From: Tidjanibacter sp.
GTDB lineage: Bacteria; Bacteroidota; Bacteroidia; Bacteroidales; Rikenellaceae
Direction: 5' to 3'
Length of the DNA stretch: 40,372 bases
NCBI GenBank assembly: GCA_017466345.1
Contig: JAFTUI010000019.1
Coordinates: 1-40,372, forward strand
Below the pieces are notes generated by a model, which ran no database searches, had not been told where the DNA came from, and was given only the letters and a program-made list of their open reading frames with translations. Both the position numbers and the translations under genes were made by a program. Of the stretch, positions 1-40,372 are shown in pieces. Position 1 is the first letter of the stretch. The number at the start of each line of letters is the position of its first letter.

Positions 1-36
1 AATTCTCAATTCTCAAGTCTCAATTCTCAATTCGAA
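1..36. repeat. TTCTCAA heptamer tandem repeat
   Basis: About five degenerate copies of the 7-mer TTCTCAA (with variants such as AGTCTCA) run up to just before the ABC-F start codon. The same heptamer, or its variant TTTTCAA, recurs in other gaps of this window (near 9080, 10280, 11125, 17418 and 30110). It is non-coding. The window begins inside it, so its full length is unknown. Confidence 0.85.
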
Positions 37-39
37 TAT

Positions 40-1977
40 ATGGTTTCGATAGATAATGTAACGGTAAGTTTTGGTGGCTGGGACCTTTTCAAGGAGATCT
101 CGCTACTGATAAACCCACGAGATAGGATTGGTCTTGTGGGCAAGAACGGTGCGGGCAAGACCACGCTACTGAAAGTCATTATGGGTATGCAGCCCCCAAC
201 GGCGGGTGTTGTAACGATGAGTGGCGACACCACGCTCGGCTACCTGCCCCAGCAGATGAAGGTTCACGACACCACAACCCTTGTGGAGGAGACCGCCAAA
301 GCTTTCGAGGAGGTCTTGCACTTGGAGCGCGAGATGGAACGCCTCACAGCCGAGATTGCCCAGAGGGAGGACTACGAGAGCGAGGAGTATGGCGACCTTG
401 TACACCGCCTGAGCGAGGCTACCGAACGTCACAATCTTCTGGGTGGCGAGAGTCGCGATGCGCAGATTGAGCGCACACTGCTCGGCTTGGGCTTCAAGAG
501 GGAGGATTTGAACAAGCCGACAAGTACTTTCAGTGGCGGTTGGAGGATGCGTATCGAGCTGGCAAAATTGCTGCTAAGGCGTCCTTCGGTCTTTCTGCTT
601 GACGAGCCTACCAACCACCTCGACATTGAGAGTATTCAGTGGTTGGAGGGCTATCTGAAAGATTATCCCGGTGCGGTGTTGCTCATCTCGCACGACAGGG
701 ATTTTTTGGATAACGTGACAAATCGTACTGTGGAGTTGTTGTTGGGCAAGGTCTACGACTACAAGGTGCCCTACTCGCAATATGTCGTTCTGCGCAAGGA
801 GCGTAGGGAGGCACAGATTGCCGCCTACAACAACCAGCAGAGGCTTATAGAAAAGACCGAGGAGTTTATCGAAAAATTCCGCTATAAACCCACCAAGAGC
901 AACCAGGTGCAGAGCCGAGTGAAACAACTCGAAAGGCTCGATAGGATAGAGATTGACGAGGAGGACCTGAGCGCACTGAACCTCAAATTTCCCCCTGCAC
1001 CACGCAGCGGTCAGATTGTGGCAGAGATTAAAGAGGTGGGTAAGAGTTTCGGCACAAAGAGGGTATTTTCGGGTGCCAACTTCACAATCGAGAAGGGAGA
1101 TAAGATAGCATTTGTAGGTCGCAATGGCGAGGGTAAGACCACTCTGGCACGCATACTCATTGGCGAGGTGGAGCCCTCGGAGGGCAGCGTGAAGGTGGGT
1201 GCCAACGTGAGCATCGGCTACTACGCCCAGAACCAAGACGACCTTATGGATGGCGATTTTACGGTCTACGACACCTTGGACAAGGTGGCGGTTGGCGACA
1301 TCCGCACCCGCCTGAGGGATATTTTGGGAGCCTTCCTGTTCCGAGGCGAGGATGTAGACAAGAAGGTAAGGGTGCTCTCGGGTGGCGAGCGTTCGAGGCT
1401 TGCTATGGCGCGTATGATGCTCTCGCCCCACAACCTGTTGGTCCTCGATGAGCCCACGAACCATATGGATATGCGCTCGAAAGATATACTCAAAGAGGCT
1501 ATCAAGAAGTATGACGGCACATTGGTGGTCGTATCGCACGATAGGGAGTTCTTGGATGGCGTGGTGGATAAGGTCTACGAGTTCCGCGATGGCAGCGTGA
1601 AGGAGTACTTGGGAGGTATCCGCTACTTCCTCGAAAAACGCCGCTTGGAAGATATGCGCCAGATAGAGGTGCGAGAGGCGGTCGTAAAAGAGCAGAAATC
1701 CACCAGCGGCAAAGAGGACTACCTCGCCAAAAAGGAGAACGAAAAACTCATCCGCAAGACTCAGAAGGCTATTGAGGAGAAGGAGAGTCTTATTATGGAG
1801 TTGGAGGGCAAGGTTGCCGAGTGGGACGCCAAACTCTCTGCACCCGAACAGCACGGCATAGACCTCTCGGATAGCAAGGTCTTCGAGGAGTATAACGCAC
1901 TAAAACAGCGACTTGCCTTCGAGGAACACGAGTGGGAGAAACTCTCGTACGAATTGGAGATACTCTCTAATTCGTAG
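40..1977 (+). CDS. ABC-F family ATPase (Uup/EttA-like)
   Basis: This is a 645-residue soluble protein with two ABC ATPase domains and no membrane segments, the ABC-F layout. ABC-F proteins act on the ribosome E site or on translation quality rather than in transport. Domain 1 has Walker A GKNGAGKTT, signature FSGGWRMR and Walker B LLDEPTNHLD. Domain 2 has Walker A GRNGEGKTT, signature LSGGERSR and Walker B LVLDEPTNHMD. A charged linker of roughly 80 residues joins them, and a Lys/Glu-rich coiled-coil tail follows domain 2, as in Uup-like members. The ATG at 40 follows a heptamer repeat, and no Shine-Dalgarno sequence is visible. Whether it is a housekeeping factor or an antibiotic-protection protein cannot be told from sequence. 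The length and tail favour housekeeping. Confidence 0.95.
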   Translation: MVSIDNVTVSFGGWDLFKEISLLINPRDRIGLVGKNGAGKTTLLKVIMGMQPPTAGVVTMSGDTTLGYLPQQMKVHDTTTLVEETAKAFEEVLHLEREMERLTAEIAQREDYESEEYGDLVHRLSEATERHNLLGGESRDAQIERTLLGLGFKREDLNKPTSTFSGGWRMRIELAKLLLRRPSVFLLDEPTNHLDIESIQWLEGYLKDYPGAVLLISHDRDFLDNVTNRTVELLLGKVYDYKVPYSQYVVLRKERREAQIAAYNNQQRLIEKTEEFIEKFRYKPTKSNQVQSRVKQLERLDRIEIDEEDLSALNLKFPPAPRSGQIVAEIKEVGKSFGTKRVFSGANFTIEKGDKIAFVGRNGEGKTTLARILIGEVEPSEGSVKVGANVSIGYYAQNQDDLMDGDFTVYDTLDKVAVGDIRTRLRDILGAFLFRGEDVDKKVRVLSGGERSRLAMARMMLSPHNLLVLDEPTNHMDMRSKDILKEAIKKYDGTLVVVSHDREFLDGVVDKVYEFRDGSVKEYLGGIRYFLEKRRLEDMRQIEVREAVVKEQKSTSGKEDYLAKKENEKLIRKTQKAIEEKESLIMELEGKVAEWDAKLSAPEQHGIDLSDSKVFEEYNALKQRLAFEEHEWEKLSYELEILSNS

Positions 1978-1989
1978 AAATGAAGAATC

Positions 1990-2132
1990 ACTGACCTCTC
2001 CCCCGCTTCGCGGACCCTCCCCTGACACAGGGGAGGGAGGAGGTGGTGGTTGGAAATTGTGGTAGTGCAAAACAAACCCCGCAGCCACATCCCTCCCCTA
2101 AGTTAGGGGAGGGTGCCGAAGGCGGGAGAGGT
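1990..2132. repeat. CTCCCCTAA palindrome family, two copies facing each other
   Basis: Two copies of an intergenic repeat lie in inverted orientation. The first (about 1993-2042) reads CCTCTCCC...CCCTCCCCTGACACAGGGGAGGG. The second (about 2092-2132) holds the palindrome CTCCCCTAAGTTAGGGGAG followed by GTGCCGAAGGCGGGAGAGG. The same family recurs near 8940-8990, 9038-9080, 17447-17490 and 40226-40256. It lies downstream of the ABC-F gene and could terminate transcription, but there is no T tract. Confidence 0.8.
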
Positions 2133-2143
2133 ATGTATACAAT

Positions 2144-2200
2144 AACTTTAAGACTCTATATCGTAGCAGATGCCAGCGAGATGCAGTCGAACAACGGACA
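2144..2200. repeat. Short hairpin repeat lacking the 26-nt core
   Basis: The sequence starts ACTTTAAGACTCTATATCG and ends GCGAGATGCAGTCGAACAACG. The ends are loosely complementary (GACTCTATATC against GAGATGCAGTC). The same two ends flank the longer element at 2211-2330 and the elements at 23090-23300, so this looks like a short form or internal-deletion derivative of that family. Confidence 0.65.
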
Positions 2201-2210
2201 CAAACTTTAA

Positions 2211-2330
2211 GAGTGCATATCGCTGAGGGATTTTTGTGCCAATCGAGCAAGCAAGTCCGCAGTTTGCTGGGCGCAAATGAGGAACTTGCGAGGCGAAGAG
2301 TGGTGCAAAAAGCACCAGCGAGATGCAGTC
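2211..2330. repeat. Core-loop hairpin element, copy 1
   Basis: This 120-bp imperfect inverted repeat has outer arms 2211-2225 (GAGTGCATATCGCTG) and 2316-2330 (CAGCGAGATGCAGTC), and middle arms around TTTTTGTGCC and GGTGCAAAAAG. The conserved 26-nt core at 2257-2282 starts CCGCAGTTTGC and ends GCAAATGAGG. The core contains its own stem, TTTGC with GCAAA. The element lies between the ABC-F gene and tsaE and ends 17 bp before the tsaE start. It is open in one frame and would extend the TsaE reading frame artificially. Confidence 0.8.
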
Positions 2331-2347
2331 GAACAACGCAACAAGGT

Positions 2348-2764
2348 ATGAGAGAACTTAATATAAATGGATTGGGCGATTTGTCCGAGGCGGCAGAGGA
2401 GATACTTGACGCTTTGGACGGTAGGAATGTAGTGGCGTTTTTTGGTGCTATGGGTGCGGGTAAAACCACGCTCATACGCGAGATTTGCGCCCAACTTGGT
2501 AGCGAGGATGTGGTCACAAGCCCCACATTTGCACTCGTGAACCGCTACGAGAGTGGCGATGGACGCCCACTCTACCACTTCGACTTCTACCGCATAGAGC
2601 GAGCAGAGGAGGCGTTCGATATGGGCTATGAGGAGTATTTCTACTCCGAGGGTTTGTGCTTTGTGGAGTGGTCTGAGAAGATTGAGGAGTTGCTGCCCGA
2701 TGATGTTATGAGGGTTAGCATCGAGGTACTCAGCCCCACAAAACGCCACATAGAGATAGACTAA
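2348..2764 (+). CDS. tsaE: tRNA threonylcarbamoyladenosine ATPase TsaE
   Basis: TsaE is the small ATPase that works with TsaB and TsaD to make the universal t6A37 modification of ANN-decoding tRNAs in the cytoplasm. The 138-residue protein carries a P-loop near residues 34-44 (FGAMGAGKTTL), followed by TSPTFALVNRY and the YHFDFYRIE segment characteristic of the family. I chose the ATG at 2348. The frame is open back to 2213, but that upstream part is translated from a repeat element found elsewhere in non-coding DNA, and the resulting 45 residues do not resemble TsaE. The stop is followed 39 bp later by the HAD gene on the same strand, so the two may be cotranscribed. Confidence 0.95.
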   Translation: MRELNINGLGDLSEAAEEILDALDGRNVVAFFGAMGAGKTTLIREICAQLGSEDVVTSPTFALVNRYESGDGRPLYHFDFYRIERAEEAFDMGYEEYFYSEGLCFVEWSEKIEELLPDDVMRVSIEVLSPTKRHIEID

Positions 2765-2803
2765 TGATATATATTACGACACCCACTAAACCCACAGCAA
2801 TAA

Positions 2804-3406
2804 ATGATTAAAAATGCCATATTCGACCTTGGCGGAGTGGTCTTAGGTCGCGATTTCAAAAGGCTTGGCGAGGTGTTGGGCAACACATTTGCCTTCATCT
2901 CTGCCGATGAGAGTTTCCCCGAGTATTGGAGCGAGTTCGACAGGGGTACCTACACCCGCGAGGAGGTAACCCGTATGCTTGCCAAGGACTACAACCTCAC
3001 ATTGGAGGATGCTCACGAGCAGGTACAACGCCTCTTGGAGTTGTTGCAACCCATCCCCGAGACTGTCGCACTCATCGAGGAACTGAAAGCGAGGGGCATA
3101 AGGTGCTATGTGCTGTCGAATATGTCAAAGGAGTTCTATGCCGAACTGCTGAAATTCCCCGTCTTTGAGCTATTTGATGGTGCTGTGGTGTCGTTTGAGG
3201 AGCGCATCAATAAGCCCGACAGGGGTATCTATGAGGCTCTGCTCTCGCGCTACAATCTGGTGCCCTCGGAGAGCATCTTTGCCGATGATAAAATCGCCAA
3301 CACCGAGGCTGCATCACTCCTCGGACTCCACACTGTGACCTACAACTGCAATGGCGATGGTCCCGAGCGTGTGCGCGAGATTATTTGGCGCGAGAACGGG
3401 TGGTAG
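2804..3406 (+). CDS. HAD-superfamily hydrolase (YihX-like phosphatase)
   Basis: This 200-residue haloacid dehalogenase-fold protein is probably a small-molecule phosphatase. Motif I is FDLGGVVLGRD near residues 7-17, with the nucleophile Asp but Gly in place of the usual second Asp. That is typical of the YihX/epoxide-hydrolase-like subgroup. Motif II is CYVLSNMS, motif III includes the Lys in INKPDRGIY, and motif IV is SIFADDKIAN. A helical cap lies between motifs I and II. The substrate cannot be inferred. The gene follows tsaE by 39 bp and is closed by a strong bidirectional terminator shared with the convergent methyltransferase gene. Confidence 0.9.
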   Translation: MIKNAIFDLGGVVLGRDFKRLGEVLGNTFAFISADESFPEYWSEFDRGTYTREEVTRMLAKDYNLTLEDAHEQVQRLLELLQPIPETVALIEELKARGIRCYVLSNMSKEFYAELLKFPVFELFDGAVVSFEERINKPDRGIYEALLSRYNLVPSESIFADDKIANTEAASLLGLHTVTYNCNGDGPERVREIIWRENGW

Positions 3407-3420
3407 TAGACGTTGAAGAC

Positions 3421-3480
3421 ATTTTTGGTATATAAAAAACGAGAGTTCTCATAAACTCTCGTTTTTTATATACCAAAAAT
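3421..3480. terminator. Perfect 27-bp-arm bidirectional terminator
   Basis: Two perfectly complementary 27-bp arms (3421-3447 and 3454-3480) surround a 6-nt loop. The stem has a GC centre (GAGAGTT/AACTCTC) flanked by A and T tracts, so it can terminate transcription from either side. It sits between the convergent HAD and methyltransferase genes. The right arm covers the stop codon and last codons of the methyltransferase gene. Confidence 0.93.
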
Positions 3481-4191
3481 GAATATCGTAGGACGCTTAT
3501 GGAGTGTCGGCTTTGGGGCTTTGCGCCACTCGGCAACACTCAAAGTGCGGATACTCTCGGTGGGGGCTGTAATATCCACAGCCACCGTAAGGCGTGTGGT
3601 GGGCAGCAGCACCGACAAAAATTCCTCGAAGAGTTTATCGTTGCGATAGGGAGCCTCAATGAAAATTTGGCTTTGGTGCTCGGCTATTGCCCTACGCTCG
3701 TAGTTTTTTATGGTCTTAGCCCTCTCGGCAGGTTTTATGGGCAGGTAGCCGCCAAAGGCAAACGACTGACCATTCTGACCGCTCGCCATAAGTGCCATAA
3801 GGATTGACGATGGTCCCACAAGTGGCACTACCTCAATGCCTTTGCGCTGTGCAAGAGCCACCACATCCGCTCCTGGGTCGGCAACACCCGGCAGTCCTGC
3901 CTCGCTGATAATACCGCAGTCCCTACCCTCCAACACGGGGCGCAGAAGTGGCTCCACGTCCACCACAGAGGTATGTTCGCTACACTCGGCAAACTCCAAC
4001 TCCTCAATGGGGCGACCTATCTTTGCGGCACTCAAAAAACGCCTTGCCGAGCGCACATTCTCCACAATGAAGTAGTCCAAACGTGCCATAACAGCCCTAT
4101 TAGCCTCAGGCAGCACATCGTAGGGGTTCCCCTCGCTGATGGGGCAAGGGAGCATATAGATTTTGCCGTATTTTTTCTTCTCTGCCGCCAT
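3466..4191 (-). CDS. SAM-dependent methyltransferase, RsmI/tetrapyrrole methylase family
   Basis: The 241-residue protein has the tetrapyrrole-methylase fold shared by RsmI, the 16S rRNA C1402 2'-O-methyltransferase. Visible features are the N-terminal strand KIYMLPCPI, the ISEAGLPGVADPGADVV motif near residues 95-111, VVPLVGPSSILMALMASG, and FIEAPYRNDKLFEE. It lacks the usual RsmI C-terminal extension and is shorter than E. coli RsmI (about 286). Bacteroidota often carry a second such short paralogue, so the exact rRNA target is uncertain. It starts 3 bp after the MurF-Alr stop and is probably translationally coupled to it. Its last codons lie in the shared terminator stem. Confidence 0.88.
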   Translation of the reverse strand: MAAEKKKYGKIYMLPCPISEGNPYDVLPEANRAVMARLDYFIVENVRSARRFLSAAKIGRPIEELEFAECSEHTSVVDVEPLLRPVLEGRDCGIISEAGLPGVADPGADVVALAQRKGIEVVPLVGPSSILMALMASGQNGQSFAFGGYLPIKPAERAKTIKNYERRAIAEHQSQIFIEAPYRNDKLFEEFLSVLLPTTRLTVAVDITAPTESIRTLSVAEWRKAPKPTLHKRPTIFIFGI

Positions 4192-4194
4192 CGC

Positions 4195-6510
4195 CTACTC
4201 CTTTACATATATACGTTTCACGCGCGTGGATATGGAGGTCATAACCTCGTAGGGGATGGTGCCGAGCCTCTCTGCCATCTGCTCCACCGAGCCGCCCTCG
4301 CCACCGAAGACAACCACCTCATCGCCCTCCTTACACTCAACATCCGACACGTCTATCATACAGCTGTCCATACAAACTCTGCCCACAATGGGTGCAGCCT
4401 TACCCGCCACACTCATACTCCACGCCCCGCAGCCGAGTCGGCGGTCCAAACCATCGGCATATCCAATGGGTATTGTTGCCACCTTCGTAGGGCGGGTAAT
4501 CTTGCCCGCTCTGCCGTAGCCCACGGTCTCGCCCTCTGCAAGAGTGCGCACTTGCACAATGCGGGTAGTAAGTCTGGAAATGGGTTGTGTACCCTCGCCC
4601 ACACCATACAGACCGATACCCAAGCGGCACATATCGTACATCGACTCCTCGAAGTGTTCTATGCCTGCCGTATTGTTGATATGGCGGAGTGGTTTGTAGG
4701 GCAGCGACTTCATAATAGCCTCCGACACCTCGGCAAAAACTCTTTGTTGTCTTGCGACATAGTCCCTCTCCTCGGGCATATCGGCAGTGGCAAAGTGCGA
4801 GAATATACTTCTCACCGTAAGCACACCGCGTAGTTCCTCCAAGCGACTCGTTAGTCTTGCCACATCGCCCATCTCGAAGCCCAAGCGGTGCATACCGCTA
4901 TCTATCTTGATATGTATGGGGTAGTCGCTCTCTCCCGCCACCTCCACAGCCTTAGCAAATGCTTCGAGCGAGGAGAAATTGTAAATCTCGGGCTCCAAAC
5001 GGTAGGCAGTCATCAGCGCAAAACTATCCGAGTCGGCATTGAGCACCACAATAGGCATAGTTATACCCTTATGGCGCAACACAACACCCTCGTCAGCAAA
5101 AGCCACCGCGAGATAATCAACCCCCTCGTGTTGCAGTTTGGAGGCTATCTCATAGTCGCCGTGCCCATAGCTCGAAGCCTTAACCATTGCCATCAGTTTT
5201 GTTCCCTGAGGCAGTCGGCTACGGTAGTGGTTGAGATTTTGCACCATAGTGGAGAGATTGACCTCCAAGACTGTCGTGTGACATTGGCGCGAAGTGGCGT
5301 GTACTATGCGGTCGAAGCCCGACATAGGTCCGCCCTTGATAAGCACCGCTGCACCATCGAACATCTCTTGTGAGAATGTTTTCAGAAACTCATCGGTAGA
5401 GGAGTAGAACTCATCCGTATCGGCAAAAAAATGTTTGTGGGCGGCAATGAAACGCCCCACACCTATAACTTTCTCCACTCCCGCACCACGAGTAATCTGC
5501 GCCACGCGCGAGTATATATCCTCGTCTTTAAGTGTGCTATAAAGCATATCGGAGAGCACCACCACACGCCGTCTGCCACCCGCCACCTCGGCAAGTGCAT
5601 TCAGCGCAATGGCTATGGAGTTGATGTCCGAGTTGTGGGTATCGCTCAATATCACCGCATCGCCAAAGCCCTCGGCAAGCGATAGGCGCAACCTTACGGG
5701 CTCACAGTCGGCAAGTTTTCGCTCCACCTCCGTGCGGTCATAGCCGAGCATCTCGTAGAGTTCGCTCACCATAGCCCTCAGGCTCTCTACCCCCCTCTTA
5801 TTCTTCACGCCCGCCAAAGCCTCAATAATATGGTGCGAAGTGGAGTTGTAGATGACATTGCGGGTGCGGGCAAAGAGCACCGCCTTCTCGGCTGCCTTGT
5901 GTGACCTATCCACGAAGTTCTCATCGTGTTGGCTTCCGAGTGCTGTGAAGATACCCACATCGGGGCGGATAACAGCCTCCAAACGAGCCATCTCATCGGG
6001 ACGCGATATGCCCGCCTCTATGACGGCTATATCCTCGTTGCCCTCCATCATAAGGAGCGACAGAGCAACACCCAACTGCGAGTTATAACTTCTGGGCGAG
6101 CGGAAGACCTTCACACCCTCGGGTGCACACTCGGCAATCCACTCCTTCACTGCTGTCTTGCCCGTGGAGCCCGTAACGGCAACCATCACTCCATCGAAGT
6201 GGCGGCGATAGTCGGCAGCAAGACTCTGCAACGCCCTAAGCGAACGACCTACAACAACAAAACCCGCTTCGGGGTACTCCTCGGCATTAATATCCCTCTC
6301 GACCATAAAAGCCCTCACGCCCCTACGGTAGAGGTCGCCTATGAAGTTGTGACCATCGTGATTGATACCGGCAATAGCCACAAACATAGGTGCGCTCTCG
6401 GGCGCAAAACTATGGCGTGAGTCGGTCATTACGCTCCTCACCTCCACATCGCATCCCAAGAGCCTCCCCCCTTTGGCGATGCCCGCAATTTCTGATAGTC
6501 TATACTTCAT
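4195..6510 (-). CDS. Bifunctional MurF / alanine racemase fusion
   Basis: This 771-residue fusion is typical of Bacteroidota. The N-terminal Mur ligase part (about 1-400) joins D-Ala-D-Ala to UDP-MurNAc-tripeptide. Its ATP-binding loop is GSTGKT at residues 114-119, with IEAGISRPDEM and SDTHNSD further on. The C-terminal part (about 405-771) is a PLP-dependent alanine racemase that supplies D-Ala. The PLP lysine is K444 in MVKASSYGHGD, and the substrate-side Tyr lies in TVGYGRAGK. KIDSGMHRLGF and VGRVCMDSCMIDV are further Alr motifs. Both activities feed cytoplasmic peptidoglycan precursor synthesis. The methyltransferase gene follows after 3 bp. A possible promoter lies just upstream at 6536-6543. 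Confidence 0.96.
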   Translation of the reverse strand: MKYRLSEIAGIAKGGRLLGCDVEVRSVMTDSRHSFAPESAPMFVAIAGINHDGHNFIGDLYRRGVRAFMVERDINAEEYPEAGFVVVGRSLRALQSLAADYRRHFDGVMVAVTGSTGKTAVKEWIAECAPEGVKVFRSPRSYNSQLGVALSLLMMEGNEDIAVIEAGISRPDEMARLEAVIRPDVGIFTALGSQHDENFVDRSHKAAEKAVLFARTRNVIYNSTSHHIIEALAGVKNKRGVESLRAMVSELYEMLGYDRTEVERKLADCEPVRLRLSLAEGFGDAVILSDTHNSDINSIAIALNALAEVAGGRRRVVVLSDMLYSTLKDEDIYSRVAQITRGAGVEKVIGVGRFIAAHKHFFADTDEFYSSTDEFLKTFSQEMFDGAAVLIKGGPMSGFDRIVHATSRQCHTTVLEVNLSTMVQNLNHYRSRLPQGTKLMAMVKASSYGHGDYEIASKLQHEGVDYLAVAFADEGVVLRHKGITMPIVVLNADSDSFALMTAYRLEPEIYNFSSLEAFAKAVEVAGESDYPIHIKIDSGMHRLGFEMGDVARLTSRLEELRGVLTVRSIFSHFATADMPEERDYVARQQRVFAEVSEAIMKSLPYKPLRHINNTAGIEHFEESMYDMCRLGIGLYGVGEGTQPISRLTTRIVQVRTLAEGETVGYGRAGKITRPTKVATIPIGYADGLDRRLGCGAWSMSVAGKAAPIVGRVCMDSCMIDVSDVECKEGDEVVVFGGEGGSVEQMAERLGTIPYEVMTSISTRVKRIYVKE

Positions 6511-6535
6511 AATTCAAAATGCAAAATTCAAAATG

Positions 6536-6543
6536 CAAAATTA
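6536..6543 (-). promoter_or_regulatory. Possible -7 box for murF-alr
   Basis: On the minus strand this reads TAATTTTG, matching the Bacteroidota -7 pattern TAnnTTTG, about 25 bp upstream of the ATG at 6510. It lies inside an AT-rich repeat (ATTCAAAATGCAAA), so a chance match is possible. Confidence 0.4.
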
Positions 6544-6598
6544 ACAGACCTCTTCCACATCTCTCAGTCCTCCCATAACTCCCATAACTCCCATAAGC

Positions 6599-6628
6599 CT
6601 TAGGACTATTGACGTTAGACGTTAGACC
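6599..6628. repeat. ACGTTAG heptamer module
   Basis: The sequence TTAGGACTATTG is followed by two tandem copies of ACGTTAG. The same module occurs near 13259, 15980, 23051 and, inverted, 27904, with a related form at 11019. Here it directly precedes the hairpin element at 6640-6758, as it does at 13259 and 23051 and, in mirror image, at 27904. Confidence 0.8.
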
Positions 6629-6639
6629 AAAATCCCTGC

Positions 6640-6758
6640 GGGTGATTTATGTGTGGCGAGTTCAAGGCTTGGTTTTGATTTTGCTCCGGAGTTTACATAA
6701 GGTAAATGAGGAAGCAAAATCAAAAGCGTAACGCAGAAATCGCCCACAGAAATCAGCC
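6640..6758. repeat. Core-loop hairpin element, copy 2
   Basis: A 119-bp inverted repeat just downstream of the M3 peptidase gene. The inner arms are a perfect 13-bp pair, TTTTGATTTTGCT (6673-6685) and AGCAAAATCAAAA (6713-6725). The outer arms 6641-6663 and 6736-6757 are imperfectly complementary. The 26-nt core at 6686-6711 starts CCGGAGTTTAC and ends GTAAATGAGG. Its internal stem is TTTAC/GTAAA, where other copies have TTTGC/GCAAA. Confidence 0.85.
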
Positions 6759-6763
6759 GCTCG

Positions 6764-8848
6764 CTATCGCAAAATCTCATCAATAAGTGCCTGCGTCTCA
6801 GGCTTATGACCACGGAACGCAACATAGAGGTCCATAGGATGGCGGATGCTACCCTTCGAGAGCACCTCCTCGCGGAAGCGATTACCACACTCGCGCGAGA
6901 AAATACCCATCTCCTTGAAGAGTTCAAAGGCGTCTGCATCCAAAACCTCTGCCCACTTATAGCCATAATAGCCTGCTGCATAACCGCCAGCAAAGATATG
7001 GCTGAACGAGCAACCCATATGTGTTCCCTCAACAGCGGGCAACACCTCGGTAGCCTTAGCAGCCTTGCGCTCGAATGCCATAACATCCTCAATAGGCTCC
7101 GAAATGGTGTGGTATGCCATATCTATCATACCGAACGACACCTGGCGCACATTGTAGTATGCTGCGAGGTATTTCTTCGAAGCGATAATTTTATTTCTCA
7201 ACTCCTCGGGCATCTTCTCGCCGGTCTGGTAGTGTACGGCAACGATGTCGAGGAACTCGGGTTGTACAGCCCAATTTTCCAACACCTGGCTGGGCAACTC
7301 CACAAAGTCACGGTAGACATTGGTACCCGTCTGCGACTCGTAGGTACCCTCGGCAAACAGACCGTGCAGGCAGTGACCAAACTCGTGAAGGAAGGTCTCG
7401 AACTCATCGAAGGTGAGTAGCGAAGGAGCCGTCTCGGTGGGTTTGGTGAAGTTGCCACAGAGCGAAATGAAGGGGCGATACTCCACACCATCCACGGTCT
7501 TCATCTCGCGGAAGGCGGTCATCCACGCGCCACCACGCTTGGTAGCCCTGGGGAAGAAGTCCATATAGAGAACACCGAGGAAGTCGCCATTCTCCTCCAA
7601 AACCTCGTATGCCTTAACATCGGGGTGGTAGACCTCAATCTCGCTATTTTCCACAAAACGGATACCATAGAGCCTCTCGGCAAGAGTGAAGATACCCTTC
7701 TTGACGTTCTCCAACTCGAAATATGGTTTCACATCCTCCTCGTTGTAGTCGAAAGTTGCGACCTTATATTTCTCGCTCCAATAAGCCCAATCCCAAGGCA
7801 TAAGTTCGTAGTCGGCACCATTGCGGCGTGCAAACTTAGCCACAGTCTTATAGTCCTTCTTGGCATATTTGATGGTTGCCGAGCGGAGCTCTTCGAGGAA
7901 GTCGTTGACGGTCTTGGTATTCTCTGCCATACGCTCCTCCAAAACAAAGTCTGCATAGTTGTCATAGCCGAAGAGGTGTGCGCTCTGCAAGCGGAGTTCG
8001 GCGATGCGTTTAACATTCGCAAGGTTGTCATACTCGCCACCCACACACTTGGTACTCGAAGCCCTCCAAACCTTCTCTTTGAGTTCCCTATTGGAAGAGT
8101 AGGTCATAAAGGGGAACATACTTGCCTGTTGGAGAGTCACAGTCCAGCCCTGCTCGCCACGAGCCTTAGCCTCGGCAGCCATAGCGTCACGCACAAAAGC
8201 GGGCAACTCTGCAACCTGAGCCTCATCGGTAATGTTGAGCGAGAAAGCATTGGTTGCCGAGAGAACATTCTGCTCGAACTGCAACGACAGAGAAGAGAGT
8301 TCCTCGGAAATCCTCCTATACTCCTCCTTCTGCTCGTCATTGAGGTTGGCACCATTGCGCACAAAGCCCTTATAGGTGTCCTCCAACAACTTTGCATCCT
8401 CCTCATTCAAATTGAGGCTCTCCTTCTGCTCATAGACAGCCTTTACCCTCTCCCAAAGCGTGGGGTTGAGGTTTACATCGTTCGAGAAGGCGATGAGTTT
8501 GGGCTGCACCTCCAAAGCCAAAGCCTGCATCTCGTCACTCGTCTCATTGCCATTGAGCACAAAGAAGATGGTCGAAACGTGGTTCAACAACTCGCCACTA
8601 CGCTCCATTGCAACGATGGTATTCTCGAAGGTGGGAGCTTCGGGGTTGCCTACGATAGCATCCATCTCAGCCCTCGCCTCTGCCAAAGCGTAGTCGAAAG
8701 CAGGCATATAGTACTCCAACTCTATTTTCGAGAACTCGGGCGTACCATAGGGGGTCTTGCCCTGATTAATAAGGGGGTTGTTCTTGATAGAATCGCAACC
8801 CATCATTACAGCCGCTGCCATAACAAGTGTCAAAATTTTAGTTTTCAT
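6764..8848 (-). CDS. M3 family metallopeptidase (peptidyl-dipeptidase Dcp-like) lipoprotein
   Basis: This 694-residue zinc peptidase of family M3 (thimet oligopeptidase/Dcp) trims short peptides. The zinc motif HEFGH lies at residues 488-492 within FETFLHEFGHCLHGLF. The downstream LPSQVLENW segment and the SFSHIFAGGYAAGYYGYKW segment are typical M3 active-site regions. The N-terminus (MKTKILTLVMAAAVMMGCDS) is a lipoprotein signal peptide with the lipobox Cys at residue 18, so the enzyme is probably anchored in the envelope. Length fits the family (about 680-700). It is transcribed alone, with repeats on both sides. I found no clear -7 box upstream. A core-loop hairpin starts 5 bp after its stop codon. 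Confidence 0.95.
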   Translation of the reverse strand: MKTKILTLVMAAAVMMGCDSIKNNPLINQGKTPYGTPEFSKIELEYYMPAFDYALAEARAEMDAIVGNPEAPTFENTIVAMERSGELLNHVSTIFFVLNGNETSDEMQALALEVQPKLIAFSNDVNLNPTLWERVKAVYEQKESLNLNEEDAKLLEDTYKGFVRNGANLNDEQKEEYRRISEELSSLSLQFEQNVLSATNAFSLNITDEAQVAELPAFVRDAMAAEAKARGEQGWTVTLQQASMFPFMTYSSNRELKEKVWRASSTKCVGGEYDNLANVKRIAELRLQSAHLFGYDNYADFVLEERMAENTKTVNDFLEELRSATIKYAKKDYKTVAKFARRNGADYELMPWDWAYWSEKYKVATFDYNEEDVKPYFELENVKKGIFTLAERLYGIRFVENSEIEVYHPDVKAYEVLEENGDFLGVLYMDFFPRATKRGGAWMTAFREMKTVDGVEYRPFISLCGNFTKPTETAPSLLTFDEFETFLHEFGHCLHGLFAEGTYESQTGTNVYRDFVELPSQVLENWAVQPEFLDIVAVHYQTGEKMPEELRNKIIASKKYLAAYYNVRQVSFGMIDMAYHTISEPIEDVMAFERKAAKATEVLPAVEGTHMGCSFSHIFAGGYAAGYYGYKWAEVLDADAFELFKEMGIFSRECGNRFREEVLSKGSIRHPMDLYVAFRGHKPETQALIDEILR

Positions 8849-8934
8849 TGTTTCTTTTCTCTATTTGTTCATTTAAGTTATTGTTTTTCTTCCTTCGCGA
8901 CTTTTTCGCACCTTTTTGTAAGAAGGTGCTACCA

Positions 8935-9080
8935 ACATACCTCTCCCGCCCTTCGGGCACCCTCCCCTAACTTAGGGGAGGGAAGTGGTTGTGGGACTCC
9001 CATATCTCTCAGTTCTCCCATAACTCCCATTTACAGCTCCCCTAAGTTAGGGGAGCTGTCGCAACGCGACTGAGGGGTCT
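8935..9080. repeat. CTCCCCTAA palindrome family, two inverted copies
   Basis: One copy (about 8939-8990) reads ACCTCTCCCGCCCTTCGGGC, then CCCTCCCCTAACTTAGGGG. The other (about 9038-9080) contains CTCCCCTAAGTTAGGGGAG, then CTGTCGCAACGCGACTGAGG. They flank a copy of a CCCATAACTCCCAT repeat. The gap 8849-9095 holds nothing else recognisable apart from TTTTCAA heptamers at 9080-9113. Confidence 0.75.
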
Positions 9081-9095
9081 GTCAATTTTCAATTT

Positions 9096-10196
9096 TCAAT
9101 TTTCCATTCTCAATTCCTTAATGTCCCTAACATTAGCATCCCTCTCGCGGCTGCTCCTTTCGCGCACGATATGTGGCAGGGGGTTGGCGGCATACTCCGC
9201 CTCGCGGATTCGTGAGCGATAGATATCCAAAGCCATATAGATGGCATTACGCATCGAACTCTCGTCTGCTACGCCTTTGCCAGCAATATCGTAGCCCACA
9301 CCGTGGTCGGGCGAGGTGCGCACAATGCTCAAATTGGTGGTAACATTCACACCATAGGGGGTAAGGGTTTTGAAGGGTGCGAGTCCCTGGTCGTGGTACA
9401 TCGCCAGCACTGCATCGTACTTCTTGAAGGTGCCCGCAGCAAAGAAACCATCTGCCGCAAAGGGACCAAATGCCAAAGTACCTCCCTCGTATGCCTCCCT
9501 GATGGCGGGGGTGATAATCTCCTGCTCCTCCTTGCCCAAGAGTCCGCCATCGCCGGCGTGGGGATTGAGAGCCAACACAGCAATACGGGGTGCACGAACA
9601 CCGAAGTCCTCCTTCAAGGATTTGTTAAGTTGTCCGATACGTTTCACAATGAGTTCCTTACTGAGAGCCTCTGCGACCTTCGCAACGGGCAGGTGGATAG
9701 TTGCCAAGCCCACCTTCATAATGTCGCTACACATCAGCATCAGTGGCTCGCCACCGAACTCCTGAGCCAAAAACTCCGTATGTCCCACTGCACCAAAGCC
9801 AGCCTCGTCCATAGAATTTTTGTTAATGGGGGCTGTAACGAGTACGTCTATATTACCAGCCTTCATATCCTCCGCAGCCCTGCGTAGCGACTCGACAGCC
9901 ACCTTGCCACTCTCCTCGTTGGGCTCGCCTGCCGAGATGCGCATATCGCTCTTGCCACACTCCACGAGGTTCAACTTGTGGGGCTGAGCCTCTGCCGCCG
10001 AGCGCACAAGGGTGTAGTTCACCCAATCGCCATCCTCGACCTTGGTTTTATAAAAGCCAATAGCCTTCGATGCGCCATAGAGCACAAAGTCAGCCATCTC
10101 GAACATCCTCTGATCGCGGAAAATTTTAATAACCGTCTCGGCACCCACTCCCGATGGGTCGCCAAGCGTAATTCCTATTTTGATATTTGTTTCCAT
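9096..10196 (-). CDS. pdxA: 4-hydroxythreonine-4-phosphate dehydrogenase PdxA
   Basis: PdxA oxidises 4-phospho-hydroxy-L-threonine in the DXP-dependent pathway to pyridoxal phosphate. The 366-residue protein begins IGITLGDPSGVGAETV. It carries LVTAPINKNSMDEAG, the metal/substrate His in GHTEFLA and in HDQGLAPFKTL, and NTTNLSIVRTSPDHG-type C-terminal motifs (VNVTTNLSIVRTSPDHGVGY). Length is slightly above E. coli PdxA (329). I set the start at the ATG at 10196, because the frame remains open to 10277 only through repeat-derived sequence unlike PdxA. The cofactor it helps make is needed by the alanine racemase domain in this window, but I see no regulatory link. Confidence 0.95.
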   Translation of the reverse strand: METNIKIGITLGDPSGVGAETVIKIFRDQRMFEMADFVLYGASKAIGFYKTKVEDGDWVNYTLVRSAAEAQPHKLNLVECGKSDMRISAGEPNEESGKVAVESLRRAAEDMKAGNIDVLVTAPINKNSMDEAGFGAVGHTEFLAQEFGGEPLMLMCSDIMKVGLATIHLPVAKVAEALSKELIVKRIGQLNKSLKEDFGVRAPRIAVLALNPHAGDGGLLGKEEQEIITPAIREAYEGGTLAFGPFAADGFFAAGTFKKYDAVLAMYHDQGLAPFKTLTPYGVNVTTNLSIVRTSPDHGVGYDIAGKGVADESSMRNAIYMALDIYRSRIREAEYAANPLPHIVRERSSRERDANVRDIKELRMEN

Positions 10197-10276
10197 TTGT
10201 TTTTGAGTTGAGAGTTGATAGTTAATGTACGCCCTTGGTGCAGATATAACAACTTGAAGGCTGTGCCTGCACCACA

Positions 10277-10312
10277 ATTTTCAATTCTCAATTTTCAATT
10301 TTCAATTCAAAA
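10277..10312. repeat. TTCTCAA/TTTTCAA heptamer tandem repeat
   Basis: About five degenerate heptamers between pdxA and trmB, of the same family as at the window start. It is non-coding. Confidence 0.8.
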
Positions 10313-10313
10313 C

Positions 10314-11012
10314 TTACTCTTTTTCTTCGTATGTAAACTCCCTCTTACCGCCCAGCGAGAAGCGCAGGTAGGTAATAGGCATACCCTGCGCCAAAAACTT
10401 CGTCTCGTAGGCGGTCTTTACCGAGAGTGTTTCATCGGCATAACCCGTGCCGTAGATGTCGTTATTGGCAACCTCTACGGGTAGTTCGTTTTGGGCGATG
10501 ACCTCTTTGGTGTACTCGTGCAGGAACTGCGAGTCGGTTTTGAGGTTTATCATACCGCCCTTGCGCAATATCTTAGCGTAGCGAGCCAAGAACAACGGAC
10601 CCGTAAGGCGGTGTTTAGCCCTCTGCTTGGGCATCTGTGGGTCGGGGAAGGTAATCCATATCTCGCTAACCTCGCCCTCGGCAAACATCGAGGAGATAAA
10701 TTCTATGCGTGTGCGCAGAAAGCCCGCATTAGCGATACCTCGCTCGGTGACAGTCTTGGCACCACGCCACATCCTCGCGCCCTTAATATCCACGCCGATG
10801 AAGTTCTTGTCGGGGTTGCGCTCGGCAAGAGCCACCGTATATTCGCCCCTACCACAGCCGAGTTCGAGGACTATTGGGTTGTGGTTGCCGAAAAACTCGT
10901 GCCATTTACCCTTCATAGGGTGGTCCACACCAAAGACCTCCTCGAATGCAGGCTGCACCAAGCACTCGAAGGTCAAATTCTCGTTAAATCTTCTTATTTT
11001 ATCTTTTCCCAT
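10314..11012 (-). CDS. trmB: tRNA (guanine-N7-)-methyltransferase TrmB
   Basis: TrmB makes m7G46 in the variable loop of tRNAs using S-adenosylmethionine. The 232-residue protein shows the Rossmann motif I VLELGCGRGEYTVALAERNP, then FIGVDIKGARMWRGAK. The family-specific ITFPDPQMPKQRAKHRLTG motif carries the catalytic region, followed by LKTDSQFLHEYT. It is about the usual length. The ATG at 11012 gives MGKDKIRRF. It lies between two repeat-filled gaps, so it is probably expressed on its own. Confidence 0.96.
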   Translation of the reverse strand: MGKDKIRRFNENLTFECLVQPAFEEVFGVDHPMKGKWHEFFGNHNPIVLELGCGRGEYTVALAERNPDKNFIGVDIKGARMWRGAKTVTERGIANAGFLRTRIEFISSMFAEGEVSEIWITFPDPQMPKQRAKHRLTGPLFLARYAKILRKGGMINLKTDSQFLHEYTKEVIAQNELPVEVANNDIYGTGYADETLSVKTAYETKFLAQGMPITYLRFSLGGKREFTYEEKE

Positions 11013-11018
11013 ATTTTT

Positions 11019-11048
11019 GTCTAATGTCTAACGTCCAACGTCTAACGA
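11019..11048. repeat. ACGTTAG heptamer module (inverted, degenerate)
   Basis: Reads GTCTAATGTCTAACGTCCAA then CGTCTAACG, the reverse complement of the ACGTTAG tandem family. It lies just upstream of trmB, here without an adjacent core-loop hairpin. Confidence 0.7.
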
Positions 11049-11124
11049 CTTATTTAGTTGAGAGTTGAAGGTTAAGGTGCTCCTTAGGCGCAGATATAAA
11101 TACTCGCAGGCACAGCCTGCACCA

Positions 11125-11193
11125 CAATTCTCAATTCTCAACTCTCAATTCTCAATTCTCAACTCTCAACTCTCAATTCTCAATTCTCAATTC
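11125..11193. repeat. Long TTCTCAA heptamer array
   Basis: Nine to ten tandem heptamers (TTCTCAA, with CTCTCAA and ACTCTCA variants). The array runs into the last codons of the GldH-like gene, whose C-terminal DRIEN is encoded within the repeat sequence. Confidence 0.85.
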
Positions 11194-11611
11194 TATCCAC
11201 CCTCACTCCTACGTTCCACACGCCATCGGTGGGTTGGCAGGGTGTGAGCAAGAAGCGATAGTCGCCCACCTCGCCAAAGCAGGCATCCTCTATCCAGTCG
11301 GCAGAGAACTCCACAAACGAGCCTCCCGTATGTCTTGCGCTCGGTGTGAGCACCACCTCGCCCGCATAGTTCGCTCCTGAGGGGCTTTGCACCTCCACCC
11401 TCAGCGGCAACAACTCCTTGGCGTGCGCCGCCTCACAACGTGCCACCACCGCCAAGTTGTGGAGCGAGAGGGTGTCGTCACTATCGTAGCACACTTCCAC
11501 AGCATCGCACCACTCTGCCCTTGGGGTGTCCGCCACAGCAGCACCCACAGGACGTTCGCTACACGACACCGCAACAAGCGCAACAAAAGTTATGAGCCAG
11601 CACTTGGGCAT
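11180..11611 (-). CDS. GldH-like lipoprotein
   Basis: This 143-residue lipoprotein has the signal peptide MPKCWLITFVALVAVSC with lipobox VAVSC, so Cys17 is the likely lipidated residue. The mature part is short and beta-rich. I call it GldH-like mainly from context. In Bacteroidota a GldH-family lipoprotein gene commonly follows the PSP1/RicT gene, as here, and the TLSLHNLAVVARC and GDYRFLLTP segments fit. Its ATG overlaps the ricT stop codon by one base (TAATG), implying translational coupling. The C-terminus runs into a heptamer array and may have been altered by it. A role in gliding is not implied, because the family is widespread in non-motile Bacteroidales. Confidence 0.6.
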   Translation of the reverse strand: MPKCWLITFVALVAVSCSERPVGAAVADTPRAEWCDAVEVCYDSDDTLSLHNLAVVARCEAAHAKELLPLRVEVQSPSGANYAGEVVLTPSARHTGGSFVEFSADWIEDACFGEVGDYRFLLTPCQPTDGVWNVGVRVDRIEN

Positions 11612-13038
11612 TATTGGTTCTCTTGTTTGTTTTCGCCCTTCTCCTTGCGCTCGCCACGCTGAGCATTGTTGTTGCGGTTACGGTTATTGCGGTTATTCCT
11701 ACCACGATTGTTGCCATTGTGGTTGTTGCGAGCACCACCCTCGCCCTGCTCGTTTGCGGACTTGGGTTGTTGTTGCTCTTTGGGCTGGCTGTTCTCCTTA
11801 GGCTTAGCGTTGTCCTCCTTAGGCTGATTTTGCTGACCGCCACCCTGCGAGCCTTTCGACTTGTTTTTGCGTTTTTTCTTCTTCGACTTGTCGAAGCGAG
11901 TGATGCTATCCTCGCCAATGACGTTGATGTAGGTAGGCTCCTCGGAGGTAACATCCACAACCGTATCGGAGGTTATCTTCTCTGGCTTCTTGCCCTCGGC
12001 ATTGAGCCTTTGAATCTCCTTAACCCTGCCCACAGAGAGCGTCACCAGACCTGCCATAGAGTTGGGAGCGGTGCTGAAACTCATTGTGCGAGCCAAGATG
12101 TCGTTCTTGACGTGGAAGTAGTCGGCATCCAAAGCCTGCAAGGGACCATTGATGCGTGGGAACTCCTTGCGAGCATCGGTATAACAGTCGAGTTCGTAGG
12201 AGAGGCAGCATTTGAGTTTGCTACACTGACCGGCGAGTTTCTGAGGGTTGAGCGAGAGTTCCTGTGTACGAGCAGCACCCGTAGTTACGGAGTTGAAGGA
12301 GCTAATCCACGATGCACAGCAGAGCTGTCTGCCACAAGCACCCAAGCCACCAATCCTACCCGCCTCCTGACGTGCGCCAATCTGCTTCATCTCGATGCGG
12401 ATGCGGAACTGCTCGGCAAAGACCTTGATAAGTTCGCGGAAGTCCACCCTTTCGTCTGCGATGTAGTAGAAGATAGCCTTTATGCCATCGCCCTGGAACT
12501 CCACATCGCCAATCTTCATATCGAGCTTCATATCGGCAGCAATCTGGCGAGAACGAATCATCACCTCGTGCTCCCTGGCTACTGCCTCGTGCCACTTCTC
12601 GATGTCGTAGGCGCGAGCCTTGCGATAGACCTTGCGGAACTCGCCATTGTGGGGATTGAAACCCACACGGCGCATCTGACGTGCCACCATATCGCCCGTG
12701 AGCGATACGATGCCGATGTCGTGACCAGGCGAAGCCTCAACAGCCACAATGTCGCCTATGGCAAGGGGAAGGTTATTGACGTTGGCATAGTAGCCGCGGT
12801 GGGTATTCTTGAACCTCACCTCAACAATCTCGGTGGGGAGATTGTTGGGATAGTCTGCAAGCCAATCCGTCTCGTGGAGTTTGTAGCAACCCGGGCGTGC
12901 CTCGGCAGAGAGTTCGCCATCCTTGGGGCAGAACTCGCAGCAGTGACCAAGCGAGAGGTCGCACCTGCGACTCTCGGGCACACACTCAGGGTTGACGTTC
13001 AAATTTGCGTTATCGACTAAAATATCTCTGTTTTCCAT
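11611..13038 (-). CDS. ricT: PSP1-domain protein, RicT family
   Basis: The 475-residue protein has a PSP1 C-terminal-type domain as in RicT/YaaT, which in Bacillus forms an iron-sulfur complex with RicA and RicF acting on RNase Y and RNA processing. The domain spans about 55-320. Its Cys-rich segments are CCEFCPKDGE, GACGRQLCCASW and QCSKLKCCLSY. The last roughly 90 residues are a low-complexity Asn/Gln/Arg/Lys-rich tail, probably disordered and RNA-binding, which is longer than in Bacillus. I prefer the ATG at 13038. An in-frame GTG at 13050 is possible. The GldH-like gene overlaps its stop. A -7 box lies at 13061-13068. Confidence 0.88.
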   Translation of the reverse strand: MENRDILVDNANLNVNPECVPESRRCDLSLGHCCEFCPKDGELSAEARPGCYKLHETDWLADYPNNLPTEIVEVRFKNTHRGYYANVNNLPLAIGDIVAVEASPGHDIGIVSLTGDMVARQMRRVGFNPHNGEFRKVYRKARAYDIEKWHEAVAREHEVMIRSRQIAADMKLDMKIGDVEFQGDGIKAIFYYIADERVDFRELIKVFAEQFRIRIEMKQIGARQEAGRIGGLGACGRQLCCASWISSFNSVTTGAARTQELSLNPQKLAGQCSKLKCCLSYELDCYTDARKEFPRINGPLQALDADYFHVKNDILARTMSFSTAPNSMAGLVTLSVGRVKEIQRLNAEGKKPEKITSDTVVDVTSEEPTYINVIGEDSITRFDKSKKKKRKNKSKGSQGGGQQNQPKEDNAKPKENSQPKEQQQPKSANEQGEGGARNNHNGNNRGRNNRNNRNRNNNAQRGERKEKGENKQENQ

Positions 13039-13060
13039 AGTAAAAATCACTTTTAACTTA

Positions 13061-13068
13061 CAAAGTTA
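13061..13068 (-). promoter_or_regulatory. -7 box for ricT-gldH
   Basis: The minus strand reads TAACTTTG, matching TAnnTTTG, 22 bp upstream of the chosen ricT start. It supports the ATG at 13038 over the GTG at 13050. Confidence 0.6.
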
Positions 13069-13089
13069 AGTTAAAAAAATGAGAATGGA

Positions 13090-13258
13090 AAATTGAGAGT
13101 GGAAAATGTTGGGGAAATTGGGGATGAGGGGAGCAAGGAAGAACAGGAAGAACAGGAAGGATGGGAAGAATGGGGGTATTAAGGGCGTTAAAGCCCTTAA
13201 AGCCCTCAAAGCCCTCAAACTCATATAAGCCTTATATGCCTTATAAGCCCTATAAGCC
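13090..13258. repeat. Degenerate 9-bp tandem repeats
   Basis: Two blocks with a 9-bp period. The first (about 13125-13180) has units like GAAGAACAG. The second (about 13183-13258) has units like CCCTTAAAG, CCCTCAAAG and CCTTATAAG. The second runs straight into the ACGTTAG module at 13259. The gap 13051-13475 (425 bp) contains only repeats. Confidence 0.8.
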
Positions 13259-13289
13259 TTAGGACTATTGACGTTAGACGTTAGACGTA
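13259..13289. repeat. ACGTTAG heptamer module
   Basis: TTAGGACTATTG followed by two ACGTTAG units. Next comes AAAAAGTGGCTCCGCAGTTTAC (about 13290-13312), which resembles the left inner arm and the first half of a core-loop element and is probably a truncated copy. Confidence 0.8.
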
Positions 13290-13344
13290 AAAAAGTGGCT
13301 CCGCAGTTTACAGCCAACGCAAAAAACAATTATCCCAAAGAACA

Positions 13345-13470
13345 CCGAGCGCATATCGTGGAGGGATTTTTGTGCCAAATGAAAAAGTGGCTCCGCAGTT
13401 TGCTGGGCGCAAATGAGGAAGCCACTTTTGAAATTTGGTGCGAAAAGCACCCACGAGATACGCTCGTCGG
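13345..13470. repeat. Core-loop hairpin element, copy 3
   Basis: This 126-bp inverted repeat lies just downstream of efp. Outer arms CGAGCGCATATCGTGG (13346-13361) and CCACGAGATACGCTCG (13451-13466) match at 14 of 16 positions. Inner arms GTGCCAAAT..AAAAGTGGCT and AGCCACTTTTGAAATTTGGTGC pair across the core. The 26-nt core at 13393-13418 is identical to copy 1. The element ends 5 bp from the efp stop. Confidence 0.87.
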
Positions 13471-13475
13471 TCGGA

Positions 13476-14045
13476 TTACTTAATCCTCTCATAGTACTCG
13501 CGTGTGCGAGTATCTACACGAATCTTATCGCCAGTATTGATAAACAAGGGAACCTTAACGGTTGCGCCGGTGTTTACGGTTGCGGGTTTGAGGGAGTTGG
13601 TCGAAGCGGTATCGCCACGCACACCGGGCTCAGTGTAGGTAACCTCCATATCGATGATAGGAGGAAGCTCAGCAGTGAGAGCCAACTCTTTCTCGGTGTG
13701 GAACATAACCTCCAAAATCTGACCGTCTACCATAAGGTCGGAGTTCTCAATAAGATCGCGAGGAATGGTAATCTCCTCAAAGGTTTCCATATGCATAAGG
13801 TGGATACCGAGGTCGTCCTCGTAGGTGTATTGGTAGGGGCGGCGCTCCACGCGAACGGGCTCGATGCGCTCACTTACCGAAGAGTAGGTTTTGTCGAGTA
13901 CGCGACCATTTTCGAGGTTTTTGAGTTTGGTGCGGATAAAGGCGGGACCTTTACCGGGTTTAACGTGCTGGAAATCGACAACAAGGAAGGTCTTGTTATC
14001 CATATCGATGCACATACCGATTTTGATGTCTGATGCTGTTGCCAT
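13476..14045 (-). CDS. efp: Translation elongation factor P
   Basis: EF-P binds between the ribosomal P and E sites and relieves stalling at polyproline stretches. The 189-residue protein has the three-domain family length. The tip loop is KPGKGPAF, with Lys32 as the residue that is modified in some bacteria. The C-terminal domain ends with the family motif GDKIRVDTRTREYYERI. Starting at MATASDIKIG agrees with other EF-Ps. It is a single-gene unit with a -7 box at 14112-14119. No EpmA/B-type modification gene is visible in the window, so the modification state is unknown. Confidence 0.98.
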   Translation of the reverse strand: MATASDIKIGMCIDMDNKTFLVVDFQHVKPGKGPAFIRTKLKNLENGRVLDKTYSSVSERIEPVRVERRPYQYTYEDDLGIHLMHMETFEEITIPRDLIENSDLMVDGQILEVMFHTEKELALTAELPPIIDMEVTYTEPGVRGDTASTNSLKPATVNTGATVKVPLFINTGDKIRVDTRTREYYERIK

Positions 14046-14111
14046 AGTATAAAATGTTTATTAGTTTAGATTTCTTCTTGGTTTGTGTGGTGCGAATGTC
14101 GCTCCAAGCGA

Positions 14112-14145
14112 CAAAAGTAATGATTTTTGTCGGATTTCCTACAAA
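14112..14145 (-). promoter_or_regulatory. efp promoter
   Basis: On the minus strand a -33-like TTTG (14142-14145) lies 22 bp upstream of a -7 box TACTTTTG (14112-14119), about 66 bp before the efp ATG. The spacing is slightly long for the Bacteroidota consensus. Confidence 0.55.
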
Positions 14146-14759
14146 TCGGCAGTAATAATCTCACATTTGAGTCCCCGTTTTTGTATCTCTTCGAGAACTT
14201 GGGGCAGTGCGTAGAGCATATTTTTAGACGCCTTAACAGAGTCGTGGAAGACGATGATGTTGCCCGCACGGAGGTGTCGAGTCACTTTGCGGGCGCAACG
14301 AGGGGGCGACACTCGGTGGTCGTAGTCCTCCGAGATGCTGTTCCACATTACCACCCTCCACCCCTGAGAGCGCATACGGGCAACCTCCGACACTGTGATA
14401 CGTCCGTAGGGCGGGCGGAAGAGTCGGGTGTGGGGCAGGAATTGCCCCGCACGATAGGCGCTTGCCATATAGTTGTCGGTGGAGGTAAGCCAGCCGCGGG
14501 TGTGGTTGTAGGAGTGGTTGCCTACGGCGTGACCGCGAGCAACTATCTCCTCTACCAACTCGGGGTACAACTCGGCATTGTTGCCCAAGCAGAAGAATGT
14601 TGCCTTGGCACCATAGTTGTCGAGGATATCGAGTATCTGCTCTGTGATTTTGGGCGTAGGACCGTCATCGAATGTGAGATAGACGCTCTTCTCGCAATCG
14701 ACCTTCCACAACATTGTGGGCGTCATACGCCTCAGGAATTTCGGAAAATGAAAATACAT
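14139..14759 (-). CDS. Polysaccharide deacetylase (NodB homology domain)
   Basis: The 206-residue protein is almost entirely one NodB-type carbohydrate esterase family 4 domain, which removes N-acetyl groups from peptidoglycan or other GlcNAc polymers. Motif 1 is TFDDGPTPKIT with the catalytic and metal Asp pair. Motif 2 is the zinc motif HSYNHT. Motif 3 is RPPYG, followed by VVMWNSISEDYD and the late His in IIVFHDS. No clear signal peptide is visible. The N-terminus MYFHFPKFLRRMTPTMLW contains only a short hydrophobic stretch, so export is uncertain. It is transcribed towards efp, with a -7 box at 14788-14795 that diverges from the DUF4837 promoter. Confidence 0.93.
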   Translation of the reverse strand: MYFHFPKFLRRMTPTMLWKVDCEKSVYLTFDDGPTPKITEQILDILDNYGAKATFFCLGNNAELYPELVEEIVARGHAVGNHSYNHTRGWLTSTDNYMASAYRAGQFLPHTRLFRPPYGRITVSEVARMRSQGWRVVMWNSISEDYDHRVSPPRCARKVTRHLRAGNIIVFHDSVKASKNMLYALPQVLEEIQKRGLKCEIITADL

Positions 14760-14787
14760 TTTTTGGTACCAATTCTGCTTAGCGACA

Positions 14788-14795
14788 CAAAGGTA
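14788..14795 (-). promoter_or_regulatory. -7 box for the polysaccharide deacetylase
   Basis: The minus strand reads TACCTTTG, 28 bp upstream of the ATG. It faces away from the DUF4837 -7 box 12 bp to the right, so this is a compact divergent promoter pair. Confidence 0.6.
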
Positions 14796-14807
14796 TAAAG
14801 TTTTTTG

Positions 14808-14815
14808 TATCTTTG
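14808..14815 (+). promoter_or_regulatory. -7 box for the DUF4837 gene
   Basis: TATCTTTG, 24 bp before the ATG at 14840, the most common -7 form in this window. An in-frame TTG at 14813 overlaps this box and is therefore unlikely to be the start. Confidence 0.65.
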
Positions 14816-14839
14816 CTCTCCGTAAGCATAAATCATTTT

Positions 14840-15853
14840 ATGAATATGAAACGTATTTTGAGCAAAATCATTGTGGCACTTTGTGCTGTTGTGGCTCTCT
14901 CCTCGTGTGACTCTGCCACCCTCGGCACCGCACAGCAGAGTGCGGGAGGTGCCCCCTACGAACTCATAGCCGTTGTTGCCCAGCCCCAATGGGAGGGCGA
15001 GGTTGGCGAGACACTCCGCGAGGTCTTCTCCGAACCCGTTTTGGGACTCAACGAGGTGGAGCCACGCCTGGACCTTATGAGGGTGCTGCCCACAGCCTTT
15101 GAGGGTTTCATTAAGATTCATCGCAACGTGCTCTACCTGCGCATCAACCCCGCAGTGAGCGAGGTGCAGTTCGACCACAAAAAGAGTGCCTATGCCGATG
15201 GTCAAATGCTCGTAACACTCACCGCACCCAACGATAAAGCACTTGTGGAGTACCTCAAAGAGCACAAAGAGGAACTCCTCACTCTCTACGAACTCTCCGA
15301 GAGGGAGCGAGCCTTGAAGATGAATCGCAAGCACAAAGAGGGCGTGATGGTCGATAAAATCAGAGAGATGTTCGGCTTTTCGATAGACCTACCCAGGGGC
15401 TACACCTCGCGTGGCACAAGTGGCGATAGCCTGCTGGTAACCTCGTTTGAGTACCCCACAGCCACCCAGGGCATTGCCATCTACTCCTACCCCTACAAGG
15501 GTAAGAGCGACTTCGAAAAAGAGAACCTCATCGCCCAACGCAACAACTTCGTGAAAAACATCCCCGGTCCTTCGGGCAAGTCCTATATGACTACTGTTAT
15601 GGAGTACGAGCCAGAGGTCAGCTACAAACGCATCGATGGTCGCTTTTGGGCGGAGATGCGCGGCTTCTGGGACTTGGAGGGTGGCGACTTTATGGGTGGC
15701 CCTATGCTCTCGTGGAGCACCCTCGATAAGGAGAATAACCGAGTAATCTGCATCGACTGCTACGTCTTCTCGCCCAAACACGGACAGCGTGACCTTGTGC
15801 GCGGCTTGGAACACCTCATCTACTCCGTGAAATTCCCCACGAAGGAGGAGTAA
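14840..15853 (+). CDS. DUF4837 family lipoprotein
   Basis: A 337-residue lipoprotein that I match to the Bacteroidota family DUF4837, of unknown function. The signal peptide (KRILSKIIVALCAVVALSSC) ends in a lipobox with Cys near residue 22. The mature part begins with a segment on MRVLPTAFEGFIKIHRNVLY and later shows GFSIDLPRGYTSR and VCIDCYVFSP-like strands (RVICIDCYVFSPKHGQRD). The protein is mixed alpha/beta with no further membrane segments. Start choice: ATG at 14840, with a second ATG at 14846 equally able to give a signal peptide. It stands alone behind its own -7 box. Confidence 0.8.
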   Translation: MNMKRILSKIIVALCAVVALSSCDSATLGTAQQSAGGAPYELIAVVAQPQWEGEVGETLREVFSEPVLGLNEVEPRLDLMRVLPTAFEGFIKIHRNVLYLRINPAVSEVQFDHKKSAYADGQMLVTLTAPNDKALVEYLKEHKEELLTLYELSERERALKMNRKHKEGVMVDKIREMFGFSIDLPRGYTSRGTSGDSLLVTSFEYPTATQGIAIYSYPYKGKSDFEKENLIAQRNNFVKNIPGPSGKSYMTTVMEYEPEVSYKRIDGRFWAEMRGFWDLEGGDFMGGPMLSWSTLDKENNRVICIDCYVFSPKHGQRDLVRGLEHLIYSVKFPTKEE

Positions 15854-15864
15854 GGCGATAGGAG

Positions 15865-16010
15865 TGACAAGGGTTACAAGGGTAACAGGGATAACAGGGA
15901 TAACAGGGCATTAACGTCCTTAATGTCCTTAAAGTCCTTAAAGTTTTCGGGCTCGGCAACATTGCCGAGCCCGCGACTTTTGACGTTAGACCTTAGACGT
16001 TAGACTGATA
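15865..16010. repeat. 9-bp tandem repeat block, a hairpin and an ACGTTAG module
   Basis: From 15865 to 15945 there are degenerate 9-mers (TAACAGGGA, CTTAAAGTC and similar). A GC-rich hairpin follows, GGGCTCGGCAA..TTGCCGAGCCC (15949-15971), which could terminate the DUF4837 transcript. A degenerate ACGTTAG module lies at about 15979-16003. Confidence 0.75.
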
Positions 16011-17002
16011 AAATTTCGGATATCTTCTTGTAACCTCTTATAGAGAAAACAATCTTTGTAATTTTCGTTAAATAGCAGAGCATCGCGCACATTGAAGAGC
16101 GAGTTGGTGTAGTTGCTCTGCTCGTTCAGCAGTGCCTGTCCCTCGCAGCCAGAGGTGCGGATGCGCTCGCCACTAAGCAGGCGCAACTTGGCGCACACAG
16201 CCTCCAAAACCACCACCGTAACATTGTCCATCAGCGTGTGCCCGTGCATAAAGAGGTATGTATTTTCGGGCGTTACTCCTCTCCCTCGGAGCACCTTCTC
16301 AAATTCGGGCAGGCGGGCAGCGATGGCGGGGTACTCCTTTTCGAGAGCCTCTATACGGCGGGCTACTTGTCGGGCGAGCCACGCAATGGTGTTGGCTCCC
16401 GTTTGCTCAATATCGACATAACCCAAGCGCACCGTATTCTTAAAGGCGGGCAGCGTGAAGACATTGGGCGTGGCAATATGTGCCGAGTAGGCGTACCACA
16501 CAAAGGCGGGGTAGATGGTGCGGGAATACTCCTCGAAGAAACGCTCGAAGTCGAAGATTTTGGCATCGTTCTTTGTAGCCTTCACGCACACATTGTGGAG
16601 CGAGGGTGCATAGCAGAGAAAATTCTCGGTAGAATAGACGTAGGTGTGGAATATGTAGGGCGAGGAGTTGATAATCTTCGCATCGGCAGTCTGCGATGAG
16701 AAGAGGTAGTCGAAGTCGCTATCCATACACATAATATGGTTGGCATCGCACATCTCGGCACGCCCCAAGAGAGTCTTTTTGCCCTTTGCGAGTGTGGGAC
16801 TCAGAGGTACGGAGATGTCGAAGCGCAACTCGTCACTCTCGTAGGGGTCGAGTATGGCTCGCCAAAAAGCCACATCCTCGTAGCCCTCCACCTCGGCAAG
16901 TATGCGCCTACAACCCTTCGGCACGGGCAACAAAGCGGGTAGTTGCTCGCGCGGCTGTGGGCGGAAGATGCGCTGTGAGGTATGTCGGCGGTGTTTTGCC
17001 AT
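15986..17002 (-). CDS. DUF4435 (TOPRIM-like) protein
   Basis: I assign this 338-residue protein to the DUF4435 group, which has a TOPRIM-like core related to OLD-family nucleases. The supporting motifs are EVEGYEDVAFWRAIL, with the conserved Glu, and CMDSDFDYLF, with the DxD acidic pair. Between them lies a basic stretch (TLAKGKKTLLGR). The C-terminal half is helical and matches no family I know. No ATPase partner gene, as in OLD/Gabija systems, is adjacent. Its neighbour is a divergent SUI1 gene. The start is set at the ATG at 17002, since a -7 box at 17013-17020 leaves little or no leader. An ATG at 17011 would sit too close to that box. The frame upstream to 17179 is antisense to the SUI1 gene. 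Confidence 0.7.
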   Translation of the reverse strand: MAKHRRHTSQRIFRPQPREQLPALLPVPKGCRRILAEVEGYEDVAFWRAILDPYESDELRFDISVPLSPTLAKGKKTLLGRAEMCDANHIMCMDSDFDYLFSSQTADAKIINSSPYIFHTYVYSTENFLCYAPSLHNVCVKATKNDAKIFDFERFFEEYSRTIYPAFVWYAYSAHIATPNVFTLPAFKNTVRLGYVDIEQTGANTIAWLARQVARRIEALEKEYPAIAARLPEFEKVLRGRGVTPENTYLFMHGHTLMDNVTVVVLEAVCAKLRLLSGERIRTSGCEGQALLNEQSNYTNSLFNVRDALLFNENYKDCFLYKRLQEDIRNFISLTSKV

Positions 17003-17012
17003 AATTTCCATA

Positions 17013-17040
17013 CAAATATACAACAAATTTGCTATCTTTG
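17013..17040. promoter_or_regulatory. Divergent promoter pair (DUF4435 left, SUI1 right)
   Basis: TATATTTG on the minus strand (17013-17020) and TATCTTTG on the plus strand (17033-17040) are back to back with 12 bp between them. The rightward one gives a leader of about 16 nt to the SUI1 ATG at 17063. The leftward one leaves only 10 bp before the ATG at 17002. Confidence 0.6.
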
Positions 17041-17062
17041 TACATACAAAACCGAATATATT

Positions 17063-17419
17063 ATGGCTGAAAACGATTGGAAAGCACGTTTGGGTGTGGT
17101 TTTTTCGACCAATCCCGACTTCAACTATACCACCGAAAGCGAGGAGCAGGATGTTGAAACCCTCGCCCCCGAGAGGCAAAACCTGCGTGTGTGGTTAGAC
17201 CGAAACCACCGAGGAGGCAAGACCGTCACGCTCGTCAAAGGTTTTGTGGGCTCGGAGGAGGATTTGAAAGAACTCGCCAAAGAGCTCAAAAACCGCTGTG
17301 GCGTGGGTGGCTCGGCAAAGGATGGCGAGATAATCATCCAGGGCGCACACCGCGAGCGAGTGGTGGAGATTTTGCTCTCGAAGGGCTACAACCGCACAAA
17401 AGCCGCAGGTGGGAATTGA
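17063..17419 (+). CDS. SUI1/YciH family translation factor
   Basis: The 118-residue protein has the eIF1/SUI1 fold. The family segment is VWLDRNHRGGKTVTLVKGFVG, followed by KELKNRCGVGGSAKDGEIIIQG and the C-terminal VVEILLSKGY. Bacterial YciH proteins resemble eIF1, and some affect initiation fidelity in vitro. Their physiological role is poorly defined. The N-terminal 40 residues are polar and variable. The frame is open upstream to 16982, but the ATG at 17063, just after a -7 box, fits the family. A heptamer repeat follows the stop codon directly. Confidence 0.92.
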   Translation: MAENDWKARLGVVFSTNPDFNYTTESEEQDVETLAPERQNLRVWLDRNHRGGKTVTLVKGFVGSEEDLKELAKELKNRCGVGGSAKDGEIIIQGAHRERVVEILLSKGYNRTKAAGGN

Positions 17420-17492
17420 GAATTGAGAATTGAGAATTGAGAATTATTCTCCCTCTAAGTTAGAGGGGGTGTCACGCAGTGATGGGGGGCGT
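17411..17492. repeat. TTCTCAA heptamers (inverted) followed by a palindrome-family copy
   Basis: Four GAGAATT units (17418-17446) are followed by CTCCCTCTAAGTTAGAGGGG and GTGTCACGCAGTGATGGGGG. This is the same two-hairpin layout as the CTCCCCTAA family, but with a diverged first hairpin. Confidence 0.75.
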
Positions 17493-17535
17493 GTGTTTAA
17501 CACTCATCTCGTATCCATCGAACAAGTAACTAACA

Positions 17536-20481
17536 ATGAGGCGGCTGAGAGCCATCATAATTACCCTAATGTTGTTGGGGGCGGCGTTGCCCCTTTCGGC
17601 ACAGCACTATTCGCTGGGCACGAGTCCCCACGACATAAAGTGGCGTGTGCTCCAACAAGGAGAGCAAAGGGTTATTGCCCCCGACTATGGCGAGGCTATG
17701 GCTCGCAAGGTGCTCTATATGATGGATACTCTGCGCCACACCATAGGCTATGGGTTGTTGCCAAAGAGAAATGTAGAGCCACTTGCTATGCCTGTGATAA
17801 TGCACGCCGCAAGCAGTGGTTCAAACGGCATAACCATAATGGCTCCCAAGCGCATAGAGATAAACTCTATGCCCGAAGTTGGGGGTTACTCCACCCCTTG
17901 GCTGCGCCACCTCACCACCCACGAATACCGCCACGCAGCTCAATATGCCGCCCTCTTTGGGGGTACGGCACGTTGGCTCTACTACCTGCTGGGCGAGCAG
18001 GCTCTGCTTGCCACAACGGGCGTTATGCCCTTCTGGTGGTTGGAGGGCGATGCTGTGGATGCCGAAACCCAAGCCTCACTCTTCGGCAGGGCTCTGCAAC
18101 CCTCCTTCACGATGCACTACCGAGCCATAGGCAGGCGCATCTTGGAGGACAAAAACCCCGACAAGTGGTTTAGCGGCTCCTACAACGAATACATCCCCTC
18201 GCACTACCACTTGGGCTACCAGATGGTCACCACCGCCAACACCCTTGCAGGGCGTTATGCGTGGGGCGAGATTATGGAGTATGCCAAGGATAAACCCTAC
18301 ACCATAACCCCCTTTGAGTGGGCTATGAGGGAGCATTTGGGCTACTCCACCGCCGACCTCTTCACAAAGACCTTCGAGCGGCTCAACGACCATTGGGACT
18401 CACTGCCCGCAAGGGAGGATAGCGCAACCGCCATCCCCTACCCTGCGGAGCGTAAGTACCGCAACACCTTCATCCAAACTCTGCATCCGCTATGGATTGA
18501 CTCCGAGAGGGTTGTGGTTGTTGAGAGCACCTTCGACACCCCCACCGCCTTGGTGGAGATAAATACCGCAAGCGGCGCAAGACGCACACTCTGTCACATT
18601 GGCTCAATCAACACCCGTCCAGCAATAGTGGGCGAGTATATCTATTGGACCGAGATACAACAACTCTCCTCCTTTGCACAACATTTAGGCTCTGTGATGT
18701 GTCGGGCGCGAGTGGATGGCAAGAGCTCTGCCGAAAGGGCTTTAAGCAAGGATATTTACGCCCTCTATCCCACCGAGTTTGACGGCGAGTTGGTCTATGT
18801 ACGCTACAACTTGGAGGGTACATATACAATCGTTCTCCCCAAAGGGGAGGTTACTCTGCCCGAGGGTGTGGAGTGTCACGGCTTGGCGGCTACGGGCGAT
18901 AGGCTCTATCTGCTCACAACGGGCGATAGGGGTATGGCTATCGAGAGCCTACACCCCACAACCTTTGAGCGCAAAATAGTGAAGCCCGCCTCGCGTGCAA
19001 CCCTCTCCTCACTCCGCGCCTCGCACGACAACCGACTCTACTTCGGCTCCATAGCCTCAGGCTATGACGAGATACACTCCTTAGACCTGCTGACGGGCGT
19101 GGAGCAAAGACTCACAACCTCACGCTATGGCTCGTTCTATGGTTCACCTTCGCCCGATGGCAACCGCTTGGCGTTGGCTCTCTACGACAGCAATGGTTAT
19201 CATCTTGCGCTCTCGGGCATTGAGTCACAAGAGGTTATAGAGCACCGCGAGATACCCCTCAATGTGGTCAATCCCGATGTGTATCGTTGGGCTCAGGTGG
19301 TGTGTATCGACACCCTGCAATATGGGGCGCGTGAGGCTTTGGATATGCGCCAGCAGGCACCATCGAAGCCTTACAGCAGGGCGGCAAATATGCTCTCTCT
19401 GCACTCGTGGGCTCCCGCCTACTACCGCCCCGATCAACTGATGAGTGGCAACCTCTCAGATGTGCGCTTTGGTGCTACAATATGCTCGCAAAGTCTGCTC
19501 TCGGACGCCATCTCCACGCTCGGCGTCTACTATCTGCCCAAAGGGGTTGTGGGTGCAAACCTCAACCTGAAATACATCGGCTGGGTACCCAAATTTGAGT
19601 TCAACATCTCCACCAGCACCGCCAAGCCTATCGTCTCATCGCGCAAAGGTGTGGTAATGGAGCGTGGCGACTACGCCTACATCTACGACTACTCCGACTC
19701 ACATAGGGGCTATGAACATAGACTACCTCGTGGCAGGTATTCGCTCTTTGGTAGAGTGTCGCTACCCTTTGTCCTTGCACACAGCCACATCACAACAACC
19801 CTAACCCCCGCCATAGAGTTCTCCCACAGCAACAACCATCTCTACTCGCCAGAGTCGGGCACCTACCGCAAAGGGCAGACCACTGTGGCAGCAACCATCC
19901 AATGGAACAGCTACACTCGCTCGGCATATCGCAACCTGCAACCCCGTTGGGGATTGGCAATAGTGGGTGGCGTGGGCAAGAACCTCACATCATTTGAAAC
20001 CCCCACCACCATAGGTGCTTACCTCAGGGCATACACCCCCGCCTTTGGACTGAACGATGGCTTCACGCTGAGGGCTTCGTGGCAGAGTTTTGAGGGCAAT
20101 GGTGCTCTGAATTATGCACTCGATTTTGGGTGGCTCACCCCTCGTGGCATTCGCACACAGGTCTATCCCGATGACCTCTTTGGTGGCTCGCTGCAATACG
20201 ACACACCGCTCGCCTATCCCGATTGGGGAGCAAAGGGAATAGTAATGATAAAGAGGCTCCGAGCATCGCTCTTTGTAGACACGCTTTGTGGCAGGGTGTG
20301 GACCGAGAGCGGCAAAAGGGTATGGAGCGATGCTACAACCTTCGGCATCGACCTCTGGGCAGACACCTCGTGGCTAAGACTGCCCGAGCAGGGCGATTTA
20401 ACTTTCCGCTTGGGGTGTTACTTCGACACCCGCCACCTCTCACACCCCACCATCGCGGGCGGTCTTAATCTGAATTTTTAG
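17536..20481 (+). CDS. Secreted gluzincin-like / beta-propeller / predicted beta-barrel protein
   Basis: This 981-residue protein belongs to no family I can name. A signal peptide (RRLRAIIITLMLLGAALPLSAQ, cleaved near residue 23) leads to an N-terminal domain with HEYRH at 129-133 and WWLEGDAVDAET at 167-178. This spacing resembles the zinc ligands of gluzincin metallopeptidases (HExxH...E). From about 310 to 610 the strands look like a TolB/WD40-type propeller (for example YGSPSPDGNRLALALYDSNG and YDEIHSLDLLTG). From about 640 the sequence alternates hydrophobic and polar residues with many aromatics and ends in GGLNLNF, a terminal Phe typical of outer-membrane beta-barrels. I infer an outer-membrane protein with a periplasmic or surface protease-like head. 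The domain borders are estimates. PBP1A follows after a weak hairpin. Confidence 0.65.
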   Translation: MRRLRAIIITLMLLGAALPLSAQHYSLGTSPHDIKWRVLQQGEQRVIAPDYGEAMARKVLYMMDTLRHTIGYGLLPKRNVEPLAMPVIMHAASSGSNGITIMAPKRIEINSMPEVGGYSTPWLRHLTTHEYRHAAQYAALFGGTARWLYYLLGEQALLATTGVMPFWWLEGDAVDAETQASLFGRALQPSFTMHYRAIGRRILEDKNPDKWFSGSYNEYIPSHYHLGYQMVTTANTLAGRYAWGEIMEYAKDKPYTITPFEWAMREHLGYSTADLFTKTFERLNDHWDSLPAREDSATAIPYPAERKYRNTFIQTLHPLWIDSERVVVVESTFDTPTALVEINTASGARRTLCHIGSINTRPAIVGEYIYWTEIQQLSSFAQHLGSVMCRARVDGKSSAERALSKDIYALYPTEFDGELVYVRYNLEGTYTIVLPKGEVTLPEGVECHGLAATGDRLYLLTTGDRGMAIESLHPTTFERKIVKPASRATLSSLRASHDNRLYFGSIASGYDEIHSLDLLTGVEQRLTTSRYGSFYGSPSPDGNRLALALYDSNGYHLALSGIESQEVIEHREIPLNVVNPDVYRWAQVVCIDTLQYGAREALDMRQQAPSKPYSRAANMLSLHSWAPAYYRPDQLMSGNLSDVRFGATICSQSLLSDAISTLGVYYLPKGVVGANLNLKYIGWVPKFEFNISTSTAKPIVSSRKGVVMERGDYAYIYDYSDSHRGYEHRLPRGRYSLFGRVSLPFVLAHSHITTTLTPAIEFSHSNNHLYSPESGTYRKGQTTVAATIQWNSYTRSAYRNLQPRWGLAIVGGVGKNLTSFETPTTIGAYLRAYTPAFGLNDGFTLRASWQSFEGNGALNYALDFGWLTPRGIRTQVYPDDLFGGSLQYDTPLAYPDWGAKGIVMIKRLRASLFVDTLCGRVWTESGKRVWSDATTFGIDLWADTSWLRLPEQGDLTFRLGCYFDTRHLSHPTIAGGLNLNF

Positions 20482-20485
20482 TGCA

Positions 20486-20512
20486 AATGCGCTCCCATTA
20501 TGCGGGCGCATT
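20486..20512 (+). terminator. Weak hairpin after the 981-residue gene
   Basis: AATGCGC (20486-20492) pairs with GCGCATT (20506-20512) across a 13-nt loop, without a T tract. It may attenuate read-through into the PBP1A gene. Its last two bases overlap the palindrome described next. Confidence 0.35.
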
Positions 20513-20542
20513 GTGACATTGTCACAAAAAACGCTATCTTTG
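20511..20542 (+). promoter_or_regulatory. PBP1A promoter with palindromic operator-like site
   Basis: The -7 box TATCTTTG is at 20535-20542, and a -33-like TTG at 20511-20513 gives a 21-bp spacer. The perfect palindrome TTGTGACATTGTCACAA (20511-20527) covers the -33 region. TGTGA...TCACA resembles CRP/FNR-type sites, but with a 5-bp instead of a 6-bp spacer. Confidence 0.5.
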
Positions 20543-20577
20543 TCGGTTGAATAGAGAAGAAAACGAAGAACAAAACG

Positions 20578-23007
20578 ATGAAAAGATATAGCGAACTCCC
20601 CAAAGCAACCAAAGTAACCATCTGGTTTTGGACCATTATCCTTGTGCCAACACTTGCAGTTATCGCACTGCTGGTGGCGACCAATGCGGGCGCATTCGGC
20701 AAACTCCCCTCGTTTGAGGAACTCGAAAACCCCAAAAGCAACCTGGCAACCGAAATCTACTCCGAAGACGGAGTGTTGCTCGGCTCGTACTATGTGCAAA
20801 ACCGCTCGTATGTCGACTACGAGGAACTCTCGCCAGCACTTGTGGCGGCACTAATCTCCACTGAGGACGCACGTTTCTACACCCACTCGGGCATAGACTT
20901 CATATCGCTCGCTCGTGTGGGTATCAAGACTATTGCTTTGGGCGACCGTGGTCAGGGCGGTGGTTCGACAATCACACAGCAACTTGCCAAAAACCTCTTC
21001 CCTCGCGACACAGCATACCACTCCTCGAAGATTGCAAAGGTGGGAAAACTCGTTGTTGCCAAGTTCAAAGAGTGGATAACAGCAGTAAAACTCGAACACA
21101 ACTACACCAAGAACGAGATTGTGGCGATGTATTTCAACACCGTATTCTTTGGCTCGAACGCCTACGGTATTAAGGCTGCTGCCAAGACCTTCTTCGGCAA
21201 GGAGCCCCACGAGATAAATGTGCAAGAGGCGGCAGTGTTGGTCGGCGCAGTGAATGCCCCCACACGTTACAGCCCCGTGCGCAACCCCAAGAATGCACTG
21301 TCGAGGCGCAATACGGTTATGAATCGTATGGAGGCGAGCGGCTACATCACAAAAGCACAGCTCGACTCACTCGAAGCACTCCCCATAGAGCTCAACTTCT
21401 CCTCCTCGTCACACAACGAGGGTTTGGCGACCTACTTCCGCGAGATGATTCGTGTGACGATGACCTCTCCCAAGCCAACACGCAATATGTACTACACCAA
21501 GTACGACTACGAAAAAGAGGTGGAGCGTTGGGAGCAGAACCCTCTGTATGGTTGGTGCTTGAAGAACACCAAGGCAGACGGCTCGACCTACAACATCTAT
21601 CGTGACGGTCTGAAAATCTACACCACCCTCAACTCCACAATGCAGCGTTATGCCGAGGAGGCTGTACAGAAGCAACTCTCCGAGCAGATACAGCCCGCAA
21701 TGGACAAGCAAGTGCGCGAAACGGGTGTTCTCTTCAACGACTTGGAGCAGAAGGATATAAACAAGATAGTGGGGCGTGCAGTGCGCTACTCCGACCGCTA
21801 CCGCGAGATGACTCAGGACGGTTACTCGAAGGAGGAGATAGACAGCGTATTCCGCACCAAAACCAAGATGAAGATTTTTACCTTCAAGGGCGAGGTTGAT
21901 ACCCTCATTTCGCCCCTCGACTCCATCTTGCATCACAAGCGCATAATGCGAGCTTCGCTAATGGCAGTGGACCCACACAACGGACACGTCAAGGCGTATG
22001 TGGGCGGTCCTTCGTTCCGCTACTTCAAGTACGATATGGCAAAGCAGGGTAAGCGTCAGGTGGGCTCGACCATCAAACCCTTCATCTACACCTTCGCCTT
22101 CGACCACCTCGGCTACAACCCCTGCACTATGGTGCCCAACCTGCCCGTAACCATCGAGACCTACACCGGCGAGGCGTGGACACCCAAAGAGGCGGGCTCG
22201 AAGGTGGTCTACGATGGCGAGATGTACCCCCTGCGTTGGGGCTTGGCGCGTAGCCGCAACAACTACTCGGCTTGGATTATGAAGCAGGCAAATCAGCCCG
22301 CGGCGGTTGCCGACTTCATCCACAATATGGGTATTATGAGTTTCGTAGATCCCGTGAATGCCATCTGCCTCGGCACCCCCGATGTGAGCCTCTTTGAGAT
22401 GGTCGGAGCCTACTCCACCTTCGCCAATAGGGGCGTACATACCGAGCCTATCTTCGTCACACGCATCGAGGACAAGCACGGCAACGTGTTGGCAGAGTTC
22501 TCGCCCACAAGCACCGTAGCCATCAGCGAACAGACCGCCTACACAATGGTCGGTATGTTGCGCACGGTTGTTGAGCGCGGTACGGGCGTAAGGCTCGGCT
22601 GGGCATACGGTATGAACAATGTGGAGGTCGGTGGCAAGACCGGCACCTCGCAGGAGAATAGGGATGCTTGGTTTATGTGCGTGGCACCCAACCTTGTGGG
22701 TGGCGTATGGGTAGGTGGCGAAGACCAAAGCGTGCACCTCTCCGACAAGGGCGAGGGCTCGGTGGTGGCACTTCCCGTCTATGGCGAGTTCCTCAAACGT
22801 GTGATGGATAACGGAACGCTGGGCGTAACCCGCGAGGATACCTTCCACCGCCCCGCAGGAGCAAAAGATTACGACTGCTGGGATGGCTCGATAACCATCG
22901 AGGATGTGGAAAAAGAGGAGAATGGCGAACTCACAGATGGCGAAGAGCCCATCGAGGAGGAGAAACCGAGCGATGTGGTCTTTGAGGACGCGGATGAGTT
23001 CTTTTAG
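20578..23007 (+). CDS. Penicillin-binding protein 1A, bifunctional transglycosylase/transpeptidase
   Basis: This class A PBP polymerises lipid II and crosslinks the glycan strands outside the inner membrane. It has 809 residues. An N-terminal transmembrane anchor lies at about 11-35. The GT51 domain (about 60-240) has the catalytic Glu96 in STEDARFYTHSGID, followed by GGSTITQQLAKNLF. The transpeptidase domain (about 430-740) has the nucleophile Ser497 in GSTIKPF (SxxK), SRN in ARSRNNYSAW, and K687-T-G in GGKTGTSQ. The C-terminal 60 residues are acidic (many Glu/Asp), a tail of unknown role. The GT-to-TP linker is long. It has its own promoter with a palindrome (20511-20542) and stands alone. 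Confidence 0.96.
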   Translation: MKRYSELPKATKVTIWFWTIILVPTLAVIALLVATNAGAFGKLPSFEELENPKSNLATEIYSEDGVLLGSYYVQNRSYVDYEELSPALVAALISTEDARFYTHSGIDFISLARVGIKTIALGDRGQGGGSTITQQLAKNLFPRDTAYHSSKIAKVGKLVVAKFKEWITAVKLEHNYTKNEIVAMYFNTVFFGSNAYGIKAAAKTFFGKEPHEINVQEAAVLVGAVNAPTRYSPVRNPKNALSRRNTVMNRMEASGYITKAQLDSLEALPIELNFSSSSHNEGLATYFREMIRVTMTSPKPTRNMYYTKYDYEKEVERWEQNPLYGWCLKNTKADGSTYNIYRDGLKIYTTLNSTMQRYAEEAVQKQLSEQIQPAMDKQVRETGVLFNDLEQKDINKIVGRAVRYSDRYREMTQDGYSKEEIDSVFRTKTKMKIFTFKGEVDTLISPLDSILHHKRIMRASLMAVDPHNGHVKAYVGGPSFRYFKYDMAKQGKRQVGSTIKPFIYTFAFDHLGYNPCTMVPNLPVTIETYTGEAWTPKEAGSKVVYDGEMYPLRWGLARSRNNYSAWIMKQANQPAAVADFIHNMGIMSFVDPVNAICLGTPDVSLFEMVGAYSTFANRGVHTEPIFVTRIEDKHGNVLAEFSPTSTVAISEQTAYTMVGMLRTVVERGTGVRLGWAYGMNNVEVGGKTGTSQENRDAWFMCVAPNLVGGVWVGGEDQSVHLSDKGEGSVVALPVYGEFLKRVMDNGTLGVTREDTFHRPAGAKDYDCWDGSITIEDVEKEENGELTDGEEPIEEEKPSDVVFEDADEFF

Positions 23008-23014
23008 AATTGAA

Positions 23015-23080
23015 AATTAAGGTCATTAAAGCCCTTAAAGCCCTTAAAAACTTAGGACTATTGACGTTAGACGTTAGACA
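23015..23080. repeat. 9-bp repeats and an ACGTTAG module
   Basis: GTCATTAAA/GCCCTTAAA-type 9-mers (23019-23050) are followed by CTTAGGACTATTG and two ACGTTAG units (to 23078), again directly before hairpin elements. Confidence 0.8.
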
Positions 23081-23089
23081 ATATAAAAA

Positions 23090-23300
23090 ACTTTAAGATT
23101 GCATTTCGAGCACGAGCGTAACGCAGCAGATGCCCGCGAGATGGAGTCGAACAACGAAAAAAAACAACTTTAAGACTCCATATCACGGAGCAGATGCAAG
23201 GCTTGCGAAGTGCGAGAAAGCGGAGTTTGCTCAGCGCAAATGAGCATTTCAAGCACGAGCGTAACGCAGCAGATGCCCGCGAGATGGAGTCGAACAACAG
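23090..23300. repeat. Two hairpin-family elements in tandem, one with a diverged core
   Basis: Unit 1 (about 23090-23156) starts ACTTTAAGATTGCATTTCG and ends GCGAGATGGAGTCGAACAAC. Unit 2 (about 23167-23298) starts ACTTTAAGACTCCATATCAC and has the same end. The ends of unit 2 form an inverted repeat, GACTCCATATC with GAGATGGAGTC. Unit 2 contains a diverged core at 23221-23244 (starts CGGAGTTTGC, ends GCAAATGAG). The right-hand part of unit 1 is repeated almost exactly at the end of unit 2 (GCACGAGCGTAACGCAGCAG). The elements fill the gap before asd. Confidence 0.8.
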
Positions 23301-23332
23301 ACAAGAATTGGGTTATAGTAAACAATAAAGGT

Positions 23333-24334
23333 ATGAATGTGGCAATTGTTGGCGCAAGTGGCGCTGTGGGACAGGAATTTTTGAGGATACTTGCCGAGAG
23401 GGAGTTCCCTATCGATAACCTCTATCTCTTTGGTAGCGAGCGTAGTGCAGGCAGGGAGTATGAGTTTAAGGGTAAAAAATACAAGGTACAACTCTTGGCA
23501 CACAATGATGACTTCAAAGGTATAGATGTGGCTTTTGTGTCGGCGGGTGGCAGCACCTCGAAGGAGTTCGAGAAGACCATCACCAAGCACGGCACCATTA
23601 TGATTGATAATTCGAGCGCGTTCCGTATGGATGCCGATGTGCCCCTTGTGGTGCCCGAAGTAAACCCCGAGGATGCTCGCAACACACCTCGCAATGTCAT
23701 TGCCAATCCCAACTGCTCGACCATCCAGATGGTGGTGGCTCTGGCGGCTTTGGAGAAGGTGGCTCACATCCGCCGAGTGCACGTTGCGACCTATCAGGCA
23801 GCGAGTGGTGCGGGTGCTATGGGTATTGCCGAGTTGGAGAACCAATACCGCGAGATTGCCGAGGGCAAGCCTACAACCGTCAACAAATTCGCCTATCAGA
23901 TAGCAGGCAACGTCATTCCTCACATTGACGTCTTTGCCGAGGAGGATTACACCAAGGAGGAGCTGAAAATGTACTACGAGACACGGAAAATTATGCACTC
24001 CGACATCGCCGTTAGTGCAACCTGCGTGCGCGTGCCCGTAGCGAGGGCTCACTCGGAGGCTATCTGGGTAGAGTTCGAGAGGGAGGTATCGGTTGAGGAG
24101 GCTTTGAGGGCTTTCGAGCAGGCTGAGGGCATCGTTGTGGAGGATGTACCCGCCGAGAAGAGGTACCCTATGCCACTCTTTGTGGCAGAGACCACACCCG
24201 TATTTGTAGGTCGCCTGCGTAAGGACATTGCCAACCCTAATGGTTTGACTTTCTGGTGTGTAGCAGACCAAATCCGCAAGGGTGCAGCCCTCAATGCCGT
24301 GCAGATTGCCGAGAAGCTTTTTCTTGGTAAATAG
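23333..24334 (+). CDS. asd: Aspartate-semialdehyde dehydrogenase
   Basis: Asd reduces aspartyl-4-phosphate to aspartate semialdehyde with NADPH, the branch to diaminopimelate/lysine, threonine and methionine. The 333-residue protein starts [14 protein letters not shown], the NADP-binding glycine loop. The catalytic Cys is in NPNCSTIQ, the substrate Arg/His region is in [16 protein letters not shown], and the YQAASGAG motif is present. Length is normal. The ATG at 23333 begins the conserved fold. The frame upstream to 23210 is repeat-derived and should not be counted. A GC-rich terminator follows at 24363. Confidence 0.97.
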
Positions 24335-24362
24335 CGAACAGATAGTAACAACTAATAGCTTT

Positions 24363-24391
24363 GGCGAGCCGAAATTCGACTCGCCTTTTTT
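24363..24391 (+). terminator. asd intrinsic terminator
   Basis: GGCGAGCCGAA (24363-24373) pairs with TTCGACTCGCC (24375-24385) with one mismatch, followed by TTTTTT. It lies 28 bp after the asd stop. Confidence 0.9.
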
Positions 24392-24444
24392 ATCGACCGC
24401 CTACCACCTACCGTCAACCGACCTAAATCACCCCCTATGTTTCT

Positions 24445-24626
24445 CGGGTATCTTTTTTAATACCCGTGAAGATGGGGGGGGCTTTTTTGCGTGGAGGGGG
24501 TGGGTATTAAAAAAGATACCCAAGAATGAGGTGGGCGGACTCTTGGGGATGAGCGGGTATTAAAAGTAATACCCGTAAACAAAGGGGAAAGCACAAAAAA
24601 ATCGCGGGTATCGAAAAAGATACCCG
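24445..24626. repeat. Cluster of four GGGTAT/ATACCC 22-bp hairpins
   Basis: Four 22-bp hairpins lie at 24445-24466, 24501-24522, 24554-24575 and 24605-24626. Each has a 7-bp stem (CGGGTAT/ATACCCG or TGGGTAT/ATACCCA) around an 8-nt A- or T-rich loop. The first loop CTTTTTTA is the exact reverse complement of the second, TAAAAAAG, so these two copies face each other. Flanks are often G- or C-rich. Further copies are at 28065-28086 and 33983-34002. The gap 24335-24658 holds only these and the asd terminator. Confidence 0.85.
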
Positions 24627-24658
24627 CGAACGAAAAAAGTAGCCTTGTATGGCAGCTT

Positions 24659-25090
24659 CTATTTAATCTCTATTTTGCGCTGTTCGTGCTTCTGCTCTGC
24701 CTCGGGTTTCTTGGGCAGGTGGATGCAGAGGATACCCCTATCAACGTGTGCCTCGATTTTGGAGCGGTCGACATCCTCAGGCAGGAGCATTGTCTGCTGG
24801 AACTTCGAGTAGGAGAACTCGCGGCGCAGGTAGTGCGCCTCCTTATCCTCTTCTTTGTTTTCGCTGTGGTGTTCGAGGCATACCACAAGGTCGTTCTGGT
24901 CGTTCAGATGCACCGAAAAATCCTCGCGCGTCATACCGGGTGCTGCCACCTCCACTTTGTACTCTTTTTTGGTCTCCTTGACATTGATGGCAGGCGTCAC
25001 ACCCGCACCTTTCTCTAACCACTCGGCGGGCAAGAGGTCGCTAAAAAGCGATGGCATCCAGCCCTGATTGCGTCTTACGATTGCTGACAT
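24659..25090 (-). CDS. Small heat shock protein, Hsp20/alpha-crystallin family
   Basis: A 143-residue ATP-independent holdase chaperone. The alpha-crystallin domain runs from about residue 37 (INVKETKKEYKVEVAAPGMT) to about 130, with the FSYSKFQQTMLLPEDVD strand region and the family motif DRGILCIHLPKK. A short C-terminal tail (EAEQKHEQRKIEIK) follows; it contains IEI, an I-x-I motif used in oligomerisation. The N-terminus (VRRNQGWMPSLFSDLLP) matches Bacteroidota Hsp20s. The 319-bp gap upstream shows no CIRCE-like element or clear -7 box on this strand, so heat regulation cannot be read from the sequence. Confidence 0.95.
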   Translation of the reverse strand: MSAIVRRNQGWMPSLFSDLLPAEWLEKGAGVTPAINVKETKKEYKVEVAAPGMTREDFSVHLNDQNDLVVCLEHHSENKEEDKEAHYLRREFSYSKFQQTMLLPEDVDRSKIEAHVDRGILCIHLPKKPEAEQKHEQRKIEIK

Positions 25091-25409
25091 AAGCTTTCAG
25101 TTGGTTTTTTGTGTGTGAATAAATGTTTATTAGATTGATGAAACGGAGTGCCAAGCGGCACATCTCCAAAAGTTGCAAACACTGTGCCACAAGAAGAGTT
25201 GGAAAGATGGGACTTATCCCGCCACATTGGGCGTGAGGTTTGGGGGTTGAGAAGCGCTCCGACAGCCCTACGGGGTGTAGTGTGTTAAATTTTTGTTATG
25301 CACATTTTAAGTTTGTGTTAATTAAACAACAGTGGTGTTGGTCGCTCCAAAAAAGGGGCTACATTTGTAACGTCAGAAACTGCTAATTAATTAACAAAAA
25401 GTAGTATAA
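25091..25409. other. Intergenic region between hsp20 and the phosphate transporter
   Basis: This 319-bp divergent gap holds the transporter promoter at its right end (25338-25367). It also has a small GTGCC-AAGC-GGCAC hairpin at 25148-25161. I see no gene, no repeat-family copy and no recognisable riboswitch. Being free of the repeat families makes it unusual for this window and suggests regulatory sequence. Confidence 0.5.
25338..25367 (+). promoter_or_regulatory. Promoter of the PiT transporter gene
   Basis: TTG (25338-25340), a 19-bp spacer and TACATTTG (25360-25367) fit the Bacteroidota -33/-7 consensus well. The ATG follows 42 bp downstream. Confidence 0.7.
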
Positions 25410-27635
25410 ATGTCTGTAATTTACACTTTCGCCGTGGTAGTCTTGATGCTCTTGGCCATCGGCGGTCTTTATGTGGGTGTGTCGAACGATGCCGTAAACT
25501 TCCTCAACTCGGCTATCGGCTCTAAGGCGGCACCCAAAAAAGTAATCCTCACTGTTGCTTCTATCGGTATTGTCATCGGTGCGCTCACTTCGAGCGGTAT
25601 GATGGAAGTGGCTCGTAGTGGCGTTTACTATCCCGAGTTCTTCACGTTCCACGAGGTAATGATACTCTTCCTCGGCGTGATGTTCGCAAACGTGATTCTG
25701 CTCGATGTGTTCAACAGTTTGGGTTTGCCTACCTCTACGACCGTAGCCCTTGTGTTTGGTTTGCTCGGCTCGGCTATCGCTGTGAGCATCACCAAGGAGC
25801 CCATTATTGGTGCAGATGGCAACCCCGAAACACTCATCAACTCGGGCAAGGCTCTGGCGATGATTGCCGCAATTCTCCTCTCGGTGGTGTTGGCATTCAT
25901 TACGGGTACGGTGCTGATGTTCCTCAGCCGACTGCTCTTCACATTCCGCTATCACAAGCAACTCAAACGCTGGGGTGCTCTCTGGTGCGGTGTGGCTTTC
26001 ACAATCATTGTCTATTTTGCACTCATCAAAGGTCTGAAATCTTCGGGCTTGGCAGTGGATCTGGTGGCATACATCAACGAACACACAATGCTCTGCCTGC
26101 TGATTGTCTTTGCGGCAAGTTCGCTTCTGATGTTCTTGTTGCAGGCTTTGAAGGTCAATATCCTCAAAATCACCATCCTTGCAGGTACTTTCTCGCTGGC
26201 TTTGGCATTTGCAGGTAACGACCTTGTGAACTTCATCGGTGTACCTTTGGCAGGTCTTGACTCGTGGAAAATTGCACAGCAGACCGGCAATCCCGATATG
26301 CTGATGGGCGCACTCAACAATCCCGTGAAGGCAGATACCATCTTCCTCGTTGCAGCAGGTGCGATTATGATTTTCACCCTCTGGACCTCCAAGAAAACCC
26401 AGAATGTGAGCGATACCGAACTTAGCCTCTCCTCCACTCAGGATGATGGTGCAGAGAAATTCGGTTCTTCGGCTTTCTCGCGTGCTATTGTGCGTGTGGC
26501 TGTTAGTTGCAGCCGCTGGTTCGAGGACCACACCCCCAAGAAGATGCGTGCCGCTGTGGCTCGCCGCTTCGAGGCTCCCTCGGCAACCGAGTTGGGCGAT
26601 GATTATGGACAGTACGACCTTATTCGTGCAACCGTAAACCTTACCGCAGGCTCAATGCTTATCATCATAGGTACATCGTTGCAGTTGCCCCTCTCGACCA
26701 CCTACGTTACCTTTATGGTGGCTATGGGTTCTTCGCTGGCAGACAAAGCGTGGGGACGTGAGAGTGCTGTGTACCGCATCACGGGCGTGATTACTGTCGT
26801 TGCAGGTTGGTTCCTTACCGGTCTGGCAGCATTCGTACTCTCGATCGTTATAACTCTCTTACTCTACTGGGGTGGAATGGTAGCAATTGTGCTCATCTCT
26901 ATCTTGTGCGTCTATATGATGATTCCCAAGAAGAAAAAAGGCGCAAAAGAGGAGGCTGCCACTGTTCAGGTGGCTCTTGCAAACGATGAGAACGAGGTGC
27001 TCAGCAGCGCAGTAGTAGAGGTGTGCCAGACTATGCAGACCACTACCGACATCTACGCACAGACCATCGCCGCAGTGCTCCGCGAGGACCGCAAGGCTCT
27101 GCGCTCGCTCGTGCGTCAGGCCAACGACCTCTTCTATGCGGCTCGTGAGAGGAAATATGCAATGTTGCCTACCCTCCACAAGTTCCACGAAGAGAACTAC
27201 ATCGACACCGGACACTACTACGTTCAGGTTGTGGACTACATCAGCGAGATGTGTAAGGCTCTGGTGCACATCACTCGTCCTTGCTTCGAGCACATCGACA
27301 ACAACCACCGAGGTATGAGCGAGGAGCAGGTAGAGGACCTTACAACAATCAACAATTCCGTATCGGAACTCTACTCGCGCATCAACGAGATGTTGCAGGC
27401 AAACGACTTCGCAAACATCGACCTCGTGCTTGCAATGCGTGACGATTTGTTCGACCTGATTGCTCAGGCCATCAAGAACCAGCTCCGCCGCATCCAGAAC
27501 AACTCCACCTCTACCAAGGCGAGTATGCTCTATCTGACGATTCTCAATGAGACCAAGACTATGGTACTCCAAAGTCGCAACCTCTTGAAGTCGCAGAAGT
27601 ATTTTATGGATGCACAGCGCACCGAGTCCAAGTAA
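25410..27635 (+). CDS. PiT family inorganic phosphate transporter with fused PhoU-like domain
   Basis: The 741-residue inner-membrane protein imports phosphate with a cation. The membrane part (about 1-510) carries the two PiT signature repeats, GVSNDAVNFLNSAIGS at about 23-38 and AFAGNDLVNFIGVPLAG in the middle, and the STTVALVFGLLGSA and LSTTYVTFMVAMGSSLADKAWG segments. A cytoplasmic linker (about 320-400) separates the two membrane blocks. The C-terminal 200 residues are soluble and helical, resembling PhoU, and probably act as a fused regulator in place of the separate PhoU-like gene (DUF47) often paired with PiT elsewhere. No Pst/PhoR genes are nearby. A long hairpin element begins at the stop codon, and its arm reaches into the last codons. 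Confidence 0.93.
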   Translation: MSVIYTFAVVVLMLLAIGGLYVGVSNDAVNFLNSAIGSKAAPKKVILTVASIGIVIGALTSSGMMEVARSGVYYPEFFTFHEVMILFLGVMFANVILLDVFNSLGLPTSTTVALVFGLLGSAIAVSITKEPIIGADGNPETLINSGKALAMIAAILLSVVLAFITGTVLMFLSRLLFTFRYHKQLKRWGALWCGVAFTIIVYFALIKGLKSSGLAVDLVAYINEHTMLCLLIVFAASSLLMFLLQALKVNILKITILAGTFSLALAFAGNDLVNFIGVPLAGLDSWKIAQQTGNPDMLMGALNNPVKADTIFLVAAGAIMIFTLWTSKKTQNVSDTELSLSSTQDDGAEKFGSSAFSRAIVRVAVSCSRWFEDHTPKKMRAAVARRFEAPSATELGDDYGQYDLIRATVNLTAGSMLIIIGTSLQLPLSTTYVTFMVAMGSSLADKAWGRESAVYRITGVITVVAGWFLTGLAAFVLSIVITLLLYWGGMVAIVLISILCVYMMIPKKKKGAKEEAATVQVALANDENEVLSSAVVEVCQTMQTTTDIYAQTIAAVLREDRKALRSLVRQANDLFYAARERKYAMLPTLHKFHEENYIDTGHYYVQVVDYISEMCKALVHITRPCFEHIDNNHRGMSEEQVEDLTTINNSVSELYSRINEMLQANDFANIDLVLAMRDDLFDLIAQAIKNQLRRIQNNSTSTKASMLYLTILNETKTMVLQSRNLLKSQKYFMDAQRTESK

Positions 27636-27768
27636 ATCGAAAAATAACGGGTGCTTTTGGCACCAAAAATCAGAGAGCGGTTTCCTCATTTGCGCCAAGC
27701 AAACTGCGGAGCCGCTCCTTCTTTTGGCACAAAAATCCCTCCGTTATTTTTCGATTTCTTTTGGACTC
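27624..27768. repeat. Core-loop hairpin element, copy 4, overlapping the PiT gene end
   Basis: This copy is inverted relative to copies 1-3. A perfect 17-bp outer pair (27634-27650 with 27741-27757) continues outward as GAGTCCAA (27624-27631) and TTGGACTC (27761-27768), interrupted by a small bulge. The left outer arm covers the last codons and stop of the transporter gene. The inner arms GAGCGG and CCGCTC flank the 26-nt core at 27684-27709, which differs from copy 1 at one position. It could act as a terminator or an mRNA 3'-end stabiliser. Confidence 0.88.
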
Positions 27769-27782
27769 AAAAATCAATATAA

Positions 27783-27873
27783 CGAGCAACTACTGCGTTG
27801 CACTGCGATAAATCCCCTCCTCATTTACGTTTAGTAAACTGCGGAGGGGATTTTCTTGTGCGCCTACTACTCG
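27783..27873. repeat. Core-loop hairpin element, copy 5
   Basis: A 91-bp inverted repeat in the same orientation as copy 4 and 15 bp after it. A perfect 9-bp inner pair AAATCCCCT (27810-27818) and AGGGGATTT (27845-27853) surrounds the core at 27819-27844. The core stem is GTAAA/TTTAC in reverse complement, as in copy 2. The outer arms near CGAGCAACTACTGCGTTGCAC and GTGCGCCTACTACTCG are partly complementary. Confidence 0.82.
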
Positions 27874-27903
27874 CCTCACAAAACCCACTCGCTGGGAATT
27901 TTG

Positions 27904-28055
27904 GTCTAACGTCTAACGTCCAACGTCAATAGTCCTAAGTCTTATAGGGCATATAGGGCATATAGGGCTTATGGGAATTTAAGGAGTTTAAGGGCTTTAA
28001 TGACCTTAACGACCTTAATCTCCTTATCATCCCTAACCTCCCTAAATTCCCCGCC
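27904..28055. repeat. Inverted ACGTTAG module and 9-bp repeats
   Basis: GTCTAACGTCTAACGTCCAA with CGTCAATAGTCCTAAG (27904-27939) is the inverted module. Degenerate 9-mers (ATAGGGCAT, TTAAGGAGT, GACCTTAAC) follow to about 28045. Read on the minus strand, the order is 9-mers, module, hairpin, as at 13183-13470. The gap 27636-28180 (545 bp) holds only repeats, a GGGTAT hairpin and a terminator. Confidence 0.8.
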
Positions 28056-28064
28056 CTCTCTTCT

Positions 28065-28086
28065 CGGGTATCTTTTTTAATACCCG
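28065..28086. repeat. GGGTAT/ATACCC 22-bp hairpin
   Basis: Identical in all 22 bases to the copy at 24445-24466. Here the flanks CTCTTC (28058-28063) and GAAGAG (28088-28093) extend the pairing. Confidence 0.85.
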
Positions 28087-28132
28087 CGAAGAGTGGAGAA
28101 GCAATTACGGGAGCGAGGCAGGTGCTGTCAAC

Positions 28133-28163
28133 AAAAAATGCGCCCCGCAAGGGCGCATTTTTT
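28133..28163 (-). terminator. rluD intrinsic terminator
   Basis: A perfect 13-bp stem (AAAAAATGCGCCC with GGGCGCATTTTTT) and a 5-nt loop lie 18 bp downstream of the rluD stop on the minus strand. The A/T flanks could serve either direction. Confidence 0.88.
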
Positions 28164-28180
28164 CATACCGTTCTATTCCA

Positions 28181-29284
28181 CTACTCTTCGGGGCATTCGA
28201 CAGCGTTGCTATAAGTATCCCACTTGTCGAGTACTGCGCGGAAGTCCTCGGGCAGTTCCGAATCCAAGTAGAGTTCTTGTTTGGTCGTGGGGTGGATGAA
28301 GCCCAAGCAGCGTGCGTGCAGTGCGTGGCGGGGCATAAGTTGGAAGCAGTTCTCCACAAACTGTTTATACTTGCTGAAAGTGGTGCCCTTCAAAATCCTA
28401 TCGCCACCATACCTCTCATCATTGAAGAGCGGGTGACCGATATGTTGCATATGCACGCGGATTTGGTGGGTGCGTCCCGTTTCGAGCCTACACTCCACGA
28501 GTGTCACATAGCCGTAGCGGCGCAGCACCTTATAGTGTGTTACGGCGTGTTTGCCATAGCTGCCATCGGGGTAGGCGGCCATATTCATAGGGTCGGTTTT
28601 GCTCCTGCCAACGTGCGCCACCACCGTACCCTCGTCCTCCTCGAAGTTACCCCACACCAGAGCCAAGTAGCGGCGTGTGATGGTATGCTCGAAGAATTGA
28701 TGAGCCAAAAAGGCGTGTGCATACTCCGTCTTGGCAACAACCAAGAGTCCCGAGGTGTTCTTATCTATGCGGTGGACGAGTCCTGCGCGGATGTCGCCAC
28801 TACCCTCCTGGAAGAGTTCCGTAGCCCTCAGGTGGTATGCCAAAGCATTTACCAGCGTGCCGTCCCAATTGCCGTGACCGGGGTGTACGACCATACCCGC
28901 GCGTTTATTCACAACCAAGAGTTGGTCGTCCTCATAAACTATATCAATAGGTATATCTTGTGGCACAAGCGTAGTATCGCGCTTGGGGTAGGGCATAACA
29001 ATCGAGATGCGCTCCAAAGGTTTGACCTTATAGCTCGACTTGACGGGCTTGCCATCGACCAAAATGTTACCGCAGTCGGCAGCCGCCTGTATGCGGCTAC
29101 GCGAGCAAGCCTCCATATGTGTTGCCAAGTAGCGGTCGATACGCATCAGCGACTGCCCCTTATCGACCACAATGGCGAAGTGTTCGTAAAGACCATCGCC
29201 CTCCTCGCCCTCTTCGCCTCCTATGAGGTCTTCGCCTTCCAACTCAGGCTCCGCGAGGGGTTTATCAAATTCGCGCGACTTCAT
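28181..29284 (-). CDS. RluD-family pseudouridine synthase
   Basis: The 367-residue protein converts specific uridines in large-subunit rRNA to pseudouridine. An S4 RNA-binding domain (about 46-95, MRIDRYLATHMEACSRSRIQ) precedes the catalytic RluA/RluD domain. The catalytic Asp is D174 in GLVHRIDKNTSGLLVVAK, and the downstream motifs RRYLALVWG and ETGRTHQIRVHMQHIGHPLFND are intact. A 35-residue acidic N-terminal extension (many Glu/Gly) is unusual but follows the ATG right after the PASTA gene stop. A later start near residue 33 cannot be excluded. It is the last gene of the glycosyltransferase-sigma-PASTA-rluD unit. Confidence 0.95.
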   Translation of the reverse strand: MKSREFDKPLAEPELEGEDLIGGEEGEEGDGLYEHFAIVVDKGQSLMRIDRYLATHMEACSRSRIQAAADCGNILVDGKPVKSSYKVKPLERISIVMPYPKRDTTLVPQDIPIDIVYEDDQLLVVNKRAGMVVHPGHGNWDGTLVNALAYHLRATELFQEGSGDIRAGLVHRIDKNTSGLLVVAKTEYAHAFLAHQFFEHTITRRYLALVWGNFEEDEGTVVAHVGRSKTDPMNMAAYPDGSYGKHAVTHYKVLRRYGYVTLVECRLETGRTHQIRVHMQHIGHPLFNDERYGGDRILKGTTFSKYKQFVENCFQLMPRHALHARCLGFIHPTTKQELYLDSELPEDFRAVLDKWDTYSNAVECPEE

Positions 29285-29287
29285 AGA

Positions 29288-30088
29288 CTACAACTCCTCG
29301 TCAAGTTTCAGCACTACGGACACCGCACGCCCTTGTCGCACTTCGGTTTCGGCTGTGGGCACCTGCAATGTAACCCTTGCGGCATTCTGCCCCGCCATAT
29401 CGAGTGCGCCCTCGTAGGTTACCTCGCCCAAGTTCAAGCCCATATCCCAAAGGGTGTGTTTAACCTCGCGGAGAGTCATACCCGTAAGGTCGGGCACCAC
29501 CTCCAAGCGGGAGCGGTTGCCACCCACCACAAGCGTTACCTTCGAGCCCACAGGAGCCATAACCACCGAGTCGGCAGGTATCTCCGCGCCATAGAGCCTT
29601 TGCGCAATGACGTAGTTATTCGCCAAGTCCTCCACATACTCCAAGCGGTCTATTTCGAGCCCTGCGGTCATCAGATTGCTCTTAGCCTGACGCAACGAGT
29701 AGCCCGCAACGTAGGGCACAGCCACCGACCTCTGGCGTGAGGCGTTGATGGTCACATAGACCTTCCTGCCGCTCTTAACCTTGTCCTTACCTGCCGAGGG
29801 GCGCTGTTCGAGCACCACGCCACCAGGATAGACAGGAACATAGAGCGAGTCATTGACGATTATTTCGAGCCTGCCCTTGCGAGCCATTCTCTCGGCATCA
29901 ACAAGCGTAGAGCCCACAAAGTTGGGCACATCCTTGTTCTGACCGTGGCGAGTGATGATACCCAACAGGATATTGACCACAAAGAGGACTATAACAAGCA
30001 GACTCACTGCCAATACAACATTACGCAGCAGACTCTTTGCTACACTCTCTTCGCTTTTTTTGGTCGTTTTCTTGGTTGCTTTCTTCAT
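29288..30088 (-). CDS. PASTA-domain membrane protein
   Basis: The 266-residue protein has a Lys-rich cytoplasmic start (KKATKKTTKKSEE), one transmembrane helix at about 24-46, and three extracytoplasmic PASTA domains (about 51-115, 117-187, 194-265). PASTA domains bind peptidoglycan or beta-lactam-like ligands. Typical starts are DVPNFVGSTLVDAERM, AVPYVAGYSLRQAKS and VVPDLTGMTLREVKH. Unlike in Gram-positive bacteria there is no kinase domain. In Bacteroidales a PASTA gene next to rluD is common. It lies 3 bp before rluD and 52 bp after the ECF sigma gene, with a TTCTCAA heptamer repeat in that gap. Confidence 0.93.
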   Translation of the reverse strand: MKKATKKTTKKSEESVAKSLLRNVVLAVSLLVIVLFVVNILLGIITRHGQNKDVPNFVGSTLVDAERMARKGRLEIIVNDSLYVPVYPGGVVLEQRPSAGKDKVKSGRKVYVTINASRQRSVAVPYVAGYSLRQAKSNLMTAGLEIDRLEYVEDLANNYVIAQRLYGAEIPADSVVMAPVGSKVTLVVGGNRSRLEVVPDLTGMTLREVKHTLWDMGLNLGEVTYEGALDMAGQNAARVTLQVPTAETEVRQGRAVSVVLKLDEEL

Positions 30089-30107
30089 TGTATTTGGTCT
30101 TCTGTGT

Positions 30108-30150
30108 TATTCTCAATTCTCAATTTTCAATTCTCAATTCTCAATTCTCG
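30108..30150. repeat. TTCTCAA heptamer tandem repeat
   Basis: Five to six heptamers between the PASTA gene and the sigma factor gene. The right end runs into the last codons of the sigma gene, whose C-terminal TENEN is encoded in repeat-like sequence. Confidence 0.8.
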
Positions 30151-30713
30151 TTCTCGGTGATGAGTTTGCACAATCGTTCCCTTGCACGGAAGATCTGCGT
30201 CTTGACGGTTCCTATTGGCAGCCCCACCTGTGCGGCAATCTCCTCGTAGGATAGCTCTCTTATGAACCTCATCTCTGCCATTTGGCGGTACTTTTCGGGG
30301 AGCGAAGCCATACAGCGTTCTATCTGCACACCGTGTTGCTCGCTGATGATGCGCCTATCGGGCTCCTCATCGGCAGTGGGTGCCAGCGAGGGGGTGTGGC
30401 TCAGCGCCTCAATGGAGAGGTTGTCCCTGCGGCGGCGCACATAGTCTATGAAAGTGTTGCGGGCGATGGTGTATATCCACTGCCCAAAGGTATATTTGGG
30501 GTCGTACTTCTCCAAGTTGAGATAGACCTTCACAAAGGTATCCTGCACCAAGTCATCGGCATCCTCCTTGTTGCCCGATGTGCGCCCCATACAGAGAGCA
30601 TAGATCTCCTCGCGGTAGCGTTTGAAGAGTGTTTCAAAAGCCACCGAGTCGCCATCCAGAGCCAGCACAACAAGCTGTGCATCCGAGAGAATTATGTACT
30701 TCCCTATCTCCAT
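30141..30713 (-). CDS. ECF-type RNA polymerase sigma factor
   Basis: This 190-residue sigma-70 family factor has only regions 2 and 4, as ECF sigmas do. Region 2 (about 22-95) includes EDADDLVQDTFVKVYLNLEKY and FGQWIYTIARNTFIDYVRRRR. Region 4 (about 130-182) includes MRFIRELSYEEIAAQVGLP and TVKTQIFRARERL, the -35-recognition helix-turn-helix. The linker is longer than usual (about 35 residues). No anti-sigma gene is adjacent. The neighbours are a glycosyltransferase (10-bp overlap upstream) and a PASTA protein downstream, suggesting envelope-related control, but that is inference. Confidence 0.95.
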   Translation of the reverse strand: MEIGKYIILSDAQLVVLALDGDSVAFETLFKRYREEIYALCMGRTSGNKEDADDLVQDTFVKVYLNLEKYDPKYTFGQWIYTIARNTFIDYVRRRRDNLSIEALSHTPSLAPTADEEPDRRIISEQHGVQIERCMASLPEKYRQMAEMRFIRELSYEEIAAQVGLPIGTVKTQIFRARERLCKLITENEN

Positions 30714-31870
30714 TTATACTTAGGAACAAATTTGCGCCACACAGCCAACACAGCCTCCACCGCAGGGGCTACAAGGTCGTAAAGCCAATACATCGAGAGG
30801 AAACCTCGCTCCGAGAGTCGGCGCGAGAGCCTCTTCATCTGCCACCATACGAGTATAAACCTCAGTACGAGGAGTCCGCCAGCGGCAATTTTGGCGTAGA
30901 GTGGCAAAACTATTGCCACAATCGCAACCAAGAGGAAAAACAGTGCCCTCGACCACAACTCCACACCCGTAGCCCACCGAGCCCTCGCTGGATAGAAGCG
31001 GAAAGGATATGAGAGTCGCAAGCGGCGAGGTAGCCACCAATCAAGCCCCGCCCACGAGCACTCATCGAGCGTTGCCGAGCCACCCATTATGGCTATGGTG
31101 TTATCCTTGTGGGCAATCTTCTGTACAAAGAGGTCGTCCTCGCCCATATTGAGGTTCAGATGATTAAAACCCCTTGCGGAGTAATACACTCCCTTCGTAA
31201 AGCCCAAGTTGGAGAGTACTCCACGATGGGGATGGCGATGCACAGCAGCCGACAACCAACGCACCGAAAGTGCCATATTGGCACATCTGATGGTCTTGTT
31301 CCACCTTGCCTTGCGGGGCAGAAACGATGTGTAGCCCAGCACCACCTCGTGACCGACAAAACCACGAGCCATAACCTCTGCCCACCTCTCGGAGCGGGGA
31401 GAGCAGTCGGGATGTGTGAAGAGTAGATTGTCGTAGCGTGCCGCCTTTATGCCCACATTCAGAGCCATCTTCGTAGAGATGGGGAAGAGTGGATCGGCAG
31501 CGAGTTTTGTTGTTGTGAGTCTATCGCCCCACTGTATCCTCATCATTGAGAGTTGCTCGGACACCTCCACATTGCCCGTAACATCCACCACCACGACCTC
31601 ATACTTGGCGTGTCGCTGTCCCAAGAAGAGCGGTAGTCTATCTTCGAGAAAACTGTGGTCCGCCTCGTAGAGTGGTATGACAACCGAGAGCCCCACCTGC
31701 TTAGACTCCTCCGAGGGTGCAGGGTTACGATGACGACTAATGCGCCCATATACAACGATATAGTAGCAAAGCTGCACAAGGAAGAATAGCATTAGCAACG
31801 AGAGCATAACAATGCTCATCTGCTCGCTACCTTCAATCAAAAAGTTGCTCCAAAAAACTCCTCTCTCCAT
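30704..31870 (-). CDS. Family 2 glycosyltransferase, membrane-bound
   Basis: The 388-residue protein has an N-terminal transmembrane helix (VMLSLLMLFFLVQLCYYIVVYG), a GT-A fold domain (LSVVIPLYEADHSFLEDRLP, YEVVVVDVTGN, FTHPDCSPRSERWAEV with a DCS metal site in place of DxD), a GEDDLFVQKI acceptor motif, and one or two C-terminal membrane helices (ALFFLLVAIVAIVLPLY). The donor and acceptor are unknown. The ATG at 31870 is preceded by a -7 box at 31892-31899. A later start at 31819 (SIVMLSLL) is possible. Its stop overlaps the sigma factor start by 10 bp, so this is the probable first gene of the operon. Confidence 0.88.
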   Translation of the reverse strand: MERGVFWSNFLIEGSEQMSIVMLSLLMLFFLVQLCYYIVVYGRISRHRNPAPSEESKQVGLSVVIPLYEADHSFLEDRLPLFLGQRHAKYEVVVVDVTGNVEVSEQLSMMRIQWGDRLTTTKLAADPLFPISTKMALNVGIKAARYDNLLFTHPDCSPRSERWAEVMARGFVGHEVVLGYTSFLPRKARWNKTIRCANMALSVRWLSAAVHRHPHRGVLSNLGFTKGVYYSARGFNHLNLNMGEDDLFVQKIAHKDNTIAIMGGSATLDECSWAGLDWWLPRRLRLSYPFRFYPARARWATGVELWSRALFFLLVAIVAIVLPLYAKIAAGGLLVLRFILVWWQMKRLSRRLSERGFLSMYWLYDLVAPAVEAVLAVWRKFVPKYKWR

Positions 31871-31891
31871 CAAAAACGTAAATATAGATTA

Positions 31892-31929
31892 CAAAGTTAC
31901 TCATTTTTTTGGAAAATCCGTTACCTTTG
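31892..31929. promoter_or_regulatory. Divergent promoters (glycosyltransferase operon left, tgt right)
   Basis: TAACTTTG on the minus strand (31892-31899) and TACCTTTG on the plus strand (31922-31929). The plus-strand box ends only 7 bp before the tgt ATG, so the tgt mRNA is probably leaderless. The minus box leaves about 21 bp to the glycosyltransferase ATG. Confidence 0.6.
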
Positions 31930-31936
31930 CGCCACT

Positions 31937-33067
31937 ATGAAATTTACACTGCAACATACCGACCCGCTGAGCAAAGCTCGTGCAGGCAAAATTGAGACCG
32001 CACACGGCACTATCGAAACCCCTATATTTATGCCCGTAGGCACCGCAGCCTCCGTAAAGGGCATCTTCCACCGCGACCTTAGGGAGGATGTGAAGGCGCA
32101 GATTATCCTCGCCAACACCTACCATCTCTACCTTCGTCCGGGTATGGAGGTTATCGAAAAGGCGGGAGGTGTGCATCGTTTTAGCACCTGGGACCGCCCA
32201 ATGCTTACCGATAGCGGTGGTTTTCAGGTCTTTTCGCTTGCCGCAAGGCGCAAAATCACCGAGGAGGGTGTGCGCTTTTCGAGCCATATAGACGGTTCTA
32301 AACACATCTTCACGCCCGAGAATGTTATCGACACCGAGCGTACCATCGGAGCCGATATTATGATGGCATTTGACGAGTGCCCCGATGGCAACAGCGACTA
32401 TCGCTACGCCAAACGCTCCTTGGAGATGACTCAGCGTTGGCTCGATAGGTGTTTTACGCAATATGAGCGTACAGCACCTAAGTACGGTTATCATCAGTCG
32501 CTCTTCCCCATCGTGCAGGGTTGCACCTACCCCGACCTGAGGGCTTCGGCAGCAGAGTTTGTGCAACAATACGAGGCGGATGGCTATGCCATTGGAGGTT
32601 TGGCAGTTGGCGAGCCTGCGCCCGTTATGTACGAGATGATTGAGGTTGTCAATGCCATACTCCCCACCGACCGCCCACGCTACCTTATGGGTGTAGGTAC
32701 GCCCATCAACATTTTGGAGGGCATTGATAGGGGTGTCGATATGTTCGACTGCGTGATGCCCACCCGCAACGGCAGAAATGGTATGCTCTTCACCTCGGAG
32801 GGTATCATCAACATCCGCAACGAGAAGTGGAAAGAGGATTTTTCGCCCATAGACCCCAATGGCGCGAGTTGGGTAGATACCACATACTCAAAGGCTTACC
32901 TTCGCCACCTCAACATTGCGGGCGAGATGATGGCAGCACAAATCGCCTCGCTCCACAACGTGGCGTTCTACCTGTGGCTCGTGGGCGAAGCCCGCAAGCA
33001 CATCATAGCCAGCGACTTTAAGGCGTGGAAGGAGGCGATGGTCATAAAACTCTCGCGCAGATTGTAA
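31937..33067 (+). CDS. tgt: tRNA-guanine transglycosylase
   Basis: Tgt exchanges guanine 34 for the queuine precursor preQ1 in tRNAs with GUN anticodons. The 376-residue TIM-barrel protein has the substrate-binding Asp92 in LTDSGGFQVFS, the VQGCTYPDLR loop, GGLAVGEP, and the nucleophile Asp271 in FDCVMPTRNGRNG. The region that carries the CxCxxC zinc site in E. coli Tgt here reads IDPNGASWVDTTYSKAYLRHL (309-325), with no Cys, although the His equivalent is kept in SLHN (340). Length is normal, so this is not truncation. The -7 box ends 7 bp before the ATG. Confidence 0.95.
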   Translation: MKFTLQHTDPLSKARAGKIETAHGTIETPIFMPVGTAASVKGIFHRDLREDVKAQIILANTYHLYLRPGMEVIEKAGGVHRFSTWDRPMLTDSGGFQVFSLAARRKITEEGVRFSSHIDGSKHIFTPENVIDTERTIGADIMMAFDECPDGNSDYRYAKRSLEMTQRWLDRCFTQYERTAPKYGYHQSLFPIVQGCTYPDLRASAAEFVQQYEADGYAIGGLAVGEPAPVMYEMIEVVNAILPTDRPRYLMGVGTPINILEGIDRGVDMFDCVMPTRNGRNGMLFTSEGIINIRNEKWKEDFSPIDPNGASWVDTTYSKAYLRHLNIAGEMMAAQIASLHNVAFYLWLVGEARKHIIASDFKAWKEAMVIKLSRRL

Positions 33068-33138
33068 TTCTGGGTGGGGTTTTATGCCGAATGAGAGCAT
33101 TTTAGACGAAAAAATCTTTTTTTTGTCAATTTTATATG

Positions 33139-33146
33139 TATCTTTG
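33139..33146 (+). promoter_or_regulatory. -7 box for rpmI-rplT
   Basis: TATCTTTG lies 32 bp upstream of the rpmI ATG. It suggests rpmI-rplT has its own promoter instead of depending on tgt. A short CTGTTTAACC motif in the leader recurs just after the rpmI stop (33376-33387). Confidence 0.6.
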
Positions 33147-33178
33147 CAGGCTGTTTAACCAATTAAATTTTATCGAAA

Positions 33179-33373
33179 ATGCCAAAAATGAAAACAAACG
33201 CCGGCGCGAAGAAACGCTTTGACTTCACCGGCACCGGTAAGATTAAGAGGAAACACGCTTATCACAGCCACATCCTCACCAAAAAATCTACCAAACGCAA
33301 ACGCAACTTGGACTATTCGGCAATCGTAACTCCCGCCGATGCAGCCAAACTTCGCAAACTCCTCGTTAAATAA
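33179..33373 (+). CDS. rpmI: Ribosomal protein L35
   Basis: A 64-residue basic protein of the large subunit. It starts [20 protein letters not shown] and continues with the family segment [21 protein letters not shown]. Length matches bL35. It precedes rplT by 105 bp. The usual upstream partners infC and thrS are absent, and tgt is the neighbour instead. Confidence 0.97.
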
Positions 33374-33478
33374 TCAACTGTTTAACCCGTAGAGTTAATG
33401 TTTAACCAAAGAGAGAATTAGCCCCGAAGAGTGAGGGAGAACCTCGCCGCTAATCTTTCGATTAAAACTTAAATTTTT
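33374..33478 (+). promoter_or_regulatory. rpmI-rplT spacer with a possible L20 leader structure
   Basis: The spacer is longer than usual. ATTAGC (33417-33422) can pair with GCTAAT (33449-33454), enclosing a second stem GAGG (33433-33436) with CCTC (33442-33445). In other bacteria L20 represses its own operon by binding a leader RNA. Whether this stem is such a site is inference. Confidence 0.35.
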
Positions 33479-33823
33479 ATGCCAAGATCAGTAAATGCCG
33501 TAGCATCGAGAGCTCGCAGAAAAAAAGTTTTAAAACTTGCCAAAGGTAACTTTGGTTCAAGGGGAAACGTCTGGACAGTCGCTAAGAATACTGTCGAGAA
33601 AGGTTTGCAGTTCGCCTATCGCAACCGCAAAGAGAAGAAGAGAAATTACCGCAGCTTGTGGATTCAGCGTATCAACGCTGCCGCTCGTATGAATGGTATG
33701 ACCTATTCTGAGTTTATGGGTAAGTGCCACGCAAAGGGCATCGAGATGAACCGCAAGGTTCTCGCTGACCTCGCGATGAATCACCCCCAGGCTTTCGAGA
33801 AAATTGTAAATACGGTTAAATAG
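33479..33823 (+). CDS. rplT: Ribosomal protein L20
   Basis: This 114-residue bL20 is needed early in 50S assembly and binds 23S rRNA. It shows [20 protein letters not shown] at the start, the [21 protein letters not shown] region, and [21 protein letters not shown]. Length is normal. It is cotranscribed with rpmI and ends at a strong terminator (33850). Confidence 0.98.
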
Positions 33824-33849
33824 TTTGCACCCTTAGTGCGAACTTGCGA

Positions 33850-33882
33850 GGGGCTTCCACAGCAGTGGAAGCCCCTTATTTT
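33850..33882 (+). terminator. rplT intrinsic terminator
   Basis: GGGGCTTCCAC (33850-33860) pairs perfectly with GTGGAAGCCCC (33865-33875) around AGCA and is followed by TTATTTT. It lies 26 bp after the rplT stop. Confidence 0.93.
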
Positions 33883-33907
33883 GCCTCCCCACGAGAGTTA
33901 GAGCAGG

Positions 33908-33958
33908 GAAAAGGGTTACAAGGATTGCAGGGGTTACAGGGATAATAGGAATAACAAA
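33908..33958. repeat. 9-bp degenerate tandem repeats
   Basis: Units such as GGGTTACAA, GGATTGCAG, GGGTTACAG and GGATAATAG keep a 9-bp spacing. This is the same family as at 15865 and 40080. Confidence 0.65.
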
Positions 33959-33971
33959 CATCAAAAATCCA

Positions 33972-34013
33972 CCTTTGTTCTTGGGTATTAGAAAAGATAC
34001 CCGTGAACAAAGG
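33972..34013. repeat. Extended GGGTAT/ATACCC hairpin
   Basis: CCTTTGTTC (33972-33980) and GAACAAAGG (34005-34013) extend the GGGTAT (33983-33988) and ATACCC (33997-34002) stem, with 2-nt mismatched joints. This is the longest-paired member of the family. It lies downstream of recN on the minus strand and could terminate it. Confidence 0.85.
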
Positions 34014-34071
34014 GGGGGTATGTGATGACCAGCGATGGTGCAATGTGCAGGCGGCGGCTGACCGCCGACCG

Positions 34072-35715
34072 TTACTTGCCTATAAGGGCAATAGCCTGCT
34101 GGCGGGCAGCCTCGGTAATGTTCGAGCCCGATAGCATTGCGGCAATTTCGCCCACACGCTCCTCGGCTGAGAGGTGTTTGATTTGTGTTGTGCCCTCCGA
34201 CTTAAAGACGCGGAAGTGGGTGTCGCCCTTCGATGCCACCTGAGGCAGGTGGGTGATGTTGATAACCTGGCGACCTGCCGAGAGTTCGGCAATAATCTCG
34301 CCCGTAACATCTGCCACCCTACCCGAAATACCGGTATCAATCTCATCAAAGACGAGTGTAGGCATCTGCGTCTTATCGGCAACGAGAGCCTTCAAGCAGA
34401 GCATAACCCTCGAAATCTCGCCACCCGAGGCGACCTTTTCGATAGGTTGGGGCTGGAATTTGGGAGTCGAAGAGAAGCGGAACGAAACACTATCCGCACC
34501 CGAAGGTGCAAAGTCGGCAAGTGGCGCAATATCGCACACAAAGCGGCTCTGCTCCATACCGAGCCTTGCGAGCATTGCCTCGGTCTGCACCGATAGTTGC
34601 TCGGCGGCTTTTTGGCGGCTCTCAGAGAGTCTTGCGGCGCACTCCGCACACATCTGGCGTTGTGTGGCAACCTCCTCAGAGAGTCGCACCAACTCCTCAT
34701 CGCCACCAACGATAATCTCCAAGCGTGAGCGGTAGTCCTCCTCAATCGCCAACAGCTCCTCTACGCTCTGCACCGAGTGTTTGCGCATCAGGGTATATAT
34801 GGCGTCTATCCTATCCACCACCGCAGCAGCCCTCTCAGGGTTGCCATCCACCCTTTCTCGGCCCTCGGCAAGCAGTGCCGAGATGTCTTTCAGTTCCACC
34901 AGCGCACCCCTCACACGCTCGGCAATATCCTCGGCAGGGGCATACACATCCTTAATACGAGCAAAGGAGCCCTCAATACGTTTGAGCCTTGCCAACACGC
35001 CCTGCTCCTCCTCGTCAAGAGCCTGTCCGCCCTCGCCCAGAGCCTCCGTAATGCGCTCCACGTTGTCTAAGAGGCGTTGCTCTTGCTCCAACTCCTCCAA
35101 TTCGCCCGCACGCAGGTGCAGAGCCGAGAGTTGGTTATATTGGAACTCCACATACTCCCTATCCTTGCGCACAGCCTCCAACTTGGCACTAAGTGCGGCA
35201 TAGCTCCTCTCGGCAGCCACCAACGAGCCATAGCGAGTGCCATACTCCGCCCTGAGCAACCCGTTATCTGCCATAGCATCCACAATCGCCATCCTAAAAC
35301 CCTCATCAGCAAGCATTAGCGAACTGTGTTGCGAGTGGATGTCGATGAGCCTTGTGGCGAGTTCTCGGAGCGTAGTGAGCGACACTGGAAGGTCGTTGAC
35401 GTATGCCCTCGACTTGCCGGCAGGAGTTATTACCCTGCGGATGATGGTCTCGTTGTCGTATTCGAGATCGTTTGCCTCGAAGAACTCCTCCAAATGGTAC
35501 TCCGAGATATTAAATGTAGCCTCCACCACACAACCTTTGCCACTCTCTTTGAGCGTGGCAACATCTGCCCTCTCGCCCAGCACCAAACCCAGAGCACCCA
35601 TCAGGATACTCTTACCCGCACCCGTCTCGCCTGTGATGATATTCAAATGGGGCGAGAGCGTCATATCCAGACGCTCTATGAGTGCATAATTCTCTACTGC
35701 AAGGTGCTGTAACAT
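34072..35715 (-). CDS. recN: DNA repair protein RecN
   Basis: RecN is an SMC-like ATPase that acts early in double-strand-break repair. The 547-residue protein has Walker A GETGAGKSILMGALGLVLG (about 29-47), a central coiled-coil region of roughly 250 residues, the signature VASGGEISRVMLCLKAL, and Walker B TLVFDEIDTGISGRVAD, followed by INITHLPQVA. Length fits the family (about 550). The ATG at 35715 opens MLQHLAVENYALIERLD. It follows the omega gene after 127 bp. In many Bacteroidales coaBC lies in this interval, but it is absent here. Confidence 0.97.
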   Translation of the reverse strand: MLQHLAVENYALIERLDMTLSPHLNIITGETGAGKSILMGALGLVLGERADVATLKESGKGCVVEATFNISEYHLEEFFEANDLEYDNETIIRRVITPAGKSRAYVNDLPVSLTTLRELATRLIDIHSQHSSLMLADEGFRMAIVDAMADNGLLRAEYGTRYGSLVAAERSYAALSAKLEAVRKDREYVEFQYNQLSALHLRAGELEELEQEQRLLDNVERITEALGEGGQALDEEEQGVLARLKRIEGSFARIKDVYAPAEDIAERVRGALVELKDISALLAEGRERVDGNPERAAAVVDRIDAIYTLMRKHSVQSVEELLAIEEDYRSRLEIIVGGDEELVRLSEEVATQRQMCAECAARLSESRQKAAEQLSVQTEAMLARLGMEQSRFVCDIAPLADFAPSGADSVSFRFSSTPKFQPQPIEKVASGGEISRVMLCLKALVADKTQMPTLVFDEIDTGISGRVADVTGEIIAELSAGRQVINITHLPQVASKGDTHFRVFKSEGTTQIKHLSAEERVGEIAAMLSGSNITEAARQQAIALIGK

Positions 35716-35842
35716 TGTGTTTCCGAAGAAGTGGTGGTGTTATTCTATCAATCGAGCGGGCAGGAAAGGTCCAACTCTCCCAACCCGCCCCATTGTCTTT
35801 CTATTGTCGTTCGGAGTCGAATATCGCGCCAAAGAAGGCTCT

Positions 35843-36151
35843 CTATTTCTCCTTGAAAGCCACCTCGCCTGCCAAGAACTCCTCGGTAGCAATGAGAGTG
35901 GGCTTAGGAATACGCTCGTAGTACTTCGAAATCTCAATCTGCTCGCGGTTCTCGAAGGTCTCTTCGAGGGTGTCGGTCGAGGACGAGAAGTCCGAGAGTT
36001 TGCGGTTGAGTTCCTGTTTGAGTTCGGTCGCAATCTGGTTTGCTCGCTTTGCAATGATGGTCACCGACTCATAGACGTTGCCTGTGGGGGCATCAATGTC
36101 GGTAAGTTTGCGAGTTACGGTGTTGTTGGGAACATTTTTTTTGATTTCCAT
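35843..36151 (-). CDS. rpoZ: RNA polymerase omega subunit (Rpb6-like)
   Basis: The 102-residue protein resembles the Bacteroidota omega/Rpb6 family, which stabilises the beta' subunit. The PTGNVYESVTIIAKRANQIATELKQELNRK segment carries the conserved helix with the AKRANQI motif. The C-terminal part (PKPTLIATEEFLAGEVAFKEK) is typical of this phylum and less like E. coli omega. It lies 38 bp after bamD on the same strand, a conserved pair in this phylum. Confidence 0.88.
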   Translation of the reverse strand: MEIKKNVPNNTVTRKLTDIDAPTGNVYESVTIIAKRANQIATELKQELNRKLSDFSSSTDTLEETFENREQIEISKYYERIPKPTLIATEEFLAGEVAFKEK

Positions 36152-36189
36152 ATTTTTATCCTCCTATCTATTTTGTCGGTGGTGTGTGT

Positions 36190-37050
36190 TTATTGTATCG
36201 TCTGATTGTTATTCTCTGCATCCTCTGCCTCGGTAGCATCGGCATCGGCATTGTGCTTAGCCAAGAACCTCTTGGCGGCTCGCTGCATACGCTCGGCAGC
36301 CTTTGCGTGCTTCGATTCGGGGAACTCCGAGATGAAGTTGTAGTAGGCGTCCATCGTATCCAAGAACCTATCTACCTGCAACGAGGCAAGAGAGTTGTCT
36401 GCCAAGCGGTAACTTGCATCGAGCGTCAGGAAGAGTATCTCCTCGCGGTGGGGAGTGTCGGGAAACTCTGCCAAAGCATTCTCGAAGGCGATGATAGCCG
36501 CTTTGTAGCGTCCCGTCTTGTAGTAAGTACGGGCGTTTATGAACGACTTGTCGTAGAGTTTATTCTTCAACTCTTCGAGCCTCATCTCGCAAATACCCAT
36601 CTTGGGCGAGGAGGGGTAACGCTCCATATACTCGCCAATAGCCCTAATGGCCTGCAAGGTTGTTGTCTGGTCGCGCGAAGGCTGGGGCGAAGAGAAGTAG
36701 TAGCCCATAGCGTGCATATACTCCACATCCTCCAACAGCGGACTACGACCGTAGGTGCTACGATACTCGTCAAAAATCCTACCGCTGGTGTGGAAGTCGC
36801 CCTGCTTATAGAAGCAGCAACCCGTATAGTACATAATCGTGTCCGACCTCATTGTGGAGGCGTAGCGGGGCGCGAGTTCCTCGAAGAGTTGGAGTGCGTG
36901 CTGGAAATCGCCATCGTGGTAGTAGTTGATGGCGGCGCGATACATCTGCTCGGAGTCGTTCAGTTTGAGCAATTTATTGAAAGGGCTGCAACCTACAACT
37001 CCAACAGCAGTGGCAATAATTACCAGTTTTACTATATTGACTCTCTTCAT
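36190..37050 (-). CDS. bamD: Outer membrane assembly lipoprotein BamD
   Basis: BamD is the essential lipoprotein partner of BamA in inserting beta-barrels into the outer membrane. The 286-residue protein starts KRVNIVKLVIIATAVGVVGC, a signal peptide with Cys21 as the lipidation site. Tetratricopeptide-like repeats follow (YRAAINYYHDGDFQHALQLFEELA, YYTGCCFYKQGDFHTSGRIF, ARTYYKTGRYKAAIIAFENALAEFPDT). A Glu/Asp/Asn-rich C-terminus ends the chain. The ATG at 37050 gives the lipoprotein signal. The longer frame to 37092 adds 14 residues that would spoil it. A -7 box lies at 37101-37108. Confidence 0.93.
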   Translation of the reverse strand: MKRVNIVKLVIIATAVGVVGCSPFNKLLKLNDSEQMYRAAINYYHDGDFQHALQLFEELAPRYASTMRSDTIMYYTGCCFYKQGDFHTSGRIFDEYRSTYGRSPLLEDVEYMHAMGYYFSSPQPSRDQTTTLQAIRAIGEYMERYPSSPKMGICEMRLEELKNKLYDKSFINARTYYKTGRYKAAIIAFENALAEFPDTPHREEILFLTLDASYRLADNSLASLQVDRFLDTMDAYYNFISEFPESKHAKAAERMQRAAKRFLAKHNADADATEAEDAENNNQTIQ

Positions 37051-37100
37051 CTCTATCGGTTTTTGCCAAATAGGGCTCTGCAAAGAGCGCATTTAGCGTG

Positions 37101-37108
37101 CAAAGTTA
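37101..37108 (-). promoter_or_regulatory. -7 box for bamD-rpoZ
   Basis: The minus strand reads TAACTTTG, 50 bp upstream of the chosen bamD ATG. It diverges from the recombinase promoter at 37174. Confidence 0.55.
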
Positions 37109-37173
37109 TACATTTTTAACGACTAACGAAAAAATATATTATCTTTTTCCTGCGAGTGTCACGATATTTTTTG

Positions 37174-37181
37174 TATCTTTG
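37174..37181 (+). promoter_or_regulatory. -7 box for the xer-hpf unit
   Basis: TATCTTTG, 30 bp before the ATG at 37212. The ATG at 37182 touches the box and cannot be the start if this promoter is used. Confidence 0.6.
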
Positions 37182-37211
37182 ATGAGAGATAACCCCACAA
37201 GAATTGTACGA

Positions 37212-38168
37212 ATGGCAAATCTACTCACTCAGTTCGAGGACTTCCTGAGGGCAGAAAGACGACTCTCGGCAGGCACCATAGCCAACTACTTGCGCGATTG
37301 CAGGGAGTTTTTGGCTTTTTGCCACATCGCCGAGGAGGAGTTCGCCCCCTCGCGGATAGATAGTAGCGACCTCAGGGAGTGGATTATGCACCTTGCCGAT
37401 GGCAAAAAAACCACCACAAAGAGTGGCAGAAAACTAAGCACCGCCCAATATAAAAACTCGTCTATAAACACCAAGTCCTCCTCAATAAAGGCTCTATTTG
37501 CGTGGCTGAGCGCATCGGGGCACATTGAGAGTAACCCCTTTGCCAACATCTCGCAAATCAAAACCGATTCGCACTTGCCCACATACATTGACGAGAGCAA
37601 GATGATGGATATTTTGGAGGAGTTGGTGGCACGCCAGAGGAGCGATGATTACAAGGTGAGGCGAGATGCTCTACTTGTGATATTGCTCTACTCTACGGGG
37701 CTGCGTTTGGCGGAGATTACCTCCCTCACACGCACAAATTTCTCCCACAATTGGGGGGAGGTAAAAGTGAGAGGTAAAGGACAGAAAGAACGCATAGTTC
37801 CCATAGTGAGTATTTTACGTCCACTGCTGAAAGATTTCTATGAATTTTCGCACTCGGAAATTTGCAGTTCCGAACAAAATTCACTATTTTTAACATCGAA
37901 AGGCGAGCCTATGAGTCGCTACCAGATTGAGCGAGCGGTGCAGAAGGTGCTTGGCGAGCTGGGTGTGGAGGGCAAACGCAGCCCCCACATACTACGCCAC
38001 ACTTTTGCCACGTTACTACTCGAAAGGGGCGCAGACATACGCGAGATACAGGAGCTATTGGGGCACTCCTCGTTGCAAACCACGCAGATATACACCCACA
38101 ACAACATCTCGCGCCTAAGGTCCGTCTATCAGAGTGCCCACCCGCGAGGGGCAAAGACAACCAAATAG
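37212..38168 (+). CDS. Tyrosine recombinase, XerC/XerD family
   Basis: This 318-residue site-specific recombinase probably resolves chromosome dimers at dif. The N-terminal SAM-like core-binding domain (about 1-115) precedes the catalytic domain with the full active-site set: R165 (STGLRLAEI), K189 (VRGKGQKER), H259 and R262 (HILRHTFA), H285 (LLGHSS) and the nucleophile Y294 (QIYTH). Length is typical of XerC/D. In Bacteroidales a XerC/D gene next to the hibernation factor gene is common, so this is more likely chromosomal Xer than a mobile-element integrase. Which of XerC or XerD it is cannot be decided here. Confidence 0.93.
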   Translation: MANLLTQFEDFLRAERRLSAGTIANYLRDCREFLAFCHIAEEEFAPSRIDSSDLREWIMHLADGKKTTTKSGRKLSTAQYKNSSINTKSSSIKALFAWLSASGHIESNPFANISQIKTDSHLPTYIDESKMMDILEELVARQRSDDYKVRRDALLVILLYSTGLRLAEITSLTRTNFSHNWGEVKVRGKGQKERIVPIVSILRPLLKDFYEFSHSEICSSEQNSLFLTSKGEPMSRYQIERAVQKVLGELGVEGKRSPHILRHTFATLLLERGADIREIQELLGHSSLQTTQIYTHNNISRLRSVYQSAHPRGAKTTK

Positions 38169-38243
38169 GAGCCATAGGGCTGGAATGGAATTTGCAAAAC
38201 GTAGCCTTCCGTGGAGAAGGTAATTTATATACACACTAAAAGT

Positions 38244-38250
38244 AAGGAGG
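38244..38250 (+). promoter_or_regulatory. Strong Shine-Dalgarno sequence of hpf
   Basis: AAGGAGG lies 7 nt before the ATG at 38258. It is the only textbook Shine-Dalgarno site I noticed in the window, in a phylum where these are rare. Confidence 0.75.
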
Positions 38251-38257
38251 ACTTGGT

Positions 38258-38554
38258 ATGAACGTAAAGATTCAATCCGTAAAGTTCGATGCAGACAAGA
38301 AACTCATCGATTTCATCGAGAACAAGATGGCAAAACTCGACCGCTTTGTGGAGCGTGCCATTTCGGCAGAGGTTATCCTCAAAATCGACAAAGACCCTGA
38401 GCAGGGCAACAAGGTTGCAACCATCAAGATTGAAGTTCCTACCGACACAATCATCGCAGAGCACCAGAGCAAATCGTTTGAGGAGTCGGTGGATGGCGCA
38501 ATTGACGCAATCAAAAAACAACTCGAAAAACATAAAGACAAATTTGCAAAATAG
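38258..38554 (+). CDS. hpf: Ribosome hibernation-promoting factor
   Basis: The 98-residue short-form HPF/RaiA protein binds the 30S decoding region and shuts down idle ribosomes. It shows the family start MNVKIQSVKFDADKKLIDFI, ENKMAKLDRFVERAISAEVI and the basic C-terminal helix DGAIDAIKKQLEKHKDKFAK. It lacks the long-form C-terminal dimerisation domain. It lies 89 bp after the xer gene, is led by a strong Shine-Dalgarno site, and is closed by a near-perfect terminator. Confidence 0.96.
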   Translation: MNVKIQSVKFDADKKLIDFIENKMAKLDRFVERAISAEVILKIDKDPEQGNKVATIKIEVPTDTIIAEHQSKSFEESVDGAIDAIKKQLEKHKDKFAK

Positions 38555-38568
38555 AGCACACAACCAAA

Positions 38569-38611
38569 CACAACACCCCCTCTATGACATAGAGGGGGTG
38601 TTGTGTTTTAA
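38569..38611 (+). terminator. hpf intrinsic terminator
   Basis: CACAACACCCCCTCTATG (38569-38586) and its exact complement CATAGAGGGGGTGTTGTG (38588-38605) form an 18-bp stem, followed by TTTTA. The right side lies just downstream of the convergent GyrI-like gene. Confidence 0.93.
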
Positions 38612-38628
38612 TACTACGCCTTGTGGCG

Positions 38629-39261
38629 TTATTTTTCGCAAATCGGGTGCCTTATAACAGTGCGCAACTTCTCCGCGGGAGTTTTGCGGACATCGGAGAG
38701 ATAAATCTCGTGGTGCAGACGTGTGGCAGAAAAATCCGCCTTGTAACCATTGCGTTCCATCCACTCCTCCATCAGAGCCACGCTACGCTGTTCGTCATCG
38801 TAAGCCCCAACGTGCAGAATCTGCACACAAAGCCCCTCGCTGATGGTCACAAACTCCACCTTCGAGCAGTCGATCTTTTTCTTCTTCGTGGCGGTCGCCA
38901 CAGCCCACTCAAAATCCTCGCGAGTGACAAAATCGGGCAGACGGATGACCGAAATCCAACAGAACTCGTCCTTGCGAGAGAGTTCCACACCCGCTACTCC
39001 CTCCTGCCACCAGAAACCCTCCAAAGGGGGCACCACATACTCGAAGAAACCCTCTATGCGGTGGTCGGTTTTGTAACTCATTTTGAGGGTGTAAGCCACC
39101 GAATATAGCATCTCGATAGCACTCTTGTACTCGCCACCTTCCTCGTTCGGGTTGCCCTTTCCGCGCACCGCAAGATAATTAGCCTCAGGCACTTCCACCA
39201 TTGCAGGCGTTTGGCTCGGCATATAAAACTCCTTATACTCCTTCTTGAAATCAAATGGCAT
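38629..39261 (-). CDS. GyrI-like small-molecule-binding domain protein
   Basis: The 210-residue protein has the GyrI-like (SbmC/SOUL-like) fold, which binds small hydrophobic ligands and in some members hydrolyses or sequesters toxins. It starts PFDFKKEYKEFYMPSQTPAM. Further family segments are NYLAVRGKGNPNEE, FFEYVVPPLEGFWW, FCWISVIRLPDFV, LCVQILHVGAYDDE and RLHHEIYLSDVRKTPAEKLRTVIRHPI. No DNA-binding domain is attached. The ATG at 39261 is preferred, since the longer frame needs GTG at 39270. A -7 box TATATTTG lies at 39285-39292 on the minus strand. Confidence 0.9.
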   Translation of the reverse strand: MPFDFKKEYKEFYMPSQTPAMVEVPEANYLAVRGKGNPNEEGGEYKSAIEMLYSVAYTLKMSYKTDHRIEGFFEYVVPPLEGFWWQEGVAGVELSRKDEFCWISVIRLPDFVTREDFEWAVATATKKKKIDCSKVEFVTISEGLCVQILHVGAYDDEQRSVALMEEWMERNGYKADFSATRLHHEIYLSDVRKTPAEKLRTVIRHPICEK

Positions 39262-39284
39262 AATAATCACGATTTTACTATGAG

Positions 39285-39292
39285 CAAATATA
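39285..39292 (-). promoter_or_regulatory. -7 box for the GyrI-like gene
   Basis: The minus strand reads TATATTTG, 23 bp upstream of the ATG at 39261. Confidence 0.6.
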
Positions 39293-39334
39293 GGAATTTC
39301 CTCTCAAACGAGCAATAAGTTTGATACTCACACA

Positions 39335-39949
39335 CTACAATCTCGAAATCTCGTTCTGCAAATTCGCCAGGAAACGACCGGCGTGAGCACCGTCCATTTG
39401 TGTGTGGTGGAATTGGAACGAGATAGGCAATGTTTTCTTAAACCAACTCCTTCTGTATTTACCCCACATTACCATAGGATTGAGAAACTTATCAGTGTAT
39501 TGATTTACAATGCAATCAAGTTCGGTTGCAATCATAGCCGATGTTCCTACAACCATATGCTCTTCCTCGAAGATACTCTGGCAACTCTTTGCAACACTGC
39601 TGGTGCGAGCATCATAATCTTTGCAGAACTGCTCAAAATTCCCGGTGTAGGGTATGTCACACGAACTAATACCGCCCTTAGTGTTGGGGACAATAACATT
39701 GACAGCGAGTTTTTCAAAGCGGAATAATTTACCACCCATCGGTAAAGTATAGAACTCTTCGACCTGGCTTGCTGCTTTGCAAATAGACCAACACAATAGC
39801 ATATTTAGTTTTAGCCCGCTCTTCTTACTGATTTTGTAGATATGGGTAATGTTGAAAGTCTTTGTCAAAGTTACCATCGGCATTGGCGAACTCATCCACA
39901 TCTCAAATGCGGAGGCACGCGAGGTCTCTTGGGGATTTATCTCTCTCAT
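39335..39949 (-). CDS. Chloramphenicol acetyltransferase-like (CatA-type) protein
   Basis: The 204-residue protein belongs to the trimeric CatA acetyltransferase fold. The catalytic motif reads FHHTQMDGAHAGRFLANLQ, with the general-base His and structural Asp of the HHxxxDG pattern. FNITHIYKISKKSGLKLN and SCQSIFEEEHMVVG are other CAT-like segments, as is the C-terminal FLNPMVMWGKYRR. It is slightly shorter than classical CATs (about 213-219). Many Bacteroidales carry such proteins without shown resistance, so the substrate is open. The gene is visibly more AT-rich than its neighbours, a hint of transfer. The ATG at 39949 follows a -7 box at 39976-39983. The longer frame to 39988 overlaps that box. 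Confidence 0.85.
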   Translation of the reverse strand: MREINPQETSRASAFEMWMSSPMPMVTLTKTFNITHIYKISKKSGLKLNMLLCWSICKAASQVEEFYTLPMGGKLFRFEKLAVNVIVPNTKGGISSCDIPYTGNFEQFCKDYDARTSSVAKSCQSIFEEEHMVVGTSAMIATELDCIVNQYTDKFLNPMVMWGKYRRSWFKKTLPISFQFHHTQMDGAHAGRFLANLQNEISRL

Positions 39950-39975
39950 AGCTATATTATTTTGATAAAAGGGCG

Positions 39976-39983
39976 CAAAGATA
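39976..39983 (-). promoter_or_regulatory. -7 box for the CAT-like gene
   Basis: The minus strand reads TATCTTTG, 26 bp upstream of the ATG at 39949. Confidence 0.65.
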
Positions 39984-40074
39984 AACATTCTTTTCGGAAA
40001 TTATCAAGACTTAGCCCAAATTTCATCCACCACTCGACAACTTAGGGACAACATTCCCCAACCAAGAGAAGGAA

Positions 40075-40206
40075 ATTAGGGAGGTTAGAGAAATTAAGGA
40101 GACTAAGGTCATTAAGGTCATTAAGGTCATTAAAGCCCTTAAACTCCTTAAACTCTTGTCACCCCTGCAACCCCTTAAACCCCTGTAACCCCTGTACCCT
40201 TTCGGC
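40075..40206. repeat. 9-bp degenerate tandem array
   Basis: About thirteen 9-bp units, for example TCATTAAGG repeated, then CCCTTAAAC, TCCTTAAAC and CCCTGTAAC. This is the clearest array of this family. It has no open frame of note. A weak palindrome-family copy (CCCCCTCACAGGAGGGGG) follows at 40226-40243. Confidence 0.85.
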
Positions 40207-40290
40207 TTTCCCCAAATAAGAAGTCCCCCTCACAGGAGGGGGATTTAGGGGGTGGGTAACACAAAAGGTGGCGGCTACTATTGGTAGCAC

Positions 40291-40370
40291 GCCTCTTTAA
40301 GCCGGTCTGGACTTGGCTTTTTTATACAATAAAAAAAGCCAAGTCTTTTCAGACCTGGCTTAAAGAGGCG
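40291..40370. terminator. Long inverted repeat at the window end
   Basis: Left arm GCCTCTTTAAGCC..GGTCTG..ACTTGGCTTTTTT (40291-40323) pairs with a nearly complementary right arm (40331-40370), with an A/T-rich loop of about 7 nt and one 3-4-nt bulge. The T and A tracts beside the loop resemble the long bidirectional terminator at 3421-3480. It may end a gene beyond the window. Confidence 0.75.
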
Positions 40371-40372
40371 GC

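Follow-up and report, generated by a model that had tools for sequence, protein, structure and literature searches.

A dispersed hairpin element in Tidjanibacter, apparently related to ERIC and often placed behind stop codons

The window, by which we mean the whole 40,372-nt stretch of Tidjanibacter DNA analysed, carries six copies of a hairpin element. Five had been placed correctly by a first-pass annotation; its count was too low, a sixth copy at 23176-23289 being recognised by covariance model R1. The copies, together with a solitary half copy, are as follows.

Copy 1, 2213 to 2328, plus strand: GC-type core at 2257-2282; R1 score 43 bits, with a core match.
Copy 2, 6642 to 6756, plus strand: AAGGC/AACGC type, core at 6686-6711; R1 score 93.4 bits.
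Half copy (5'), 13293 to 13345, plus strand: solo CTCCGCAGTTTAC with no 3' partner; identified by eye, ends approximate.
Copy 3, 13349 to 13463, plus strand: core at 13393-13418; R1 score 58.7 bits.
Copy 4, 23176 to 23289, plus strand: core variant CGGAGTTTGCTCAGCGCAAATGAG, the copy added here; R1 score 90.3 bits.
Copy 5, 27638 to 27753, minus strand: core at 27684-27709; R1 score 48.7 bits.
Copy 6, 27773 to 27888, minus strand: core at 27819-27844, beside copy 5; R1 score 72.2 bits.

The 3' end of copy 2 is separated by 8 nt from the stop codon of gene 6764-8848 (minus strand), that of copy 3 by 13 nt from ORF 13476-14045 (minus strand) and that of copy 5 by 3 nt from the stop codon of gene 25410-27635 (plus strand), into whose coding end the outer arm of copy 5 reaches. 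By eye, the half copy at 13293-13345 directly precedes copy 3. Copies with the core at 2257, 13393 and 27684 have the core stem TTTGC/GCAAA and those with the core at 6686 and 27819 have TTTAC/GTAAA, as annotated, and the 17-bp arm pairing at 27638-27753 can be seen in the sequence.

A scan of the 1.82-Mb genome gives 93 occurrences of the core pattern, 62 on the plus and 31 on the minus strand, and none in the backward control. The covariance model finds at least 142 places, a few of them partial, a figure that may be low because 150 of about 550 candidates were scored; the proposal of a dispersed family is thus borne out. Simple ORF calling gave an overlap for 11 of 54 copies, which we take to reflect wrong starts or spurious ORFs, and we regard the element as intergenic and multicopy. 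Of 61 genomes compared, 14 have the exact pattern, and all 14 belong to the same genus, of which 24 members were compared (the window's own genome counted); of 37 genomes from other genera, 0 have it. In an exact scan of named genomes, at least 116 stretches carry the core pattern. Among the matches listed, most are labelled as Rikenellaceae, Alistipes, Tidjanibacter and other Bacteroidales metagenome-assembled genomes from ruminant and deer guts, some being of the window's own genus; the remainder include Flavobacteriia, Cytophagales, Cryomorpha, Pseudoalteromonas, Halomonas, Kangiella, Marinobacterium, Ghiorsea and Gallionellaceae. At E ≤ 0.001, relatives were found in 40 of 296 sampled genomes of the window's phylum (7 of 140 genera, own genome included) and in 110 of 229 genomes sampled from the class of a Pseudoalteromonas record, among which there may be enterobacteria. 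A search of phages and plasmids with one element as query gave no match beyond 25 bp of a plasmid at E 0.3, and a scan of viral contigs for the core pattern gave none. Rfam produced 0 matches above gathering score in the window and, on four loci, sub-threshold microRNA, snoRNA and sRNA models only; the covariance model covers an intergenic sequence class matched by no Rfam family here. Among the papers listed as carrying the core strings, none looked related.

Outside the searched core, two motifs recur at fixed spacing, AAGGC on the upstream and AACGC on the downstream side, each at a distance of about 17 nt. Of 115 copies, 50 have both where they are expected (45 of 101 labelled Bacteroidota and 5 of 13 others), against 0.0002 in shuffled flanks. 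A second form, in which these motifs are missing, accounts for many copies of this genus. The element is an imperfect palindrome of about 127 bp in which two conserved internal loops, AAGGC/AACGC and GCA/GA, are set amid freely varying helices. Measured from the core centre, the homology between similar copies often breaks off near −62 and +65, and there is a further stopping point near 48 to either side.

The fold was analysed in two alignments. The first, A1, holds 60 of 68 copies that had been selected for their two loops at 16-18 and 17-19 nt, and RNAalifold returned a single long hairpin of 30 pairs, 22 of them with two-sided changes. Covariation in A1 was 0.593; shuffled alignments gave 0.162 ± 0.009 and slid controls no more than 0.14. 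Of the cells, 91.3% were paired (67.1% when shuffled); the apical stem is near-invariant in A1 because its letters were used to pick the copies. The second alignment, A2, comprises 63 matches from 59 loci that were gathered and fitted by R1 rather than by the core letters. Here two-sided changes occur at 28 of 30 pairs, covariation is 0.591 against 0.174, and the apical stem, 99.4% paired, changes on both sides at five of its six pairs. Covariation thus proved strong once the alignment was enlarged. The compensatory change in the core stem, to which the first-pass annotation had drawn attention, belongs to a fold that does covary, but that stem is only a part of it, the variable helices covarying throughout. 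At the base of the apical stem, 54 of 58 distinct rows have a G.U pair. Counts of G.U against C.A mismatches are 63:36 in A1 and 62:54 in A2, so that strand polarity is weak, with an excess of G.U in A1 and hardly any in A2, and either strand may carry the function.

Selection on the hairpin is the probable cause of this pairing. It might instead be kept mainly by template switching during replication, that is, by quasipalindrome correction, a mechanism described for RNA stems (PMC8794818). At the copy at 27638 the last codons of the neighbouring gene differ at two positions between the window's genome, G000, and G022 (GAGTCC, GAAGCC), and the far arm of the element, which mirrors that coding end, differs at the two corresponding positions; template switching may therefore contribute to the pairing. 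As its main cause we consider it rather unlikely: the internal loops stay unpaired in the aligned copies, which correction alone would have removed, and the covariation spans phyla.

Copies whose interiors are almost the same differ in their outer arms. Two of them, L016 and L163, are identical over 96 nt and have unrelated outer arms that are each self-complementary, in agreement with the claim that arms differ between copies. That the arms are paired independently holds among the copies of this genome, but in three other groups the ends are formed by terminal inverted repeats that recur from copy to copy: GGGCAYCTCTAAAAA in family f42, which we guess to be Chlorobium-like, GAGACYGTTGAYGCG in genome G369 and GGCRTTTTTCATAA in genome G361. 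Perfect target duplications of 5 bp flank 12 of 19 copies in G369 (0.00 expected), and perfect duplications of 8 bp flank 9 of 20 copies in G361 (0.05 expected), these 39 copies being among the best-scoring of the 188 matches that the two genomes have together. In G369 and G361, terminal inverted repeats are thus combined with target duplication, as in a MITE, and the suggestion of MITE-like mobility is upheld by these two other genomes. The G369 end occurs 164 times (control, 3) and also flanks elements of other sizes; among 100 of these 164 places listed, no full insertion sequence with such ends was evident by eye. Since the duplications differ between hosts, the interior would, on this reading, have been inserted by different machinery, and the outermost arms behave as exchangeable transposon ends.

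In the window's own genome, no fixed-length target duplication stands out among 89 copies, and mobility there is presumed. A direct repeat of 9 nt or longer is present in both outer flanks of 11 of the 89, against about 4 in mismatched pairs; these proved by eye to be tandem copies and other repeats. An empty-site comparison of the close pair G013 and G018 yielded no clean insertion. Two species with about 95% identity have, at one orthologous site, the same outer arms and different interiors, and another G013/G018 site holds a half-deleted copy that is of a different interior type. All-against-all comparison of ORFs from 143 loci gave no partner protein, the 15 largest clusters looking, by eye, like housekeeping genes, and no transposase for the element was identified in these analyses. 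Mobilisation would presumably occur in trans.

Placement was studied with 53 copies in fetched stretches, one partial match being excluded and tandem copies counted singly, and with simple ORF calls of at least 130 aa. A converging gene lies at the 3' side of 43 of 52 copies, and for 28 of the 52 its stop codon is within 23 nt; at the 5' side this is so for 0 of 51 (Fisher, 5e-11). This supports the 3'-end position suggested earlier. At other loci labelled Bacteroidota, some of the same genus, a stop codon is found within 30 nt in 25 of 43 cases at the 3' side and 3 of 44 at the 5' side, 79 of 131 cores near locus ends having been excluded. The 8 usable copies from outside Bacteroidota show no asymmetry (3/8 versus 2/8).

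When gene direction was scored by the nearest ORF, the distribution was nearly flat, the bias becoming clear once stop-codon distance was measured.

Many copies stand directly behind stop codons in fixed orientation and are for that reason likely to be transcribed as 3' UTR of the converging gene, the strand so transcribed being the complement of the modelled strand. The regions downstream of two genes of the window were compared in 22 genomes. Behind gene 25410-27635, inspection by eye shows the element or a degenerate form of it in G000, G022, G021 and G009 and a terminator-like hairpin in several element-free sister species. Behind gene 6764-8848, three species without the element, G013, G014 and G018, show a short spacer in which no terminator is evident.

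The orientation of the copies can be explained in another way. The interior might serve movement as a single-stranded DNA hairpin to which a transposase or a host factor binds at the replication fork, with the position behind stop codons being merely tolerated. Orientation is coherent along contigs, 12 of 12 copies being minus on C8 and 12 of 12 plus on C12, although genes are divided about equally between the two directions. When strands are assigned by mean contig skew, the modelled one is C-rich for 46 of 54 copies, a hand count of copies that are clustered and not independent. Agreement is seen for 5 of 7 copies in G123 and for 3 in G233, another 3 of the latter being at places with a sampled skew near zero. 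Placement behind leading-strand genes would account for the orientation equally well, however, and replication-strand bias is confounded with it. Of 16 genomes outside the genus that bear the element, 13 contain the Y1 transposase family PF01797; of 14 within it (several of these being incomplete) 0 do, yet one element-free member has it. Moreover, the target duplications point to double-strand transposases. We consider a single-stranded role of this kind unlikely.

The same distribution of PF01797 bears on the notion that the elements are REP or BIME repeats moved by a RAYT, since they too are dispersed, extragenic and hairpin-forming. Here the part that is conserved is apical, the elements are three to six times longer than REPs, which measure 20-40 bp (PMC3733652), and no Y1 transposase was found in the element-bearing members of the genus. 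This identification is scarcely credible. REPs with an unpaired CGTC tag have been reported in that paper also from Bacteroidetes and Chlorobi; they are again 20-40 bp long, and their motif is, by eye, not that of the elements here. Correia/NEMIS elements are likewise short and MITE-like, and they are transcribed (PMC10969869), the comparison being one of descriptions.

ERIC, the enterobacterial repetitive intergenic consensus or RU-1, has long been known and is widely used for typing. The ERIC primer sequences seemed to have the motifs in the order found in these elements, and a relation to ERIC was therefore tested. A 44-nt ERIC centre is matched in 5375 of 5426 Escherichia coli genomes, at a median of 10 places. 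In addition to R1, we used a model, R2, derived from copies of proteobacterial, Flavobacteria-like and family f42 origin; neither model contains a record labelled enterobacterial. Of five fetched E. coli ERIC loci, which represent two chromosomal sites in five strains, R1 matches four at full length with 14-15 bits and R2 matches all five with 16-20 bits. Four segments of E. coli K-12 MG1655, totalling 175 kb, were then searched for matches up to E = 10, two of them chosen for known ERIC sites and the one containing metR-metE not so chosen. Each model gave three matches, all ERIC-type with the ERIC centre. The metR-metE element, the sole K-12 element significant by itself, scores 43.2 bits with R2 (E 2.4e-9) and 34.7 bits with R1 (E 4.9e-8), all model E-values being rough; the ybhI-ybhJ and pgk-fbaA elements score 16.8 and 16.3 bits with R2 and 14.3 bits each with R1 (E 0.1-0.3 over 175 kb).

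The elements of the window thus appear, from these comparisons, to be related to ERIC, contrary to the earlier statement that no named family fits. They agree with it in length class, in forming a single long imperfect hairpin, in being intergenic and multicopy, and in the succession of AAGGC and AACGC around an apical GGAG-stem-TGA module. Convergence of two unrelated hairpin families is very improbable: two of the K-12 elements reach only 14-17 bits, but all three matches in the 175 kb are of ERIC type, cover the full length and show AAGGC, the apical motif and ACGC in succession, and matches extend to 110 of the 229 genomes of the Pseudoalteromonas class sample. The differences lie in the host phyla, in the apical region (by eye, a CTTAC stem and GA/GA loop in ERIC, a TTTRC stem and GCA/GA loop here) and at the ends. 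Enterobacterial ERIC duplicates TA (PMC2759123), whereas its relatives here duplicate 5 bp (G369), 8 bp (G361) or nothing visible, and the outer arms also differ. As the duplications observed are not the TA of ERIC, we class the elements as a related superfamily and not as ERIC proper. ERIC has been described from Enterobacteriaceae and Vibrionaceae and reported as a terminator or stability element in Yersinia (PMC10969869, PMC2267715), while its mechanism of transfer is said not to have been elucidated (PMC2759123); the portions of the literature surveyed contain no report of ERIC from Bacteroidota.

Our preferred reading, to which we give a probability of about 0.8, is that the copies belong, as non-autonomous and MITE-like mobile elements, to an ERIC superfamily and are kept as 3'-UTR hairpins. 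The conserved interior, an apical stem over the GCA/GA loop together with the AAGGC/AACGC loop, would be embedded in helices free in sequence yet kept paired, and exchangeable terminal inverted repeats would let different putative transposases insert the element. Many copies directly behind stop codons would be co-transcribed as 3' UTR, where the hairpin may act as, or replace, a terminator or mRNA-end structure. More tentatively, and with rather less than even confidence, we suggest that the ERIC interior is an ancient portable module common to Bacteroidota and several proteobacterial classes, which has repeatedly swapped terminal repeats and so come to be moved by three or more unrelated transposases, with duplications of 2, 5 and 8 bp. 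The reason for keeping its two conserved internal loops would be that they are read in 3' UTRs by a conserved cellular factor. The same interior with other ends and duplications across phyla offers a natural comparison, in which what is constant in the interior can be set against what a transposase needs at the ends.

A study of Yersinia reportedly found ERIC in a preferred orientation next to stop codons. Among the three K-12 elements, those at pgk-fbaA and metR-metE lack the stop-codon arrangement described here and one has it, the ybhI element lying 10 nt from the ybhI stop codon and antisense to ybhI.

In two close species, the element-bearing stretches L372:6380-6560 and L383:14100-14290 are identical in locus and outer arms and differ in the subfamily of the interior; the pair represents an interior exchange. 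At window 27610-27765, compared with the fetched locus L320, the element's outer arm reaches into the last codons of the neighbouring gene (25410-27635, +), and the far arm mirrors codon differences between these two sequences' species.

The terminal repeats of G369, another element-bearing genome, also enclose elements that differ in length, from about 75 to 266 bp (for example, C1:895375-895568); all elements with these ends probably belong to a broader set of MITEs served by a single transposase. The top E. coli score with the covariance models belongs to the metR-metE element of K-12 (L436:32910-33025), which is of ERIC type and lies where the record has no feature annotation.

Ten contigs of the window's own genome (C12, C13, C14, C17, C18, C19, C22, C27, C28 and C29) carry a copy within about 1.2 kb of a contig end, mostly within 0.4 kb. 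Because copies lie so near contig ends, they may break assembly.

Other repeats and hairpins occur in the window. The dispersed repeat is frequently close to element copies, several short hairpins are clustered, and the near-perfect hairpins are paired with a spacing of about 75 nt at both sites.

Other repeats and hairpins in the window
6599-6635, 13258-13294, 15977-16013, 23051-23087: second dispersed repeat, CTTAGGACTATTGACGTTAGACGTTAGAC
about 27909-27945: the same repeat, inverted
24441-24639, 28061-28092, 33978-34017: short-hairpin family resembling TCGGGTATCTTTTTTAATACCCG
2015-2113, 8960-9057: paired hairpins like CCCTCCCCTAASTTAGGGGAGGG
1-42, 10277-10317, 11127-11202, 17410-17445, 30109-30163: arrays of the 7-nt unit AATTCTC/AATTTTC (five sites)
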